From an uncultured Lachnospiraceae bacterium (GTDB lineage: Bacteria > Bacillota > Clostridia > Lachnospirales > Lachnospiraceae): DNA of 64,000 nucleotides. The notes under the pieces are model-generated. The model did not search any database, was not told the origin of the DNA, and saw only the letters and a list, made by a program, of their open reading frames with translations. Below are positions 1-64,000 of the stretch, piece after piece; the first letter of the stretch is position 1; each line of letters starts with the position of its first letter. The DNA is taken from the NCBI GenBank assembly GCA_902762955.1, contig CACWQH010000001.1, positions 43,483 to 107,482 of the forward strand, read 5' to 3'. The translations under genes and the position numbers were made by a program.

Positions 1-3000
1 GCATACTTTGAATTTTTAATATTTTCAACTACATTACTTGACTTTTCCTTAATCTTATCCTCCGGCAGACAATCTCTTAAAATAGCAGCCACCCTTCTTA
101 TATCCATAGGCTTAAGAAGCGTTCCCGTAAATCCGTTTTCCAAAAGTATGTCACTGTTATCGGAAACCGCATCATAATCGAGCGAAATAATAGGTAAAAG
201 CAGATATTTTTCGCCATCAAGACTTCTTATCTCCTTCATGGTATCAGTACCGTTCATAATAGGCATAGCAAGATCCATAAATACAACATCATAGTCATTA
301 TTCATAACCATATCAATAGCTGCTATACCGGAATCAGCAGTATCTATCAGCATTTCAAAGCTTTCGAGAGTCTTAACCGAAACCTCACGGCTTACAAGCT
401 CATCATCAACAACAAGTGCCTTTACCTCCGGAAGCCACATCTTATCCGCTATCTCCTGGGATACTATATCATCAATTCTTTCTCTTTCGTTATCTATCAA
501 GGCTGCATCCGCTATACGCTGATTCAATGAAAGGGTAAAGTTTGAGCCTGCACCGTACACACTTTCAACAGATATATCTCCATCCAAAAGCCTTGAATAT
601 CCCTTTGCTATCGCAAGACCTATTCCATCGCCCTTGCTTATATTATTTTTCCTGTTATCAACTATACTGTACACCTCAAAGATATCCGAAAGACGCTCTT
701 CCTGGATACCGATTCCCGTATCGGAAATCGTATAGCTCATGCTGACCTCTTTATCATTATACTCATAAGCATCAACGGAAATTGTTATGGAACCTTCTTT
801 TGTATACTGAATAGCATTATCCAAAAATATCTTTAAAATGCTTTCAATCTTATCCTCATCGCCAATCAGATTATCTGAAATATTATCTCCAATTTCAACA
901 AAAAGCTTGATATTTTCGGAATCTATTTTTTCCTTTGCATATTCGGAAAGATTAAACACTATAGATGATACCGAATATATCTCATTGGCAGTCTCAATCC
1001 TTCCTCCTTCAATTTTAGCAAGCAAAATGATATCATCAACCTTGTCAAGGATGCCGTTACCTATATCGTATATATCCTGTACATTTTCTCTGTAAGCATC
1101 CTCCTTATCCATAAGCTTTATTAGCTCATCCGCTTTTGAAACCATTGCATTCACCGGTGTCTTTATCTCATTACTCATATTGGCAAGATAATCATTTTTT
1201 GCGGTACTGGTCTTAATGACCTCCTCATGCTCCTTGGAAAGCTCCTCCAAAGCCTTATTTTTATTTTTAATGCTCTTTCTCATTCTTAGGATTCCCACAA
1301 CCATAAGAAGAACAACGATTAATATTCCGCTAACAATCATAATCCTTGAAACCGGATTCTCAGTAAAGCGATTTTCCTTTTCAATTGTAAATGAAATCTC
1401 ATTTTCACAAGGTGTACCATCACCGTTATATGCATTTATGTGGAAGGTATAAACTCCTCCCTCAAGGTTTGTATAGACCGCCTGCATGGTATCATTTCCG
1501 GAGATATATAACGGTTCCTCGTCAAATCCCTCTAATCTATACTCGACCTGTATATCTCCTCTGTTTCTGTAACTGAAGACAGCAAAATCTATAGTGATTT
1601 TGGATGCATCACTTCCGACATTTAAACCGTTTGCAAGGTCATCAAACTCATATCTTTGACCATCGACATCCACAGCGGTAACTCTGATTTTAGGTGCAAT
1701 CTGGTTATATGAAATGTTTTTTGTGTCAAGGGAGCATATTCCGGTATTACAGCATATATATAGAATACCGTTTTTATTCATAAATGATTTACTATAGGTA
1801 TTGATAGTTTTATTGAGACCGTCATCAACATCAAAATATCTTCCGGAAATACCGTTAGAACCGAGCAATTCCTCCTCTGTGGTTCTTAAAACACCCATAG
1901 AGCTTATAATCCAGACAAAATCATCATTGATAATTAAATCATAGATATTATTTGAATACTCTATATTGGAAACAGACCTGTATGTATCATTGTAAAAGCC
2001 AAGACCGTTATCTGTTCCAATCCATACACCTTTTTCGCCCTCTTTTATCGATAAAATCATACCGGCATTCAAGCCGTTTTCCGAATCATATTTTTCCTTT
2101 ATCTCACTGATATTTCTCTGGAATATATATAGCTCACCGCCATCTGTTCCGGCATAGATATATCCTTTTTTATCCTGGAAGATACAAAGCACATTGTCCT
2201 GCGCAAGTCCGTCCTTTTTTCCAAAGGTATGAAGCACCTCTCCGGTCTTACTGATTACAGCTATACCCTCGGTGGTTGCCGCAGCTATATTGCCATTATC
2301 AAGCTCTATACATGCATTTACGGAATTACTTGGAAGGCCTGTTCCTCTGGTGATGCTTAAAAGTGCATCCTCAATATTTTCCTCATTGAAATTATATTTT
2401 ATAAGTCCATATTTTCTGTATGTACTTATCCATAGATTTCCTTCCGAATCAGTCATGATATCTCTTATACTTATGCCGTCTAATGCTTCCGTCAGAGCAT
2501 TGGTTACTCTTTCACCGGTCATGCTGTATATGATAAGACCATCATCTGTACATATGTACTGGTTATTTTTATATACAAAAACTGCATTAACCATAGTTTC
2601 CTGCATACCGCTGTACATGTTATAATCCACGAACTTACTCTTGGATAAAAGTAAAACTCCCATTCTGTATGAAGCGACCCAGTAATTTCCCTCATAATCT
2701 TCGATGATGTCCGACAGATAGCTGTCGATTTCACACTCGGAAAGCTTTATAAATGTATTGCCAACGTCAAAAAAGCCTATACCGTTATCTGCACAGGTCC
2801 ATATATATCCGTTGCTGTCAACAAAGATCTTATTGATTCCATAAAGCTCTGTCTCAAGCAGACTGAAATTATAGGCATTTCTTATTACGACTATATTTCT
2901 TCCCGATGTACCGGCATAAATTCTGTCATTTATTATAGTAATACAATTTAAATCATCACCGCCGGTCATCTCCTGGGTATTTATCACTTCATAATTATCA

Positions 3001-3638
3001 TTACCGTTAAATATATAAAGGTCACTATTTCCGGATATAGCATATACCTTATCGCCATCGGTTGCCATTTTTCCGAATTCTATACCGGAAAGCTCATCCT
3101 CCATAAGCATATTAAGGGCAGCATTTCCATCCTCACCATCCGTCACAATATACATGCCCTTTGGCGTTGAGACAAAAATACTTCCGTCCCCGGTTTCACA
3201 TATATCTGTTATGGTTTTTATACCGTCATAATACTCATTTTCAAGATGCTTATATTCTCCGTCCTTAAGGTAAAAAAGACCATAATTACCGGTGCCAATC
3301 CATACTCTTCCCGATGTATCCTGCATAAGGCAGTTTATAGAATATACATCTGCACTATCTGTATTCCAAAGATTTATTGCCGCAAAGCTTGAACCGTTGT
3401 ATCTGTACAATCCTCCATCTGTTCCAATCCATATGTATCCCGATGAGGATTGAAGAATACAGTTAACCTCATTGTTTCCGATTCCGTTATTTTGATTATA
3501 AACAGTCTGATTATATGCCGAAAGGTATGTGTCCCTGGCATAGGTGTCACATGAATAATTAATTAAAGACACGAGAAAAAGGCATACCAAAAGGAATGCC
3601 TGAATTTTTCTCTTAAGTTTCATCTTATTAATTATCAT
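1..3638 (-). CDS. Propeller-type hybrid sensor histidine kinase/response regulator (3' end missing; His replaced by Asn)
   Basis: The reading frame is open from an ATG at 3638 (AAGGA 7 nt upstream) to the left edge, over 1212 codons. Visible in order: a signal/anchor segment (about residues 10-25), many propeller repeats of the kind GYIWIGTDGGLYRYN, a Y_Y_Y-like domain, a membrane helix (about 768-788), a kinase dimerisation region, an ATPase domain (N box LDNAIQYT, G1 DTGIGI, G2 GDGIGLAIAKG) and a receiver (VVDDE, Asp 1122 in FMDLAMP, Lys 1176 in LLKPMD). This is the architecture of hybrid two-component sensors that detect extracellular ligands, often glycans. The H box reads MSNEIKTPVNAM, so Asn 823 stands where the phosphorylated His belongs. 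It follows the M18 peptidase gene by 10 nt, so the two are probably co-transcribed. The protein continues beyond the window; an AraC-type output domain could follow. Confidence 0.9.
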   Translation of the reverse strand, partial: MIINKMKLKRKIQAFLLVCLFLVSLINYSCDTYARDTYLSAYNQTVYNQNNGIGNNEVNCILQSSSGYIWIGTDGGLYRYNGSSFAAINLWNTDSADVYSINCLMQDTSGRVWIGTGNYGLFYLKDGEYKHLENEYYDGIKTITDICETGDGSIFVSTPKGMYIVTDGEDGNAALNMLMEDELSGIEFGKMATDGDKVYAISGNSDLYIFNGNDNYEVINTQEMTGGDDLNCITIINDRIYAGTSGRNIVVIRNAYNFSLLETELYGINKIFVDSNGYIWTCADNGIGFFDVGNTFIKLSECEIDSYLSDIIEDYEGNYWVASYRMGVLLLSKSKFVDYNMYSGMQETMVNAVFVYKNNQYICTDDGLIIYSMTGERVTNALTEALDGISIRDIMTDSEGNLWISTYRKYGLIKYNFNEENIEDALLSITRGTGLPSNSVNACIELDNGNIAAATTEGIAVISKTGEVLHTFGKKDGLAQDNVLCIFQDKKGYIYAGTDGGELYIFQRNISEIKEKYDSENGLNAGMILSIKEGEKGVWIGTDNGLGFYNDTYRSVSNIEYSNNIYDLIINDDFVWIISSMGVLRTTEEELLGSNGISGRYFDVDDGLNKTINTYSKSFMNKNGILYICCNTGICSLDTKNISYNQIAPKIRVTAVDVDGQRYEFDDLANGLNVGSDASKITIDFAVFSYRNRGDIQVEYRLEGFDEEPLYISGNDTMQAVYTNLEGGVYTFHINAYNGDGTPCENEISFTIEKENRFTENPVSRIMIVSGILIVVLLMVVGILRMRKSIKNKNKALEELSKEHEEVIKTSTAKNDYLANMSNEIKTPVNAMVSKADELIKLMDKEDAYRENVQDIYDIGNGILDKVDDIILLAKIEGGRIETANEIYSVSSIVFNLSEYAKEKIDSENIKLFVEIGDNISDNLIGDEDKIESILKIFLDNAIQYTKEGSITISVDAYEYNDKEVSMSYTISDTGIGIQEERLSDIFEVYSIVDNRKNNISKGDGIGLAIAKGYSRLLDGDISVESVYGAGSNFTLSLNQRIADAALIDNERERIDDIVSQEIADKMWLPEVKALVVDDELVSREVSVKTLESFEMLIDTADSGIAAIDMVMNNDYDVVFMDLAMPIMNGTDTMKEIRSLDGEKYLLLPIISLDYDAVSDNSDILLENGFTGTLLKPMDIRRVAAILRDCLPEDKIKEKSSNVVENIKNSKY

Positions 3639-3648
3639 AAGCTCATCC

Positions 3649-5028
3649 TTAAGCTTCTTTCAAAAAAGCCTTATAACACTTGTATGCTTCATATATATCT
3701 GCCTTTGAAGTAACCTCCCAAGGTGCATGCATATTAAGAACAGCAACGCCACAGTCAATTACCTCCATACCATACAGTGAGAGTATATATGCTATGGTTC
3801 CGCCGCCACCTACATCAACCTTTCCAAGCTCTGCAGTCTGAAAACATATATCATTGTCATCCATAATCTTTCTTATATCTGCAAGATACTCTGCATTTGC
3901 ATCATTTGAACCCGACTTACCTCTTGAACCGGTAAACTTGCTAAATACTACACCTCTTCCAAGATAAGATGCGTTATTTTTATCAAATGCACTGTCAAAC
4001 AACGGATCATATCCGGCATTTACATCAGATGAAAGCATCCTTGAAGCAGCTAAGCATCTTCTTAATTTTATATCACTGTAATCCCCCAGAAGATTTAGTA
4101 TCTCGGCAACTGAATTCTCGAAGAATCTTGACTGCATGCCTGTCGCACCGACACTTCCTATCTCTTCCTTATCCGTAAGCAGACAGCAGGTAGTCTTTTT
4201 GACACCGTCCACCTCCAGCATAGCTTTAAGAGATGTAAATGCACAAACCCTGTCATCCTGTCCGTAAGACATAATCATGCTCCTGTCAACACCTGCTTCT
4301 CTCGATTTTCCCGCAGGAACAACCTCAAGCTCCGCTGATATAAAATCCTCTTCTTCCATATCATAATTATCTTTAATGATATTTAATACATTTTTCTTAA
4401 ATGCATCCTTTTCCTCATCCTTTAAAGGTATACTGCCAAATAAGATATCGAGATTTTCACCCTCTATAACCTTATTTGCCTTCTTTTCCATCTGTTCCCC
4501 GGCAAGATGAATAAGTAAATCCGTTACACAAAATACCGGATCATCCTCTTTTTCTCCTATGGAAATGTCGATAACCTTACCATCCTTTTTAACCACAACA
4601 CCATGAATAGCCAAAGGAAGCGTTACCCACTGATATTTCTTTATACCACCATAATAATGCGTATCAAGATAAGCAAAATCACCTTTTTCATACAGTGGAT
4701 TTTGTTTGATATCCATACGCGGTGAATCAATATGTGCACCTAAAATATTTATTCCCTTTTCAAGAGGTAATTCACCGATATTGAACAAAGCAACGGTTTT
4801 ATCCATGCATATATTATATACCTTATCTCCTGCTTTAAGTGTCTTTCCTGACTCGATCATATCCGAAAGACTGACATATCCAAATGCTTTAGCAGACTTT
4901 ATAATCTGCTTAACACATTCTCTTTCGGTCTTACCGTTATCAAGAAAATCTCTATAGCCCACACTTAGTTCATCAAGTTCCTTTAAAGCCTTATCATCAT
5001 AGGTTTTCCATGCATTCTTTCTTTCCAT
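3649..5028 (-). CDS. M18 family aminopeptidase
   Basis: A 459-residue cytosolic metallo-aminopeptidase of the M18 (aspartyl aminopeptidase, ApeA/LAP4) family, which removes N-terminal residues from peptides using two zinc ions. Seen: the HID metal motif in LGAHIDSPRMD (His 99, Asp 101), the acidic pair in DKEEIGSVGATG, a zinc-ligand Asp in SYGQDDR, and the C-terminal NMHAPWEV with a conserved His. Length is normal for the family. I chose the ATG at 5028, which has GAGGTAAG upstream; an in-frame TTG at 5046 would add six residues but lacks a good site. Transcription probably starts at the promoter at 5127-5154 and continues into the sensor kinase gene. Confidence 0.93.
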   Translation of the reverse strand: MERKNAWKTYDDKALKELDELSVGYRDFLDNGKTERECVKQIIKSAKAFGYVSLSDMIESGKTLKAGDKVYNICMDKTVALFNIGELPLEKGINILGAHIDSPRMDIKQNPLYEKGDFAYLDTHYYGGIKKYQWVTLPLAIHGVVVKKDGKVIDISIGEKEDDPVFCVTDLLIHLAGEQMEKKANKVIEGENLDILFGSIPLKDEEKDAFKKNVLNIIKDNYDMEEEDFISAELEVVPAGKSREAGVDRSMIMSYGQDDRVCAFTSLKAMLEVDGVKKTTCCLLTDKEEIGSVGATGMQSRFFENSVAEILNLLGDYSDIKLRRCLAASRMLSSDVNAGYDPLFDSAFDKNNASYLGRGVVFSKFTGSRGKSGSNDANAEYLADIRKIMDDNDICFQTAELGKVDVGGGGTIAYILSLYGMEVIDCGVAVLNMHAPWEVTSKADIYEAYKCYKAFLKEA

Positions 5029-5126
5029 CTTACTCTTACCTCGCAAAAATCATTTTAGAATAATATTAATTACTGCCACTGCTATTTACATAATAAAAGC
5101 AATAATATCTCTTATAATTAATTCAC

Positions 5127-5154
5127 AATATATTTTACCCTGTTTTAATGTCAG
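5127..5154 (-). promoter_or_regulatory. Sigma-A-type promoter for the M18 peptidase gene
   Basis: Read on the minus strand: CTGACA, 16 nt, TATATT. It lies about 100 bases before the start at 5028 in an otherwise AT-rich gap. The leader would be long; nothing else is evident in it. Confidence 0.45.
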
Positions 5155-5177
5155 GTTATGCATAATCATATAATATA

Positions 5178-6389
5178 TTAAACAAGTTCCTTAACAACCT
5201 TATCGATTATTTCAAAGGCTTTATCGCATTCCTCTTTTGTAACATTGAGAGGTGGAACAAGTCTTATAACCGAAGGTCTTACAGCGGTCATCAAAAGACC
5301 GTTATCGGCAGAATTATACTTAACATCGGTTGCTATATCCTTATCAAACTCAACACCAATCATAAGACCGTGACCTCTTACCTCTTTAACATGAGGAAGC
5401 TTTGCAAGTATGCCGCTAAAATATTCTCCCATCTTTGCCGAATTATCTGAAAGGTTATTATCTATAATTTCCTTAATCTGTGCATAGGATGCAGCACAGC
5501 ATACAGGATTTCCTGCATAGGTACTTCCATGAGCCCCCGGTCCAAAGGTAAGTGCAAGCTTTTTGCTCGTACACATAGCACCGATAGGCATACCACCACC
5601 CATCGCCTTTGCCATACTAACACAATCCGGTTTAACTCCATAACCCATATATGCCATAAGGCTTCCTGTTCTTCCCCATCCGGTCTGAACCTCATCAAAC
5701 AAAAGAAGCATATCTCTTTCATCACAAAGCTTTCTCAAGCCCTGTAAAAACTCTTTGGTTGCAGGTATTACGCCGCCTTCACCCTGAATCGGTTCAACCA
5801 TAACAGCTATAGTATCCTCATCACAGGCCTCCTCAAAGGCTTTTAGATTATTATACTCGGCATAGGTTATACCCGGGATAAACGGATCGTAATTATGCTG
5901 GATTGCAGAACCCGGCTGACCTGTTGCAGCAAGCGTTGCAAGGGTTCTTCCGTGAAAGCTGTTTGATGCGGTCACAATCTTATAACGATTAGGGCCGTAA
6001 TTATCCTTACCGTATTTTCTTGCAAGCTTCATCATAACCTCGTTGGCTTCAGCTCCGGAATTTTGAAAATATATTTTTTCCATGCCTATACTCTCACATA
6101 TAAGCTTGGCAAGCATACCCTGCGGTATAGTATAACAATAATTGGACGCATGAATGAGCGTCTCGCACTGAGCCTTTATAGCCTCAACCACCTTAGGATT
6201 ACAATGTCCTGCACTGTTTACGGCTATACCAGCCATAAAATCCAGATATTCCTTACCGGTTTCATCCACAAGATAAGCATCATGTCCGCCCTCTGCGATA
6301 AAATCAAATCTCTTAAAGGTCTCATAAAAATATGTATCATACATATTCTTTATATCATCTTTTTCCAAACCTAATTCATTTAACTTCAT
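5178..6389 (-). CDS. argD: Acetylornithine/succinyldiaminopimelate-type aminotransferase
   Basis: A 403-residue class-III PLP aminotransferase of the ArgD group (N-acetylornithine to N-acetylglutamate semialdehyde, arginine synthesis). Seen: SGAEANE phosphate-binding loop (about 111-117), HGRTL, the PLP-ring Asp 232 in FDEVQTGWGRTG, the Schiff-base Lys 261 in SMAKAMGGGMP, and HGSTYAGNP near the C-terminal third. The ATG at 6389 is preceded by AGGAG at 8 nt; an upstream TTG at 6407 is not needed. No other arg biosynthesis gene is adjacent, so a role in another omega-aminotransfer reaction cannot be excluded; the symbol is a family-level assignment. A composite hairpin repeat lies directly upstream. 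Confidence 0.8.
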   Translation of the reverse strand: MKLNELGLEKDDIKNMYDTYFYETFKRFDFIAEGGHDAYLVDETGKEYLDFMAGIAVNSAGHCNPKVVEAIKAQCETLIHASNYCYTIPQGMLAKLICESIGMEKIYFQNSGAEANEVMMKLARKYGKDNYGPNRYKIVTASNSFHGRTLATLAATGQPGSAIQHNYDPFIPGITYAEYNNLKAFEEACDEDTIAVMVEPIQGEGGVIPATKEFLQGLRKLCDERDMLLLFDEVQTGWGRTGSLMAYMGYGVKPDCVSMAKAMGGGMPIGAMCTSKKLALTFGPGAHGSTYAGNPVCCAASYAQIKEIIDNNLSDNSAKMGEYFSGILAKLPHVKEVRGHGLMIGVEFDKDIATDVKYNSADNGLLMTAVRPSVIRLVPPLNVTKEECDKAFEIIDKVVKELV

Positions 6390-6431
6390 AATTTTTTCTC
6401 CTATCAAAATAACATATTTAATTTATAACAA

Positions 6432-6463
6432 GTGTGTCACAAAGACGGTTCTCTGTGACACAC
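6432..6463. repeat. REP-like palindrome, left copy of an inverted pair
   Basis: A 32-bp palindrome, GTGTGTCAC and GTGACACAC arms around AAAGACGGTTCTCT. An inverted copy lies at 6566-6597. The GACGGTTCTCTGTGACAC core resembles REP palindromes associated with RAYT (Y1) transposases in other Firmicutes; that family link is from memory. No transposase is present in the window. Confidence 0.7.
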
Positions 6464-6477
6464 TCAGGATATACACC

Positions 6478-6550
6478 GACAGTATATAAAAATGTACTCG
6501 CATGGCACGTGTTACTTAACGCCATGCTTAGCACATTTTTATATACTGTC
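6478..6550 (+). repeat. Intergenic hairpin repeat, copy 1 (core GCATGGC-14 nt-GCCATGC)
   Basis: A perfect 18-bp outer stem (6478-6495 with 6533-6550) encloses an asymmetric internal loop (ACTC against TTAGC), a 7-bp stem GCATGGC/GCCATGC and the 14-nt loop ACGTGTTACTTAAC (6507-6520). It sits between inverted REP-like palindromes, downstream of cheV and upstream of the aminotransferase gene. Four further copies occur in this window; only the core is shared, while the outer stem differs in each yet stays paired. Confidence 0.85.
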
Positions 6551-6565
6551 TATTTGGTTAAAAAA

Positions 6566-6597
6566 GCGTGTCACAGAGAACCGTCTCCGTGACACAC
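6566..6597. repeat. REP-like palindrome, right copy of an inverted pair
   Basis: GTGTCAC and GTGACAC arms around AGAGAACCGTCTCC. The loop is the reverse complement of the left copy's loop except at two bases, so the two copies form a REPIN-like inverted pair around hairpin repeat copy 1. Confidence 0.7.
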
Positions 6598-6621
6598 CCA
6601 AGATACACTCTGTTAAAAAAA

Positions 6622-7536
6622 TTATTTTTCATATATACTGCTGCCGATAAGGTGGTCAAGTACACTTACGAGTTTTCCGATCTCCGGCTTGCTAATCTGC
6701 TCATTTGCTCCAAGCAGATTGCCCTTTCTCTTCATATCATCATTTATAAGTGATGAGAATATTACTATAGGAAGATGCTTTAAGCCCTCGGTTTCTCTGA
6801 TAAGCTTTATAAGATGATGACCATCCATAAGAGGCATTTCTATATCCGTTATGACACATTTAACACCATAGTCTACACCATTATTTTTCTTAAGCTCTGA
6901 AAGGAAGTCCCAAGCCTCCTGACCGTTATTTTTAACTGTAAGCTTGGTATATCCTGCCATGGTTAAGGAATCCTTGATAAGCTGGCACAGCATAAGTGAG
7001 TCCTCAACGATAAGAATAGGTATCTCATTTCTTTCTCTTTCCCCGAGTGCCTCAAGCTGTGATACCTTAAGGCTTGTCTCAGGACATATCTCCTCAACTA
7101 TTCTCTCAAAGTCAAGGATTATCAAAAGATTGTTTTGCTTTTTGATAATACCCGTAGCCACGCCCGAACCCGGTCCGCTGACTGATGCATCCGGTTTAAC
7201 AACGTCTGTCCATGAAACTCTGTTTATTCCAAGAACTGCCTCAACGTCAAAGGCAATATTGAGATTGTTAAAATTAGTTACTATAAAGAAATTGTTTTTC
7301 TTATCTTCATTCTCAAATCCAAGAGCTGCAAATAAGTCGATTACAGTAATGATATCCTCTCTTGGCATAAATATTCCTTCAATGCACGGATGTGAATTCG
7401 GAATAGGAGTAACCTCCTGATATGTAAGAATTTCACGTACCTTCTCAACGTTAATTCCATAATGGTTTCCCCTTATAACAAATTCCAAAACCTCCAGCTC
7501 ATTTGTTCCGCTTTCCAATAAAATGTTTGTATCCAT
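6622..7536 (-). CDS. cheV: Chemotaxis coupling protein CheV (CheW domain plus receiver)
   Basis: A 304-residue cytosolic protein that couples chemoreceptors to CheA and adapts through a phosphorylatable receiver. Residues 1-165 form a CheW-like domain (EVLEFVIRGNHYGINVEKV, then a P-NSHPCIEGIF segment). Residues 172-300 form a receiver with ED at 178-179, phospho-acceptor Asp 231 in VITDIEMPLMDG, a Ser in IVIFSSL and Lys in QISKPE, all intact. The ATG at 7536 has GGGAGG 7 nt upstream. It follows the lipoprotein gene by 22 nt and is likely co-transcribed with it. Its presence implies a chemotactic, probably flagellated cell, though no flagellar genes lie here. Confidence 0.93.
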   Translation of the reverse strand: MDTNILLESGTNELEVLEFVIRGNHYGINVEKVREILTYQEVTPIPNSHPCIEGIFMPREDIITVIDLFAALGFENEDKKNNFFIVTNFNNLNIAFDVEAVLGINRVSWTDVVKPDASVSGPGSGVATGIIKKQNNLLIILDFERIVEEICPETSLKVSQLEALGERERNEIPILIVEDSLMLCQLIKDSLTMAGYTKLTVKNNGQEAWDFLSELKKNNGVDYGVKCVITDIEMPLMDGHHLIKLIRETEGLKHLPIVIFSSLINDDMKRKGNLLGANEQISKPEIGKLVSVLDHLIGSSIYEK

Positions 7537-7558
7537 ATGCTAACCTCCCTGCATTATA

Positions 7559-8362
7559 TTAATCTAAATCAATTATCGTGCTGTTATTATTGCTGTCAGT
7601 AACTCTAAGCTTTAAGCTGTCATTACCTATCTCCTCCGCAACCGAATCAGATACCTGGAACAAAAGCACAACCTCTTCAAACATATTGCCTTGTACCGTT
7701 CCCTGATAGGTATACAGATCATCTATCAATATGGTAAGCATCTGCTTGGCAGATTTACTGTCATTTACTATTATACTATACTCTAAATCCTTACTGTACA
7801 AATCCACATACTGATCATCGCCGGTCTTATTTTCCATATTGAATTTAAGAACCAGAAGCTTATATCCGCTTGGTGCTTCGATGGTAATCGCTACTCCATC
7901 ATGATCCATGGACGGATACTCTTCAGCTATCATATAGTATGAATACTTGACCGAAACCTCATTGATACCTGCAAAAGCGGCTATATCAAAGCTCTTATCT
8001 GCTGTTTTACCGGATAAATCCACATTATCCGTTTCAGCCTGCGTAGTTGCCGGGGCCTGCGTGGTTTCTGTTGTATCCTCCGTTACCACAGCTTCGGTAG
8101 TTACTTCCTCAGTGGCTTCAGTAACAGCTTCGGTAGTGGTTATCTCCTCACTTGATGGCTCGGCAATTTCCGTGGTAGCTGCTCTGTCTTTTTCATCCAG
8201 ATAATACTTGGTATCGATATTTCTGTCATACTTGATTAAAAGCTCAGCAGCATACTCAGCTACCAGATACTGCTCCTCATCAGTAAGTTCAATAGTTTTT
8301 GTACAGCCTGTAATGCAAAATATCATTACAAAAATGCAAACTATTGCTATATTTTTTTTCAT
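7559..8362 (-). CDS. Predicted lipoprotein with Thr/Glu-rich linker
   Basis: A 267-residue protein not assigned to a named family. It begins with a lipoprotein signal (MKKNIAIVCIFVMIF, lipobox ITGC with the lipidated Cys near residue 20). A short helical region follows, then a low-complexity linker rich in Thr, Glu and Ala (about 70-115), then a C-terminal beta-rich domain of about 145 residues resembling extracellular immunoglobulin-like DUF4352-type domains (VLKFNMENKTGDDQYVDLY). It is expected on the outer face of the membrane. The ATG at 8362 is preceded by GGAGG at 6 nt; a GTG 15 bases upstream overlaps that site. It has its own promoter (8402-8430), and cheV follows closely. Confidence 0.75.
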   Translation of the reverse strand: MKKNIAIVCIFVMIFCITGCTKTIELTDEEQYLVAEYAAELLIKYDRNIDTKYYLDEKDRAATTEIAEPSSEEITTTEAVTEATEEVTTEAVVTEDTTETTQAPATTQAETDNVDLSGKTADKSFDIAAFAGINEVSVKYSYYMIAEEYPSMDHDGVAITIEAPSGYKLLVLKFNMENKTGDDQYVDLYSKDLEYSIIVNDSKSAKQMLTILIDDLYTYQGTVQGNMFEEVVLLFQVSDSVAEEIGNDSLKLRVTDSNNNSTIIDLD

Positions 8363-8401
8363 TATATTCCTCCGCACATACTAAAATGTACAACCTATAA
8401 T

Positions 8402-8430
8402 ATTTTACCACTTTTTTTTAATATCAGCAA
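8402..8430 (-). promoter_or_regulatory. Sigma-A-type promoter for lipoprotein-cheV
   Basis: Minus strand: TTGCTG, 17 nt, TAAAAT. The -35 hexamer overlaps the end of the sensor kinase gene; the start codon at 8362 follows after a short leader. Confidence 0.6.
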
Positions 8431-9902
8431 GGCATATTAACATCTAAATCAAAATAAAATACAACTCCATCCTCCACGTTGTAAACACCGTACTCCTTGC
8501 CATGCGCCTGCATAGTTGCGGCAACTATGGATAAACCGATTCCGTTTCCGCCGTATTCCCTGCTTCTTGATTTGTCTGATTTATAAAATTTTATAAAAAG
8601 CTTATCTATATCCTCATCTGCAATCTGATTGCCCTGATTATACACACAAAGTCTTATGGAATCTTCCTTTCGTTCCAAAAATATTCTTATTGTCCCACCT
8701 TCGGATACATAATGAATTGCATTTGTAAGATAATTGGTAAAGGCCTCTTCTATCATGAATTCATCTGCCCATACAAAAACAGGCTCTTTTTCCTCAAACT
8801 GTATCCTTACATTCCCCTCATTTGTGAGAATTTTCGTAGAATTAAGGACCCCTGATATAAGCTCAACAACATCAAATCTTTCTATCTTGATATTGAAATT
8901 ACCAAATTCGATTTCATTAAGAGTTATGAGCTTTTGAACCAGTTGATTCATCTTCTTGGACTCATCGATAATTACATCCGAATAAAACTCCATATTTTCC
9001 TTGTCATCAAAAAGATTGTCCTTTAAGCCCTCTGCATAACCCTGTATAAGTGCTATAGGAGTTTTTAGTTCATGGGAAATATGCGACAAAAATTCCTTAC
9101 GCATATCGTCTATCTTTCGTTTTTCCTCTATATCCTTTTCCAGCTCTATATTGGCTGTTTTCAACTGTGAAATAGTATCCTCAAGTTTTGATGAAAGCTC
9201 ATTCATACATTCACCGAGCTCTCCTATCTCATCCTTTGTATATACGTTAACCTTAGAATCAAAATCAAGATTAGCCATTCGTCTTGCAGAATGGCTGAGT
9301 TTCTTTATCGGTGTTGTAAATATGCTGCTTAAGAAAAGAACAAATACTGCGGAAAAGATAATAAGCACTGCCGCAATATAATTAAATACCCTTTTTACGG
9401 TATCAACAAAGGACTCAACTTCAGATATAGGACTCCTTATGATAACAGAAAAACCGTTATCCAGCTTTCCTACCAGATCATAATAGTCCGAATTAATTGT
9501 ATCATCATGGTTTCTTTGGATTATATATTCTGAATTATTAAGATATCTGCCTTCTTCGGCTTCAATAACAGAATCAATAATTCGATAAAGACTCTGTATC
9601 ATCTTGCCGTTATCGTTAATTGAAGTATAATAAATCCTGTTATCCTCTATGTCAATTATAAGAACTATAGCCCCTGCCGGATTTTTGATTTTACCATACA
9701 AATCATCAACTTCAATATCATCCGGTGTATTGTCATTGAAAAGTCTGTTGCAGGAATTATAGGTTGTAATCATATTGGATTTTAGTTTATTTAAAAAGAT
9801 TCTTTCAATAGCAACATTACATACTATCCATGAAGCTGCCACGATAAACGAAGCAAATATTACTACCATCAAAGTAATTTTCATTCTCATAGAAATCTTC
9901 AT
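8424..9902 (-). CDS. Membrane sensor histidine kinase (two-component system)
   Basis: A 492-residue sensor kinase. Two membrane helices (about 10-32 and 175-197) flank an extracytoplasmic sensor of about 140 residues. A HAMP domain follows (TPIKKLSHSARRMANLDF, about 198-250), then the dimerisation domain with phospho-accepting His 277 (HISHELKTPIALIQGYAEG), and an ATPase domain with N box NYLTNAIHY and G2 box GNGIGLSI. The G1 region is NQGNQIADEDI, a form seen in VanS/CssS-like kinases. The ATG at 9902 lies 6 nt after the response regulator stop and uses a site inside that gene's end (GAGGTG), so the pair is translationally linked. The signal sensed is unknown. Confidence 0.92.
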   Translation of the reverse strand: MKISMRMKITLMVVIFASFIVAASWIVCNVAIERIFLNKLKSNMITTYNSCNRLFNDNTPDDIEVDDLYGKIKNPAGAIVLIIDIEDNRIYYTSINDNGKMIQSLYRIIDSVIEAEEGRYLNNSEYIIQRNHDDTINSDYYDLVGKLDNGFSVIIRSPISEVESFVDTVKRVFNYIAAVLIIFSAVFVLFLSSIFTTPIKKLSHSARRMANLDFDSKVNVYTKDEIGELGECMNELSSKLEDTISQLKTANIELEKDIEEKRKIDDMRKEFLSHISHELKTPIALIQGYAEGLKDNLFDDKENMEFYSDVIIDESKKMNQLVQKLITLNEIEFGNFNIKIERFDVVELISGVLNSTKILTNEGNVRIQFEEKEPVFVWADEFMIEEAFTNYLTNAIHYVSEGGTIRIFLERKEDSIRLCVYNQGNQIADEDIDKLFIKFYKSDKSRSREYGGNGIGLSIVAATMQAHGKEYGVYNVEDGVVFYFDLDVNMPC

Positions 9903-9908
9903 GTCAGA

Positions 9909-10583
9909 CTACACCTCGAATTTATATCCCATTCCCCATATTGTTTTAATATATTCACCCTTAGTTCCAAGCTTACTTCTTAATTTTTTAACATGGGTAT
10001 CAATGGTTCTTGCATCACCAAAATAATCATAATTCCATACATTGTTTAAAATCTTCTCTCTGGAAAGAGCAACTCCGCGATTTACCAGGAAATAATTTAA
10101 CAGTTCAAACTCCTTGTAGCTTAACTCTATAGGATTCCCGTCAACCTTAACCTGATGAGCGGATATGTTCATCTCTATGCCATCTGCAGTAAGAATTTCC
10201 TCCTTCTCTGCACTTTCACTTCTTCTGAGCACCGCACCTACTCTGGCGACAAGAATCTTTGGTGAAAATGGTTTTGTAATGTATTCGTCTATTCCAAGCT
10301 CAAAACCTCTAAGCTCATCCTTTTCATCGCTTTTTGCGGTAAGCATAATAATCGGCACGTCAGAAACTCTTCTAATCTCCTCTGCCACTCCGTAACCGTC
10401 CAGCTTTGGCATCATTACATCAAGAATAATAAGTGCTATCTCTTTGGTTGACATAAATATATCTACAGCCTGTTCACCATCTGCTGCCTCAATAACAGAA
10501 TAATTGCTTTTTATCAAAAAGTCCTTAACAAGCTTTCTCATTCTGCTCTCATCATCCACAACAAGTATTTTTAAATTATCCAT
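9909..10583 (-). CDS. OmpR-family response regulator
   Basis: A 224-residue DNA-binding regulator paired with the kinase that follows. The receiver (1-120) has VVDDE, phospho-acceptor Asp 55 in LIILDVMMPKLDG, Thr in IIMLTAKSDEKDE and Lys in YITKPFSP. The C-terminal winged helix (about 128-224) contains the recognition region LSREKILNNVWNYDYFGDARTIDTHVKKLR (written here only as a span), typical of the OmpR/PhoB group. The ATG at 10583 is preceded by GGAGG at 8 nt; an upstream TTG at 10610 would start before that site. A TATAAT on the minus strand just upstream (about 10609-10625) suggests a promoter, but I see no good -35. Confidence 0.93.
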   Translation of the reverse strand: MDNLKILVVDDESRMRKLVKDFLIKSNYSVIEAADGEQAVDIFMSTKEIALIILDVMMPKLDGYGVAEEIRRVSDVPIIMLTAKSDEKDELRGFELGIDEYITKPFSPKILVARVGAVLRRSESAEKEEILTADGIEMNISAHQVKVDGNPIELSYKEFELLNYFLVNRGVALSREKILNNVWNYDYFGDARTIDTHVKKLRSKLGTKGEYIKTIWGMGYKFEV

Positions 10584-10658
10584 ACAAATCGCCTCCAAAA
10601 TTCGAATCAATAATTTAATTATACATAGATATTATGTTGAAAATGTGAAATCATACAA

Positions 10659-11255
10659 TTAATTATTTGTTTCCGAATTAAAAAGCTCCTGTTCTCTCAA
10701 ATCAAGCTCATATTCTCTTTGACCGAGCTCGTCCTCCCAGCTTTCAAGCCTTTCTTCCCATGCAGCATACTTATTTAATATTTTTTCTTCGGTATTAAAA
10801 TATCCTATATTTTTATTGGTTGCCATAATATAAAACATACCGGCAATGATAATTGCGAGGGATATAACTGCAATCTGCAAAACCTTCTTGGTTCTTTTCA
10901 GCTTGCTGTATTCGCTTCTTAACTTTTTATATTTCTCGGATGAAATCTCCGGATGCTTTTCATTTATAACTTCAGGAACCTTTACAACATTGGTTCGTTC
11001 CACGCTGATAAGCGGAAGACTTTCATCATTTGTTTTTTCAACAAGATATTCTCTCATTTCCTGCAAAAATGCATAGCCTATAGGTGTTGAAAAATAATTC
11101 TTTGATGATAACTTCAGATAAAGTTTTTTCATCCCCTGTAAATCATCAAAAGAAATCGTCCCCTTTAATTTACATATATTAAAGTACTCTTTTTTAGCTT
11201 TATTTGCTTCCCGGATATCTTCAAAATAATATCCTTCTACAATATGTTCGTCCAT
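10659..11255 (-). CDS. Single-pass membrane protein of unknown function
   Basis: A 198-residue protein that I do not recognise. The N-terminal 100 residues are soluble and mixed alpha (MDEHIVEGYYFEDIREANKA onward). Residues 104-124 are strongly basic and helical, followed by one membrane helix (about 125-144), then a charged, Glu/Trp-rich coiled-coil tail (AAWEERLESWEDELGQRE). With no signal peptide, the N-terminal domain is probably cytoplasmic. The ATG at 11255 has AGGGG about 8 nt upstream. It lies between a lipoprotein gene and the two-component system; nothing ties its function to either. Confidence 0.7.
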   Translation of the reverse strand: MDEHIVEGYYFEDIREANKAKKEYFNICKLKGTISFDDLQGMKKLYLKLSSKNYFSTPIGYAFLQEMREYLVEKTNDESLPLISVERTNVVKVPEVINEKHPEISSEKYKKLRSEYSKLKRTKKVLQIAVISLAIIIAGMFYIMATNKNIGYFNTEEKILNKYAAWEERLESWEDELGQREYELDLREQELFNSETNN

Positions 11256-11289
11256 AAGTAATCCCCTCTCGGCGGTTTAAAGATATGAT

Positions 11290-11322
11290 AAACGGCAGCA
11301 GTCATTCTAACTGTTGCCGTTT
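11290..11322 (-). terminator. Hairpin between lipoprotein and membrane-protein genes
   Basis: Stem AAACGGCA/TGCCGTTT, one mismatch, then CAGT/ACTG with a 7-nt loop. It lies just after the stop of the 188-residue lipoprotein gene. No clear U-run follows on the minus strand, so it may be a processing or stabilising hairpin, not a complete intrinsic terminator. Confidence 0.45.
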
Positions 11323-11349
11323 CATAAATTAGTCTTTATATGCACAAAT

Positions 11350-11916
11350 CTAAGGTGTTGCATCTGTTTCTGAAGAAACATCCTCATTAAAACTTCCGTT
11401 TATTACAATGTCATTATCCAAAGCCAAGGTTCTAAGCTGTGTCTGATACTGCAAAATCAAGTCCTCGGATTCCTTGATTAGCGAGTCTGCTTCAGTAAGA
11501 TAATCCGGATTTTCTTCGTTGATTGCTGCAGCCACCTTATTCATGGCATCGAGTTGCTTTTGTGCACTCTGAAGATATAAATCCTTTAAATTCTTAACTT
11601 CATCAGTAGACACTTCTATAGCAGTAAGACTATTTATATAATTTTGCATCTGCGGAATGGCAGTGCCCTGAAGGTCAGAAGAAAACTGCTCAAGATTCAC
11701 ATCATCAGTTTCAAAATATGAATTATAAATTGCAATCGCATTTTCTCTGTCACCTTCTATAGCAGGAAGCTTGTTATTGACAAATTCAACGATATCATCC
11801 TTTAAAGCACTGTTTGAATTATCGTCTGCTGCTTCCTCCTTTTTCTTTCCACAGCCTGTAAAAAGACAAAGTATAAAAGTCATAATTGCAATTATATAAA
11901 ATTTCTTTTTCATCAT
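11350..11916 (-). CDS. Predicted lipoprotein, helical
   Basis: A 188-residue lipoprotein of unknown role. The signal is MMKKKFYIIAIMTFILCLFTGC with the lipobox LFTGC, written here as its motif end; a charged KKKEEAADDN linker follows. The rest is predicted helical, about 140 residues rich in Gln, Asn, Glu and Leu, with pattern similar to extracellular four-helix lipoproteins. The ATG at 11916 has GGAGG at 5 nt; the adjacent ATG at 11913 is equally possible. It has its own good promoter at 11950-11978. The last residues are a disordered Ser/Thr/Glu tail. Confidence 0.75.
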   Translation of the reverse strand: MMKKKFYIIAIMTFILCLFTGCGKKKEEAADDNSNSALKDDIVEFVNNKLPAIEGDRENAIAIYNSYFETDDVNLEQFSSDLQGTAIPQMQNYINSLTAIEVSTDEVKNLKDLYLQSAQKQLDAMNKVAAAINEENPDYLTEADSLIKESEDLILQYQTQLRTLALDNDIVINGSFNEDVSSETDATP

Positions 11917-11949
11917 ATTATCCTCCATATGTTGTATCATGACCAGTTT

Positions 11950-11978
11950 ATTGTACCACAATTAGTTTATTCAGGCAA
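11950..11978 (-). promoter_or_regulatory. Sigma-A-type promoter for the 188-residue lipoprotein
   Basis: Minus strand: TTGCCT, 17 nt, TACAAT, about 35 bases before the start codon at 11916. Confidence 0.65.
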
Positions 11979-12012
11979 GTATATAGAACCTATTATTTGA
12001 TTAACTTATATC

Positions 12013-12729
12013 TCATCTGTTTTCTTCATGCTCTATCATATACTTTTCATATAAATCCGGTCTTCTTTCTTTTGTTCTTTGCAGTGATTGTTCATAGCGC
12101 CATTTCTCGATATTTTTATGGTGTCCTGATAAAAGCACTTTAGGTACTTCCTTTCCCATAAAAACCTCCGGTCTTGTATATTGGGGATATTCCAAAAGTC
12201 CATCATAGAAGGACTCATATACCGCACTTTCCTCTCCTCCCAATACTCCGGGAACAAGCCTTGAAACAGCATCCACAATCATCATGGCAGGAAGCTCTCC
12301 GCCTGTTAAAACAAAATCTCCTATAGACACATTGTCAGTAACTATCATTTCCAGAACTCTTTCATCTATGCCCTCATAATGACCGCAAAGCAAAATAATA
12401 TCCTCTTCCTTTGAAAGTTCCTCCGCCATTCTTTGATTAAACGGAGTACCCTGAGGTGTCATGTAAAGAACTCTCGGTTTCTTATCAGCAAGATTATTAT
12501 TATCTATAATAGACTGATACGCTTTGTAAACCGGTTCTGCCTGCATAAGCATTCCGGCTCCTCCGCCATATGTATAGTCATCCACATGACCATATTTATT
12601 GCCTGCAAAATTTCTGATATTTACAGTATTTACACTAATTAAATTATTGTTTATAGCTCTTCCGGTTATGCTTTCCGAAAGCCCATTACTAACCATATCC
12701 GGAAAAAGAGTCATTATATGGAAATTCAT
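12013..12729 (-). CDS. trmD: tRNA (guanine-N1)-methyltransferase TrmD
   Basis: A 238-residue SPOUT-class enzyme that methylates N1 of G37 in tRNAs with a G36 anticodon base, preventing frameshifts. Seen: the N-terminal [13 protein letters not shown], the SAM-binding trefoil-knot segments [13 protein letters not shown] and [15 protein letters not shown], and the C-terminal [14 protein letters not shown]. Length is normal. The ATG at 12729 directly follows the rimM stop codon (gap of zero), so translation is coupled. It is the last gene of the ffh-rpsP-khpA-rimM-trmD series. Confidence 0.97.
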
Positions 12730-13239
12730 CTAATCAAGCATTCCCTTCATCAATTTAACGGTAACCTTTTTATGCTCCACATCCATTTCGGGAACAAACT
12801 CCTTAATAACAGGTATAAGTACCTCTTTCTTATCCGGAAGCTTAACCACAAAAACATCATTTGCTCCTGTTTTTAATACATCCGAAAGAACTCCGAGTTT
12901 TTCACCGTTTTCTTCATAAACCTCTGCTCCGATTATATCAGATATATAAAATTCATCTTCTTTTAAAGGAACAGCATTTTCTCTTGTGACATACAAATCA
13001 CAGCCCTTATATTTTTCTATATCATTAATATTGTTAAATTCCTTAAATGATAAAATCACCATATTTTTAAAGAATTTACAAGTATTTTTTTCTACCTCAA
13101 TATCCTTATCCTTTGTACGTATAAAGCATTTCTTCAGCTTTTTAAATCTTTCCACATCATCTGTGGTTGGGAAAACCTTAACCTCTCCCCTTAAACCATG
13201 AGTCGATGTGATGACTCCGATTCTAAAAATATCCTCCAT
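12730..13239 (-). CDS. rimM: 16S rRNA processing protein RimM
   Basis: A 169-residue 30S assembly factor that binds ribosomal protein S19 during maturation of the 16S rRNA 3' domain. The N-terminal beta-barrel begins RIGVITSTHGLRGEVKVFPT; the C-terminal PRC-barrel is marked by EFYISDIIGAEVYEENGE and VLIPVIKEFVPEMD. The ATG at 13239 has AAGGAG at 6 nt. It abuts trmD and is separated from khpA by a short gap holding a stable hairpin (13257-13286). Confidence 0.96.
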   Translation of the reverse strand: MEDIFRIGVITSTHGLRGEVKVFPTTDDVERFKKLKKCFIRTKDKDIEVEKNTCKFFKNMVILSFKEFNNINDIEKYKGCDLYVTRENAVPLKEDEFYISDIIGAEVYEENGEKLGVLSDVLKTGANDVFVVKLPDKKEVLIPVIKEFVPEMDVEHKKVTVKLMKGMLD

Positions 13240-13256
13240 AAAATCTCCTTAAATAA

Positions 13257-13286
13257 TTATGGGGTGACGCAAAGCGCACCCCATAA
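13257..13286 (-). terminator. Stable hairpin between khpA and rimM
   Basis: Stem TTATGGGGTG plus CGC pairing with GCG plus CACCCCATAA, one bulged base and a 3-nt loop. On the minus strand no U-run follows; instead the rimM ribosome binding site comes about 10 bases later. It could be a partial attenuator or an RNA-processing site that lowers rimM-trmD relative to rpsP. Confidence 0.5.
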
Positions 13287-13301
13287 AGTCATAAAACAGA
13301 A

Positions 13302-13529
13302 TTATTTAATATCTACAATTACCTTTTTGTCACCCTTAGAAGCTGCTGCCTTTACGACAGTTCTGATAGACTTTGCAATTCTACCCTGCTTTCCAATTAC
13401 TTTACCCATATCATCAGGTGCAACCTTAAGTTCAATTGTAACAGTATCACCATCAGTAGTCTCACTTACAGCTACTTCATCAGGATTATCGACAAGAGAT
13501 TTTGCAATAATTTCAACTAATTCCTTCAT
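13302..13529 (-). CDS. khpA: KH-domain RNA-binding protein KhpA (YlqC)
   Basis: A 75-residue KH protein that binds RNA, in other Firmicutes as a partner of KhpB/Jag in post-transcriptional control of cell elongation. Seen: MKELVEIIAKSLVDNPDEV, then the KH signature VIGKQGRIAKSIRTVV with the GKQG loop, ending KKVIVDI. Length and position between rpsP and rimM are typical. ATG at 13529 with GAGGT upstream. Confidence 0.95.
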   Translation of the reverse strand: MKELVEIIAKSLVDNPDEVAVSETTDGDTVTIELKVAPDDMGKVIGKQGRIAKSIRTVVKAAASKGDKKVIVDIK

Positions 13530-13546
13530 TACGATACCTCCCTCGA

Positions 13547-13792
13547 TTACTTCTCGATACCTGCCTGCTTAAATAATTTAGCTACTGTTTCTGTTGGCTG
13601 AGCACCATTGTTAAGCCACTTCTTTGCAGCTTCTGAATCAATCTTAACAACATTTGGCTCCTGATTAGGATCGTAAGTACCTATCTCTTCGATAAATCTA
13701 CCATCTCTTGGAGACCTTGAGTCAGCAACGATTACTCTATAAAAAGGATGCTTCTTATATCCCATTCTTCTTAATCTTATCTTTACTGCCAT
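13547..13792 (-). CDS. rpsP: 30S ribosomal protein S16
   Basis: An 81-residue S16 protein of the small ribosomal subunit. Seen: [40 protein letters not shown], and the C-terminal [17 protein letters not shown]. The ATG at 13792 is preceded by GGGAGGTG. It lies 83 bases after ffh and 17 before khpA, the usual Clostridia order. Confidence 0.98.
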
Positions 13793-13875
13793 GTCATTTT
13801 CACCTCCCTTTATCTATCATGAATTATCATGAATTTATCTTTTTTGCAAAATCTATAATAAGTTATTACCTATTA

Positions 13876-15222
13876 TCAAAATCCAAACGGAAGCTTAAAG
13901 CCTCCACGCTTTTTACCGCCCATCATACCGGACATCTGCTTCATCATCTTCTTGGACTGTTCAAACTGCTTAAGAAGCTTATTGACATCACTTATATCAA
14001 CACCTGCACCGTTTGCAATTCTCTTTTTGCGGCTTGGATTGATGATTTCCGGATTGGACCTTTCCTTTGGTGTCATCGAAAGAATGATTGCCCTTGGCAT
14101 ATTCATAGCATTGTCATCGATATCGATGTTTTGCAGCTGTTTATTGCCACTGAAGCCCGGAAGCATCTTAAGTATGTCACCCATGCCTCCCATTTTTTCC
14201 ATCTGCTCCATCTGCTCAAGGAAATCATTAAAATCAAACGATGCCTTACGGAGCTTTTGCTCCATCTCAATTGCCTTTTCCTCATCTATGGCTGCCTGAG
14301 CCTTTTCGATAAGGCTTTCCACATCGCCCATACCGAGTATACGGCTTGCCATTCTGTCAGGATAAAACATCTCAAGATCTGTAAGCTTTTCACCCATACC
14401 TGCATAAAGTATAGGTTTACCGGTAACTGCCTTTATCGAAAGGGCCGCACCGCCTCTGGTATCGCCATCAAGCTTGGTAAGAATTACACCGTCTATACCG
14501 ATTTTATCATTAAATGCAGTAGCAACATTTACAGCATCCTGACCTGTCATCGCATCTACGGTAAGAATCGTATAATTAACAGTGACATTAGCCTTAATCT
14601 CGGCAAGCTCATTCATCATTTCCTCATCTACGTGAAGACGTCCTGCAGTATCTATAAATAATATGTTGTTTCCATTTTTCTCGGCGTGCTCTATAGCTGC
14701 CTTGGCAATATTTACAGGCTTGTGTCCGTCACCCATGGTAAATACCGGAACCCCAACCTTTTCACCATTTATCTCAAGCTGTTTTATAGCAGCCGGTCGG
14801 TATACATCACAGGCAACCAAAAGAGGTCTTCTTCCCTTATTTTTGTACTGTCCTGCGAGCTTGGCAACAGTTGTTGTCTTACCGGCACCCTGAAGGCCGC
14901 ACATCATAATGACTGTAATCTCATTGGAAGGTAAAAGCTTAATCTCCGTAACCTCGGAACCCATAAGCTTATCCATCTCTTCCTTAACAATCTTTATAAC
15001 CATCTGTCCCGGATTAAGTCCTTTAAGAACCTCCTCGCCGACAGCTCTTGCACTTACGGACTTAATAAACTGTTTTACAACCTTAAAGTTTACGTCCGCC
15101 TCAAGTAATGCACGCTTAACCTCTTTCATAGCCTCATTTACATCGTCCTCGGTAAGCATACCCTTACTTCTTAATTTCTTAAAAACATTTTGCAATTTAT
15201 CGGTCAAACTGTCAAATGCCAT
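13876..15222 (-). CDS. ffh: Signal recognition particle GTPase Ffh
   Basis: A 448-residue SRP protein that binds 4.5S RNA and signal sequences and, with FtsY, targets membrane and secreted proteins to the Sec translocon. Seen: N domain (1-85), GTPase G1 loop GLQGAGKTT (109-117), DTAGR, TKLDGD, and the methionine-rich M domain (about 305-448), including FLEQMEQMEKMGGMGDIL and the basic RNA-binding motif NPSRKKRIANGAG. The Gly/Met-rich, Lys-rich tail is typical. ATG at 15222 with GGAGAGG. It is downstream of ylxM, probably from the promoter at 15685-15713. Confidence 0.98.
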   Translation of the reverse strand: MAFDSLTDKLQNVFKKLRSKGMLTEDDVNEAMKEVKRALLEADVNFKVVKQFIKSVSARAVGEEVLKGLNPGQMVIKIVKEEMDKLMGSEVTEIKLLPSNEITVIMMCGLQGAGKTTTVAKLAGQYKNKGRRPLLVACDVYRPAAIKQLEINGEKVGVPVFTMGDGHKPVNIAKAAIEHAEKNGNNILFIDTAGRLHVDEEMMNELAEIKANVTVNYTILTVDAMTGQDAVNVATAFNDKIGIDGVILTKLDGDTRGGAALSIKAVTGKPILYAGMGEKLTDLEMFYPDRMASRILGMGDVESLIEKAQAAIDEEKAIEMEQKLRKASFDFNDFLEQMEQMEKMGGMGDILKMLPGFSGNKQLQNIDIDDNAMNMPRAIILSMTPKERSNPEIINPSRKKRIANGAGVDISDVNKLLKQFEQSKKMMKQMSGMMGGKKRGGFKLPFGF

Positions 15223-15283
15223 ACAAACCTCTCCAATTCAAATTTCAAATTCAAACCAAAAACATTCACCGAAACAAACTGAA

Positions 15284-15640
15284 TCAAAATTCTTCCAATA
15301 CATCCTCAACCGATGTTTCTATCTTATGTAAAAGCTTATCGACATTTTGTTCTTTGTTTATCTTACGAACTTCACTTATGCATGCTTTAACATCTGCTAT
15401 CTTTTCTCTTGCAACAACAAACTTCTCAACAAGCTTTAATTTTTCTTCATAGCCTTCAAGTATCTTATCACATCTTTTAACCATGTCATAGATGCCCTGT
15501 CTTGAAATGCCGTAAACCTTTGCGATCTCCGAATACGACATATCATTCATAACTACATCCTCGTAGATATTCTTCTGATGTTCCGTCAGCAGTTCTCCGT
15601 AAAAATCATAAAGAAGCGACTGCCTTACTATTTTCTCCAA
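15284..15640 (-). CDS. ylxM: YlxM family helix-turn-helix protein (SRP operon)
   Basis: A protein of about 118 residues of the YlxM/p13 (UPF0122) family, encoded directly before ffh in Firmicutes and linked to SRP function. It looks like sigma region 4: LLTEHQKNIYEDVVMNDMSY followed by SEIAKVYGISRQGIYDMVKR, a helix-turn-helix, then a helical tail. The start is uncertain. I chose TTG at 15640, which gives the usual N-terminus (M)EKIVRQSLLYDFYGE with GGTGG upstream; GTG at 15649 or 15652 would add three or four residues without a better site. Two matching inverted repeats flank its promoter. Confidence 0.88.
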   Translation of the reverse strand: MEKIVRQSLLYDFYGELLTEHQKNIYEDVVMNDMSYSEIAKVYGISRQGIYDMVKRCDKILEGYEEKLKLVEKFVVAREKIADVKACISEVRKINKEQNVDKLLHKIETSVEDVLEEF

Positions 15641-15654
15641 ACAAAGCACCACCC

Positions 15655-15674
15655 GTAAAGTATTTTTTCTTTAC
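15655..15674. promoter_or_regulatory. Operator-like inverted repeat A at the ylxM-ffh promoter
   Basis: The 20-mer GTAAAGTATTTTTTCTTTAC: perfect 6-bp arms around TATTTTTT. It lies just downstream of the expected transcription start. Its centre is identical to repeat B at 15709-15728, 54 bases away. Confidence 0.55.
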
Positions 15675-15684
15675 AACAAAATGT

Positions 15685-15713
15685 ATATTACACCTTGAGC
15701 CAAATCATGTCAA
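15685..15713 (-). promoter_or_regulatory. Sigma-A promoter for ylxM-ffh
   Basis: Minus strand: TTGACA (perfect), 17 nt, TAATAT. The -35 overlaps inverted repeat B, and inverted repeat A lies between the -10 and the start codon. Confidence 0.8.
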
Positions 15714-15728
15714 GTATTTTTTCTTGAC
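15709..15728. promoter_or_regulatory. Operator-like inverted repeat B at the ylxM-ffh promoter
   Basis: The 20-mer GTCAAGTATTTTTTCTTGAC: perfect 6-bp arms around TATTTTTT, overlapping the -35 hexamer of the ylxM promoter. It differs from repeat A only at one base in each arm, and the two changes compensate. Confidence 0.55.
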
Positions 15729-15744
15729 AACTGTATTTTAAATC

Positions 15745-15840
15745 GTATGACTTTCACAAGCACGATTTTCAGGTACACGCATGGCACGTGCTACTTAACG
15801 CCATGCTTAGCACCTAAAATCGTGCTTGTGAAAGTCATAC
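15745..15840 (+). repeat. Intergenic hairpin repeat, copy 2
   Basis: A perfect 25-bp outer stem (15745-15769 with 15816-15840), one bulged C, AGGT/ACCT, internal loop ACAC against TTAGC, then GCATGGC/GCCATGC with loop ACGTGCTACTTAAC (15786-15799). It lies in a divergent gap between ylxM and the SpoIID-like gene, so it cannot serve only as a terminator. Confidence 0.87.
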
Positions 15841-15913
15841 TTACTAATATTCTTCACCGCATATATAAGAAAAGGGTTTCATATACTTTATTAATTGAAT
15901 TAAGGATTTATTT

Positions 15914-17173
15914 ATGGATAATTTGTTTAATCAAGGTGATAATAATTTAAGCAATAAAGGGAAGTTAAAGATTCGGGTGACTACAGGTGAAAATCTTTTT
16001 CCGTTGGAAAATGCACGGATTCAAATAGCAAATACCGGTGAACCGGACAGAATACTATATGAACTTACAACCGATACCGGTGGTGTAACCGATACAATCG
16101 AGCTTGATGCACCGCCACTTTCCTACAGTCTGGCCCCTTCGGATAATCAGCCTTATTCCGAGTATAATATAAAGGTGAGCTTGGACGGATATGAAGAAAG
16201 AATTATCACAGGGATTCAGATTTTGGCAGGAGAATTCGGCATCCAATATGTCAGATTGAACAAATCCGATACAGACAATGAGCCCTACAATCCAACAGTA
16301 ATTGCCGGGCATACATTATGGGAGTATTATCCTCCAAAAATTGCTGAAGATGCAATAAAACCCATCAACGAATCCGGAGAAATAGTTTTAAACAGAGTTG
16401 TTGTCCCCGAAACAATAATTGTTCATGACGGGGTTCCAACCGACAGCACCGCCACAAACTTCTATGTGTCGTATGCTGATTACATAAAAAATGTAGCATG
16501 CTGTGAGATATATTCAACCTGGCCGGCCGAAGCTATAAGGGCAAATGTTCTTGCAATTATGTCCTTTACATTAAACCGTGTATATACCGAATGGTACAGA
16601 AACAAAGGCTATAACTTTACCATAACCTCTTCGACCGCCTACGATCACAAATGGACCTATGGTAAAACTATTTATGAAAATGTATCAAATATAGTTGACA
16701 ACCTGATTGGCAGCTACCTTTCCCTCACAAATGTCAGACAGCCTATACTTACACAATACTGCGATGGTGAAAGAACCACCTGTCCAAACTGGCTTAGTCA
16801 ATGGGGTTCAAAAGCTTTGGCTGATGACGGACTAAAAGCCATAGATATCCTTAGGTACTACTATAGTTCAAATATTTTTATAAATACAGCTCCACGTATA
16901 GCAGGAATTCCGTCCTCATATCCGGGCTATGACCTTACCATTGGTTCCTCCGGTCAGCCTGTCATCCAAATTCAGGAACAACTCAATGAAATATCAAAAA
17001 ACTATCCTGCCATACCAAAGCTCACAGTTGACGGAATATTCGGAAGTAAGACTGCTGCGTCAGTCAAAGAGTTTCAAAAAGCCTTTGACATGCCTGCTAC
17101 CGGTATAGTTGACTACCCTACCTGGTACAAAATTTCAAGCATCTATGTAGCCGTATCAAAAATCGCAGGGTAA
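15914..17173 (+). CDS. SpoIID-like protein with C-terminal peptidoglycan-binding domain
   Basis: A 419-residue protein. N-terminal part (about 20-115): a carboxypeptidase-regulatory-like beta-sandwich (KIRVTTGENLFPLENARIQ, YNIKVSLDGYEERIITGI). Middle (about 170-320): a SpoIID/LytB-like region (YIKNVACCEIYSTWPAEAIR, ANVLAIMSFTLNRVYTEWYR, AYDHKWTYG). C-terminus (about 340-410): a PG_binding_1 domain (VQIQEQLNEIS..VDGIFGSKTAASVKEFQ). SpoIID cleaves glycan strands during engulfment, but this protein has no signal peptide, and its catalytic Glu would be the Glu of CCEIYSTW or WPAEA. Related Clostridia proteins are sporulation- or cell-wall-associated. ATG at 15914 with AAGGA. A bidirectional terminator follows. 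Confidence 0.8.
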   Translation: MDNLFNQGDNNLSNKGKLKIRVTTGENLFPLENARIQIANTGEPDRILYELTTDTGGVTDTIELDAPPLSYSLAPSDNQPYSEYNIKVSLDGYEERIITGIQILAGEFGIQYVRLNKSDTDNEPYNPTVIAGHTLWEYYPPKIAEDAIKPINESGEIVLNRVVVPETIIVHDGVPTDSTATNFYVSYADYIKNVACCEIYSTWPAEAIRANVLAIMSFTLNRVYTEWYRNKGYNFTITSSTAYDHKWTYGKTIYENVSNIVDNLIGSYLSLTNVRQPILTQYCDGERTTCPNWLSQWGSKALADDGLKAIDILRYYYSSNIFINTAPRIAGIPSSYPGYDLTIGSSGQPVIQIQEQLNEISKNYPAIPKLTVDGIFGSKTAASVKEFQKAFDMPATGIVDYPTWYKISSIYVAVSKIAG

Positions 17174-17210
17174 TATTATAAATTTTCATTACGCGGACGT
17201 GTGCATAAAT

Positions 17211-17249
17211 AAAAAAATCACCGGAAACAATTTCCGGTGACTTTCTTTT
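17211..17249. terminator. Bidirectional rho-independent terminator
   Basis: Stem TCACCGGAAA/TTTCCGGTGA with a 3-nt loop, an A-run before it and a T-rich tail after it. It lies between two convergent genes and can serve both. Confidence 0.88.
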
Positions 17250-17252
17250 ATT

Positions 17253-18059
17253 TTAGTTATAGTCTATATTTTCGTATGAATTAATCTGAAGATACCAATT
17301 ATCCTTTATATTGATAAACTCCATGTAGGTGGTTATCATAAAGCTTGAACCCTTTACATACTGAGAACTGTCCCCTTCAACGGTAACCTTTAAGTCAACC
17401 ATCATACTATAGCCTTCTTTGATTCTTGCTGTCACTCCTGTTTCAAGCTTGATTGAATCCTGTAAACTTTCTATGTCTGCCGTAGCCATTTGAGTTAAAT
17501 CTCTTACATTATAACTATTAATATGAAGAATACCTAAGTTTTCAAGATAATCTTTGGCTTGTGAACCAGTTTTGTCAATATACGGAGGTATTATAAGCTC
17601 CATCTTTTCAACATCATCTTCATTAATTGCTTCTACAAAATAATCTAATGCCTGATTATAACTCTTAGCTTTATCAGTCATTAAAACATTTGTTATCAGA
17701 TAATATATTCCATATGCAACTGCACAAAGCAATACTATTCTAAAAATATATTTTCCTAATTTGCTCTTTTTCTTAATATTCAAATCTCCCACATTTGTTC
17801 TGGATAAAGATATAGGAATTGAACCATATGGTGAACTGGTATCATCAAAGTCATCATAAGCATCATCACCTTCACGCAATAAGTCAGTCAAGCCGGAACC
17901 TGTGCTTATTGATTTACCCATCGGATTTCCGCTTTTTTTGCTTCCACCCGGACTGGATTTTAATGAAAAGCCACTGGTGTCGGCTATAGGACATCCACAT
18001 TCAGGACATTCGGATGCATGTTCGTCAACGCTTGTTCCACACATTGGACATTTTTTCAT
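17253..18059 (-). CDS. Zinc-ribbon membrane protein of unknown function
   Basis: A 268-residue protein. It starts with a zinc ribbon (Cys 4, 7, 18, 21: CPMCGTSVDEHASECPECG), followed by a Ser/Gly/Asp-rich flexible linker, one membrane helix (about 104-126) and an extracytoplasmic domain of about 140 residues (LDYFVEAINEDDVEKMELII) resembling NTF2-like or DUF4878-type folds. The zinc ribbon should be cytoplasmic. It lies 39 bases after the PH-domain gene, probably in the same transcript. ATG at 18059 with GGGGGA upstream. Its role is unknown; such proteins are common in Lachnospiraceae. Confidence 0.78.
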   Translation of the reverse strand: MKKCPMCGTSVDEHASECPECGCPIADTSGFSLKSSPGGSKKSGNPMGKSISTGSGLTDLLREGDDAYDDFDDTSSPYGSIPISLSRTNVGDLNIKKKSKLGKYIFRIVLLCAVAYGIYYLITNVLMTDKAKSYNQALDYFVEAINEDDVEKMELIIPPYIDKTGSQAKDYLENLGILHINSYNVRDLTQMATADIESLQDSIKLETGVTARIKEGYSMMVDLKVTVEGDSSQYVKGSSFMITTYMEFINIKDNWYLQINSYENIDYN

Positions 18060-18098
18060 AATTAAATATCCCCCTTTTAATTATAATAGTTTTTCTCA

Positions 18099-18491
18099 TT
18101 AGTTATCATCTTCGTCATCATCGTCGTTATCAAATCCCGAATCCCCACTGATAAACTCTCTGCTGCTTACTCTCTTTCTGTCTCTTTCATCTTCCACATA
18201 AGTAGAAATAAGTTCTTTTACTTCCTTTGGCTTTTTGATATTTTTTATTTCAAATGTTTTAAGTGTTCTGTCAGAAGAATGACAGGTTATCGTTCCAAGA
18301 TTGAACAATCTCTGCCAGAAGCTTCTTTCTACGGATACATCGGTAATTCTATAAAGTCTAACCTCATCCTCCTTAACATTTAAAAATCCTGTTTCCATAA
18401 AAAATCTGTCCTCGGACAAGCCATATTTGGTAAAAGTCCAAGGAAGACCAAATATAATACGTTTACGGTCTTTCCAAACTGTATTAACCAT
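18099..18491 (-). CDS. Bacterial PH-domain protein with acidic tail
   Basis: A 130-residue protein matching the bPH_2 (YdbT-like) fold: WTFTKYGLSEDRFFMETGFL, DEVRLYRITDVSVERSFWQR, GTITCHSSDRTLKTFEIKNI. There is no membrane segment, unlike many YdbT proteins. The last 20 residues are highly acidic (GFDNDDDDEDDN). ATG at 18491 with GGAGG at 7 nt, and a good promoter at 18571-18599. Function unknown; related domains are thought to bind membranes or partner proteins. Confidence 0.78.
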   Translation of the reverse strand: MVNTVWKDRKRIIFGLPWTFTKYGLSEDRFFMETGFLNVKEDEVRLYRITDVSVERSFWQRLFNLGTITCHSSDRTLKTFEIKNIKKPKEVKELISTYVEDERDRKRVSSREFISGDSGFDNDDDDEDDN

Positions 18492-18570
18492 GACCTACCT
18501 CCATACTGTTTTAATAATGATATTGTTCCCTTTTTTTGCTACTTAATTAAATATATTCATTATTGTCTAT

Positions 18571-18599
18571 AGTATATATTAAAAAACCAAAATATTCAA
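18571..18599 (-). promoter_or_regulatory. Sigma-A promoter for the PH-domain/zinc-ribbon pair
   Basis: Minus strand: TTGAAT, 17 nt, TATACT, about 80 bases before the start at 18491. Confidence 0.65.
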
Positions 18600-18604
18600 G
18601 TTTT

Positions 18605-18653
18605 TAGACAAAAAAGATGCTGTTTTATGATTAAAATCATAAAACAGCATCTT
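18605..18653 (-). terminator. Strong rho-independent terminator
   Basis: A perfect 19-bp stem (18614-18632 with 18635-18653) with a 2-nt loop, followed on the minus strand by a run of T. It ends the 3D-domain gene at 18670. Confidence 0.88.
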
Positions 18654-18669
18654 GTAATCATATTAAGTT

Positions 18670-19383
18670 TTACCAATCTGTTGCAATATCTACCTGTGTA
18701 GGATTTCCATTTGCAAAGGATCCTGTATCAAGAACAATACCCTCACCTAATGAAGTATCTACTGTTGTTCCGTAAGGATGAACCTCCTGATTAGCAGCGA
18801 CAATTACATATTCACCATACATCTTTACTCCATCATCTCTAACCCAGTAATCTCCTTCTATGCCGGCATTCTGTGCATTATTTACAACATTATTCATATT
18901 TAAATTATAATAAGTTTCCTTTTGATCGCCATAATAATTTACACCGCCGGAAGCTGTAAGACCATCCTCAGTATAATAGTTATATTGTGGCTGTGCAACA
19001 GCAACAGGTGTACTTGTCACGCCTGTTTTTTCGAGCATTCTTTCTTCTTCTTTTGCAAGATAATCTTTTCTTTGTTCCTCAAAGCTAATTTTATTTTCAG
19101 CCGTTTCTATATATTTTTTTCCGCTGAAACATAATTCCTTGTAAGTATCATAGCAAAACTCCAAATCAAAAATCGAATTATTATTTTGCTCCGCATCTGC
19201 GTAACTTAAATTAACAGAATCGCCATTTATCTCTATTTGGCTTTCAATACTATAAAACGCTCCTGTTTTCGGAAGATCCTTAAATGCAAGTGAATCAGTA
19301 CCAACGACACTGCCCCAGACACCCATACCGAGCATCAAAGCGAGTGCACCAAAAAACTTTGGCTTTGAAAATATTTTTTTCAT
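18670..19383 (-). CDS. Secreted 3D-domain (RlpA-like fold) wall protein
   Basis: A 237-residue protein with an N-terminal signal or anchor (KFFGALALMLGMGVWGSVVG). A helical, charged middle (about 75-115) precedes a Tyr/Asn-rich linker. The C-terminal 50 residues (GEYVIVAANQEVHPYGTTVD, EGIVLDTGSFANG, QVDIATDW) match the 3D / double-psi barrel pattern, with the conserved DTG and following Asp. Such domains occur in lytic transglycosylase-like or resuscitation proteins and in B. subtilis YocH. The ATG at 19383 has AAGGAG at 8 nt. Upstream are four WalR-like half-sites and a leader hairpin; a strong terminator follows, so the gene is monocistronic. Confidence 0.8.
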   Translation of the reverse strand: MKKIFSKPKFFGALALMLGMGVWGSVVGTDSLAFKDLPKTGAFYSIESQIEINGDSVNLSYADAEQNNNSIFDLEFCYDTYKELCFSGKKYIETAENKISFEEQRKDYLAKEEERMLEKTGVTSTPVAVAQPQYNYYTEDGLTASGGVNYYGDQKETYYNLNMNNVVNNAQNAGIEGDYWVRDDGVKMYGEYVIVAANQEVHPYGTTVDTSLGEGIVLDTGSFANGNPTQVDIATDW

Positions 19384-19393
19384 AATAAATTCT

Positions 19394-19435
19394 CCTTAAT
19401 ATTTAATATGAACAACCATTGTTCTTATTAAATAT
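19394..19435 (-). promoter_or_regulatory. Leader hairpin before the 3D-domain gene
   Basis: Minus strand: ATTTAATA and GAACAA arms pair with TTGTTC and TATTAAAT around a TGG loop, with one mismatch. It ends a few bases before the AAGGAG site, so it would form in the 5' untranslated RNA and could affect stability or initiation. Confidence 0.5.
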
Positions 19436-19449
19436 ATGCTTATAAAAGC

Positions 19450-19495
19450 TAAAATATTACAAAAATGTTACTAAATATTACCGAAATATTACAAC
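19450..19495 (-). promoter_or_regulatory. Four WalR-like half-sites upstream of the 3D-domain gene
   Basis: Minus strand: TGTAAT-N5-GGTAAT, then AGTAAC-N5-TGTAAT, with starts 10 or 11 bases apart. The published WalR (YycF) box is TGTWAH-N5-TGTWAH, so each pair matches with one mismatch. WalR controls wall hydrolases, including 3D-domain yocH in B. subtilis, which fits the gene downstream. Confidence 0.5.
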
Positions 19496-19528
19496 AAAAA
19501 AATGCAGATGTCAAGTATCTGCATTAAA
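19495..19528 (-). terminator. Rho-independent terminator after tRNA-Glu
   Basis: Stem AATGCAGAT/ATCTGCATT with a 7-nt loop, followed on the minus strand by TTTTTTT. It begins a few bases after the tRNA 3' end. Confidence 0.88.
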
Positions 19529-19532
19529 AAAG

Positions 19533-19604
19533 CAGTCGATAGGGGAATCGAACCCCTGTTTTCGCCGTGAGAGGGCGACGTCTTAGCCGCTTGACCAATC
19601 GACC
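19533..19604 (-). tRNA. tRNA-Glu, anticodon CTC
   Basis: A 72-nt cloverleaf: acceptor GGTCGAT/ATCGACT (first pair G-T), D arm GTC/GAC, anticodon stem TCGCC/GGCGA with loop CTCTCAC (anticodon CTC, codon GAG), T arm AGGGG-TTCGATT-CCCCT, discriminator G. CCA is not encoded. Clostridia always need tRNA-Glu(TTC) too, which must lie elsewhere. Confidence 0.95.
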
Positions 19605-19688
19605 ATCCTTATTCAAACATCGGTTAGTATATCAGATAGTTTAAAAAAAAGCAACCTTTTTTTTAAACTTTTTTTATATCCATCATTT

Positions 19689-20993
19689 CTACAGCATTAT
19701 ATCAACCATTTTATTTATATGTGTCTTACAATAATCCTCGCTAAATTCCTTATTTACATATATATATCTTTCCGTATGTCCTTTAAGAATAAATCTGACT
19801 TTTCCTCCCATTTCAATAGTCTCATATTCCTCTGCAAGAACCATAACCTTTTCTCCTTTAAACATATCCTCATATGCTTTTTTGTGTCTTTCGACCATAG
19901 AAAGAAGTCTGTCACTTCTTTCATTTTTTACATTTTCAGGAATCTGGTTATCCATTTCGGCAGCAACAGTTCCCTTTCTCTTTGAATATTTAAAAATATG
20001 CATTTCATATAAATTTAGTTTTTCAAGATTATCAAATGTAATTTCGAATTCTTCCTCTGTCTCACCCGGAAAGCCTACTATTATATCAGTCGTAATTGCC
20101 GGTCTGTCATAATAATCTCTTATAAGCTTACATTTTTCCATATATTCTTCAATAGTGTATTTTCTGTTCATCCTCTTAAGTGTATCATTGCAGGCACTTT
20201 GTAAGGACAAATGAAAATGCGGACATATTTTTTCTTCTTTACTTATAGCCTCCAGAAAATCCTTTGTTATGACGCGCGGTTCCAGAGAGCCCATTCTGAC
20301 ACGAGCTATCCCGTCTATCCCTGCGACAGCCAAAAGCAGTTCTTTTAAGCCATTACCGGCATCGTCCTTATATGAAGGAAGATTAATGCCTGTTACAACC
20401 ACTTCTTTTATACCGTTATCTGCAAGACCCGTTATCTCGCTGACAACCTCCTCAAGAGCCTTACTTCTTATCCTTCCTCTTGTATATGGAATTATGCAGT
20501 AAGTGCAAAAATTATTGCATCCATCCTGTACCTTTACATATGCCCTTGTATGCTCTGTAGGCTTGTATAAAACCAGACTCTCATACTCATTGGTTTTATT
20601 TATATCTATATAATTATCAATAATCTCTTCTCCTGCAAAGTACTCTTCCAGAATTCTTGCAATATCCTTTTTTCTGTTGTTACTTACTATGAGGTCTACA
20701 GCTTTATCAACAGAAAGTACCTCTTTACCTGACTGAACATAACAGCCGCAGGCTACACAAACCGCTTTAGGACTTATTTTCTTTGCCCTGTGTATTATCT
20801 GTCTGGATTTTCTTTCCGCCATATTGGTTACGGCACAGGTATTTACAATAACGATATCAGCAGGTTCCTCAAAGGAAACACAAATTGCTCCTTCATTTCT
20901 TAAAATATCCTCCATACTATCGGACTCGTACTGATTAACCTTGCAGCCAAGCGTATATATTGTAAATTTTTTTCCCTTCAAAGTTCCTGACAT
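19689..20993 (-). CDS. mtaB: tRNA t6A37 methylthiotransferase MtaB
   Basis: A 434-residue radical-SAM enzyme that converts t6A37 to ms2t6A37 in tRNAs reading ANN codons. Seen: the UPF0004 N-terminal domain with its cluster cysteines (Cys 17 in TLGCKVNQYES, Cys 53 in NTCAVTN, Cys 84 in CGCYVQ), the radical-SAM motif CNNFCTYC (Cys 159, 163, 166), the GFPGETEEEF segment, and a C-terminal TRAM-like region (LAEEYETIEMGGKVRFILKG). The TLGCKVNQ start separates MtaB from MiaB and RimO. ATG at 20993; the GGGAG site is distant (about 12 nt). It is divergent from the HPr-like gene. Confidence 0.94.
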   Translation of the reverse strand: MSGTLKGKKFTIYTLGCKVNQYESDSMEDILRNEGAICVSFEEPADIVIVNTCAVTNMAERKSRQIIHRAKKISPKAVCVACGCYVQSGKEVLSVDKAVDLIVSNNRKKDIARILEEYFAGEEIIDNYIDINKTNEYESLVLYKPTEHTRAYVKVQDGCNNFCTYCIIPYTRGRIRSKALEEVVSEITGLADNGIKEVVVTGINLPSYKDDAGNGLKELLLAVAGIDGIARVRMGSLEPRVITKDFLEAISKEEKICPHFHLSLQSACNDTLKRMNRKYTIEEYMEKCKLIRDYYDRPAITTDIIVGFPGETEEEFEITFDNLEKLNLYEMHIFKYSKRKGTVAAEMDNQIPENVKNERSDRLLSMVERHKKAYEDMFKGEKVMVLAEEYETIEMGGKVRFILKGHTERYIYVNKEFSEDYCKTHINKMVDIML

Positions 20994-21018
20994 TTTACCA
21001 AAAATCTCCCAGTTAATA

Positions 21019-21047
21019 TTGACTTTTACTCCTCAAACTTATATTAT
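21019..21047 (+). promoter_or_regulatory. Sigma-A promoter for the HPr-like gene
   Basis: TTGACT, 17 nt, TATTAT on the plus strand, about 55 bases before the start at 21104. A TATAAT on the minus strand overlaps the -10, suggesting a divergent mtaB promoter, but no convincing -35 is visible for it. Confidence 0.75.
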
Positions 21048-21103
21048 AGTATCATATACGAGTTGTAATTGTAAATTAAAATAATAAATGAGGAGGATTA
21101 GAT

Positions 21104-21337
21104 ATGTTAGCAGTAAAGATATCACTCAATTCTATTGATAAGGTTAAGAGCTTTGTAAATGATATCAGCGGATTTAATGCTGAATTCGACCTTGTTTCAG
21201 GAAGATATGTAATAGATGCAAAGTCAATAATGGGTATCTTCAGTTTGGATATCTCCAAACCTATCGAGCTTCATATTCATACTGAGGATGAAGAAGAAGA
21301 TATTATGGCAGCAATCAAACCGTATCTTGCAGAATAA
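21104..21337 (+). CDS. HPr-like protein lacking the phosphorylatable histidine
   Basis: A 77-residue protein with the HPr fold pattern: MLAVKISLNSIDKVKSFVND, then AEFDLVSGRYVIDAKSIMGIF, and a Glu-rich end. The DAKSIMGIFSLDI segment corresponds to the Ser46 regulatory region of HPr (KSIMGVMSL). The active-site region of true HPr (GLHARPA, His 15) is absent; the same place reads NDISGFNAEF. It therefore cannot pass on phosphate in the PTS as HPr does. A regulatory role through the Ser region, as in Crh-type proteins, is conceivable. ATG at 21104 with GAGGAGG at 7 nt; monocistronic. Confidence 0.85.
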   Translation: MLAVKISLNSIDKVKSFVNDISGFNAEFDLVSGRYVIDAKSIMGIFSLDISKPIELHIHTEDEEEDIMAAIKPYLAE

Positions 21338-21358
21338 ATTATAAATTATCGATAAGAA

Positions 21359-21506
21359 GTGTGTCATGGGGCGTAAGCCTTGTCACATATATCAGACTGT
21401 ATGAGAAAAATGCGCAAAGCATGGCGTTAAGTAACACGTGCCATGCGTGCGCATTTTTTCATACAGTAAAAAATATATAGTAAATCTGACAAGGTGCCTG
21501 TCACAT
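21359..21506. repeat. Partly degenerate outer palindromes around hairpin repeat copy 3
   Basis: Segments 21359-21388 (GTGTGTCA ... TTGTCACAT) and 21485-21506 (TCTGACAAGGTGCCTGTCACAT) flank hairpin copy 3. They share TGTCACAT ends, and GCCTTGTCA is the near reverse complement of TGACAAGGTGC. The arrangement mirrors the REP-like pair around copy 1, but with diverged sequence. Confidence 0.5.
21396..21467 (-). repeat. Intergenic hairpin repeat, copy 3 (reverse orientation)
   Basis: Read on the minus strand: outer stem ACTGTATGA..TGCGC paired over about 19 bp with one bulge, internal loop AC against TTT, then GCATGGC, loop ACGTGTTACTTAAC, GCCATGC. It lies between convergent genes. The outer stem resembles that of copy 5. 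Confidence 0.85.
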
Positions 21507-21925
21507 TATTCCATGTATATAATCATACCGGGACCGAGATTATCTGTCGGTCTTGCTGTAAAACCATTGTCTATATAAAATTTTTCTCTGCCTTTTGCAC
21601 ACATAAGACAAAGCATCATGGTTGTATCATTTTCCCTTAGTCCGTCAACATATTCCTTTAATCTTTTTATCAAAAGACTACCTACTCCCTTTTTTTGTGC
21701 TTCAGGAACCACTATTAAATCCTGTATGTAACATATAACCGCTCCATCTCCGACTATGCGTCCCATACCAATCATATTGCCGTCTTCATCAACTGCCTTA
21801 ACATTAAAGAGACAATTATCAAGTGCCTTTTTTGCCTGATTTAAAGAAAGTCTTTTCCAGCCAACCTTTGCTCTTATCTCAAGATATTCATCTACCGTTA
21901 TTTCATTTTCTATCAAAGCTATCAT
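21506..21925 (-). CDS. GNAT family N-acetyltransferase
   Basis: A 139-residue acetyltransferase of the GNAT fold. The acetyl-CoA motif A is [20 protein letters not shown] (Q-x-x-G-V/I-G form), with a YIDNGF motif B (about 117-122). The N-terminal [20 protein letters not shown] matches small GNATs of the YitH/Eis-like arylamine group in Firmicutes; the substrate cannot be named. The ATG at 21925 overlaps the hisF stop in an ATGA arrangement, so translation is coupled to hisF. Confidence 0.9.
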
Positions 21926-22683
21926 AATCTTACCGCAACGTCCTTATCATTAAGATATCTCTTTAAATCCATAATCTCGAGCTCTTTATAATGAAAAAGT
22001 GAGGCAGCAAGAGCTGCATCTGCCTTTCCAACTGTAAGCGCTTCATAAAAATGTTCCTTTGTTCCGGCTCCTCCCGAAGCAATTACGGGAATTGAAACAT
22101 TTTCCGAGACAAGCCTTGTAAGCTCTATATCATAACCTGCTTTAGTTCCGTCGCAGTCCATACTTGTAAGAAGTATCTCTCCGGCTCCAAGCTTATCCAT
22201 CTTAATCGCCCATTCGATTGCATCTATACCGGTATCTATACGACCGCCATGCTTATATATGGTCCAACCCGAGCCATCCTCTCTTCTTCTGGCATCTATC
22301 GCAACAACTACACACTGACTGCCAAACTTATCAGCGGCATCACTTACAAGCTCCGGATTATCAATAGCTGCCGAATTAACAGAAACCTTATCTGCACCCT
22401 CTCTTAGAATTGCCTTAAAATCATCTACGGTTCTTATACCTCCGCCAACCGTAAAAGGAATAAATACATTTTCTGCAACTCTTCTAACCATATCAACAAC
22501 TATATTTCTTGAATCCGAGGATGCTGTTATATCAAGAAAAACCAATTCATCAGCTCCGGCCTTATCATAAGCCGCACCAACTGACACAGGATCCCCGGCA
22601 TCCTTTAAATTAACAAAATTAATTCCCTTGACTACACGACCGTTATTTACGTCGAGACAAGGGATAATTCTTTTAGTATGCAT
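21922..22683 (-). CDS. hisF: Imidazole glycerol phosphate synthase, cyclase subunit HisF
   Basis: A 253-residue TIM barrel that, with HisH, converts PRFAR plus ammonia into imidazole glycerol phosphate and AICAR. Seen: N-terminal [17 protein letters not shown] (catalytic Asp), [29 protein letters not shown], and the second catalytic Asp in [13 protein letters not shown], plus [16 protein letters not shown] at 22683 with GGAGG at 6 nt. It is 56 bases downstream of hisH and coupled to a GNAT gene. The other his genes are not in the window. Confidence 0.96.
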
Positions 22684-22739
22684 ATTTTTCCTCCATAGCC
22701 ATATACACTGCATATAAAGCCTTTAACTGATATATATAA

Positions 22740-23345
22740 TTAAAGGTCGATAAAATTCTTTAATATCTTTAAGCCTACTTCAGAGCTTTTTTCCGGATGG
22801 AACTGACATGCAAAGACATTTTCATGCTCAACAGATGCATGAATATGTGCAGAATACTCTGTGGTTGCCACCACATCCTCCAAATTATCTGCTTCGAGAT
22901 AATAAGAATGTACAAAATATACATAAGCGTTATCAGGCACACCCTTAAAAAGCTTTGCATCCTTTCTTATATCAAGTGAATTCCATCCGATATGAGGAAC
23001 TTTTAAGCCCTCCTTATCAGGAATTCTTTTTATCCTGCCTTCTAATATGCCAAGGCCTGCGGCACCCGGACTTTCCTCACTTTCCTTATATAAAAGCTGA
23101 AGTCCAAGACAGATACCAAGAAATGGTTTTCCCGAATCCACCACATCATATATCACATCACAAAGCTTATATTCACTTAGCTTATTCATAGCATCTCCAA
23201 AGCTTCCTACTCCGGGTAAAATCACCTTATCACTCGATAAAATAATATCTTTATCTCTGGTAATAATCCCCTCTTCACCAAGATATGCTACTGCTTTTTC
23301 AACACTTTTTATATTTCCGGCATCATAATCCAAAATAGCTATCAT
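22740..23345 (-). CDS. hisH: Imidazole glycerol phosphate synthase, glutaminase subunit HisH
   Basis: A 201-residue class-I glutaminase that supplies ammonia to HisF. Seen: ILDYDAGNIKSVEKAV, the nucleophile Cys in FLGICLGLQLLY, the oxyanion/PGVG loop (LPGVGSFGDAM), and the catalytic His-Glu pair in FACQFHPEKS. ATG at 23345 begins 2 nt after the stop of the large repeat-rich gene, and the AGGTGAG site lies inside that gene's end, so the two are co-transcribed. Confidence 0.96.
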   Translation of the reverse strand: MIAILDYDAGNIKSVEKAVAYLGEEGIITRDKDIILSSDKVILPGVGSFGDAMNKLSEYKLCDVIYDVVDSGKPFLGICLGLQLLYKESEESPGAAGLGILEGRIKRIPDKEGLKVPHIGWNSLDIRKDAKLFKGVPDNAYVYFVHSYYLEADNLEDVVATTEYSAHIHASVEHENVFACQFHPEKSSEVGLKILKNFIDL

Positions 23346-23347
23346 TT

Positions 23348-25042
23348 TTACTCACCTGTAATTACGTTTGCACTATACTGTGACAAAGCATCTATATATT
23401 CCTGTCCGTCATAACTCATGATTTGATATGCCGTATCCTCAGTTATACCAAATGTTGTCCCCAATGCGTTTATGATATTGCTTCTACACAAATTAATATC
23501 ATCTACAATTTCAAGCTCAACTGCCTCATCATAATGCTCATCATACTTTTCCAGACCTCTTATAAGAGAATCAAGTGCCTTATCCGGACGGTTAAGCTTC
23601 ATATTATTTTCATAGGACTCATAGAGTCTTTGGACATACATAACTGTATAAATTCTATCCTTAAGCTCCTGATCTTTTTCCTTTACTTCGACACCGGCTA
23701 CCTCATCATATGCAAGCCTGTATCTTTGTCTGTCAAAATAATCAGCAGCCTTTCTGATTACCTTCTTATAATTAAATAAATTTGTTCCAAATATAACCAC
23801 TACCGCAAGCACGGCAAATGCAGCAAAGATAATTCCGGTAAGCACCTTTGACACAGGCTTTCCGTTTTCAGCCGCTTCAATCTTAGCTTCTTCTTCAGCC
23901 GCCTCAGCCTTTGCCTTCTTCTTTTCGAGCTTCTCTGATTTTTTCTTATCATCTGTGGACTTTTTAAGCTCGAGCTTTTCGGCCTTCTTTTCTTTATTTT
24001 CTTCTTTTTTCTTAGCCTTTTCTTCCTTCTTGGCTGCCTTTTTGGCCTTAAGCTTTTCTTCCTCTTCTAATTCATCAGCATCCGGCTCCCCAAAAAGTAT
24101 CTGTGAAAGGGTTTTCTTTTCCTTGTTCTCATCCTTAGCCTTTGTCTTATCCTTGGTTTTTTTAGCCTTTTTGGCTTTTTTACCTGCTTCGGATTTAACC
24201 TCAGATATATCAGCTATATCATCAAGCGAACCAAATTCATCCAGGTCTCCCAGTGCATCTCCTGTACCGGAATCACCAAATGCCTCTCCAAGATCTGCCA
24301 AATCTCCCAGTGCATCTCCTAAAGAATCAGAACCTGTATCTGCGACATTATCCTCTACCTTACTCTCATCCTCTATACCAAGTGCTGAAAACAGGTCATC
24401 TAAATCCATTTCGTCAACCGAAAGATTTTCTGTAGTCTCACCCTGACCTGAATTTGCTTCCATAAAAGGCTCAGGTGCCGGCTCAGGTATAGGTTCAGGT
24501 TCCGGTATCGGTTCAGGCTCAGGAATCGGAGCAGGCTCAGGAATCGGAGCAGGCTCAGGAATCGGAGCAAGCTCAGGAATCGGAGCAGGCTCAGGAATCG
24601 GAGCAGGCTCAGGTTCTGGTACAGCCTCCGGATTTGATTCAACATAAGACATGAACTCCGGTTCAGGTTCACTCTTTGCTTCATCTAACATAGAATCGAA
24701 ATCCATGTCCGACAGACCATCCTCAGCTTCATCAACATCATCCGTTTCATCAAGCAATGCATCCAAAGAAAAATCCTCATCTAACGTTTCTTTAGCCTTT
24801 TTCTTTGGCTTACTGTCAAGATTGGTAATATCTATATCATCAAAATCTATATCATCAAAATCCAAATCACCCAAATCAAGATTATCCAAATCATCAAATT
24901 CATCAAAGGATAAATTTGAAAGATCCGACATATCAACATTGATGCCTGAATCCCTTTCAACCGACTCATCTATTTTTGAATTATTTTTTTTGCCATCAGA
25001 CGAAACTGTATTAAGCAGTTCATCAAGATAGTTCTCGTCCAT
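23348..25042 (-). CDS. Large repeat-rich single-pass membrane protein, unknown function
   Basis: A 564-residue protein I do not recognise. It starts [15 protein letters not shown]; residues 40-75 are an Asp-rich run of repeated [13 protein letters not shown] units; residues about 135-200 are Pro-Glu repeats of the unit PEPAPI; then an acidic region and a long Lys/Glu/Ala-rich stretch (about 290-390). One membrane helix follows (about 395-417), then an extracytoplasmic helical domain of about 145 residues with TPR-like spacing ([20 protein letters not shown]). The soluble N-terminal part should be cytoplasmic. ATG at 25042 with GGAGG at 5 nt. hisH follows after 2 nt, although no functional link is obvious. 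Confidence 0.75.
24475..24645 (-). repeat. In-frame 18-bp tandem repeat (PEPAPI units)
   Basis: About five near-exact copies of an 18-bp unit (plus strand AGGAATCGGAGCAGGCTC) at roughly 24521-24610, with degenerate units on both sides. All encode Pro-Glu-Pro-Ala-Pro-Ile in the large membrane protein. The unit length is a multiple of three, so copy-number change would keep the frame. Confidence 0.85.
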
Positions 25043-25084
25043 GAACGCCTCCAATAAACAATTAAACAAAAATATACAGAGTAT

Positions 25085-25113
25085 ATTTTACCACAATATA
25101 ATTTAATAGACAA
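25085..25113 (-). promoter_or_regulatory. Sigma-A promoter for the repeat-rich membrane protein-hisH-hisF
   Basis: Minus strand: TTGTCT, 17 nt, TAAAAT, about 40 bases before the start at 25042. Confidence 0.65.
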
Positions 25114-25133
25114 GAAATTGTTTCTATATTATC

Positions 25134-25162
25134 TTGCTTTTTTTTACCATTTGTTATATTAT
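25134..25162 (+). promoter_or_regulatory. Sigma-A promoter for the DUF6465-like gene
   Basis: Plus strand: TTGCTT, 17 nt, TATTAT, about 45 bases before the start at 25206. It diverges from the promoter at 25085-25113. Confidence 0.7.
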
Positions 25163-25205
25163 ATCTACGTTAAGGCAACAATTAATTTATAGGGGGTATA
25201 ATATT

Positions 25206-25406
25206 ATGAAGTCAGCATTTTATGTAGAGTACTACGGAAAGCAGATTGATCAGGCTGCACTTATTAAGGAGGCTAAATCCATCTGGACCAAAAGCGGTAA
25301 AAAGGCTGCTGATTTAAAATCCTTAAATCTTTATATTAAGCCGGAAGAAAATACTGCTTACTATGTTTTCAATGATGATGAAACAGGAAGCTTTGTTATC
25401 GAATAA
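25206..25406 (+). CDS. DUF6465-like small protein
   Basis: A 66-residue protein resembling the Lachnospiraceae DUF6465 family: MKSAFYVEYYGKQIDQAALI, LKSLNLYIKPEENTAYYVFN, DETGSFVIE. The function is unknown; the fold may be a small beta-alpha domain. Many bacteria of this family carry it as a highly expressed single gene. ATG at 25206 with AGGGGG at 9 nt. It has its own promoter and terminator. Confidence 0.8.
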   Translation: MKSAFYVEYYGKQIDQAALIKEAKSIWTKSGKKAADLKSLNLYIKPEENTAYYVFNDDETGSFVIE

Positions 25407-25434
25407 AAAAATGAGGCATATGCCTCATTTTTTT
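25407..25434. terminator. Bidirectional terminator
   Basis: The palindrome ATGAGGCATATGCCTCAT has A-run and T-run flanks, so it can stop both the DUF6465-like gene and spo0A. Confidence 0.85.
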
Positions 25435-26359
25435 ATGGTTTAATTTTATATTCCAATCTCAATTTATCGGCTATAAGTGCTATAAACTCCGAATTAGTCG
25501 GTTTTCCTTTGCCGGCACTTACCGTATAGCCAAACATCGCCTCTATCTTATCTACATTTCCTCTTCCCCATGCAACTTCTATTGCATGTCTTATTGCTCT
25601 TTCCACACTGCTTGATGTAGTTTTATATTTCTTTGCTATAGAAGGATATAACAGCTTTGTAACAAAATTAAGTGCACTCAAATCATCAATAGCCATTATG
25701 ATTCCTTCCCGTATATACTGATATCCCTTTATATTGGCAGGAATTCCTATTTCTCTTATTATATCGGTCACATCATTTTCTATCATATTTAAGGACACTG
25801 CTTTTTTTATTTCTTCAACATCATCTATATCATCGGTATAATATTCTTCCTCATCATCAAATTCTTTCACATAATCGGCTTTTTTCTCGTCATCATATTC
25901 CGACTCCTCATCATCCTTAAAATAATCCAAACCGTTTTCAATTATAAGCTTTCTTGTATTATTAAAATGTGCTTCTTTATTTTTCATATTGACCATCTGT
26001 TCTAACCTTTGTGATAATATTAACGGATCACAAGGTTTCATTATGTAATAATCAGCACCTAATCCAAAGGCCATATTTATTATTCTTGGCGAGCTGACAG
26101 ACGTTAAGAAAATAATCTTTACTGCCTTTAAATCTTCATCTGCTTTAATCTGCTCAATTACTTCAAATCCATCTACCTTATATTTAAAAGCATCCATAAG
26201 TAAAACATCCGGCTTATTTGACTTTACCATTCCATATATGTCGCTTCCATTATCATCAGCATATATAACATTTGCATTCTTTATTTTCTTTTTCAGCTGC
26301 TCTGACACCGATTCATATCCTGAATCCGCAATTAAAATATTAACCTTTGAATCGTTCAT
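25433..26359 (-). CDS. spo0A: Spo0A paralogue 1 with acidic linker
   Basis: A 308-residue regulator of sporulation entry type. The C-terminal DNA-binding domain (about 195-305) is well conserved: [56 protein letters not shown]. The receiver keeps the acceptor Asp ([13 protein letters not shown]), Thr (FLTSVSS) and Lys (IMKPCD), but the acidic pair reads ADSG where Spo0A has ADDN, and the usual MP after the acceptor Asp is replaced by a longer FKYK form. A very acidic linker of about 55 residues ([13 protein letters not shown]) joins the domains, much longer than usual. ATG at 26359 with AGGAG at 8 nt. A strong promoter, a 0A box and an inverted repeat lie upstream. Confidence 0.92.
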
Positions 26360-26429
26360 CAATCCATCTCCTAACCAGTTAAATTATTCTATTATTTCTT
26401 GTTTGCATTATCCTCTATAAAAATCATGT

Positions 26430-26468
26430 GCGCAAAAAAACCAAATGAGATAATATATTTTTTTGCGC
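26430..26468. promoter_or_regulatory. Inverted repeat around the -10 of spo0A copy 1
   Basis: Perfect 11-bp arms GCGCAAAAAAA (26430-26440) and TTTTTTTGCGC (26458-26468) with a 17-nt spacer that contains the -10 hexamer. The position suits a repressor or hairpin. Confidence 0.55.
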
Positions 26469-26478
26469 TAATAGTCAA
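26450..26478 (-). promoter_or_regulatory. Sigma-A promoter for spo0A copy 1
   Basis: Minus strand: TTGACT, 17 nt, TATTAT; it lies between the two spo0A genes, so copy 1 can be expressed on its own. Confidence 0.8.
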
Positions 26479-26507
26479 TACTTTTTTTTCGCATTTTCCG
26501 CATTTCA

Positions 26508-26514
26508 TTCGACA
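26508..26514. promoter_or_regulatory. Candidate 0A box
   Basis: TTCGACA on the plus strand is TGTCGAA on the minus strand, matching the Spo0A-binding consensus TGNCGAA. It lies about 30 bases upstream of the -35 of spo0A copy 1, which suggests autoregulation or cross-regulation by copy 2. A 7-mer can occur by chance. Confidence 0.4.
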
Positions 26515-26524
26515 ATTATAAATT

Positions 26525-27319
26525 TTACGCACTCTTCACTTTTTTATCTAATCTGATTTTATCTGCAATCAATGCAATAAACTCCGAATTAGTTGGTTTA
26601 ATCTTGCCGGTTCCTATAGAATAGCTGAATAACTCGTTTATGGTATCAGCCTTTCCTCTGCTACAGGCAACCTCAATTGCATGCCTTATGGCTCTTTCTA
26701 CTCTTGAAGGTGTTGTATTGTACATCTTTGCAATCGTCGGATACAGCTGCTTGGTAATTGAATTAAGCATTTCTATATCATTTACAGACATTATTATCGA
26801 AGTTCTAAGATATTGATACCCCTTTATATGTGCCGGAACTCCAATCTCATGAATCATATCTGTCACCATTATTTCCAGTCTGTTTCGCTCGTTATCTTCA
26901 TTTTCCTCTTTTGTAATAACAGAGATATCTTTAGACTTGGATCTTGTGATACTTAATATTTCCTTATATAAGTCATAATCAACAACTCTCTCATCCACAA
27001 CATTTACCAATATGTTATTAAATTTACCCTTGCAGGCAGACTCGATAAATTTAATCTGACTTATATTAGCCTTAACTATAAACTTAAGATTTCTGTCCCC
27101 CAATTTGTTTATCTCTTCCATTACTGCAATTCCATCATAATTGGGTAAAAGCAAATCAATTATTACTACATCAGGCGAATTGTTTTTAATAGATGAAACA
27201 GCTACCTTGCCATCATTAACCACACCTACAATTTCAATATCATTTTTTCCATCTAATTTTTTTCTTATGTCCTGAACACTTTTTGAATCATGCTTGACAA
27301 TTAAAACTCTGGTTTTCAT
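26525..27319 (-). CDS. Spo0A paralogue 2 with degenerate receiver
   Basis: A 264-residue second Spo0A, directly upstream of copy 1. The DNA-binding domain (about 148-262) is closer to classical Spo0[57 protein letters not shown]. In the receiver the acceptor Asp remains ([13 protein letters not shown]), but the acidic pair reads VKHDS (one Asp lost), the Thr position reads Ala (IVKANIS) and the conserved Lys is gone (ILVNVVDER). Classical phosphorylation is therefore unlikely. ATG at 27319 with GGAAGG. It follows spoIVB, the classical spo0A position. Confidence 0.92.
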
Positions 27320-27354
27320 AACATCCTTCCTTTCAACATTTGTTATTATCTGTG

Positions 27355-27382
27355 ATTATAAATCTTTTTTTGGCAAGGACAA
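27355..27382 (-). promoter_or_regulatory. Sigma-A promoter for spo0A copy 2
   Basis: Minus strand: TTGTCC, 16 nt, TATAAT (perfect), about 35 bases before the start at 27319. Confidence 0.65.
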
Positions 27383-27427
27383 CCCCTTAAAAAACGCAAG
27401 TTTTGACAGTATATTCCGACAACATTT

Positions 27428-28552
27428 TTAGTCATTTTTTTCAAGCATATATTCTATAAAAACGCCGTAGCCTTTTGTCGAATCATTTAGAAAAACGTGT
27501 GTTATTGCACCTACAAGTCGATTATTCTGTATAATGGGAGTTCCACTCATACCTTGTACTATTCCTTCTGTGATATTGATCAGTCTGGGATCTGTAATCT
27601 CAAGCTCAATACTTTTATTTCCATATTTTATATCATAATTAACATTGGTTATATTTACCTCGTAATACTCCGGAGTTCCTCTTACAGCTGATAAAATATA
27701 AGCCGGCCCGATATTAACATCTTCTTTTTTTGCTATTCCAATCCAATCCTGTCCAAGACTTGAATAGTCAAAATTTTTAGTAAGATATCCCGATATACCA
27801 TACTCCGTATTGCCGGTAACCCTGCCAATTACATTTACTGAAGAATAATCTATGATTCCCTCGAGTCTGCCGGGATTATTACCGTCAGGCTTAACAATAT
27901 TTACCAGATTGGTATTATATATAGCTCCATCCGAAATCTTAAAAATAATACCTGTATCATTATCATTTATGCTGTGTCCCAAAGCACCAAAAGAATCTTC
28001 ATCCACAAAGGTAAGAGTTCCTATACCGGAAATGTCATCCTTAACCCAAAGTCCAAGCTTATATTTTCCCTCTGCAGTTTTTACGGGCGTTATGTCAAAA
28101 TATTTTTTCTCATTATCTCTTATAACTCCGACACTGATATTATTTCCTTTGCTTTCATCAACGGCATCAACCAGACTCTTTTTATCTTCAATTACATTTC
28201 CATTTATTTCAACAACATAGTCACCTGTAAATAAAATATCATTACAGGGTGAATAAATTTCTCCGTCTTCTCCTGTTACAACTCCGGTATCAACTACCAT
28301 AACTCCTTCTGTCTTAACATATATGCCTATAGGCAGCCCTGAAGGTATAACACTTTTTCCTTCAAAGCATGTTTGGTCATCCGTATTGACATTATCTGCA
28401 TTTGCCATAGATACATTATTTATATCAATACGTTCCGATATGGTTTTATCGTCGATATAATAATCCTTTATCACTATATTCAATAATGAAAGTACAAATA
28501 TCAATGCCAGCAAAAGCAAGGCTCTGTATGAATCCTTATTTATCTTTTTCAT
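27428..28552 (-). CDS. spoIVB: SpoIVB serine peptidase
   Basis: A 374-residue peptidase of family S55, which in spore formers is secreted from the forespore and triggers SpoIVFA cleavage, releasing pro-sigma-K processing. Seen: N-terminal membrane anchor (about 10-30), a PDZ domain (about 70-155), and the catalytic triad residues His 193 (GALGHSI), Asp 321 (ITDPRLINI) and Ser 336 (GMSGTPI), followed by GAITHVFLND. All key residues are present, so the enzyme should be active. ATG at 28552 with AGGAG at 7 nt. Position between recN and spo0A is canonical. Confidence 0.95.
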   Translation of the reverse strand: MKKINKDSYRALLLLALIFVLSLLNIVIKDYYIDDKTISERIDINNVSMANADNVNTDDQTCFEGKSVIPSGLPIGIYVKTEGVMVVDTGVVTGEDGEIYSPCNDILFTGDYVVEINGNVIEDKKSLVDAVDESKGNNISVGVIRDNEKKYFDITPVKTAEGKYKLGLWVKDDISGIGTLTFVDEDSFGALGHSINDNDTGIIFKISDGAIYNTNLVNIVKPDGNNPGRLEGIIDYSSVNVIGRVTGNTEYGISGYLTKNFDYSSLGQDWIGIAKKEDVNIGPAYILSAVRGTPEYYEVNITNVNYDIKYGNKSIELEITDPRLINITEGIVQGMSGTPIIQNNRLVGAITHVFLNDSTKGYGVFIEYMLEKND

Positions 28553-28572
28553 AACAATTCTCCTCTTTATAC

Positions 28573-28608
28573 AATAAAAAAGTACATAGGATTTCCCATG
28601 TACTTTTA
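28573..28608 (-). terminator. Terminator after recN
   Basis: Stem AAAAGTACAT/ATGTACTTTT around a short GGGAAATCC-type loop, followed on the minus strand by T residues. spoIVB therefore probably has its own promoter or is reached by read-through. Confidence 0.75.
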
Positions 28609-28633
28609 GTATTTATTATATGAATTTTTATAA

Positions 28634-30325
28634 TCAGTATAATTTTGTTCTGTCTGCCAATCCTTTCATCTCGGCTGCACTTTGTTTTATGGCATCTGTT
28701 ATTTCATCGCCGCCGATAATTCGTGCAAGCTCGTCAATTTCTTCTGCCTTTTTGAGCTTCCTGATTTTAGTAATTGTTTTATTATTTTCCACTTCTTTTT
28801 CAATTACATAATGATGATCGGCCATAGCAGCTATCTGCGGAAGATGCGTTATACATATAACCTGATGATTACGGCTTATAAGCGACATTTTTTCCGCCAC
28901 CTTTACGGCAGTTTTTCCGCTTATACCAACGTCTATCTCATCAAATATAAGTGTCGGTGTATCATCCTCATTTGCAAGACAGGATTTAACAGCAAGCATA
29001 ACTCTTGAAAGCTCACCACCCGATGCAATTTCATATAGAGGCTTCATCGGCTCGCCTACATTGGTTGATATGATAAAATACGCCTCGTCATTTCCATTTT
29101 CATAAAAACCATCAAGCTTTTCAAAGCTCATATCAAAGGAAACCGTCATAAAATTAAGCTCCTTTAACGAAGCTTCTATCATGGTACAAAGCTTTTTTGC
29201 ATATTTTTTTCTTGCAGCAGTAAGCTCATCAGATTTGCAGGAAAGCTTAGCTTCTATATCCTTTAGGCTGTTTTCCAATTCTAAAAGTCTTTCATCATAA
29301 CGAAGAAGATCCTCATACTCTCTTTTCAAATCCTCCAAAGCCGAGATTATATCACTTATAGCCGAGCCATATTTTGCCTTTAAAGAATTGATGAGATTAA
29401 GTCTTTCTTCAGCCTGCTTAAATTCTCCCTCATCAAATTCCATACTCTTCATATAATCCGAAAAGTCCCTGTTAAAATCATTTAATAATCCGTCTATATC
29501 AGAAAGAGTATTATATGTATCATTTAAATCATTATCCAGTTCGGTAAGCCTTTTCATGGTTGCAAGAGCATGAGCTATCTCATTGGCTGCAGACTTAGTA
29601 TCATCATAACCGGTTATTTTATATATCTCATCGGCTGCACTAAGAATATCCTTTGAATTAACAGCTTTTTTATAATAAGCTTCAAGCTCATAATCCTCGC
29701 CCTCTTTTAAAGAGGCAGATTCAATTTCATTAATTCTGTATGAAATGAAATCCTTCTTCTTAAGGCGTTCATCATAAGATATATCCATATCGGCAAGCCT
29801 TTTTTTAATTTCAGAATATTCTTTAAATAATAATCCTACTTCATCTTTATATGAGGATATTTCCTCACCGCCAAATTTATCAAGGATTTCCAGATGCTTA
29901 TTTTTCTTAAGCAGCGTCTGTTGTTCATGTTGAGCGTGCAGATCAATTAAAAGACCTGCTGTTTCCTTTATCTTAGCTTGTGTCACCGAGATATCATTTA
30001 TTCTGTTAATGGTTCTGCCGGCTTTATTTACACGTCTCGATATAAGAAGCTGATTATCCTCATCAGGATAAATCTCCATATCCAAAAGCTTATCCTTTAT
30101 CTCCTCTTTATCCACTTCGAAGATAAGCTCTACAAGTCCGTCTTCTTCCTCATTTCTTAACAGATCCTTATTGAACCTTTCTCCAAGACAGATACCCAGT
30201 GAACCGATTATTATGGATTTTCCTGCACCCGTTTCGCCTGTAAGTATATTAAGACCATCCTCAAAGCCTATATCAATATCATCAATTAAAGCAATATTTT
30301 TAATGTGCAAATTTAATAACATCAT
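28634..30325 (-). CDS. recN: DNA repair ATPase RecN
   Basis: A 563-residue SMC-like ATPase acting early at DNA double-strand breaks. Seen: Walker A GETGAGKS (about 30-37), SRRVNKAGRTINRIND, a central coiled coil (about 160-370), the signature LSRVMLAVKSCL and Walker B TLIFDEIDVGISG, then the ICITHLPQIAAMADHHY switch. ATG at 30325 with GGAG at 6 nt; it overlaps argR by 26 bases, so the two are translated from one message. Length is normal. Confidence 0.97.
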   Translation of the reverse strand: MMLLNLHIKNIALIDDIDIGFEDGLNILTGETGAGKSIIIGSLGICLGERFNKDLLRNEEEDGLVELIFEVDKEEIKDKLLDMEIYPDEDNQLLISRRVNKAGRTINRINDISVTQAKIKETAGLLIDLHAQHEQQTLLKKNKHLEILDKFGGEEISSYKDEVGLLFKEYSEIKKRLADMDISYDERLKKKDFISYRINEIESASLKEGEDYELEAYYKKAVNSKDILSAADEIYKITGYDDTKSAANEIAHALATMKRLTELDNDLNDTYNTLSDIDGLLNDFNRDFSDYMKSMEFDEGEFKQAEERLNLINSLKAKYGSAISDIISALEDLKREYEDLLRYDERLLELENSLKDIEAKLSCKSDELTAARKKYAKKLCTMIEASLKELNFMTVSFDMSFEKLDGFYENGNDEAYFIISTNVGEPMKPLYEIASGGELSRVMLAVKSCLANEDDTPTLIFDEIDVGISGKTAVKVAEKMSLISRNHQVICITHLPQIAAMADHHYVIEKEVENNKTITKIRKLKKAEEIDELARIIGGDEITDAIKQSAAEMKGLADRTKLY

Positions 30326-30764
30326 TTATTTCTCCAATTACCTTTTCGGCCATATTTTTATCCCTTATGGCAATAAATAAGGTATCATCACCTGCTATAC
30401 AGCCCATAATCTCTCTTATATTAAGTCTGTCAACAGATGCTCCGACAGCCATAGCCATACCGGCAACAGTTTTAATTACAATAATATTTTCAGAATGCTC
30501 CATAGATATAAGGCTGTTTTTCAAAACCTGTATATAGGATGCATCATCATTTGCTTCCACATCCTTTGGATTATTCTTTATTGCATATTTTTTGCCGCCC
30601 TCATAGCTTATCTTTTTTAAATTAAGCTCTCTTATATCTCTCGATACAGTAGCCTGTGTTGTATTAAAACCCTCCTTGTTAAGAAGGGTAAGCAGTTCTT
30701 CCTGAGTTTCTACATTATGTGTAGAAATAATGTTTTTTATAACCTCCTGACGATTACGCTTCAT
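30300..30764 (-). CDS. argR: Arginine repressor ArgR
   Basis: A 154-residue arginine-responsive regulator. N-terminal winged helix (1-75: KNIISTHNVETQEELLTLLN, TQATVSRDIRELNLKKI) and C-terminal hexamerisation/arginine-binding domain (about 80-154), including the GDDTLFIA segment with its Asp pair. ATG at 30764 with GGAGG; its site lies in the end of nadK. Position next to recN is conserved in Firmicutes (AhrC in B. subtilis). It may control the argD-like gene in this window, but I did not identify ARG boxes. Confidence 0.95.
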   Translation of the reverse strand: MKRNRQEVIKNIISTHNVETQEELLTLLNKEGFNTTQATVSRDIRELNLKKISYEGGKKYAIKNNPKDVEANDDASYIQVLKNSLISMEHSENIIVIKTVAGMAMAVGASVDRLNIREIMGCIAGDDTLFIAIRDKNMAEKVIGEINDVIKFAH

Positions 30765-30768
30765 AAAC

Positions 30769-31605
30769 CTAACCTCCGATTTTATCTCTTAAAACACGGT
30801 AAAAATTCATATCATAAAGCTTAACTAATTCTATTTCCTTTTTTGATTTCTTAACAATAATAGTATCTCCGGCTGAAAGCTCTTCATTATTGCTTCCGTC
30901 AAAGGAAACAATTGCTTCGGTTTCCTGAGTCTTCCTTTTTTTAACTATTTCAATTCTTATAACATCCTCACTGTCAAAAACTATACTTTTAGATGTGAGT
31001 GAATGAGGTGAAATAGGTGTTACAACTATAGCCTTTGATTTAGGACTTACTAAAGGTCCGCCGGCAGAAAGATTATAACCGGTTGAACCTGTAGGCGTTG
31101 AAACAATCACTCCATCTGCCTCATAGGTATCTAAAAGCTCATCATTTACATATATATTCAATCCTATAATACGAGAAAAACCGGCTCTCGTTATAACCAC
31201 ATCATTTAATGATTTAAAGCTTCTGCCCTTCAAGTTACCCTCAATCATCATACGCTTTTCCACATTGAAATCTCCTGACAGAAGTCTGTCTAAGGCATCA
31301 TAAAGATTAGAAACCTCAACCTCCGTTAAAAAGCCTATGGTACCAAGATTGATTCCAAGCAGCGGTATATCATGATCACCTAATCCTGCTGCCGCACGAA
31401 GCATGGTTCCATCGCCACCGATTACGATAACAGCCTTTGCATCAGCTATATACTCTTCTTTTATCACGATGCCGTCATAATCATTTATCACATCACTTAC
31501 AATATTGGCATAAGCACCCTTCTCTTTTAAATATTCAACTGTTTTTTTACTTAATGCCAAATCAATATCTTTATCATTATTGGCAAGTACAAGATATTTA
31601 TTCAT
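30769..31605 (-). CDS. nadK: NAD kinase
   Basis: A 278-residue enzyme that phosphorylates NAD to NADP. Seen: the GGDGT motif in VIVIGGDGTMLRAAAG, the LGTIGFLTE segment, and the TPTGSTGYNLSAGGP NAD-binding region. Length and fold match the short bacterial NadK class. ATG at 31605 with AGGTAA upstream. It lies between tlyA and argR in the conserved Clostridia order. Confidence 0.96.
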   Translation of the reverse strand: MNKYLVLANNDKDIDLALSKKTVEYLKEKGAYANIVSDVINDYDGIVIKEEYIADAKAVIVIGGDGTMLRAAAGLGDHDIPLLGINLGTIGFLTEVEVSNLYDALDRLLSGDFNVEKRMMIEGNLKGRSFKSLNDVVITRAGFSRIIGLNIYVNDELLDTYEADGVIVSTPTGSTGYNLSAGGPLVSPKSKAIVVTPISPHSLTSKSIVFDSEDVIRIEIVKKRKTQETEAIVSFDGSNNEELSAGDTIIVKKSKKEIELVKLYDMNFYRVLRDKIGG

Positions 31606-31656
31606 AACTTATTACCTATAAACTTTCTCAATCTGAAATTTAATCAATTTCAATTA

Positions 31657-32508
31657 TTAACTTTCCTTTTTATCCAGTGTTTCGTGTGACAAATTTACGA
31701 CCTTTTCTATATCAATATCTTCACTTTTTAAAATATTATTTTCAACCTTATCCTTAAAGCTTTTATCCTTTGTAAGATAAAGCAGATATTCAATATTTCC
31801 TTCCGGTCCTTTAACAGGCGAAAAATCAAGCATAAGCGGATGAAGCTCTATAGAATCGGCATAATTTATCACCATATCTATAACCTCAAAATGAACCTTT
31901 TTATCCCTGACTACTCCTTTTTTTCCGACCTTTTCACGGCCTGCTTCAAACTGCGGTTTAATCAGACAGACTATACAGCCATCCTCCTTCAGCAGTTCCT
32001 TTACCGGAAGCAAAACCTTTGTAAGGGAAATAAATGAAACATCTATGGACGCAAAATCAAGCTCTTCATCTATATCTGTCGGCTTGACATATCTAATATT
32101 GGTTTTTTCCATACATACAACACGCTCGTCATTTCTAAGCTTCCAGTCAAGCTGTCCATGACCTACATCTACGGAAAAAACCTTAACAGCACCGTTTTGA
32201 AGCATGCAGTCTGTAAATCCGCCTGTTGATGAACCGACATCCATACACACCTTACCGTCAAGCTCTATATCAAAATTAGTCATAGCCTTTTCAAGCTTAA
32301 GTCCGCCCCGGCTTACATACTTTAACGTGCTTCCCTTAACTTCGATAACCGCATTTTCAGGAAATGTAGTTCCCGCCTTATCCTCTTTTTCTCCGTCTAC
32401 ATAAACTATGCCTGACATAATGATAGCCTTAGCCTTTTCACGCGATGCGGCAAGACCTTTTTGAACAAGCAAAATATCAAGTCTTTCCTTCTTAATCTTA
32501 TCCTGCAT
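31657..32508 (-). CDS. tlyA: TlyA family rRNA 2'-O-methyltransferase
   Basis: A 283-residue protein with an N-terminal S4 RNA-binding domain (ERLDILLVQKGLAASREKAK) and an FtsJ/RrmJ-like methyltransferase domain (MDVGSSTGGFTDCMLQNGA, VFSVDVGHGQLDWKLR). TlyA proteins methylate ribosomal RNA (and modulate capreomycin susceptibility in mycobacteria). ATG at 32508 overlaps the end of dxs by 11 bases; GGGGTAACGGAT precedes it. A longer upstream reading frame inside dxs is unnecessary. Confidence 0.93.
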   Translation of the reverse strand: MQDKIKKERLDILLVQKGLAASREKAKAIIMSGIVYVDGEKEDKAGTTFPENAVIEVKGSTLKYVSRGGLKLEKAMTNFDIELDGKVCMDVGSSTGGFTDCMLQNGAVKVFSVDVGHGQLDWKLRNDERVVCMEKTNIRYVKPTDIDEELDFASIDVSFISLTKVLLPVKELLKEDGCIVCLIKPQFEAGREKVGKKGVVRDKKVHFEVIDMVINYADSIELHPLMLDFSPVKGPEGNIEYLLYLTKDKSFKDKVENNILKSEDIDIEKVVNLSHETLDKKES

Positions 32509-34381
32509 ATCCGTTACCCCGGTGCTTAATCCTTTCATAGACCTTCTTTGCACTTATACCGAGCATATCCCTAAGCTCCGGTATCTTACCATGAGGCACT
32601 GTCTCCTGTTTAATAGAAGCATCTATATGAACAATTTCCTTACCCTTATCCAACTCATTATCAACTATAGCTGCCGCAACAAGCTCACCATAACCACCCT
32701 TGCTTATATTTTCCTCCATAGTGATTATAGTACTGTGCTTCTCACAGACATTTTTAAGCATATCCATATCGACATCGGAAACAAATCTGACGTTGATAAG
32801 TGTAGGAGTCCTGCCATCCGACTTAAGCATATCATAAAGCTTGGCAGCCTCTTCAAACATATTGCCACACGAAAGGATAGCTATATCACTGCCCTCATAT
32901 ATAACCTCACTTTTACCTGCTTCAAGCTTTGCATTAAACTCCGCATAGCCCTTATATGCTGTTCCTCTAGCATACTTAATCGCTACAGGGCCATCATAAT
33001 CATATGCAAAATCAAGCATTGACTCAAATTCATATCTGTTTTTCGGTGCCATAACCAGCATACCCGGCATGTGCGAAAGATATGAAATATCATATATACC
33101 CTGATGGGTTTCTCCATCCTGACCAACAAGTCCTGAACGGTCTATGGCAAAAACCACATGGAGCTTTTGCATACAGACATCATGCAATATCTGATCATAG
33201 GCTCTTTGCAAAAACGAAGAATAAACCGCAACAAATGGAACGAGCCCTGCCTTTGCCATGCCTGCCGCAAAGGTTACAGCATGCTGTTCTGCTATGCCCA
33301 CATCAAAGCATCTGTCAGGATACTTTTCAGCGAATTTAAATACACCGGTTCCGATAGACATAGCAGCTGTAACCGCTACCACATCCTCATGTGCATCCCC
33401 GAGTGAAACCAGCTTATGCTTAAATATATCCGTATAAGTTTTATGGTTTTTCTTTTCTATCAAATGTCCGGTTTCCTTATCAAACGCAGATATACCATGA
33501 AAATAATCCGGATGTCTTTCCGCAAACCTGTAGCCCTTTCCCTTTTTGGTTTTTACATGTATAATTATCGGTTTATTGAGCTTAAAAGCCTGCTTAAACA
33601 CGGAAACCATATTTTCTATATCATGTCCGTCAACAGGACCTACATATGTGACACCGAGCTCGTCAAAAACTGAACCGGATACAAAGAACTGCTTTATATT
33701 GTCCTTGGAACGTTTAAGGATTCTTGCCACCTTGGTACCTGTTCTGGTTGCAAGCAGGCTTTGCTCAACCCCTGATTTAAAGCCGTTATATGCATCACCA
33801 AGTCTTATACTGTTTAAGTACCTGGACATTCCGCCTACATTTTTATCTATAGACATTTCATTGTCATTTAAAATAATTACGCAACCGGTTTTTATCTGTG
33901 ACAGACTGTTAATAGCCTCAAATGCCATGCCACCTGTCATAGATCCGTCACCGATTATCGCAGCAACCTTATAGTTTTCCTTCTTTAAATCTCTTGCAAC
34001 TGCATATCCAAGCGCCGCAGAGATACTGGTTGAGCTGTGACCGGTATCAAAGGCATCCGCTTCACTCTCACAGGCCTTGGGAAAACCGCTTATTCCACCA
34101 TATTCTCTTAAGTGATCAAACTCCTCTTTTCTTCCTGTCAGAAGCTTGTGGGTATAAGCCTGATGTCCCACATCAAATATAAGTTTGTCCGAAGGAAAAT
34201 CCATACAAAGATGTAGTGCCATGGTAAGCTCCACCGCACCCAGATTAGAAGCAAGATGACCGCCCTTCTCACTGACCTTATCAATCAAAAATTCCCTGAT
34301 TTCGGCAGCGAGACGGTTATAATCCTCTTTATCAATATTTTTTATATCATTTGCCTTATTAATACTATCTAAAAGCGCCAT
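32498..34381 (-). CDS. dxs: 1-deoxy-D-xylulose-5-phosphate synthase
   Basis: A 627-residue thiamine-diphosphate enzyme that makes DXP from pyruvate and glyceraldehyde 3-phosphate, first step of the MEP isoprenoid route. Seen: HLASNLGAVELTMALH, the TPP motif GDGSMTGGMAFEAIN, the catalytic ERYPDRFFDVGI-like segment (YPDRCFDVGIAEQHAVTFAA) and DRSGLVGQDGETHQG. ATG at 34381 starts 1 nt after the ispA stop, in a coupled arrangement. Isoprenoids feed undecaprenyl phosphate and quinones. Confidence 0.97.
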   Translation of the reverse strand: MALLDSINKANDIKNIDKEDYNRLAAEIREFLIDKVSEKGGHLASNLGAVELTMALHLCMDFPSDKLIFDVGHQAYTHKLLTGRKEEFDHLREYGGISGFPKACESEADAFDTGHSSTSISAALGYAVARDLKKENYKVAAIIGDGSMTGGMAFEAINSLSQIKTGCVIILNDNEMSIDKNVGGMSRYLNSIRLGDAYNGFKSGVEQSLLATRTGTKVARILKRSKDNIKQFFVSGSVFDELGVTYVGPVDGHDIENMVSVFKQAFKLNKPIIIHVKTKKGKGYRFAERHPDYFHGISAFDKETGHLIEKKNHKTYTDIFKHKLVSLGDAHEDVVAVTAAMSIGTGVFKFAEKYPDRCFDVGIAEQHAVTFAAGMAKAGLVPFVAVYSSFLQRAYDQILHDVCMQKLHVVFAIDRSGLVGQDGETHQGIYDISYLSHMPGMLVMAPKNRYEFESMLDFAYDYDGPVAIKYARGTAYKGYAEFNAKLEAGKSEVIYEGSDIAILSCGNMFEEAAKLYDMLKSDGRTPTLINVRFVSDVDMDMLKNVCEKHSTIITMEENISKGGYGELVAAAIVDNELDKGKEIVHIDASIKQETVPHGKIPELRDMLGISAKKVYERIKHRGNGYAG

Positions 34382-34382
34382 T

Positions 34383-35279
34383 TTATCTATCCCTGTCAAT
34401 AAGTGCATTGATAAGACTGCAAAGCTCCTCCCTTGCAGAATCATTTTTTACTGCTATTCCTCTTATAATAGCATTTGCCTTATCTGACATTTCCTTTACA
34501 TACTTCTTTGATTCCTCTATCCCATGAATGGTTGCATAAGTATATTTATCATTTTTTTCATCACTGTGAACCGGCTTTCCGATTACTGCCTCATCACCCT
34601 TTATGTCAAGAATATCATCCTGAACCTGAAAAGCCATACCCACCGCACGGGCAGCCTCCTCAAGCTTTGATACCAACGTATCATCTGCACCTGCAAGTGC
34701 TGCTCCTACCATCATAGAGCTTTCAATAAGTGCCGAGGTTTTATTGAGATAAATAAACTCCAGCTTATCATCAGAAAGCTCTTTCCCTGTCATAACAACA
34801 TCCAGAGACTGACCACCGAGCATACCGTATACTCCGGCTTTAGATGCCAGAATTGCAAATGCCTTTTCAATTCCCGCATCCCCGGGTTTAATTGAGAATG
34901 CCTTTGCTGCCGTTTCATATGCATAATTAAGAAGCCCATCACCTGCAAGTATAGCAACATCTTCTCCATACTTAACATGTACAGTAGGCTTTCCCCTTCT
35001 TAATTCATCATTATCAAGTGCCGGCAAATCATCATGTATAAGTGATGATGTATGAATCATCTCTATAGCTGCCATAAAAGGTCCGATAACGCTTTCATCA
35101 TATGTATCTAAAGATTCAGAAAGCATGTCAAAACAAAGCTTCATCATCATTGGACGAATCCTCTTGCCGCCAGCCAAAAACGCATAATCCATAGCCGAAA
35201 GCACATCCTGCTGGTATCCCTTTGCAGTAGGGATATACTTATAAATTATATTTTCAATATCCGATACACTATTACTCAT
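34383..35279 (-). CDS. ispA: Polyprenyl (farnesyl) diphosphate synthase
   Basis: A 298-residue isoprenyl synthase of the FPP type. Seen: GGKRIRPMM, the first Asp-rich motif LIHDDLPALDNDELRRGKPT (Asp 83, 84, 89) and the second motif FQVQDDILDIKGD. The start is uncertain: ATG at 35279 lies 11 nt after AGGAG, TTG at 35282 would be 8 nt after it, and ATG at 35303 would add eight residues with only AAGG upstream. It is encoded between xseB and dxs, the usual order. Confidence 0.94.
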   Translation of the reverse strand: MSNSVSDIENIIYKYIPTAKGYQQDVLSAMDYAFLAGGKRIRPMMMKLCFDMLSESLDTYDESVIGPFMAAIEMIHTSSLIHDDLPALDNDELRRGKPTVHVKYGEDVAILAGDGLLNYAYETAAKAFSIKPGDAGIEKAFAILASKAGVYGMLGGQSLDVVMTGKELSDDKLEFIYLNKTSALIESSMMVGAALAGADDTLVSKLEEAARAVGMAFQVQDDILDIKGDEAVIGKPVHSDEKNDKYTYATIHGIEESKKYVKEMSDKANAIIRGIAVKNDSAREELCSLINALIDRDR

Positions 35280-35311
35280 CAAATATGTATCTCCTTTTTT
35301 CATAAAGAACC

Positions 35312-35536
35312 TTATTCTTCATTTATAATCTGTATCTGTTTTTCAACTCCCTCAAGATTTTCCTTGCAGGCATTTACAAGCTTAACTCCCTCACTATAAA
35401 GTGAAAGAGACTCCTTAAGACTTGTATCGGGATTTTCCAAAAGCTTGTTTATTTCTTCAAGTCTGGCAAATGCCTCCTCTATAACAAGCTTGTCCTTTTC
35501 ATTTTCTTTTTTTTCATTATCCTTTACTTTACTCAT
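35312..35536 (-). CDS. xseB: Exonuclease VII small subunit
   Basis: A 74-residue helical subunit that binds XseA in the single-strand exonuclease VII. Seen: FARLEEINKLLENPDTSLKE and the conserved SLSLYSEGVKLVNACKENLE. ATG at 35536 overlaps the xseA stop by 8 bases; AGGGTGA lies 6 nt upstream. Confidence 0.94.
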   Translation of the reverse strand: MSKVKDNEKKENEKDKLVIEEAFARLEEINKLLENPDTSLKESLSLYSEGVKLVNACKENLEGVEKQIQIINEE

Positions 35537-36734
35537 CGCTATCACCCTCAACCTTTTTTACAACTGTACTTATCCGGCCGTTGTTAATAGTTATATCAAT
35601 CTCATCATTTTCTTTTATTTTACTGACATCAGAAACCGGTCTGCCTTTTTTTTCTATATATCCGAAACCGCCGATAAGCTTTGCCGTAGGCGAAAGACCG
35701 TTGAGCCTTACACTTAACAGCTCATATCTGTGTTTATATCTGTTAAACTTATCCTCCATCGTTTTTTTAAGTCTGTCATAAAGCTCTGAAAGATACTGGT
35801 TCTGATTATCAAGTTTTGTCTTCGGATTAAGTCTTAAAAGCATCTCCTGTTGTTTTTCAAGCTTAAGCTTGTACATGGAAAGCTTAGACCTCATAAGGTT
35901 ATCAAGAGATCCTTTATATCCTTTTATCTGATTGACGGTAGTCATAACATCCGGCAATGCAAGCTCGCATGCCGCAGACGGAGTCGGTGCCCTAAGGTCA
36001 GCAGCATAATCCGAAAGCGTAATGTCAATCTCATGTCCTACTCCGGATATAATCGGAGTTTTAGCCTCATATATAGCCCTTACAACCTTTTCCTCATTAA
36101 ATGCCCAAAGATCCTCTATAGAACCACCGCCACGACCGACAATTATCGTATCCATACCCATAGCATCAAGCTTCTTTATACCCTGTACTATTGTGTCGGC
36201 AGCACCCTCACCCTGAACCTTAGCCGAATATAAGAAAAGCTCCACATAAGGATTTCTTCTTCGTGCTATATTTAAAATATCCTGTATGGCAGCTCCCGTT
36301 TTAGCTGTTACAATACCAACTTTTTTAGGGAATTTCGGAATAGGCTTTTTTAAATCCGGATCAAACAGTCCTTCTTCATTGAGTTTATATTTAAGACGTT
36401 CAAACTCGGCATGTAAATCACCTACACCCTCAAGCTTGACAGAGGATGCATAAAGCTGATACTTTCCGTCTCTCTCGTAAACACCTATACTTCCCGTTAC
36501 CAAAACCTTTTGACCATCTTCCATTTTAAACGAAAGACCCTTTGCTATATTACCCTTAAACATAACAGCAGGTATGGTACCGGTCTCATCCTTTAACGAA
36601 AAATAAATGTGTCCCAGGCTATGGTACTTACAGTTAGAAACCTCACCTTTAATCGTGAGACTTTTCAGTACATAATCCTGGGTTATAATATTTTTTATAT
36701 AATTATTTATTTGTCCTACACTGTAAATCTTCAT
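35529..36734 (-). CDS. xseA: Exonuclease VII large subunit
   Basis: A 401-residue nuclease subunit with an N-terminal OB fold (YSVGQINNYIKNIITQDYVL, GHIYFSLKDETGTIPAVMF), the catalytic region (GIVTAKTGAAIQDIL, ISGVGHEIDITLSDYAADLR, APTPSAACEL) and GRGGGSIEDLWAFN, then a long coiled coil. ATG at 36734 lies 5 nt after the nusB stop with only a weak site, so translation is probably coupled. Length is slightly short but normal for Clostridia. Confidence 0.96.
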   Translation of the reverse strand: MKIYSVGQINNYIKNIITQDYVLKSLTIKGEVSNCKYHSLGHIYFSLKDETGTIPAVMFKGNIAKGLSFKMEDGQKVLVTGSIGVYERDGKYQLYASSVKLEGVGDLHAEFERLKYKLNEEGLFDPDLKKPIPKFPKKVGIVTAKTGAAIQDILNIARRRNPYVELFLYSAKVQGEGAADTIVQGIKKLDAMGMDTIIVGRGGGSIEDLWAFNEEKVVRAIYEAKTPIISGVGHEIDITLSDYAADLRAPTPSAACELALPDVMTTVNQIKGYKGSLDNLMRSKLSMYKLKLEKQQEMLLRLNPKTKLDNQNQYLSELYDRLKKTMEDKFNRYKHRYELLSVRLNGLSPTAKLIGGFGYIEKKGRPVSDVSKIKENDEIDITINNGRISTVVKKVEGDSDE

Positions 36735-36739
36735 AATGT

Positions 36740-37138
36740 TCAATCATTTAATTTGGTCAAAACACCATTGACAAAGCTTCCCGCTTCTTCTCCACAGTAA
36801 ATCTTGGATAGCTCTACTGCCTCACTAACTGCTACATTTAGAGGTATATCTTCATCATACTTTATCTCATAAACAGCCAGACGAAGTATGGCAAGCTCAG
36901 CCTTACCGATTCGCTCAATACTCCAGCCTACCGAAATATCACTGATTACAGCATCAATTTCACCGATAAGAGATATGATTTTCTTAGTCTTATCGGTGAT
37001 ATATGCTTCATCTTCCCCGGATAGATCATCTATCCCCTCAAGGGAAAAATCAATCTGCTCCTGCATCTCATGAATATCATTAAATTCAAGCTTAAACAAG
37101 ATCTTAAATATGTTTTCTCTGAGACTTCTTCTAGTCAT
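36740..37138 (-). CDS. nusB: Transcription antitermination factor NusB
   Basis: A 132-residue all-helical RNA-binding protein acting with NusE in rRNA antitermination. Seen: TRRSLRENIFKILFKLEF, WSIERIGKAELAILRLAVYE, IPLNVAVSEAVELSKIY and EAGSFVNGVLTKL. ATG at 37138, modest AGG upstream. It lies 28 bases downstream of the asp23 gene. Confidence 0.95.
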   Translation of the reverse strand: MTRRSLRENIFKILFKLEFNDIHEMQEQIDFSLEGIDDLSGEDEAYITDKTKKIISLIGEIDAVISDISVGWSIERIGKAELAILRLAVYEIKYDEDIPLNVAVSEAVELSKIYCGEEAGSFVNGVLTKLND

Positions 37139-37165
37139 AATTAAACCTGCTTTCCCCTATGTAAA

Positions 37166-37516
37166 CTAGTCAAGCTTTATCCCTGAAACAACAACGTTTA
37201 CAACAGTAACATTAAGACCGGTCATATTTTCAATAGACTGCTTAACTCTTGCCTGAACCTCTTTAGAAACTTTAGCGATATTGTTGCCATATTCAAGCTC
37301 CACAGAAACATCAGCTTCAACATTTCCGTCAACTATAGTAACCTCTACACCCTTTGCAAGCTTCTTTTTACCAAGCTTACTTACAACCTCCTTAGAGATT
37401 CCTCCTGTGAGTCTTGCAACGCCGTCAACCTCTATTGCTGCGATACCTGCTATAGATGCAACAACATCATCTGCTATATTAATCTTTCCGATATTTTCAA
37501 TCTTTTTTTCCTCCAC
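37166..37516 (-). CDS. Asp23/Gls24 family envelope stress protein
   Basis: A 116-residue cytosolic protein of the Asp23/Gls24 (YloU/AmaP partner) family. Seen: GKINIADDVVASIAGIAAIE, VDGVARLTGG, VTIVDGNVEADVSVELEYG, IENMTGLNVTVVNVVVSGI. GTG start at 37516 with AGGAGG at 8 nt. Transcription probably begins at the strong promoter 37550-37578, which could drive the nusB-xse-isp-dxs-tlyA-nadK-argR-recN series. Confidence 0.93.
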   Translation of the reverse strand: MEEKKIENIGKINIADDVVASIAGIAAIEVDGVARLTGGISKEVVSKLGKKKLAKGVEVTIVDGNVEADVSVELEYGNNIAKVSKEVQARVKQSIENMTGLNVTVVNVVVSGIKLD

Positions 37517-37549
37517 GATAATTGCCTCCTATCAAAAAATATTTATCTA

Positions 37550-37578
37550 ATTATACCCAATATTTTATGATATTGCAA
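37550..37578 (-). promoter_or_regulatory. Strong sigma-A promoter for asp23-nusB and downstream genes
   Basis: Minus strand: TTGCAA, 17 nt, TATAAT (perfect), 34 bases before the GTG start at 37516. It separates the housekeeping series from the sporulation operon upstream. Confidence 0.8.
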
Positions 37579-37612
37579 CAAAATCACATATAGAATTATC
37601 AGTTTTATTATT

Positions 37613-38254
37613 CTACTCTGCCATAGAGGTTATAACGATCTGATCGACACTGCAGCCTGTTTTTCTTACAACGATATCCTCTATCTGTGCTCTTTCAATG
37701 TCTGTAAGCTCTGTATTGCTGACAACCACGTCTACAGAGTTATCGCTTATTGACACAATTGCGTTGTCAAAGCCCTTTGCCATAAGCAGGGTTTCTGCAT
37801 CCGCTTCCTTTTCCATATCCTCTGTAAGCTTAACATATGCCGATGTTGCTTCCTGAACCACTGCTTCCTCCATACTGTCGCTGTTAATTATCTCAAGATA
37901 ATATTCCTTACTCTTTGAACGTGCCTGTTCTCTGTTAAGCTTGATATTTACAAGGCTTCCGGACACATCCGCAGAGGTAAAAACAGCCTCTCCTATATCC
38001 TCTTCGTCCGAATTAAGCTCGATATTTTCCTCACCCTCTACATCATAAAGTGTAAGCTCGCCTTCTGCCACATCAACCACGATATCCTCCTGTCCGTTTT
38101 CCGCGAAAACCTCCTCCGTAGCCTCTTTACCGTTATCCTTACTCTTTTTTCCAAGATTGACATCATTACCGGAAAAATTTATGTAACCGGCCACACCCAG
38201 CAACACTGTCAAAGCTGCTATAACCACCTGATTTTTCTTAAAAGCCTTTTTCAT
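37613..38254 (-). CDS. spoIIIAH: Stage III sporulation protein AH
   Basis: A 213-residue mother-cell protein that forms, with forespore SpoIIQ, the channel between the two compartments. Seen: one membrane helix (about 9-27), an acidic linker, and a C-terminal EscJ/YscJ-like ring domain (LNREQARSKSKEYYLEIINS, IVSISDNSVDVVVSNTELTD, IEDIVVRKTGCSVDQIVI). ATG at 38254 with AGGAGG. Last gene of the spoIIIA operon. Confidence 0.95.
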   Translation of the reverse strand: MKKAFKKNQVVIAALTVLLGVAGYINFSGNDVNLGKKSKDNGKEATEEVFAENGQEDIVVDVAEGELTLYDVEGEENIELNSDEEDIGEAVFTSADVSGSLVNIKLNREQARSKSKEYYLEIINSDSMEEAVVQEATSAYVKLTEDMEKEADAETLLMAKGFDNAIVSISDNSVDVVVSNTELTDIERAQIEDIVVRKTGCSVDQIVITSMAE

Positions 38255-38294
38255 AATAAAACCTACCTCCTGATTAATTTCTTATTGATACATC

Positions 38295-38768
38295 CTACTT
38301 TTTAATCAATACAGCTACCTTATGCGCAGGCAGATTAAAAAGTGCGCATACTGCAAATGCTATATCCGCCGCCTCATCACTCCTTACAGCTGCAACTATC
38401 AAAACGCCATCCACCTGATATTCATCCTCATATGAGGAATTACCATAAAAATCTCCCGAATCATCACGACCTTTCATGGTAACCATGATACTCATAGTAC
38501 CTTCACCATAAGATTTTTCCAAAATACCTTTAAGCTTATCCTCATAATAAGCAGCCATACTTCCGTAAGTATCAGAAGCATCTTTTTGATAATCCGAAGA
38601 AGCATCATAACTGCTGCCCTTAACCTCCGTATCGGAGGTATCCGGATAGATGCTTTTGTTTTTTACAGGCATAACTATAATAAGCAAAAGCACACCTATT
38701 AAAATAAATGTAATTAATTTGTTTGATTTACCCTTGAAAATATTAAATAAAGAATTAAGCTCCATCAT
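38295..38768 (-). CDS. spoIIIAG: Stage III sporulation protein AG
   Basis: A 157-residue protein with an N-terminal membrane helix (about 18-37) and a YscJ-like ring-forming domain (YYEDKLKGILEKSYGEGTMS, VQVDGVLIVAAVRSDEAADI-type end, HKVAVLIKK). In B. subtilis SpoIIIAG forms a 30-fold ring. ATG at 38768 lies just after the spoIIIAF stop (gap of one base), so translation is coupled; ATG at 38765 is an alternative. Confidence 0.94.
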   Translation of the reverse strand: MMELNSLFNIFKGKSNKLITFILIGVLLLIIVMPVKNKSIYPDTSDTEVKGSSYDASSDYQKDASDTYGSMAAYYEDKLKGILEKSYGEGTMSIMVTMKGRDDSGDFYGNSSYEDEYQVDGVLIVAAVRSDEAADIAFAVCALFNLPAHKVAVLIKK

Positions 38769-38769
38769 T

Positions 38770-39237
38770 TCACCGTCTTACTATATGTATACTCTCAAAA
38801 TCAGATTTATAGACATCATTAATTAAACTTTTTAAATAATTTTCATCTTCATTACTACCCACATAAACAGTTATGGAAAGTACATTATTATTTTCATCCG
38901 TTACAACCGATACATCATAAACAGCTATCCCCTCCTCCTTACATCCTTCCTTTATCGCTTCACTCAATCCAAGCTCATAATATGTATAATAGGCACCAGG
39001 CTCATTATAATTTTCCCGATTAAACGAAAGGTAACTGTCAAAGCTTTCCATAAGAGTGTCCGCATACGAATCATCAAAATTAAAAATCATAAGAACAGGT
39101 TTGGACAGTATAATAACCAAAATAAGTCCCATATAAAGAGAGATATATCTCTCATAACTCTTTCCCGGGACAAGCTTCATTACAAGCCCTGACAGGATAA
39201 GATAAATAACCAGCCCTTTCATCCACGCACTAATCAA
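38770..39237 (-). CDS. spoIIIAF: Stage III sporulation protein AF
   Basis: A 155-residue protein: two membrane helices (about 8-25 and 33-50, GLVIYLILSGLVMKLVPG, YISLYMGLILVIILSKPVL) and a ring-building-like C-terminal domain ending ESIHIVRR. It is part of the SpoIIIA-SpoIIQ feeding tube. The start is TTG at 39237 with GGGGG at 9 nt; this gives the usual ...AWMKGLVIY N-terminus, while the first ATG (39222) would leave the first helix very close to the N-terminus. Confidence 0.92.
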   Translation of the reverse strand: MISAWMKGLVIYLILSGLVMKLVPGKSYERYISLYMGLILVIILSKPVLMIFNFDDSYADTLMESFDSYLSFNRENYNEPGAYYTYYELGLSEAIKEGCKEEGIAVYDVSVVTDENNNVLSITVYVGSNEDENYLKSLINDVYKSDFESIHIVRR

Positions 39238-39283
39238 TAATACATTCCCCCGAATTTAAATTAAAAATAATTCTGAAACCTTA

Positions 39284-40567
39284 CTAATATCCTCCCGAAT
39301 TGGTTGCATAAGCCATAATAGCGATAGTAAGTACAAACAGGGTTACAGCAGAAAAAATGCATAAAAGTAAAAGCTTTATCCCCTGTGCCAAACCTTCCAG
39401 ACCTTCTATATAACGTTTTTCTCCAATGGGCTGGAGTATCACCGCAGTGACCCTTATAATCAGCATAACAAATAAGGTTTTTAATACCGGCGCACAGACA
39501 ATCAACCCTATCAGAATTATCCCCGCTATACCTATACTGTTTTTTACGACAACTCCGGCTCCCAAAAAGGTTCCTGTAAGAACCGAAATCATAGTACCTG
39601 AAGGAAGTGCGGAAACCACCTTACTTACAGCATTTTTCCCAAGCATATCAATATGCGGTTCAATCAGACTTTTAATGATATTAAGCCCTGCTATAAAAAA
39701 AATAATTGTCTTTAAAATCCAATTAACCAGACTTTCTATCAGCTTTGTAAGCTTTGAAAAATAGTCCTCTTTGTTAATATTATTTACAAGCGTTACAATA
39801 ACAAAAAACCTTATCATCGGAAGTATAATATTTAGGATAACAGACTCGACAAGCCATATACCAATCATGATAATCTCATACATAGTTGCAGCAGAGGATG
39901 CATGTCCAACAAAATTAATCGCAATAGCAAAAAACGGAATAATTAATTTGACAAGATTAAGTAAAAGCCTGATAGAATCACTAACCATATCAAGAGTTAT
40001 CATAAATGACGTAAGCAAGATTGCAGTAATTATCAGATATGTAATATAAAAACCATTTTCACTTATAAAACCGTTACCCATCGATCCGGATACATTGACA
40101 AAAACAGAGCCGATTAAAACAACTGTTATAAGCATGATCATCAGGCTTTTATTATCAGCTATCTGCCCAATTAAGGCATTTTTAATAATTATCTTAAACC
40201 TGTCTGCTATTTTCTTTGTGTCATCCTTTGATATATCCTTAATCATGTCCTTCACACTCAGTGACAGATTGATACCGCTTTTCTTTAACTCCTTGTCCAA
40301 GGTATCTAATTCAAGCCTATCATATATGTTGTCATATGCCGCGTCATCACTGTATGTAAATTGGTCATTATAATCTTGTTCATATCGTTCATTATCATCA
40401 CTATCAGGTTCTTCTTCATAATTGGCATTTTCTTTATTAATTTCATTTTTTTCCGTATTTGACTCAAAAAAATAATATCCGGGATTTGACCGGACATCGT
40501 AACTGTTAAACCCATTAATCCCTGATGATAATAATAAAAAGGCCAGTCCTACAAATCCAAGTCTCAT
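39284..40567 (-). CDS. spoIIIAE: Stage III sporulation protein AE
   Basis: A 427-residue polytopic membrane protein of the SpoIIIA complex. A signal sequence (about 1-18) precedes an acidic, Asn/Glu/Tyr-rich region (about 25-90), followed by about seven or eight membrane helices and a GDASA-like loop (MIEYEIIMIGIWLVE region). Conserved: SAATMYEIIMIG, VSALPSGTMISVLTGTFLGA, APVLKTLFVMLIIR. ATG at 40567 with GAGGTGAG. It begins 4 nt after spoIIIAD. Confidence 0.94.
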   Translation of the reverse strand: MRLGFVGLAFLLLSSGINGFNSYDVRSNPGYYFFESNTEKNEINKENANYEEEPDSDDNERYEQDYNDQFTYSDDAAYDNIYDRLELDTLDKELKKSGINLSLSVKDMIKDISKDDTKKIADRFKIIIKNALIGQIADNKSLMIMLITVVLIGSVFVNVSGSMGNGFISENGFYITYLIITAILLTSFMITLDMVSDSIRLLLNLVKLIIPFFAIAINFVGHASSAATMYEIIMIGIWLVESVILNIILPMIRFFVIVTLVNNINKEDYFSKLTKLIESLVNWILKTIIFFIAGLNIIKSLIEPHIDMLGKNAVSKVVSALPSGTMISVLTGTFLGAGVVVKNSIGIAGIILIGLIVCAPVLKTLFVMLIIRVTAVILQPIGEKRYIEGLEGLAQGIKLLLLCIFSAVTLFVLTIAIMAYATNSGGY

Positions 40568-40571
40568 GCTC

Positions 40572-40958
40572 TCACCTCATCATACTGATAATGATATCTA
40601 TAACCTGCGATAAAACAGGCATTGAAACCATGAGCATCGTAAGCTTACCCATAAGCTCAATCTGAGATGCAACCGCACCATATCCGGCATCCTTACTTAT
40701 CCCTGCAGCAAATTCACACAGATAAGCAATCCCAAGCAGCTTTAACAAAATTAAAATATAGGTCTTATCTATATCTACATTTACAGCTATATTTTTGATA
40801 CGGAAAACAATTATTTTCATTCTTTCAACACATATGGCTATAATTGAAAGACATAGTCCGAGACTTATAATACTGCTTATCTCCGGGCTCTTATTTTTAA
40901 GGCTCACCGCCAGCATAACCGCTATAATAATAAGAGCCATCAGACCACCGATATTCAT
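40572..40958 (-). CDS. spoIIIAD: Stage III sporulation protein AD
   Basis: A 128-residue membrane protein with about four helices (MNIGGLMALIIIAVMLAVSL; TYILILLKLLGIAYLCEFAA, GISKDAGYGAVASQIELMGK), a FliQ-like topology within the SpoIIIA export apparatus. ATG at 40958 with AGGTGA upstream. Confidence 0.94.
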   Translation of the reverse strand: MNIGGLMALIIIAVMLAVSLKNKSPEISSIISLGLCLSIIAICVERMKIIVFRIKNIAVNVDIDKTYILILLKLLGIAYLCEFAAGISKDAGYGAVASQIELMGKLTMLMVSMPVLSQVIDIIISMMR

Positions 40959-40991
40959 ACAGCTTTCACCTCTTTTTATATGTATAAATAC

Positions 40992-41186
40992 TCAAAAATT
41001 AAACAGACTGTTTATATCATTAAAAAGCTGATATATGTAAGGAACCACCCACGACAAAACTATAATAAGCCCGGTCAGACTGACCAGATACGCCTGGTCA
41101 TCCCGCCCCGAATGCTTTAAAACCTGATTTAACAGTGCTACCACTATTCCTACTGCCGCTATCTTAAATATAAGTGAAATCGTCAT
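40992..41186 (-). CDS. spoIIIAC: Stage III sporulation protein AC
   Basis: A 64-residue protein with two membrane helices (ISLIFKIAAVGIVVALLNQV; AYLVSLTGLIIVLSWVVPYI) and the conserved LKHSGRDDQA loop between them. ATG at 41186 with AAGGGG upstream. Confidence 0.95.
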   Translation of the reverse strand: MTISLIFKIAAVGIVVALLNQVLKHSGRDDQAYLVSLTGLIIVLSWVVPYIYQLFNDINSLFNF

Positions 41187-41198
41187 ATTATAATCCCC

Positions 41199-41765
41199 TT
41201 ATACCAAAACTATTACAACCAAAATGCCGATAACGGCACCTGATATAACCGAAATTCTCATCTTGTCTTTCAAATCAGAATTAAAATCATTTATCTTATC
41301 ATGGATATTATCAATTTCAAGCTTAAGTCCCATTTTATGAGCCTCAATATCAAGATATCCCAAAGTTTGTCCTATATGAGATATATCCTCCAAATCCTCC
41401 TTGGAAAAACATGAGGATGAAGTAAGAAGCGCGAGCGAATCCATCCAAATATCTGAGAAACTGCTTTCGTCCCTATCATCACCATCATCTATACTAAAAT
41501 CATTTAAAGTATTATAATCATAATCTATGTTGCTTTTGTCTTTGTTATCATTTAATCTCTTTACAAGATATAAAAGCCAGGACTTAAAGGGCTCGTCTGA
41601 TTTATTTGCTGCATTTAATAATGCTACACTTAAAATCGAATGCCTGTATCTTATCTCACTTTCGATATATATAAGAATTCTCTCAAATGCCTTGAGGTTT
41701 TCTCTCCTTTTATACATTTTCAAGGCATAGCTTATACCCAGAATGAGCGAGCCTCCGACAACCAT
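41199..41765 (-). CDS. spoIIIAB: Stage III sporulation protein AB
   Basis: A 188-residue protein with an N-terminal helix (VGGSLILGISYALKMYKRRE), a long helical cytoplasmic domain resembling GspF/T4P inner-membrane platform proteins (FERILIYIESEIRYRHSILS; SCFSKEDLEDISHIGQTLGY) and a C-terminal helix (ISVISGAVIGILVVIVLV). A short acidic insert (SIDDGDDRDESS, about 90-103) is unusual. ATG at 41765, 11 bases after spoIIIAA, without a clear ribosome binding site. Confidence 0.93.
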   Translation of the reverse strand: MVVGGSLILGISYALKMYKRRENLKAFERILIYIESEIRYRHSILSVALLNAANKSDEPFKSWLLYLVKRLNDNKDKSNIDYDYNTLNDFSIDDGDDRDESSFSDIWMDSLALLTSSSCFSKEDLEDISHIGQTLGYLDIEAHKMGLKLEIDNIHDKINDFNSDLKDKMRISVISGAVIGILVVIVLV

Positions 41766-41776
41766 ACATACACCGG

Positions 41777-42778
41777 CTAATTTGCACGCAAATATGACTT
41801 TAGCAATAGCTCATTTCCCCTCTCATCAAATATATTACTTACTCTACCTATATTATGCCTTTCATCATATTTATCACCGGCTTTTGCCATACTGTGTCTG
41901 CCACCCAGAACAATGTATCTTTCAAAGTTTTTTTCATCCACAAGCTTCCTTAAAACCGGCTTGGTTCTTATATCGTCAACGGAATATCCGTGTACTGTTG
42001 CAAGTATGCTGCAGCCACAGTTAATGACATAAGAGATAACATCAATGTCTTCCCTTCCTCCTATCTCATCTACAGCTATAACCTTTGGATTCATGGAACG
42101 AAGCATCATAAGCATCCCCTCGGCTTTTGGACACGCATCAAGTATATCAGTCCTTATTCCAACATCATTTTGAGGAACACCCATGTAACAGGCAGCAATC
42201 TCCGAACGTTCATCCACTACACCGACATTCATTCCCTTGCAAAGACTGCTACCATCAGAAATGCACCGTATCATATCCCTTAAAAGAGTAGTTTTACCTC
42301 CTCCCGGCGGAGATATAATAAGCGTATGAAGAACCCTTCCTTCATTATAGATATAAGGCAAGACCTCATTTGCGCAGCCATTTATCTGATGAGCTATTCT
42401 TATATTTATAAAAGAAATGTGCTTGACACTCTTTACACTTTTATTATCCATAACAGCCTGTCCCATCAGACCAACCCTGTGACCTCCGCAAATCGTTATA
42501 AAACCCTGTCTGACCTCGTCCTCATAAGCATAAAGTGAATAATTTGAAATCATATCCAATGCATAGCGTATATCCTCTGCATTTACTCTGTATGCGAGCT
42601 TTCGATTAACCGTAAAATTTCTCTTTTCACACAAAAAATACTCTCCATCAACAAAAACAAAAATAAGCGGTTCGTTAATCCTTAATCTAATCTCCGTAAG
42701 CTTTGAAAAATCTATATTAATATCTTTTATAAGACACTTAATTGATGGCGATAAAAGTTTAAAAACCTCGTTTATCAT
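41777..42778 (-). CDS. spoIIIAA: Stage III sporulation protein AA (ATPase)
   Basis: A 333-residue secretion-type ATPase of the SpoIIIA complex. Seen: LTEIRLRINEPLIF, GFITICGGHRVGLMGQAV, Walker A ISPPGGGKTTLLRD, GVVDERSEIAACYMG, Walker B PKVIAVDEIGGREDID and ILATVHGYSVDDI. ATG at 42778 is 12 nt after AGGAGG; a GTG at 42787 is only 3 nt from it, so both starts are imperfect. It begins the complete eight-gene spoIIIA operon, expressed from sigma-E in model species; I cannot place a sigma-E promoter with confidence. Confidence 0.94.
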   Translation of the reverse strand: MINEVFKLLSPSIKCLIKDINIDFSKLTEIRLRINEPLIFVFVDGEYFLCEKRNFTVNRKLAYRVNAEDIRYALDMISNYSLYAYEDEVRQGFITICGGHRVGLMGQAVMDNKSVKSVKHISFINIRIAHQINGCANEVLPYIYNEGRVLHTLIISPPGGGKTTLLRDMIRCISDGSSLCKGMNVGVVDERSEIAACYMGVPQNDVGIRTDILDACPKAEGMLMMLRSMNPKVIAVDEIGGREDIDVISYVINCGCSILATVHGYSVDDIRTKPVLRKLVDEKNFERYIVLGGRHSMAKAGDKYDERHNIGRVSNIFDERGNELLLKSYLRAN

Positions 42779-42809
42779 TTCCTTCACATACCTCCTTTAA
42801 ATTAAATAT

Positions 42810-42835
42810 ATGTAATAAACAAAAAATTATTACAT
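42810..42835. promoter_or_regulatory. Inverted repeat between spoIIIA and efp
   Basis: Perfect 9-bp arms ATGTAATAA (42810-42818) and TTATTACAT (42827-42835). It lies 32 bases upstream of spoIIIAA, in a divergent gap, and could be an operator for either gene. Confidence 0.4.
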
Positions 42836-42847
42836 TATAAAAAACAG

Positions 42848-42876
42848 TTGAAAAAAAGCTGTATTTATATTAGAAT
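42848..42876 (+). promoter_or_regulatory. Sigma-A promoter for efp
   Basis: Plus strand: TTGAAA, 17 nt, TAGAAT, about 30 bases before the start at 42907. Confidence 0.7.
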
Positions 42877-42906
42877 ATGTTATATGCGATTTTAAGGAGG
42901 AAAATT

Positions 42907-43464
42907 ATGGTTTCAGCAGGAGATTTTAAGAACGGTATAACAATTGAATTAGAAGGTAATATATACCAGATAATTGAATTTCAGCATGTAAAGCCCGGCA
43001 AGGGAGCAGCTTTCGTAAGAACAAAGCTTAAAAATATAAAAAGTGGCGGTGTTGTAGAAAAGACATTCCGTCCTACTGAAAAATTTGAAAATGCTCATAT
43101 CGACAGAAAGGATATGCAGTACTTATATCAGGATGGCGATTTATACTACTTCATGGATAGTGAAACCTATGATCAGATAGCTATAAACGCTGACGTAATC
43201 GGAGATGCCCTTAAGTTTGTTAAGGAAAATGAAAATTGTAAGATTGCTTCACACAACGGTTCAGTATTTGCAGTTGAGCCACCTATATCAGTAGACTTAC
43301 TTGTTACCGAATGTGAGCCTGGTGTTAAAGGTGATACTGCTACAGGTGCTACAAAGCCTTGTACAGTTGAAACAGGTGCTACTCTTAACGTACCACTCTT
43401 TATCAATCAGGGTGATATGATAAGAATTGACACAAGAACAGGCGAATATTCATCAAGAGCATAA
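42907..43464 (+). CDS. efp: Translation elongation factor P
   Basis: A 185-residue factor that relieves ribosome stalling at polyproline stretches. Three beta-barrel domains; the loop Lys that is modified in many species is Lys 32 in [11 protein letters not shown]. Conserved: [63 protein letters not shown] at 42907 with AAGGAGG at 6 nt. The organism encodes proline-rich repeats (the PEPAPI protein in this window), which would need EF-P for translation. Two hairpin repeats follow the gene. Confidence 0.97.
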
Positions 43465-43479
43465 TATTTCAAAGTATAA

Positions 43480-43581
43480 TAAGGAGATGGCTTTCGTTAA
43501 TATATTTTATGGTACACGCAAATCTCGCTGACGCTCACGATTTGCTTAGCACCAAAAATATATTAACGAAAGCCATCTCCT
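43480..43581 (+). repeat. Intergenic hairpin repeat, copy 4 (alternative core)
   Basis: The outer stem (from AAGGAGATGG to CCATCTCCTT) pairs over about 32 bp with one bulged A, followed by the same internal loop as copy 2 (ACAC against TTAGC). The inner 7-bp stem is GCAAATC/GATTTGC (43517-43523 with 43538-43544) and the 14-nt loop is TCGCTGACGCTCAC. Geometry equals the other copies but inner stem and loop sequences differ. It may also terminate efp: TTGTTTT follows. Confidence 0.82.
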
Positions 43582-43593
43582 TGTTTTATGGTG

Positions 43594-43671
43594 ATTATCC
43601 TGTATGAAAAAATGCGCACACATGGCACGTGTCACTTAACGCCATGCTTTGCGCATTTTTTATATAGGATA
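43594..43671 (+). repeat. Intergenic hairpin repeat, copy 5
   Basis: An outer stem of about 22 bp (TTATCCTGTATG..TGCGC with GCGCATTT..AGGATAA; one bulge, one G-T pair), internal loop AC against TTT, then ACATGGC/GCCATGC with the first pair mismatched and loop ACGTGTCACTTAAC (43626-43639). It directly follows copy 4, between convergent genes. Confidence 0.85.
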
Positions 43672-43705
43672 AGGACATGACAAGATGACTATCCATATAA
43701 CACAC

Positions 43706-44867
43706 CTATATGCATAATAACTCTTTAGGAGATGCAGCAAGATTACGACAGCCATCTTCGGTTACGACTACAAGATCTTCTATCCTTACACCGAATTCAC
43801 CCGGTATATAGATTCCCGGTTCTACGGTAACTGTTATACCGGGTTCAAGTATATCGTGGCATTTTGGTGAGAGTCGAGGTTCTTCATGTATGAAGAGACC
43901 TACGCTATGACCTAAACCATGTCCGAAATAATCTCCATATCCTTCACTTGCTATGATATCTCTTGCACATTTGTCTATTTCAGAGCAGACTGCTCCCGGT
44001 TTTATAAGCTTAAGGGCTGCAAGCTGAGCCTTGAGAACAGTTTCATATACATGTATTTGTTTTTCACTTGGTTCCTTACCTATTAAGACAGTTCTTGTCA
44101 TATCAGAGCAATATCCCTGATATACACAACCAAAGTCCATAGTAAGGAAATCGCCCTCTTCTATGATTTTATCAGTAGGCACAGCATGTGGGAGTGACGA
44201 ATTTTTACCTGAAGCCGCTATTGTATCAAAGCTTAATCCCGAAGCTCCATGACTTCTCATATAGTTTTCCAGCAAAAGTGCAACCTCAACCTCTGTCATA
44301 CCCGGCTTAATAATATCCCTAACATAAGCAAATGCCATATCCCCTATATGTTCTGCCATAGCAATCTTTTCAATCTCAGGTTCAGATTTAACCCGTCTTA
44401 AATTATTTATCTTGTCATCTAAAGGCATTAAACCGATTTTATCATCAAGTTCATCCAAAAATTGCTTAAACTGCTTGTAAGATATTTCTTCATTTTCAAA
44501 ACCGACCCGGATCGTATTTCCTTTACACACAGTGTTTGCACAGGTTTTACACGAGCTTTCCACAGCATCCGGTGTACAATTATTATCCGCATCATAATTT
44601 ATTGACGGAAAAAATTCTTCGACAAGCAGCCGGTTTATACACTTCGCATAGCCGTCTGATTTTATATCCACACATTCAAAATCCGGTGCTTCTAAAGACA
44701 CCTGCTCCGTATATCTTGAATCTGTCAAAATACGCTTATGCTTTAAAGTAATAAGTGCCATTCCAGTATGACCACTGTATCCTGACAAATAATGAATATT
44801 ATATCCATCTGTAAGAATTAAAGCGTTCATCCTGAATTTTTTCATAAGATTATAAATTCTGTCCATA
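43706..44867 (-). CDS. Xaa-Pro aminopeptidase (M24B)
   Basis: A 386-residue cytosolic peptidase that removes N-terminal residues before proline. The N-terminal creatinase-like domain (MNALILTDGYNIHYLSGYSG) precedes the pita-bread fold with all metal ligands: Asp in LTMDFGCVYQ, Asp in GYCSDMTRTVL, His in GHGLGHSVGL, Glu in VTVEPGIY and Glu in VRIEDLVVV. A short Cys-rich insert in the N-terminal domain (SSCKTCANTVC) is unusual. ATG at 44867 with GAGG at 9 nt; an upstream ATG at 44911 sits at the -10 of its promoter. Such peptidase genes often neighbour efp. Confidence 0.95.
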
Positions 44868-44899
44868 CTACTAAACCTCTTTAATTTATTGATATACTT

Positions 44900-44927
44900 A
44901 TTATACCCCATAAAAATATATAATCAA
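44900..44927 (-). promoter_or_regulatory. Sigma-A promoter for the Xaa-Pro peptidase
   Basis: Minus strand: TTGATT, 16 nt, TATAAT (perfect), about 30 bases before the start at 44867. Confidence 0.7.
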
Positions 44928-44965
44928 TAAAAAATCCCCTTTATGATTTCTCATAAAGGGGATAT
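44928..44965 (-). terminator. Terminator of the type IV pilus operon
   Basis: Stem ATCCCCTTTATGA/TCATAAAGGGGAT with a short loop, followed on the minus strand by TTTTTT. It lies 14 bases after the stop of the 1708-residue gene. Confidence 0.88.
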
Positions 44966-44978
44966 CTGTTTTTAAACT

Positions 44979-47900
44979 TTATACTTTATCAATCATATCC
45001 AAAAATATGTTGATATTATTTTGAGTCATTTCGAACAAGTATGGTAACAGCTTAATCTTGATACGCTGGTAAGCAATATTGCCCTTTGAGTCAGTAGCCT
45101 CAATTACTATATAAGTATATTCCTGATTGTACGGCTCAAAGTACTCTGCTTTAAGCTGTAATGCCGCTAATTCTTTACCAACATCATATATAGTTCCGGA
45201 CTTAAGTGGATTACCATCTTTATCCTTGGTCATATCAGCAATCAGGATATGGAACTTATCATTTACATAAGCATCCTTATTACCCGTTGCAGTTAAGTAA
45301 TCCAAATCGTAGTAAATTCTTACTCTCTCAAGCTTATTACCCGGTTCGCTTGTATCTACTGTTGCGCTAAAGCTAAACTCAGGCCATGCATCAACATCTT
45401 TAACTTCAATTATATAATCAGTACCATCCTTAGCCTTCTTTTTCTCAGTCTTATAATCATAAACCGTAATACCCGGCTGGTTAACTGAATTCTTAACCGA
45501 GTTAACAATTATATTGATATAAAGTCTACGTTCATCATTGTTATCCTTGTAAACACCTGTTACCTTTGAATGTCCGGCACCACAGTAGTTTACATTTCCG
45601 TATGAATAGATGAAGTAGTTATCCATACCATCATTTCTTGATGCCGCATACATGGAAGAAGCTGAAGCTGCTTTACCATTAACTGCACCATTGTTACCAC
45701 CTGCAAGTGAGTACCAAACCGTCATCTTGGTAGCATCAAGCTCAAGTGCATAATGCTGTGCATGTGTAGGTGATATATTAAGGTCATCACTAAGTGTAAA
45801 TGGATACTGTGTTACTATACCCTTATTATTCTGACTTGCCTTATCGGTACCATACTTGTTAGATGCCTTTAATTCAGGAACAAAGTTTGCATTACTACTC
45901 TTCATGTAAACTGTAGCAATTTCCCAATACTGCTGTCCGTATTTATAAGGTGAACCACCACTTGCACCGTTGGTACCGTAATCAGTTGTTGCAAATGAGT
46001 CTGTATATACAACATCTGTCAAATATCTGCCAGGATTAAATCCACTAAATCCTGCTTTCATATCATTGACCCATGAAGCATACCTTCCGGTATCCGTCGT
46101 AGGCTTGTATGAAAGGTTTGTCATAAAGTATCTGTCAGAATCAGATGATGAATATGGCAGATAATACATACCGGTTGCTGCACTTGATCCAAGTGAAAGT
46201 CCTCTGTTTCTGTTCATACCGAAGTAATCTCTAAGAGTAGAGGTAAGTACATGAGAACCGGAATTTCTTGATGCTGTCAATGTATCATGGAATAAGAGTA
46301 AGCTTCCATCATTAGACATATAATCTATAAGGTCTGCAAGTGCGGTTGGATCAGTCATATCATCACCTGCAAAGTCATCTGAAGGTCCGATAATTATCAT
46401 ATCATAGCATCCAAGTAACCAGTTATCCGGATAAGCATATCTGTTATATTCTTTATATTGCTTATGATAAGTTACTTCAATCTCTTTCAGATCTCTGTAG
46501 TCAAAATATGCATTTGCTACAGCCAACTGTTCAGCATTCCATGGATAAGTATATCTAAAGGTTCCTCCACTTGATACTGCCGAAAAGATATCTGAATATC
46601 TTCTTGTCCTTAAAACTATATTTAAATCTTCAGCATATCCGCCTGAATTACTTGCTATTGCAGTCTGAAGTGCTGATTCAAGTGCAGGGATAGCTGTCTC
46701 TGTATCAGCTTTAGCATTTACATAATTCTGATATGCACCGTTTGCCAACTCCTGATACTCTCTTCTGGTTATAAATTTAAGCTTTGCATCATCAGTTGTA
46801 AGCGCTGCCCATTCATTATAATCAGGATCTGAAGCATCAATTGTAAAGGCATTAATCTTAGCCGTCTTATCAGCAGCACTCATATTTGAGAAGTCATAAG
46901 CTGCAGCTATATTTCTTGAATATTCCTCAAACTCACCTCTAAGCATGATATCAAGATCGAAATCGTAAAGATCTCCTACATCATCAGCAAGGTTAGTTGA
47001 CCAATCATCAACACCTGTATAATAGGTTGCACCTGAACCAAAGCCTGTTCCCATTGTCATATTACTGTCATACTTTGGAAGACCGAAAATATGCTCATGC
47101 TGTCCAAGATATGGATCATTGCTGGTTGTGTGACCTGTACTAGGAGTTGTATTGGTACTTTCATTATAAGCACCTGTACCACTATATCTTATATCAATCG
47201 GACTTGTGCTGTTTGCAAGAGGATAATACTCAAGCCTCTGGTATGCCTGCTGACATATTGGACAGAAGTAAAGTGCATTAGAACCTTGCGCACCTTCACC
47301 GTGTGTAGATACAATCTTTGTGCCTGCCCAGTTAGTTTCTTCCACAGCTGCACCCGGCATAATCTGAAGAACTCTTACAGTCTGCTTTTTGCCTGTACTG
47401 TTCTTTATATATGAAACTCCGGTTGTATAAGCTGTCATACCTGATGTCTTATCAGTAACCTCAAGCTTCCAATATATAGGTCCAAAGAACTTATCTGAAA
47501 GCGTACACTTAACACTATTTTTAGTAATAGTTATATCGCCCTGATCACTGGAAATTTCTGTTTCAAACACGCAGTCTCCGTCATCATCTACTAGAAGCTT
47601 TGTTGTATAATCAGATGAGCCTTCAACTTCATATGAGAAATTAAGCTTACCCTCACTAAGTCTTGTGCTTGCATCATAATAATTATACTCTACAGGCATT
47701 GAAGTAACAACCAGCTTAGGTCTTGAGGTTGAACCCTTAACAAGACTGTTAACCTTATCATAATCTGTAAATGTAGCATCATTAGAAGTATTAGTTATGC
47801 CCCATAATACAGTATTCTTTGGATCAGAAGCTTTAGCCGGTGTGGTACTTCCGTCTGTTGTCTTCCTTGCATAACATGTATCAAGGAACTTCCTCATATT

Positions 47901-50105
47901 ACAATCAGGATCGATAGAATTTTGAAGATATTCATTTCCATCCGGATTATTAATAACCGCATTGTAAGCCTCTGTTACACTCTTTTCAACGATAACCGGC
48001 ATACCTGCTGCAACGTAATTATTAAGTTCTTCCAATCTGTCATATGATATATCATTACCATTTAAAAGTGAGAATGATGACTGATATGAACCATTTAAGT
48101 ATACCTCTGCTGCCGGGCTTCCTGATTTAACATCTCCACCCGAATAACCAAGAGAGGAAACCGAAACCGCAACCATATCACCGTTATGAGTGTACATTGT
48201 ATATATAGGGAAATATTTATAGTTTTCAAGTGCTGCACCTGTAGTACTCATATATCCCCAGTTCATAAGTCCTGCAAGGTTTCTCCAATTCTGAGGCTCC
48301 TTAAGTGCTGATTTGTTACCACCAACATATATAAGGTCGTAGGTTCCAAGAATTGGCTCCTTGCTGGCTGCAAGCTCCTCTGTTGACATATGAACTATCT
48401 GAATCTTACTTGCATCTATACCTACTGCATCAGCTATCTTTTTCTTGCTGATTTCCCAATCATAGTACTCTACATTGATATTGCCATTTTCATCTCTTGA
48501 AAGTGTATCCTTGTCAACATCATTAAGCACGTTGGCAGGTATAGTATAATACTTTCCACCCTGTCTTGATGCCAAATCCTCATCTATAGGATAACAAGGC
48601 TGGATTTCAAGTACCGTATACATATTTGAAGAACTTCCCTTACCACCTATACCTCTGTAAGTAGATTTGTTGATAAGACTTGCTATAGCACCGGCACCTG
48701 TCTCACCGCCTGCCATAATTGTATCAAGCTCTTTCTTGCTTGTGACCATTACATTATCATATCTTGCTATATTATCAGTTGTAGCAACCATATAATAAAG
48801 TTCTAAATAATTAGTTGCCTGAACATCATCAACTGTAGTACCTGTAGTTGTTGAAGTTGTAGACTTAAGGCCTGCAGGATAAACAATACTTACGCTTGCA
48901 TACATTGCTCCTGAGAACTTGTTATATACATCGGTTGAAATATTACCGGTAACTGTATCATCAATTAATATAAAATCATACTTTCCAAGCTCGATAGTAC
49001 CTGCTTCAATATCGGCAATTGTAGCTTCATCTAACTGAATTACATCAGGAGTCGTATACTTACCATTGTATATTGAATTTGTAACTATCGTTCCTTTAAC
49101 ATCATAAAGCTTTGAAGTTGAACCTGCAGGTAATGCGAAATCATCAGTTTCACCATCCACATGATATCCTGCAGGACTGAACTCATTCAAGGAAGAAGGC
49201 AAAAGTTCAGTCTTCATTGTGCTTGTGCTTGTACCTGTGCTGCTTATAACAAGGAACTTAGCCATCTGCTTTGTGTCCAGAACATTAGTATTGCCATCTG
49301 CATCCTTTACAAGATTGCCATCTGCATCCTTTTCTTCCTTGATAAGAGTAGTCCACTTTCCCTTTGAATTTTGAGTTCTGCCATTTATACCAAGGTACAT
49401 GGAACCATTCTGATGTGTAAGGAATTGTGCTGTAGTCTGTTTATCTTTATCCCATCCGAAAGTATAATAATATATACCTGATGAAAAAACATCTGTAGCA
49501 AGAGTTGCCATTGTCTCCTGAGTGGTAGTATTACCACCGCTGTTGCTGCCTGACTTACTCTCACTGTTAATTATGATAGGCTTATAATCACCAACAGCGT
49601 AGGTATGAAGAATATCATACAAACTCTCAGCCAAATCATTTCCTGAACCAAATGGTGTGGTTCCCTGATTTACATATATAAGATCTGCATTTGATATTGC
49701 AATAAGCTCATCTGTACTGGCATTTGTAATACTCTTTACCTGATAAGACGTATACTTAACCATTCCGGTCTTCATAGCCTCACCAAGAGTTGAATACCCA
49801 TTGATTACATAATTTTCAAAGCCTTTATTTTCCACAAAATCCTTAAGACCTGAAGGAGTAGTATCCGAATATATCTCAATAATATTATAATATGGATCAA
49901 CATCCGGATCAGTGGTATTTGAATTAGCAATTATATAATCAATGTTGGTCTTAGTACCTACATCTGCTGCTGTATCAGCTGCTTTTAATAAGCTTTCATC
50001 CTCTATCTCCTCATCCGCATGAGAGAAGGATAAGAAAGTTACGGCAATAGCCATAAAAAGCAGTGCAACTAATGCAGTTACTTTGAGTTTCATGTTTCTT
50101 TTCAT
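44979..50105 (-). CDS. Giant secreted protein of the pilus operon (DUF5057-like)
   Basis: A 1708-residue protein. Signal peptide at 1-30 (MKLKVTALVALLFMAIAVTF). Three segments begin with the pattern seen in DUF5057 proteins (YYNIIEIYSD near 70, MYTVLEIQPCYP near 490, VRVLQIMPGA near 915). A CPIC motif (about 943-946) and HEH (about 1001-1003) could bind a metal. About 1225-1290 (YDMIIIGPSDDFAGDDMT, SLLLFHDTL) resembles a GATase/ThuA-like Rossmann segment. Near 1520 the NYFIYSYGNVNYCGAGHS stretch is also DUF5057-like. The C-terminus is beta-rich and has neither a wall-sorting signal nor a membrane helix. It is last in the pilus operon, so it may be pilus-associated or exported by it. ATG at 50105, weak ribosome binding site. 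Confidence 0.8.
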   Translation of the reverse strand: MKRNMKLKVTALVALLFMAIAVTFLSFSHADEEIEDESLLKAADTAADVGTKTNIDYIIANSNTTDPDVDPYYNIIEIYSDTTPSGLKDFVENKGFENYVINGYSTLGEAMKTGMVKYTSYQVKSITNASTDELIAISNADLIYVNQGTTPFGSGNDLAESLYDILHTYAVGDYKPIIINSESKSGSNSGGNTTTQETMATLATDVFSSGIYYYTFGWDKDKQTTAQFLTHQNGSMYLGINGRTQNSKGKWTTLIKEEKDADGNLVKDADGNTNVLDTKQMAKFLVISSTGTSTSTMKTELLPSSLNEFSPAGYHVDGETDDFALPAGSTSKLYDVKGTIVTNSIYNGKYTTPDVIQLDEATIADIEAGTIELGKYDFILIDDTVTGNISTDVYNKFSGAMYASVSIVYPAGLKSTTSTTTGTTVDDVQATNYLELYYMVATTDNIARYDNVMVTSKKELDTIMAGGETGAGAIASLINKSTYRGIGGKGSSSNMYTVLEIQPCYPIDEDLASRQGGKYYTIPANVLNDVDKDTLSRDENGNINVEYYDWEISKKKIADAVGIDASKIQIVHMSTEELAASKEPILGTYDLIYVGGNKSALKEPQNWRNLAGLMNWGYMSTTGAALENYKYFPIYTMYTHNGDMVAVSVSSLGYSGGDVKSGSPAAEVYLNGSYQSSFSLLNGNDISYDRLEELNNYVAAGMPVIVEKSVTEAYNAVINNPDGNEYLQNSIDPDCNMRKFLDTCYARKTTDGSTTPAKASDPKNTVLWGITNTSNDATFTDYDKVNSLVKGSTSRPKLVVTSMPVEYNYYDASTRLSEGKLNFSYEVEGSSDYTTKLLVDDDGDCVFETEISSDQGDITITKNSVKCTLSDKFFGPIYWKLEVTDKTSGMTAYTTGVSYIKNSTGKKQTVRVLQIMPGAAVEETNWAGTKIVSTHGEGAQGSNALYFCPICQQAYQRLEYYPLANSTSPIDIRYSGTGAYNESTNTTPSTGHTTSNDPYLGQHEHIFGLPKYDSNMTMGTGFGSGATYYTGVDDWSTNLADDVGDLYDFDLDIMLRGEFEEYSRNIAAAYDFSNMSAADKTAKINAFTIDASDPDYNEWAALTTDDAKLKFITRREYQELANGAYQNYVNAKADTETAIPALESALQTAIASNSGGYAEDLNIVLRTRRYSDIFSAVSSGGTFRYTYPWNAEQLAVANAYFDYRDLKEIEVTYHKQYKEYNRYAYPDNWLLGCYDMIIIGPSDDFAGDDMTDPTALADLIDYMSNDGSLLLFHDTLTASRNSGSHVLTSTLRDYFGMNRNRGLSLGSSAATGMYYLPYSSSDSDRYFMTNLSYKPTTDTGRYASWVNDMKAGFSGFNPGRYLTDVVYTDSFATTDYGTNGASGGSPYKYGQQYWEIATVYMKSSNANFVPELKASNKYGTDKASQNNKGIVTQYPFTLSDDLNISPTHAQHYALELDATKMTVWYSLAGGNNGAVNGKAASASSMYAASRNDGMDNYFIYSYGNVNYCGAGHSKVTGVYKDNNDERRLYINIIVNSVKNSVNQPGITVYDYKTEKKKAKDGTDYIIEVKDVDAWPEFSFSATVDTSEPGNKLERVRIYYDLDYLTATGNKDAYVNDKFHILIADMTKDKDGNPLKSGTIYDVGKELAALQLKAEYFEPYNQEYTYIVIEATDSKGNIAYQRIKIKLLPYLFEMTQNNINIFLDMIDKV

Positions 50106-50125
50106 TTCGCTTTTACCAACCTTTC

Positions 50126-50998
50126 TTATTTATTCTCTAAAACATCTGAGTTTCTGAGTTTAACCATACCATTTGTTGTATATTCCATATTCTTATCATG
50201 GAAGTAAAGGTTCAAACCAATGGCACCATTCTTTGAGTCAACTGTTGCTACACAGCCTGTAACTTTAGATGTACCTATAGTCACATAATTGAAAACATTT
50301 GTAAACAACCACTTTTCTTTATCAGTTCCACTAATTACATCATTTTTTCCGGTCTGAAGTGCGTACTGTCTTTCATAATACATATTCTCACCATCAAATG
50401 TAAAGGTATTTCTGAGCATATCATTTGCATCATACACACCATCTTCAATCTTATTGATTTTGACCTTATTTCCGATATGCAACGCATCATTTACTTCAAC
50501 TCCGGTTGTTGCCGCCGTATATGATGGGTCTATAGCTGTTATCTTATCAATAGGTACAGAGATATCTATAATCATCTTAATTACATATATCTTTGTATCC
50601 TTATCCGCCGGACTCATATCCGAGAAAATTACTATATTAGCCTCACTGACCCCAGCATCCGTAAGCTCTTTTTTGGTTGCCGTATCAGGAACATAATATT
50701 TGGCTGTAAATGTTCCTCCGGCTGCATCACCCGGTTTAGCATTTTCAAAATCCACATCTGCACTGCATTGGTAACCGTATATTACTACCCTTTTTGCCTG
50801 CATAATCACGTCTGAAAGCTTATCGTACGTTGATTGTGCAGAGTTTTGAATGCTTATATTCGCCTTTGACTTTCTGAAGCTTAGTACACTGCTTCCCATA
50901 AGTGCACTTACAGCTGTCATAATAAAAGCAAGCATTGCTAGAGCAATAACCAATTCTATAAGGGTGAAACCGTTATTGCTTTTAATTTTTTTCGTCAA
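50126..50998 (-). CDS. Minor prepilin (PilW-like)
   Basis: A 290-residue class-III-type prepilin with a short basic leader MTKKIKSNNG, cleavage before Phe 11 (GFTLIE) and Glu at mature +5, followed by the hydrophobic helix (LVIALAMLAFIMTAVSALMG). The globular part is larger than a typical minor pilin. The start is TTG at 50998 with GGAG at 9 nt; a nearby ATG at 51004 runs out of frame to an early stop. It lies 17 bases after the preceding prepilin gene. Confidence 0.9.
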   Translation of the reverse strand: MTKKIKSNNGFTLIELVIALAMLAFIMTAVSALMGSSVLSFRKSKANISIQNSAQSTYDKLSDVIMQAKRVVIYGYQCSADVDFENAKPGDAAGGTFTAKYYVPDTATKKELTDAGVSEANIVIFSDMSPADKDTKIYVIKMIIDISVPIDKITAIDPSYTAATTGVEVNDALHIGNKVKINKIEDGVYDANDMLRNTFTFDGENMYYERQYALQTGKNDVISGTDKEKWLFTNVFNYVTIGTSKVTGCVATVDSKNGAIGLNLYFHDKNMEYTTNGMVKLRNSDVLENK

Positions 50999-51015
50999 CG
51001 TTCATCACTCCTTAT

Positions 51016-51627
51016 CTATTTTGATATATAGCTTCCATTCTTGTTAACAGAAACTGAAACAATCTTACTATTTGTACTAGCCTTCAAGAATTCATATCGA
51101 CCAAAGCCAAGCACACATTCTCCTTTTTTATTGAAGGCGATGACATAAGAATCTGCACTTTTATCATTTCCGTCGATATCATAATAGTTAATCTTAACAT
51201 ATGAAGATAAACATACTCCCTTACCAGAGCTCTCATTTAAAGAACTGATATATGCATCACTTGTAGGTAAGCTTACATAAGTATATTCGCCTGTAGCATT
51301 TTTTTCACATATACATTTCTGAAGATAATACTTTCTTCCATCCTTGTAAATTCTAAGACCTATGGAGTATTTTCCTTCATCAACATCAATGACGCCATTA
51401 CTATTTTTATCTACGCCATTATTCTTAGATAAACTTATTACCTCAGTAAGTGCATTTTCGAAAGAGCTGGCTGCTTCCTTAGCCTTTGCACTATGCATAA
51501 TTGTTATAGTAACAAACGAGGCAACCGTCATAATAAGTATTATGGCTAAAACAATGATTAACTCTGTTAAAGAAAAACCACTATTATCTTTAATGCTTTT
51601 TTTAATTCTCTCTTTAATTTCAACCAT
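51016..51627 (-). CDS. Minor prepilin
   Basis: A 203-residue prepilin with leader ending NSG, cleavage before Phe 18 (GFSLTE), Glu at +5 and helix LIIVLAIILIMTVASFVTIT. The mature globular region includes a Cys pair (YLQKCICEK) and an acidic calcium-like loop (DKNSNGVIDVDEG), reminiscent of EF-hand-like sites in some pseudopilins. ATG at 51627 with GGTGG at 5 nt. It starts 11 bases after the PilX-like gene stop. Confidence 0.88.
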   Translation of the reverse strand: MVEIKERIKKSIKDNSGFSLTELIIVLAIILIMTVASFVTITIMHSAKAKEAASSFENALTEVISLSKNNGVDKNSNGVIDVDEGKYSIGLRIYKDGRKYYLQKCICEKNATGEYTYVSLPTSDAYISSLNESSGKGVCLSSYVKINYYDIDGNDKSADSYVIAFNKKGECVLGFGRYEFLKASTNSKIVSVSVNKNGSYISK

Positions 51628-51638
51628 CAGCACCACCC

Positions 51639-54600
51639 CTATTCTACGTTCTTCATCCAGTTGTTAAATCTTACAACATCTGAATAGTCAATAGTGTCAA
51701 TAGTCTTTGCATCAGTATCTTCTATTTCTTCGATAATCTCTGATCCTTCATATCCTTTGAAGAGCTTAAGGAATTCCTGGCAATCATTATCACCTGATAA
51801 CTGGCATTCTCTAAGTACTGCTCTACAAATCTCAGCACTCGCATTGATAGTCTGCATATGATTTGAAATGTATATCTTACCACCGGATACTATCAAGCCC
51901 TCAAAGCCAGTAACATTTTCACCAAATATTACATCACCCTTTGTCAATATAATTCCCTTAACAACTCCTGTTTCATCTACAATTACGTTTTCATTAGAAG
52001 CGGTAACATAATATCCTGACGAAAGATCAAGCTTTCTTACAGAATTAATCTTATCAAAGTTAAGGTACTTATTGATAGGTGTAATTGAAGCCTCGCTAAA
52101 CTTACCTGTTGTATCAGTTACAAGGTCATCAATATAAGTCTTTTCAAGTGAATCGGAGTCAGCAAAATGTCCTAAATTCCACTTCACATAATTATACTCT
52201 TTCTCAAGTCCATCTGAATAATCAGTTGCATCTGGACTTGTGGCTGTTACGTTGTAAGCTGTAGAAAACAATGATGAAAGATCTGCTGTATCCTTTACAG
52301 CTATATTGAATTCTGCACCTTCCTTTGTAGTTATTGCACCACTTGAATACATTACAGAATCAGACTTCGGTAATATAATATCACCTGCATCAAATCCATC
52401 ATAATCTGTTATATCAGTAAGATAATCCTTTATTACGCTGTTAGGATCATTTAACTCTGCAACATAATCCTCGATAAAGCTTGCTGCATATGCTTCTGCT
52501 GATGGATACTTTGCAACAAAGTTATCACAATAAGTAGCACCAAGTGTACTTACTGCAACAGGATTTCTTCCACTTGAATAATAGCCCGCACTACCACTTG
52601 CTATATATCTGTAAGCTCTTTCAAAATCATAATAGTAATATTTCTTTCCTGATACTTCCTGCATAATACAAGGTATAGCATATTTATCATTTGCATCTAC
52701 AAATCTTGCTGCCGGGAAGTACTCTTCAAACAAATCACTTCCTCTTAAAGCAGGATGTAAGTCTGCATCATATGCTCTCTTACCCCAATCATCAGATAAG
52801 GCTACATTTCCGTCCATTGCAACAGCCGGTGTAGGAATACCTGTATACTGGATTGGTATATATGCGACCTGATTTGACTTAAATGATAAACTTTCACCTG
52901 TCTTATAATCTCTTATAAATACAGTATCTACAGTTCCGTTAGAATTTGTAATTTTATTTGCAGGATTAAACTCAATAGTCTGTACATTTGTCAATGTATT
53001 TCCCGCTGAATCAGTTACTGTATCATCATCTTCTGCTACATCCACTTTCTTAGAAAGCTCGATATATGAACGTCCTGCAAGATAAATAGAAGTAACATCC
53101 TTGAAGTCTAATGTAGACTTCTCACCATTTACTATAATTGCACTACTGTTATAATGTCCTCTGTTTTCAGTTGAAAGAACAGGATTACCATTTGAATCGG
53201 TAACAAGACTATTATTATTGTACTGAAGGAATTCTCTCTGGAAATTCTCCAAATCAACAGTAGGTACAAAGGTTCTTTTATCCTTTGAAGTACTATCGCC
53301 ATATCCATAGTACTTACCACGAAGCTTAAATGTAGAACCAACTGAATTAATTTCAGTATCGTCTCTTACGTACATATTTGCACGGATATCAGCCTTTGAG
53401 CCGTTGTAAGAATATACAACATTTCCGTTATCATCTTTTTTGTCAGTAGGTACCTTTGCACTGTAACCACCGAGTATAAAGTTATCCGCCCAAACCTCAG
53501 CTTCCGAAACGGCCATTCCACTCTTACCATATATGGAAAGGAAACCATTGTCCATAACAGATACAGAACCCGGTACTATAACAATATCGGCAAGAATAGA
53601 TACTTTTGAACCATCTATAAACAAGCCCGAGTACATACTTCTTTTATTTACGCCGTCAAAATACTGTCTACTGTTTATATCACTTTCACCATTAGTAATA
53701 TTCATAATGGTAGATACTTGATTATAGTATGTATTATTTACAGTATTATTATTGTCATAGACTCTTGATGTAACACTTCCGTGCTGATAACTGATTTCAA
53801 CTTTTTCACCGGATTCAGCATCAGTATATTCATTTTTAAACACCTGATCCTCATCCTTTGGAGTTGTCTCAGTGTCACCACTGTAAGTTTTATAAGTACT
53901 CTTGTTATAATCCTTATTATAATAATCAGCTGCAGCATAGATATTTCCTGCTATAGTTACAGGCATCGTAGAATCTATTTCAACACCCATATCTGCCACA
54001 AGTGAGAAATCAAATATATTAGGACTTCCTCCACTTGTTGAATTGAATAATACCGTAAAATCAGGATTACCGATTTCTATGTCGGTTGAAATTGTCTGTG
54101 TATACTCACCAACAGCCTTTTTATATTGTACTGTTCTTGTAAGTGTTACATTTTTTATTGTTATAAGTTCTGTCTTACCATTTGCATCCTTTTTCTCTAC
54201 AACATCAAGTCTGGTCGGATCAAGATGAATATTCGGATCAGAAATGTATTTGCTCAAGGATGCAGCAATATTTGCTTTTTGGAAATATGCATTGGAACTG
54301 ACATTTTCCATAAATTTATCTTTGAACATCTTTTCTGCTTCTTCATCAGACCTCTTCAGATATGTCTGGGTTGCAAGATCAAAATATACCATATTTTCTA
54401 CAGTGTAAACATATGCATCCTGCATGTTCTTAAGTGTTTCAGAACCTACACCTGCATATACTTCATTCATCGCCTGCTCAACATAATAGAAGTTATCTCT
54501 TGCATTTACATCCTGCATTCTGAGTCTGTAAGCATATCCTGCTGCTGTAAGCAAAGCTCCGACAATTATACCTATAAATGCCATAGAAACAACAACCATT

Positions 54601-54656
54601 ATGGTACTGGAGCCGTTATTTTTTAGTTTTTTAAATAAGTTTCTTATCTTTTTCAA
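51639..54656 (-). CDS. Very large PilX-like pilus assembly protein
   Basis: A 1005-residue protein. The N-terminus resembles the PilX N-terminal region: basic residues, then NNGSSTIMVVVSMAFIGIIV and a helix. A Gly precedes the hydrophobic stretch, but no Glu is at +5 and no Phe at +1, so peptidase processing is uncertain. The 950-residue exterior part is rich in Asn, Tyr, Asp and Val, with repeated beta segments (DADSGEKVEISYQHGSVTSR-like, NRGHYNSSAIIVNGEKSTLD) and a passage typical of polymer-like filler folds (INSVGSTFKLRGKYYGYGD). Typical PilX is about 200 residues. The TTG start at 54656 directly follows the upstream stop and has GGGGG at 8 nt, so it is translationally coupled. Confidence 0.82.
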   Translation of the reverse strand: MKKIRNLFKKLKNNGSSTIMVVVSMAFIGIIVGALLTAAGYAYRLRMQDVNARDNFYYVEQAMNEVYAGVGSETLKNMQDAYVYTVENMVYFDLATQTYLKRSDEEAEKMFKDKFMENVSSNAYFQKANIAASLSKYISDPNIHLDPTRLDVVEKKDANGKTELITIKNVTLTRTVQYKKAVGEYTQTISTDIEIGNPDFTVLFNSTSGGSPNIFDFSLVADMGVEIDSTMPVTIAGNIYAAADYYNKDYNKSTYKTYSGDTETTPKDEDQVFKNEYTDAESGEKVEISYQHGSVTSRVYDNNNTVNNTYYNQVSTIMNITNGESDINSRQYFDGVNKRSMYSGLFIDGSKVSILADIVIVPGSVSVMDNGFLSIYGKSGMAVSEAEVWADNFILGGYSAKVPTDKKDDNGNVVYSYNGSKADIRANMYVRDDTEINSVGSTFKLRGKYYGYGDSTSKDKRTFVPTVDLENFQREFLQYNNNSLVTDSNGNPVLSTENRGHYNSSAIIVNGEKSTLDFKDVTSIYLAGRSYIELSKKVDVAEDDDTVTDSAGNTLTNVQTIEFNPANKITNSNGTVDTVFIRDYKTGESLSFKSNQVAYIPIQYTGIPTPAVAMDGNVALSDDWGKRAYDADLHPALRGSDLFEEYFPAARFVDANDKYAIPCIMQEVSGKKYYYYDFERAYRYIASGSAGYYSSGRNPVAVSTLGATYCDNFVAKYPSAEAYAASFIEDYVAELNDPNSVIKDYLTDITDYDGFDAGDIILPKSDSVMYSSGAITTKEGAEFNIAVKDTADLSSLFSTAYNVTATSPDATDYSDGLEKEYNYVKWNLGHFADSDSLEKTYIDDLVTDTTGKFSEASITPINKYLNFDKINSVRKLDLSSGYYVTASNENVIVDETGVVKGIILTKGDVIFGENVTGFEGLIVSGGKIYISNHMQTINASAEICRAVLRECQLSGDNDCQEFLKLFKGYEGSEIIEEIEDTDAKTIDTIDYSDVVRFNNWMKNVE

Positions 54657-56141
54657 CTAATTTTCCCCCTTTGCTCCTGTAAACGTAACCGCGTTGCTTC
54701 CCGCCTCATCATCAACCGGCGTCAATATAACATTTATAGTATATAATCTGCTCTGGAATCTCTCATCTTCAGATAAATACTTTAATCCCGTATATGCCCT
54801 TCTGGAAGATGATGATTTTTTTGCTTTTACATCGGTAAATTTATCATTGATAACCGCTGTATCAAAATTTGATTTGTCAATATTAGTATAAATATTAGAA
54901 GTCACCGGTTCTCCTTCAGTTTCCTCTGTTCCGTCATCTTTTTTACCTTTATAGCTATTTAAACTACATAAATGAATTGTTACCGGAGTAACCGTATCAC
55001 TCTTAGTATAGAACTTGTATAAAGTTTCTCCTGTAGAATTACTGGAGACATTTACACCTGATGTCTCCATCATCTGATCCTTATATGGTTTGTATAGATA
55101 GATTTTTGCACCCTCCACATAATTATCAACCATAAAATATTCATCTTCTGAATAAAAAACATAGCTTGAATCAGACTCAGCAGCATATGGCTGGTACTCA
55201 ATATATGTAGCCGGGCATTCATCCATATAAAACTTTTGTGAATAAACATTGTAACTTAAAGTTTTATCTAAAACACTATTGTAATAGTAAACATCTACAC
55301 TTACAACATAATAATCTTTGCCTGTTGAAGCATCATTTTCCTGATTAATATAAACCTTTGTAAGCTTGATGTTTTCTTTTAAGCTGTAATTCTGGTTGAT
55401 TACACTATCGTTTGCAGTATGTCCCAGTGCCTGTGCCCACGCTTCAGGGTTGGTCTCTCTTAAGTTTTCCATAGCAAGTGAGAAAAACGCTTTTTGCACC
55501 TGAGAATCAAAGTTTGACACAGTACCCGGTACTATAGCCACCTTTGAACTATCCATATCCTGCATATTTCCAAGATTTACATCATTTGGATTTTTAACCA
55601 AGTCAGTAGTATCGCAAACCACACCGGAAATATAGCCACTTTCATCATATTTAACCGCATGGCCCTCACTATTTAAAGTAAATCCGCTAGGTGCTGTAGC
55701 TGTGTCTGCCATCTTATAACCAAATCCTGTACCGTCTGAGCAACCCTTTAAAGCCGTATCCAAATCATCCAAGATTACAACTCTGGTATACTCCTTTTGT
55801 TCCGGACCCATCTTAACATTACTCAGAGTATACTTATATGCATGATACTTAACAGTCTTTCCTGTATCGGAGCCATCTGCTGTGTAAACTTTACATTCAA
55901 CATCTTCAGGCTTTACAGATGGTGTTCCATACTTGGTTTCAAGTTCATCCATGGAAGACTTTTGAAAGTCTTCCATAAGATATACTGCATCATCCGTAAC
56001 GTACTGCTGTTGTTTTGCCATACGAGCGGTTTTGAATGTCTGACTAATCTGAGCTACTATCGGCACTAAAAGTAACGACAATATGGCAATGGCTATGACA
56101 ATTTCAATTATAGAAAAACCCTTATTGTTTTTTCTTGCCAT
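54657..56141 (-). CDS. Large minor prepilin (PilV-like)
   Basis: A 494-residue prepilin: leader MARKNNKG, cleavage before Phe 9 (GFSIIE), Glu at +5 and helix IVIAIAILSLLLVPIVAQIS. The globular part is about 450 residues, two or three times the length of a usual minor pilin, with Tyr/Asp-rich beta segments (AESDSSYVFYSEDEYFMVDN). ATG at 56141 with GAGG; it lies 16 bases after the PilO-like gene. Position between PilO and PilX-like matches pilV in other operons. Confidence 0.88.
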   Translation of the reverse strand: MARKNNKGFSIIEIVIAIAILSLLLVPIVAQISQTFKTARMAKQQQYVTDDAVYLMEDFQKSSMDELETKYGTPSVKPEDVECKVYTADGSDTGKTVKYHAYKYTLSNVKMGPEQKEYTRVVILDDLDTALKGCSDGTGFGYKMADTATAPSGFTLNSEGHAVKYDESGYISGVVCDTTDLVKNPNDVNLGNMQDMDSSKVAIVPGTVSNFDSQVQKAFFSLAMENLRETNPEAWAQALGHTANDSVINQNYSLKENIKLTKVYINQENDASTGKDYYVVSVDVYYYNSVLDKTLSYNVYSQKFYMDECPATYIEYQPYAAESDSSYVFYSEDEYFMVDNYVEGAKIYLYKPYKDQMMETSGVNVSSNSTGETLYKFYTKSDTVTPVTIHLCSLNSYKGKKDDGTEETEGEPVTSNIYTNIDKSNFDTAVINDKFTDVKAKKSSSSRRAYTGLKYLSEDERFQSRLYTINVILTPVDDEAGSNAVTFTGAKGEN

Positions 56142-56157
56142 AAATCCTCATCCTCTC

Positions 56158-57270
56158 TTAATTAACCCTTACAGTTCCACCTTTGCTGCCCATTGTAAAT
56201 CTTGGTGATGAGCTGTCATCTCCGTCTACTTTTACATCAACAGCTATATCAGTATCATTTGATACATTGAGCTTGATACCATTCTTATCACCTGAATCTA
56301 CTCTTTCAGATGAACCAACGTAAATTCCAAAGCTTGTTGCATCATCTGATATATCTACTGTTATATCGTCACCACCAAGTGAAATTGTAGCAACCTTTTT
56401 GCCACCATTATCTTCAATCTTAACATCTACAGTTGTAACATCATTCTCACCATAAGAAATCTTTGAGCTTCCTGCTGCTACAACAATTCCGTCACCTGCA
56501 TCATTGGCTGCATTGTTAAGAGTTATCTTAACATCATTTGAGCTTGCAGTTACATTTGAAGTTGAACCTGTTGCTGCCGGTGCAGCTGCGCCGCTTCCTC
56601 CTAAGAAGATATTGCTGACACCATTTGATACATCAGTTGTAACTGTATCAGCCTGTCTGTCACCGCCCTTAACACAATATGCATTAAGAAGGATTGTACC
56701 TGAATATATATCATCAGTTGAATTATAAGAGATATTTACAGATGATACATTCATTCTATATTTATATGTCATTATATAATCCATAAGATCTTTAATTCCT
56801 TCATATGAGCCTTCATATGATATAGGAAATGCTGCTCTGTAACAATCATAAGAGCCTGTTGTGTTTGCAGCAACTTCTTCACCTGTTTCAACAACTGCAG
56901 GTGCTGCACCGCCAAGTGTATAGAAAAGTTCCTCTTTTCCAAGTCCAACAGACTGAATATCCATCTGAAGATTTCCCTGGTCCTTTTCAATACCCTTCAT
57001 AAACATTACTGATATTTCCTGATCAAGTGTTGCAGGGAAAATCTCAATCGCCTCATCAAACTTCTCATTGTATTCCTTTGTTAAAGCAATATATTCATCT
57101 CTGTGGACTTCCTGTGCCTTAAGCTCATCATATCTTGCCTGTAATGTTGAAATCTCGCTATCTAAAGTAGATTTGTCATCCATATTAGGTTTATATACAT
57201 ACATATACACTCCGCCTAAAACCACAACAGCGAGAAGTATTAAGATAATTCTGATATTATTCTGTGTCAT
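56158..57270 (-). CDS. pilO: PilO-like protein with extra C-terminal domain
   Basis: A 370-residue inner-membrane pilus alignment protein. Residues 7-26 form a membrane helix (IRIILILLAVVVLGGVYMYV), followed by a coiled coil (STLQARYDELKAQEVHRDEY) and the PilO ferredoxin-like fold to about residue 210 (YEGSYEGIKDLMDYIMTYKY, RMNVSSVNISYNST). About 150 further residues (from NDVKITLNNAANDAG to the end) form a beta-rich, Asp/Gly/Asn-rich domain not found in normal PilO (about 200 residues). ATG at 57270 lies 9 nt after GGGGG; ATG at 57276 or TTG at 57279 are alternatives. It is directly downstream of pilMN. Confidence 0.85.
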   Translation of the reverse strand: MTQNNIRIILILLAVVVLGGVYMYVYKPNMDDKSTLDSEISTLQARYDELKAQEVHRDEYIALTKEYNEKFDEAIEIFPATLDQEISVMFMKGIEKDQGNLQMDIQSVGLGKEELFYTLGGAAPAVVETGEEVAANTTGSYDCYRAAFPISYEGSYEGIKDLMDYIMTYKYRMNVSSVNISYNSTDDIYSGTILLNAYCVKGGDRQADTVTTDVSNGVSNIFLGGSGAAAPAATGSTSNVTASSNDVKITLNNAANDAGDGIVVAAGSSKISYGENDVTTVDVKIEDNGGKKVATISLGGDDITVDISDDATSFGIYVGSSERVDSGDKNGIKLNVSNDTDIAVDVKVDGDDSSSPRFTMGSKGGTVRVN

Positions 57271-57288
57271 GTTCATCAACCCCCTTTA

Positions 57289-58923
57289 CTATTCTGCTTC
57301 TTCAGTTGCTTCTTCAGTTGCTTCTTCTGATACAACACCAAGCTCATCCGCTGTTCTGGTATCAACATATATTGCAGTTGCAGTGAAATTATATGTAACT
57401 TCGCCAGAATCAGAAATTGCTTTTGAAACACTCGATACATATGCATCTGCAATACAATCAATCGTCTTAAGCTGCATAATAAAGTCTGCAACTCCATCCC
57501 AACTGGTCGATACTGCCGGTATAACTATACCATCAGCAGAGCTTGTGAAGCTTGTAATAATAACATTTGTAGGAATCTTTGATTCAAGCTGGCTTATGAA
57601 CACTCTTGCATTTTCATTTAAGCTATATGTTGTATTGTACATTGTAGCAGCATCTACATATCTTGCCTCGGCAGCATTCATCTCATTTACAACCTGCTCT
57701 ATGTCACTTATTCGTGCAATATCCTGCTCTAACTGCTCTTTCTTTGACTGGGCATCATTTTTAGCCTTAATTGACATAAATGCCATAACCGCTGCCGCAA
57801 TAACTGCTACTACAAAAACTGCTGCACAAGCAATTGTAGCACCGTTTCCACTTCCATCGCCTTTTGCCTTAGCTGCATCAAGCGGCACGAAATCCATAGG
57901 TGCAAAAGCAGCTCCAATAGGAGTAACCAGATATACAGGGTTGTAAACCTTTAAATCTATACTTGGATCAAACTTGATATTGTACAAGCTGTCCATGATT
58001 CTTGTATTTACATTTAACTGAACTTTAAAGAGACCGTCTATACCTCTTATAAGTGCTCCATCACCTGTAAGGAATACATCCTCGATAGGCTTATCAGGAT
58101 TCTTTGATGCATAGAAGTCCATTACACGTCCGATATTGTTAATCAAATATCTAAATGCACCGGTTGTTTCATTGTCATCAAAATCAACAGTTATAAGTCT
58201 GTCGTTTTGAAGAAGTGTCATAGCTGTGGTAGCATCTACGCCCTTCTCATCCATAACAACATTTACAACAGGGTTTGTACCATGAGGTACAGTTCTTTGA
58301 AGAAGGAGGTTGTCACCCTGTACTATATTAAGTACTGTTGACTCACTTCCTAACTGGATTACCATTGTGGTAGCACTTGCAGTAGTCTGAGTCTTGATAA
58401 GCTGAAGCATAGCATTACCTATGTAATCAAGAGATACTACATTGAGTCCTGCTCTTGTTCCAAGATCATAATAAGACTTAACCATCTGAGAAGGTGCTGC
58501 AACAGCAAGAACTCTCAACTGTTTGTTACCCTCTGCATCTGTAACTGTTTCAAGTACTGAGTGAGAAACCACGTAATCCTCTATATTTACAGGGAAATAC
58601 TCTGATGAGTTTGCGTTTATGATTCCTCTGATTTTATTCTCTTTTACAAACGGAATAACTACTTCTCTGTTTACAATCTTAGTAGATGATAATACAAAGA
58701 TTGCATTTCTGTTAGATATTCCTCTGGCTGCAAGCTGATCTCTTATAGCTGCAGCAATCTTATCAGGCTCCTTGATAACTCCGTCTTCGTAAGCATCCTC
58801 AGGAGTTTCAAAGATGATAACATTGTGAATGTAGGTCTGCTTCTTAGCTGAAGCAGTCAATTCAATAATTGTAATACTTTCATTTGTGATATCAATAGAT
58901 AACACCTTACCGTTTTTTGCCAT
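57289..58923 (-). CDS. PilM-PilN fusion protein
   Basis: A 544-residue fusion. Residues 1-350 are PilM, an actin/FtsA-like ATPase (SIDITNESITIIEL; VIQLGSESTVLNIVQGDNLL, DVFLTGDGALIRGIDGLF) that binds the N-terminus of PilN. A Gly/Ala linker, a membrane helix (about 375-397, ACAAVFVVAVIAAAVMAFM) and a coiled coil plus PilN-type domain follow (SIKAKNDAQSKKEQLEQDIA; FISQLESKIPTNVIITSFTS). The tail is a repeated EEATEEATEEAE. Normally pilM and pilN are separate genes; the fusion fixes their stoichiometry. ATG at 58923 with GGGAGG at 9 nt. Confidence 0.9.
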   Translation of the reverse strand: MAKNGKVLSIDITNESITIIELTASAKKQTYIHNVIIFETPEDAYEDGVIKEPDKIAAAIRDQLAARGISNRNAIFVLSSTKIVNREVVIPFVKENKIRGIINANSSEYFPVNIEDYVVSHSVLETVTDAEGNKQLRVLAVAAPSQMVKSYYDLGTRAGLNVVSLDYIGNAMLQLIKTQTTASATTMVIQLGSESTVLNIVQGDNLLLQRTVPHGTNPVVNVVMDEKGVDATTAMTLLQNDRLITVDFDDNETTGAFRYLINNIGRVMDFYASKNPDKPIEDVFLTGDGALIRGIDGLFKVQLNVNTRIMDSLYNIKFDPSIDLKVYNPVYLVTPIGAAFAPMDFVPLDAAKAKGDGSGNGATIACAAVFVVAVIAAAVMAFMSIKAKNDAQSKKEQLEQDIARISDIEQVVNEMNAAEARYVDAATMYNTTYSLNENARVFISQLESKIPTNVIITSFTSSADGIVIPAVSTSWDGVADFIMQLKTIDCIADAYVSSVSKAISDSGEVTYNFTATAIYVDTRTADELGVVSEEATEEATEEAE

Positions 58924-58959
58924 TCGTTATAGCCTCCCTCGCTAATCAGTGATTTTAAA

Positions 58960-59745
58960 TTATAAGGACTTAAAAGCCCACATACTCAGGTACCAGCTTA
59001 CAAGCTGTTCACCCCATATCATTGCTATATAAATTCCTGCTGAAAGATAAGGTCCAAAGGACATATATCTGTCAGCTTTCTTAATAGCCATCATCGTAAG
59101 ATGTATAACTGATGCCAGTACACACCCCAACAAAAATGCTAAAATATTAAGCTTCCAGCCCAATAGTAAGCCGGTTGCTGCCATGAGTTTCATATCTCCT
59201 CCTCCCATACCTCTTCCTTTGGTAATAAGAATAAGAAGAAACAAAAAACCGCTGACCGCAAAAAAACCGATTACATACTGGCTCCAATGACTTAAGTCTG
59301 TTAAAAGCCTAATCAGTCCCAAAATAAATACAAAAATATTAAATCCCACGGGTATCTCCCGTGTACGAGCATCTATGACGCTCAATGACAATAAAGCAGA
59401 AGTGCACAAACAATAAAGGATTGTTTCAATGGTAAACCCATGGCAAAGATAGATAATTATGTAAAGAATGCCATTTGCTCCTTCTACAATCGGATATTGG
59501 CAAGATATATGTGCCTTACAATATCTGCACTTTCCACCCAAAAACAAATAACTAAATAATGGAAATAAGTCATACCACGCAAGTGTATGACCGCAACTCA
59601 TACAATGCGAGCGTTTGAAGGTTATACTTTCCTTAATAGGTGTCCTAAGTATAAGGACATTAAGAAAGCTTCCTATGACTATGCCATATAGTCCAAAAAC
59701 TACAGAAAAAAGGATTTTTTCTCCAATTTCTATATCTATATTCAT
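58960..59745 (-). CDS. pilD: Prepilin leader peptidase/N-methyltransferase PilD
   Basis: A 261-residue membrane aspartyl protease that cleaves prepilin leaders and N-methylates the new end. The N-terminal cytoplasmic loop contains the zinc-type cysteines (48, 51, 73, 76: CMSCGHT, CRYCKAH). Catalytic aspartates are Asp 125 (SVIDARTREIP) and Asp 184 (GMGGGDMKLM). Eight membrane helices fit the family. ATG at 59745 with AAGGA. It should process the four or five prepilin-type proteins encoded nearby. Confidence 0.95.
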   Translation of the reverse strand: MNIDIEIGEKILFSVVFGLYGIVIGSFLNVLILRTPIKESITFKRSHCMSCGHTLAWYDLFPLFSYLFLGGKCRYCKAHISCQYPIVEGANGILYIIIYLCHGFTIETILYCLCTSALLSLSVIDARTREIPVGFNIFVFILGLIRLLTDLSHWSQYVIGFFAVSGFLFLLILITKGRGMGGGDMKLMAATGLLLGWKLNILAFLLGCVLASVIHLTMMAIKKADRYMSFGPYLSAGIYIAMIWGEQLVSWYLSMWAFKSL

Positions 59746-59795
59746 ATTCAGTTTGTCCTTTCAACGTAAGCCTCGCTTAAATAAGTATTTTTATA

Positions 59796-59836
59796 CAGCT
59801 AAATTCCACCTGGCGAATCAGGTGGAATTATAGCTG
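59796..59836 (-). terminator. 3' hairpin after the major pilin gene
   Basis: A 17-bp stem with one bulged A (CAGCTA + AATTCCACCTG with CAGGTGGAATT + TAGCTG) and a 6-nt loop. No U-run follows on the minus strand. It suits an RNA-stabilising or processing structure that raises pilin mRNA over downstream genes. Confidence 0.6.
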
Positions 59837-59852
59837 AATAATGATTTAAATC

Positions 59853-60413
59853 TTACTGATAGTACTTGCTAAGATCTGGTGCAAGCTGATAGAAGAAGGT
59901 TAAGGTGTCATCAGCAAGACCAACTACTACAGTACCACCATCTGAACATAATACATAGAAGCAAGTTGGCTTATGAGTATCATCAGCAGCCTTCTTGTAC
60001 TTAATCTTTGGAGTCTTCTCACCGATGTTCTTACCAATCTCAGTAATAGCATCAGCATTAGCAGTTGCAACACTTGAAGAACCACTTAATTCAATAGTTA
60101 CTCCACCGCCGCTTCCGCCGGTTGCAATGCCAGTAGCAACCTTAACTGCTCCACTGTACTTGATAGAATTACCATCGACATCAGCCCTAGTAGCTGAAGT
60201 ACCGGTAGTAAGAATCTCGTAAGTAGTTTCGTTTGCCATTGCAGTTTCAACAGCTGTCTTAATAGTCTTAGCTGCTGATACATCGTTTGACTTTCTTGAC
60301 TTATCAATGTATCTGATAAGTGCTGGAGCTATAGCACCTGCAAGTATAGCCATGATAGCTATAACGATGATAAGCTCAACCAATGAGAAACCTTTGTTGT
60401 TCATTTTCTTCAT
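59853..60413 (-). CDS. pilA: Major type IV pilin
   Basis: A 186-residue prepilin with leader MKKMNNKG, cleavage before Phe 9 (GFSLVE), Glu 13 at +5, and the canonical helix LIIVIAIMAILAGAIAPALI, then RYIDKSRKSNDVSAAKTIKT. The globular part has one Cys only (TCFYVLC contains two close Cys), so no classical disulphide loop. It has the shortest leader, a strong AGGAG site, its own promoter and a 3' hairpin, which all suit the most abundant subunit. ATG at 60413. Confidence 0.93.
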   Translation of the reverse strand: MKKMNNKGFSLVELIIVIAIMAILAGAIAPALIRYIDKSRKSNDVSAAKTIKTAVETAMANETTYEILTTGTSATRADVDGNSIKYSGAVKVATGIATGGSGGGVTIELSGSSSVATANADAITEIGKNIGEKTPKIKYKKAADDTHKPTCFYVLCSDGGTVVVGLADDTLTFFYQLAPDLSKYYQ

Positions 60414-60456
60414 AAATCATTCTCCTTTTCTTTTTTATTTTTAAATTATATATGAT

Positions 60457-60486
60457 ATTATATCGTCATCCTCGCCTGACGATGAA
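60457..60486 (-). promoter_or_regulatory. Candidate promoter for the major pilin gene
   Basis: Minus strand: TTCATC, 18 nt, TATAAT (perfect). The spacer contains the small inverted repeat CGTCA/TGACG. Confidence 0.5.
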
Positions 60487-60494
60487 TATCCGTT

Positions 60495-61697
60495 TTAATA
60501 ATTATCAATTGCATCGTACATACCAAGCATAGGCGAGTAAATTGCAATTACTATACCACCAACTACAACAGCCATAAGTACGATAACCATAGGTTCCATA
60601 GCAGCTGTAAGAGCATCAGTTGCATTTTCCACTTCCATCTCATAGTAATCAGCAACCTTATCCATCATATCTTCGATATTACCGGTCTCCTCGCCTATCT
60701 TAATCATCTGCGGAAGCATAGGTGGGAAAAGTTCCATATCTCTTATCGGCTTAGAAAGCGGTAAACCTTTTGCAACCTGAACCTTAGCATCAAGCAGACC
60801 TTCTCTTATGATTTTATTGTTCTGCATCTTAGCTACCTGCTCAATTGCATCAAGGAGAGGTATACCTGAAGCCATAAGTGTACTAAGGGTTCTTGAAAAA
60901 CTTGCTGCAGCAGACTTTATGGTTAGATTACCAAAAAGCGGAGCCTTAATAGCTATATTTGCATAAACTGTAGAACCAACTTCTGTCTTTCCAAAAAACT
61001 TTATTGCAAGTACTACAGCAGCAACAATCAGTATAACGAAATACCACTTATGTACCATAAAATCACTCAAATTAACCAACATCTGTGTAGCCTTCGGAAG
61101 TTCAGCGCCCATATCTGCAAACATATCTGCAAACTGCGGTATAACTGTGCAAAGAAGAACTACAACTACCGCCAATACTACTATAAGAATTATAATAGGA
61201 TAAGTCATAGCGCCTTTAATCTTGGACTTTAATTTGTTATTCTTCTCAAAGTGTGTTGTAAGTCTTTCAAACGCAACTTCAAGATTACCTGACATCTCAC
61301 CTGCTGCCGTCATATTGACAAGTATAGGTGGGAATATCTTAGGATTAAGTTTAAACGCATCTGCAAGAGTACCACCCTTTTGAACATATGCCTGAGCATC
61401 TCTCAAGCCTTGTTGAAGAGTTTTGTTATCCATCTGCTCTGCCATCATGTCAAGTGCAGTGATAACCGTAACACCCGCATTAAGAACTGATACAAACTGC
61501 TTACAAAAAACAGCCAAATCCTTATCTTTAACTTTCTTTCCTCTTTTAGCGCCTTTAGCACCTTTTTCCTTAATGTCCTGTATCATATATCCTTCGGACT
61601 TAAGTTTCTCTCTGGCTTTATCCTCGCCAGCAGCTTCAACGGTCAGGCTTTTGCTCTTGCCGTTTTGATCCATGACCTTACATATATACTGTGCCAT
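60495..61697 (-). CDS. pilC: Type IV pilus inner-membrane platform PilC
   Basis: A 400-residue GspF/PilC-type protein with two related halves, each with membrane helices. Seen: the N-terminal KVMDQNGKSKSLTVEAAGED region, FCKQFVSVLNAGVTVITALD, LEVAFERLTTHFEKNNKLKS, FSRTLSTLMASGIPLLDAIE and the C-terminal ALTAAMEPMVIVLMAVVVGG. It forms the base on which PilB adds and PilT removes pilins. ATG at 61697 with GGAGG; promoter at 61717-61745. Confidence 0.95.
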   Translation of the reverse strand: MAQYICKVMDQNGKSKSLTVEAAGEDKAREKLKSEGYMIQDIKEKGAKGAKRGKKVKDKDLAVFCKQFVSVLNAGVTVITALDMMAEQMDNKTLQQGLRDAQAYVQKGGTLADAFKLNPKIFPPILVNMTAAGEMSGNLEVAFERLTTHFEKNNKLKSKIKGAMTYPIIILIVVLAVVVVLLCTVIPQFADMFADMGAELPKATQMLVNLSDFMVHKWYFVILIVAAVVLAIKFFGKTEVGSTVYANIAIKAPLFGNLTIKSAAASFSRTLSTLMASGIPLLDAIEQVAKMQNNKIIREGLLDAKVQVAKGLPLSKPIRDMELFPPMLPQMIKIGEETGNIEDMMDKVADYYEMEVENATDALTAAMEPMVIVLMAVVVGGIVIAIYSPMLGMYDAIDNY

Positions 61698-61716
61698 TCT
61701 TACTCCTCCGACCCTT

Positions 61717-61745
61717 GTTATAAATTATGAATAAATTATTAACAA
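61717..61745 (-). promoter_or_regulatory. Sigma-A-type promoter for pilC
   Basis: Minus strand: TTGTTA, 17 nt, TATAAC, just upstream of the pilC ribosome binding site, inside a 139-base AT-rich gap after pilT. Confidence 0.55.
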
Positions 61746-61836
61746 TATGTATCTAAATGTAGTATATAATATTATGTCTACTTTTTCAACATATTTTAAA
61801 TATTTTTTTATTTTTTTGTTAATATTGCACAAAAGA

Positions 61837-62889
61837 TTACATCTGTTTCTTCATTGCAACCTGATCCTGTGCATAAATAAGTGCATTATCTCTTGTAATC
61901 ACGCCGCCTCTGTAGAGTTCCATAATGAAATCATCCATGGTAACCATTCCGGCCTGTCTGCTTGTCTGAATAGTCGACTGTATCTGGTGGGTCTTGGCTT
62001 CTCTTATAAGGCTTCGTATAGCCGGGTTAGCGAGCATAACCTCGAAAGCAGCTACTCGTCCGTTACCGTCTGCGGTCGGTATAAGCGACTGGGAGATAAC
62101 GCCTTCAAGAACCATAGAAAGCTGAATTCTTGTCTGTTGCTGCTGATGTGGTGGAAATACATCGACGATACGGTCGATAGTCGAAGCAGCACCGATTGTA
62201 TGGAGTGTCGAGAAAACCAAGTGACCGGTCTCAGCTGCAGTTATGGCAGTTGATATAGTCTCAAGGTCACGCATCTCTCCTACAAGGATTATATCAGGAT
62301 CCTCACGAAGAGCAGCTCTTAAGGCATTTGCATAGCTTAATGTATCCATACCTATCTCTCGCTGATTTACAACTGACTTTTTATGTTTATGTACATACTC
62401 GATAGGATCCTCAAGTGTAATAATATGGTCGGTAAGATTTTCATTTGCCTTATTGATTATAGAAGCAAGCGTTGTTGACTTACCTGAACCTGTAGGTCCT
62501 GTTACGAGTACAAGTCCTCTTTTCTTCTTATATAATTGTACAACCGAATCAGGTATACCGAGCATATCCGGTCTTGGAATCTGAGTATCAACCTTTCTGT
62601 ATGCAGCTGCCATATTTCCTCTGTCCATAAATACATTAACACGGAAACGTCCGGTTTCTGCTGCCGCAAATGAGAAGTCGACCTCTCCTCTTTCCTTAAG
62701 TATTGCCTTGTGTCTTTCATGCATAGTGGATCCGATTGCTTCTGCTGCGTCAGCAGGTGAAAGCGGCGGAACCTCAACTTCAGTAAGCTTACCATTTATA
62801 CGAAGCTTTGGAGGTATTCCACAAGCAAGATGTACATCGGATGCATTTTGTTCTACTGCAAATGCAAGCAGTTCCTTCATATCTAACAT
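61837..62889 (-). CDS. pilT: Pilus retraction ATPase PilT
   Basis: A 350-residue hexameric ATPase that depolymerises pili. Seen: N-terminal ASDVHLACGIPPKLRINGKL, Walker A GPTGSGKST (131-139), Asp box, Walker B PDIILVGEMRDLETI, His box GHLVFSTLHTIGAA, and the PilT-specific AIRSLIREAKTHQIQSTIQT, where most PilT have AIRNLIREGK. Its presence means that the pilus is probably retractile and gives twitching motility or DNA uptake. ATG at 62889 with AAAGGAG at 9 nt. Confidence 0.96.
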   Translation of the reverse strand: MLDMKELLAFAVEQNASDVHLACGIPPKLRINGKLTEVEVPPLSPADAAEAIGSTMHERHKAILKERGEVDFSFAAAETGRFRVNVFMDRGNMAAAYRKVDTQIPRPDMLGIPDSVVQLYKKKRGLVLVTGPTGSGKSTTLASIINKANENLTDHIITLEDPIEYVHKHKKSVVNQREIGMDTLSYANALRAALREDPDIILVGEMRDLETISTAITAAETGHLVFSTLHTIGAASTIDRIVDVFPPHQQQQTRIQLSMVLEGVISQSLIPTADGNGRVAAFEVMLANPAIRSLIREAKTHQIQSTIQTSRQAGMVTMDDFIMELYRGGVITRDNALIYAQDQVAMKKQM

Positions 62890-62916
62890 TATATAGTCTC
62901 CTTTAAAATATATATT

Positions 62917-64000
62917 TTAGTACTCATCACCGGTCTCGTAAGTAATCTTCTTCATCTCTGCCAATGAAGTGATTCCTGCAAGCACGTGTTTAGCCGCACC
63001 CATCTTAAGTGTAAGCATACCTTCAGCAAGGGCCTGTTTTTCTATTACATCGGCTGTTGAGCCTCTTGCGATAACCGCCTGAAGTTCTTTTGATACAGGC
63101 ATCATCTCATATACACCGATACGTCCCGAATATCCCGTATCTCCGCAAAGCGGACATCCAACCGGCTCATAAACTACAGTATCATCGTCAGGCTCTACAC
63201 CAAGAATAACCTTTTCATCATCTTCGGCAAGTCTTGGCTGCTTGCAAGAATTGCAAAGTCTTCTTACAAGTCTTTGTGCGATAACTCCAACAAGCGCGTC
63301 ACCGGCAACATAAGGCTCAATACCCATATCTATGATACGTGTAACCGTAGATGCGGCAGAGTTTGTATGGAGTGTGGATACTACCAAGTGTCCTGTGATG
63401 GCAGCCTGTACGGCAATCTGTGCAGTCTCACCATCACGAATCTCTCCTATCATTATTATATCCGGGTCCTGACGGAGGATAGAACGAAGTGCGGCAGCAA
63501 ATGTAAGTTCTGCCTTAACATTAACCTGTACCTGATTGATTCCGTCGATATTTGCCTCGACAGGATCTTCTACAGTTATTATATTAACGTCTTCGGTATT
63601 AAGCTCACTCAAGGATGTATAAAGTGTAGTTGACTTACCAGAACCTGTTGGTCCTGTAACAAGGATAATTCCATGTGGGTTACTCAAAATACCATCAAAC
63701 ACTTTAAGTTCCTGTGGTCCGAATCCAAGTGCGCTCTTAGGCTTTGTAAGACCATCCTTGGAGGTAAGTCTCATAACTGTTTTCTCACCATATACTGTAG
63801 GAAGAATAGAAACACGGACATCAAACTCTCTCTTATCTACTACTATTGTAATACGACCGTCCTGAGGCTTTCTCTTTTCTGCGATATCCATACCACCTAT
63901 AATCTTGATACGGGCACTGATTGCTGAAAGGAGTGTATAATCATAAGACATAACCTGTTTTAATGCACCGTCTATACGATATCTGACACGAACACTCGAC
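62917..64000 (-). CDS. pilB: Pilus assembly ATPase PilB (5' end missing)
   Basis: The open reading frame runs from the stop at 62917 to the right edge without a valid start, as residues upstream (SVRVRYRIDGALKQVMSYDY) belong to the same protein, so at least 361 codons of a roughly 550-residue ATPase are present. Seen: IPTVYGEKTVMRL-like SILPTVYGEKTVMRLTSK, Walker A GPTGSGKSTTLY, Asp box VEDPVEANIDGINQVQVN, Walker B PDIIMIGEIRDGET, His box HLVVSTLHTN, and the C-terminal zinc motif CNSCKQP...CPLCGDTGYSGR. It drives pilin polymerisation. pilT follows after 27 bases. Confidence 0.95.
   Translation of the reverse strand, partial: SSVRVRYRIDGALKQVMSYDYTLLSAISARIKIIGGMDIAEKRKPQDGRITIVVDKREFDVRVSILPTVYGEKTVMRLTSKDGLTKPKSALGFGPQELKVFDGILSNPHGIILVTGPTGSGKSTTLYTSLSELNTEDVNIITVEDPVEANIDGINQVQVNVKAELTFAAALRSILRQDPDIIMIGEIRDGETAQIAVQAAITGHLVVSTLHTNSAASTVTRIIDMGIEPYVAGDALVGVIAQRLVRRLCNSCKQPRLAEDDEKVILGVEPDDDTVVYEPVGCPLCGDTGYSGRIGVYEMMPVSKELQAVIARGSTADVIEKQALAEGMLTLKMGAAKHVLAGITSLAEMKKITYETGDEY

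Follow-up and report, generated by a model that had tools for sequence, protein, structure and literature searches.

Intergenic hairpins with a common tip and variable arms in a rumen Lachnospiraceae bacterium: a possible family of nested palindromic repeats

Hairpins in the window

The window, a 64,000-nt stretch of contig CACWQH010000001.1 from an uncultured Lachnospiraceae bacterium, contains five intergenic hairpins, designated copies 1 to 5 (Table 1). An apical core of about 40 nt is common to the copies, with a loop of 14-15 nt in the conserved tip. The arms vary between copies and pair within each copy.

Table 1. Hairpin copies and associated repeat arms in the window
Feature	Position	Strand	Description
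Copy 1	6478..6550	+	Inner hairpin with A-type arms; core stem-loop 6500-6527
Copy 1 outer inverted repeat, left arm	6432..6464	+	Pairs with 6565-6597
Copy 1 outer inverted repeat, right arm	6565..6597	+	
Copy 2	15745..15840	+	Unique long arms, divergent junction; core stem-loop 15779-15806
Copy 3	21396..21467	-	A-type hairpin; core stem-loop 21419-21446
Copy 3 adjoining outer repeat arm, GTGTCATGGGGCGTAAGCCTTGTCACA	21361..21388	-	Partial pairing with region 21486-21506
Copy 4	43481..43582	+	Element within terminator-like hairpin loop; core stem-loop 43518-43545
Copy 4 outer stem arms	43481-43490 and 43573-43582		Followed by T-rich 43581-43587
Copy 5	43594..43671	+	A-type hairpin; core stem-loop 43620-43647; copy 5 is also present in G012

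The single layout that the initial annotation had described was found in all five hairpins. Folding gave z scores of -8.95, -13.08, -8.49, -13.03 and -8.48 for copies 1 to 5 against dinucleotide shuffles, and 0 of 200 shuffles folded as well as the copy in each of the five cases. A 20-nt pattern for the tip, with 3 mismatches at most, occurred at 4 places in the window and at none in 100 shuffles. The covariance model, at E<=0.1, recovered exactly the five listed copies within the window.

According to simple ORF calls, copy 1 lies at a tandem gene junction, copy 2 at a divergent one, and copies 3, 4 and 5 at convergent ones. All three junction types occur among the five copies, as had been noticed before, and the view that a plain terminator role is insufficient for the family was supported. 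A terminator scan that considered loops of 3-8 nt only, so that hairpins with a 14-nt loop were beyond its scoring, reported short sub-stems for copies 3 and 5; copies 1, 2 and 4 yielded no hit. A search of the window against Rfam at gathering score matched one tRNA and nothing else, in agreement with the initial annotation, to which no such named family was known.

Family size, core and unit boundaries

In the genome to which the window belongs (G000), a 26-nt pattern for the tip, again with no more than 3 mismatches, was found at 23 places, and the reversed control at none. The covariance model gave 97 matches over 62 sources, with both strands counted. These were reduced by hand to 71 places, of which 70 contained the core. 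The family was thus not restricted to the five copies. Only 150 of 1103 candidates were scored in the model search, and the family count is therefore a lower bound, at least 70. These results supported a single family with a common architecture. Identical elements were present at identical sites in separate assemblies, and an assembly artefact was rejected.

Many members were also found in five congeners, making six copy-rich genomes in all; the hosts form a small group of rumen gut bacteria. A model search with stricter filters in a sample of 299 genomes (298 genera) matched the window's own genome only and no other genus. The tip pattern had 46 matches in named genomes, three of them outside Lachnospiraceae. 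The inner stems of these three pair at just 4 of 7 positions, and they were therefore treated as chance matches and not as members. Neither of two tip patterns, nor the tip of a second family, had an exact match in a viral collection. The copy 2 stretch showed a mere 26-base match to phages, and the stretch with copies 4 and 5 had no match to plasmids.

There was no orientation bias with respect to genes (22 same, 22 opposite). Of 44 elements in tandem gaps, 32 lay closer to the stop on the upstream side, and 6 of the 70 places were at divergent junctions. L073:1066, which has no core, was left out of the junction, orientation and boundary counts, and L098:1913, beside an N gap, was also left out of the latter two.

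Many copies with the same core have wholly different arms. On the other hand, certain arm types (A-type and B-type) recur with outer stems at many sites, the A-type hairpin was found inside differing outer palindromes, and a few members in G020 and G021 share a longer common inverted repeat. To define the shared unit, we compared the 64 copies in G000 that had sufficient flanking sequence and an unambiguous inner stem. Of their 2016 pairs, which are not independent of each other, 188 had inner arms in common over 14-45 nt on each side. The shared stretch extended equally far left and right (within 4 nt) in 148 of the 188. Beyond the shared stretch, at least 75% pairing was seen in 113 of 376 outer arms with their own partner, as against 12 of 376 for combinations of arms from different copies; the other 263 of 376 were below 75%. 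A symmetric boundary of the unit is a tendency.

The same sites in related species

At the copy 4 site, G029 has a plain terminator-like hairpin and no element. Both of its arms match the outer arms in G000 (1 and 9 of 2000 shuffles were as good), and G030 has the same element there. In copy 4 of G000, a terminator-like hairpin carries the element in its loop. G012 was considered as an empty site for copy 4, but G029 and G030 made a later deletion the better reading, and the argument for inverted flank copying at this site therefore falls.

The junction of copy 1 has a terminator-like hairpin in related species, with a weaker match of the arms (63 and 59 of 2000 shuffles as good). Terminator-like hairpins also occupy the copy 3 junction in G029, G010, G030 and G004. 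The copy 2 element is absent at its site in G029, G009, G013, G010 and G004, and the relatives without it show only a short conserved repeat, some 20 nt off. In G030 a palindrome without the core lies beside the copy 2 site, and its right side resembles an inverted copy of the left flank.

Other sites varied in similar ways. At L043, G012 has a terminator-like hairpin and G029 another family member. Four species have four different hairpins at L052. At L076 the flanks are about 98% identical, and the arms in G029 differ. Some relatives have no comparable hairpin at L051, where G030 has the element too. In-place inversions were detected at L033 and L039 by alignment score and at L073_3383 by eye, and one arm at L025 was rewritten to match its partner. 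Arms of the relative's hairpin left no trace at copy 3 or L052, and at L043 a trace in the right arm only. No site that was compared in four species had the same hairpin in every one of them.

Elements have appeared or disappeared, flipped and become nested, and some have passed between close species, with gain and loss unpolarised by outgroups at most sites. These elements are the cause of hairpin turnover at gene ends between sister species.

Origin of the copies and divergence of the arms

The copies are best explained, with a probability that we put at roughly 0.57, as a mobile or copied non-coding hairpin-tip element that colonises palindromes, with its arms renewed by template switching. 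The spreading unit would be the core of about 40 nt plus an inner arm of about 12-20 bp per side (about 60-80 nt). It would land in palindromes that were already there, entering them at the tip or dyad centre; most of these would be terminator-like hairpins or older REP-like palindromes close to gene ends. Landing inside palindromes would leave each copy on different but still self-complementary outer arms, and successive arrivals would build nested palindromes. Afterwards, template switching between the arms during replication could rewrite an arm to match its partner, flip the element or delete part of it, and the arms would otherwise drift nearly neutrally. We infer the direction of copying, an ssDNA or cruciform route, template switching behind the arm renewal and the moving enzyme, if any.

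Several points weigh against this explanation. Only copy 4 shows the loop position clearly. Copy 2 is at a divergent junction, like 6 of the 70 places in all, and some relatives have no comparable hairpin at its site. No target-site duplication, donor and acceptor pair or mobilising enzyme was identified, and clean empty sites were few. The boundary pairs are non-independent and most outer arms stay below 75% pairing; symmetric boundaries could also result if gene conversion moved tips between hairpins already present.

SbcD scored above the cut-off in 13 of 37 genomes and in none of the six copy-rich ones (p 0.07). Loss of SbcCD as the basis of palindrome tolerance is at most suggestive, since 18 of the 31 other genomes also have no SbcD.

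A bolder form of the mobile-tip explanation, unlikely in our estimate, would make the tip a transposase-free replicator, its core copied from tip to tip by template switching or a host single-strand recombinase. Any palindrome might then serve as a landing pad, with arms acquired and not carried. If the tip truly moves from hairpin to hairpin, the family would offer a simple system in which to study how template switching or single-strand recombination brings about spread.

REP elements associated with RAYT are short palindromes whose stem is conserved in all copies. REP/REPIN and BIME elements resemble the present family as bacterial intergenic palindromes near gene ends, and outer stems such as GGGGACAGG... 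and GACGGTTCT are presumably REP-like. Here, however, the tip is conserved and the stems differ between copies, which have the core and a short inner arm in common. Integron attC sites carry their conserved R boxes at the outer ends, a different arrangement from that seen on inspection of our hairpins, which are conserved apically and vary at their outer ends.

An ordinary MITE or REP/BIME family whose full arms are terminal inverted repeats, mobilised in trans by an encoded RAYT/Y1 or DDE transposase, is a distinctly unlikely origin. The recurrent A-type and B-type arms with their outer stems are TIR-like, and the longer inverted repeat in G020 and G021 fits it as well. However, the outer arms, shared within subfamilies, are unrelated in many copies with the same core, and with them any terminal repeats. 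The RAYT/Y1 partner proposed by the initial annotation did not materialise: the search, with the Y1_Tnp family (PF01797) alone, found nothing in G000, a genome 88.94% complete that may have contigs missing, and the control was positive in 5 of 14 named genomes.

Fungal double-hairpin elements reportedly invade intergenic regions and vary among close relatives. In sponge mtDNA, repetitive hairpin-forming elements invade intergenic regions and differ greatly between close relatives, according to the passages concerned (PMC2800124). The intergenic invasion is the same; the host is a eukaryotic organelle, and the word 'nested' is absent from PMC2800124. The organelle DNA of Volvox carteri is described in the relevant passages as having many short intergenic palindromic repeats, regarded as selfish and often inserted in one another to give larger compound palindromes (PMC2670323). 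Palindromes within palindromes were found here too (copy 4, the A-type hairpin in varied outer palindromes, and the symmetric boundaries). The Volvox repeats differ in residing in organelles and in their loops of usually 3-5 nt, and those passages draw no link to terminators; in our bacterium the unit boundary can be traced. The family resembles the selfish nested palindromes of algal organelles and can apparently lodge in the tips of other hairpins. Its best reading relative to known palindromic selfish repeats is a new variant, in a bacterium open to experiment, of palindromes inside palindromes otherwise familiar from organelles.

Template-switch mutation makes perfect stems, homogenises arms and inverts spacers, as two papers describe (PMC8794818, PMC8604942). 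Terminators that grew in place by this process, with tips homogenised by gene conversion and no mobility at all, could account for the creation and repair of hairpins, the core-less palindrome in G030 and the arm rewriting at L025. We consider this improbable, to the same degree as the transposase-driven origin. Template switching is a process and not a repeat family, and alone it leaves one core at about 70 places unexplained. The core is also present where some relatives have no comparable hairpin (copy 2, L051) and where a relative's hairpin is core-less (copy 4). If these are gains, a donor copy from elsewhere is needed.

Among the 23 copies, two-sided change was seen in 18 of 25 pairs, above all 500 shuffles, and cells with a two-sided change numbered 47, against 11 one-sided ones in which a pair was kept. 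The expected covariation beyond chance was therefore present. For comparison between sister species, at least 26 of the 71 places in G000 had both flanks in the G012 stretches compared. The 26 pairs were reduced to 21 (five not alignable or with the copy absent), to 17 (minus two truncated and two inverted) and to 16.

In the arm zone of these 16 pairs in the same orientation, 17 changes broke pairing and 6 kept it (4 two-sided); over arms and outer stems, the numbers were 52 and 23. Outer stems diverged faster than the unpaired flanks (62/618 against 74/1374 bases, p 0.0002). Purifying selection on the long stems, as first proposed, was therefore unsupported. The earlier phrase 'compensatory change or replacement' still describes differences between copies, but changes between orthologues were mostly one-sided and pair-breaking. 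Since the same arms freely lose pairs between sister species, repeat copies can covary strongly even where RNA pairing is not under selection.

The inner stem and loop together diverged more slowly than the flanks (11/427 bases, p 0.02), as did the inner stem alone (5/224, p 0.045). The loop alone was not significantly slowed (6/203, p 0.17). The covariation, the near-fixed tip in 23 places and this slow divergence would follow if the family were a regulatory hairpin or structured RNA kept by purifying selection, its tip read by a host protein and its arms covarying to keep pairing. This is very unlikely in view of the pair-breaking changes, the fast outer stems, the loop with no significant slowing, the unbiased orientation and the lack of any compared site with one hairpin in all four species, and a slow tip is also expected if the tip alone is needed for spread. 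A count of 12/215, by which the loop would diverge exactly like the flanks, included L073_3383 with its inverted core and was discarded. The slower divergence of the tip may reflect a constraint on it, for example a factor that recognises it.

A large hairpin family in a narrow clade

The five intergenic hairpins that the initial annotation had described in the window were all found there (Table). Their folds had z values of -8.5 to -13.1, with 0 of 200 shuffles as good for each, and the tip GGCACGTGYYACTTAACGCC occurred four times in the window and never in 100 shuffles. Comparison of the window with Rfam gave a tRNA as the sole match and no family for the hairpins.

Table. Coordinates of the hairpins and associated features (L numbers are stretches or places with hairpin copies)
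Stretch	Position	Feature
Window	6478-6550	Copy 1
Window	15745-15840	Copy 2
Window	21396-21467	Copy 3
Window	43481-43582	Copy 4
Window	43594-43671	Copy 5
Window	24456-24653	Tandem repeat, eighteen-base unit
L226 (G012)	2414-2579	Tandem partial duplication of left arm and core; first copy without right arm
L098	1770-1988	Two cores ~140 nt apart, with an N gap between them (possible scaffolding repeat)
L184 (G030)	~5012	Core-less palindrome at the copy-2 site
L242	3431-3620	Second-family palindrome
L240 (G000)	6522-8813	2.3-kb stretch

The proposed family extended well beyond these copies. In the genome of the window (G000), a 26-nt tip pattern allowing three mismatches gave 23 matches, and its reversed control none. 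A covariance model built from 23 copies gave at least 94 matches at E<=1, both strands counted, and, across the stretches examined, at least 71 places at E<=0.1, 70 of them with the core; this is a lower bound, with 150 of 1103 candidates scored in the genome search.

Within the genus, 11 of 37 genomes matched the model at E<=0.001, and six had many matches (both strands counted: G000, 78; its sister species G012, 95; G029, 49; G030, 51; G010, 24; G001, 12). More distant members, with a similar tip and unrelated arms, were present in G009, G020 and G021; the match in G003 is doubtful as a member. Under stricter filters (E<=1e-4), G000 alone matched among 299 Lachnospiraceae genomes of 298 genera. 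The core pattern was found in 46 stretches of named genomes, 43 of them from five Lachnospiraceae MAGs (RUG13380, RUG14549, RGIG3620, RGIG4472 and UBA3820), several of which carry rumen or omasum sample names. The inner stem was paired at six or more of seven positions in 45 of 46 hits in these MAGs, and at four of seven in each of the three hits elsewhere. No copy came from exact searches of a viral collection with two tip patterns, from a comparison of one copy-2 stretch with phages, or from that of one stretch with copies 4 and 5 against plasmids. The family is large, and the clade that carries it narrow.

The conserved tip and its boundary

The conserved part is apical, in the order ~GTACACGC, five variable paired bases, a loop of 14-15 nt of the type [AT]CG[CT]TGNC[AG]CT[TC]A(A)C, another five paired bases and GCTTAGCAC. 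The arms below this core, about 15 to more than 60 bp long, differed between copies and were paired within each. Many copies of one recurring arm type (A-type, tip CATGGCACGTG) were enclosed by a second, outer inverted repeat. Two arm types carried a small extra hairpin, YACGCTTCGCGTR, at one outer end only (L073, L088, L090, L094, L095, L096, L100 and L105).

When the similarity of G000 copies from different places was followed outward from the core, 188 of 2016 pairs shared inner arms of 14-45 nt on both sides, and in 148 of these the left and right stretches of similarity differed in length by no more than 4 nt. Past the boundary, the outer arms of different copies were unrelated. Over a span of 12 nt, a copy's own outer arms showed at least 75% pairing in 113 of 376 cases, compared with 12 of 376 for mixed combinations, in which the left and right arms came from different copies of a pair. 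The symmetric boundary is a tendency and no rule, because the pairs are non-independent and 263 of the 376 outer arms fell below the threshold. In copy 4, L046, L052 and L076, near-identical ATTTTATGGTACAC...TTAGCACCAAAAAT stood on four different outer stems.

The covariation proposed earlier was borne out in the 23-copy alignment, with two-sided change in 18 of 25 pairs, exceeding all 500 shuffles. The proposed selection on structure was examined in 16 orthologous G000/G012 pairs of the same orientation (L073_3383, with an inverted core, was left out). Unpaired flanks diverged by 5.4% (74/1374), arms by 4.1% (31/758, p 0.21 vs flanks) and outer stems, faster than flanks, by 10% (62/618, p 0.0002). 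One-sided changes in the arm zone broke pairs 17 times and kept them six times, and four changes were two-sided. Since most changes broke pairing, these ortholog pairs gave no sign of the long stems being kept paired, and this part of the proposal was not upheld.

For the tip, the inner 7-bp stem diverged by 2.2% (5/224, p 0.045) and the loop by 3.0% (6/203). The two pooled were slower than flanks (11/427, p 0.02), the loop alone not significantly so (p 0.17). The tip may therefore be under some constraint, or be renewed; slow divergence would also be expected of a tip needed for spreading.

Genomic sites and turnover

The 70 places in G000 comprised 45 tandem, 13 convergent and six divergent gaps, five within small ORFs and one contig edge. 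In tandem gaps the core lay closer to the upstream stop in 32 of 44, and its two orientations were equally frequent (22 vs 22).

At the copy-4 site, G029 had a terminator-like hairpin and nothing more (arms AAGAGACGG and CCGTCTCTT around a loop, with a T-rich tail), and G000 and G030 had a like stem with the element within its loop. For G012, a later deletion is the best reading. Only 1/2000 and 9/2000 shuffles matched the G029 hairpin as well as the two outer arms of G000. For the copy-1 arms and the relatives' hairpin the values were 63/2000 and 59/2000, and copy 1 may be a second such case. Nothing of the relatives' hairpin arms was seen in G000 at copy 3 and L052, and at L043 only the right arm was.

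Copy 2, in a divergent gap, was missing at that site from G029, G009, G013, G010 and G004, in which a small conserved repeat, TGTCAAG...CTTGACA, was all that lay near it; G030 had another family member there, inverted. The right side of the core-less G030 palindrome in L184 resembles an inverted version of its left flank around TGTCAAG-TATTTTTT-CTTGACA.

Related species often differed in the hairpin that occupied a given junction. At L052, a core element in G000 corresponded to a plain hairpin in G030, and G012 and G029 each had a different member of a second palindrome family. This second family consists of longer (~150 nt) nested palindromes with tip CGARCTGTTTGAGCGAAGYGAGTTYTCG and inner frame CCGATTTGYGTNAAATCA...TGATTTARCAAATTGATGG. 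The examined stretches contained 16 distinct matches with up to four mismatches (L242, L096, L129, L138, L140, L251, L280, L281, L383, L389, L392, L394, L396, L397 and L398), and the viral collection no exact match to the tip.

At L076 the flanks were ~98% identical, but arms and core bases were other in G029. At L050 G000 and G012 shared the left outer arm, with different inner hairpins, and G000 lacked the right one. L033 and L039 fitted G012 better after reversal, and the L073_3383 core was, by eye, reversed between the two genomes. At L025, clustered left-arm differences gave complementarity to the unchanged right arm, and the left arm may have been rewritten to match its partner.

Mechanism and known systems

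Template switching is described as homogenising arms and inverting spacers (PMC8604942) and as creating or repairing perfect stems (PMC8794818); the changes at these sites are of the kinds so reported. In the most economical account, a hairpin-tip unit would have been copied into the centre of palindromes, which template switching would afterwards have reshaped. We consider unlikely the bolder possibility that hairpin tips replicate without a transposase. The RAYT/Y1 partner suggested earlier was not found in G000 (89% complete), in which Y1_Tnp had no match. SbcD was above cut-off in 13 of 37 genus genomes, and the six copy-rich ones were not among these (p 0.07, confounded by kinship); its absence could ease palindrome survival.

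The nearest description found is of Volvox carteri organelles, whose short palindromic repeats, often one inserted within another, are viewed as selfish (PMC2670323). The spread of sponge mitochondrial hairpin elements (PMC2800124) resembles that of this family. The words 'nested' and 'inserted' are absent from the text of a survey of bacterial stem-loop families (PMC2267715), and no bacterial precedent was recognised in the literature searched, which took in few subscription papers.

In G012, G029 and G030, nothing at the corresponding site matched the 2.3-kb stretch of L240. This stretch ended in a core hairpin just before the repeat TTAGCACTC...GAGTGCTAA, which we take to be CIRCE-like.
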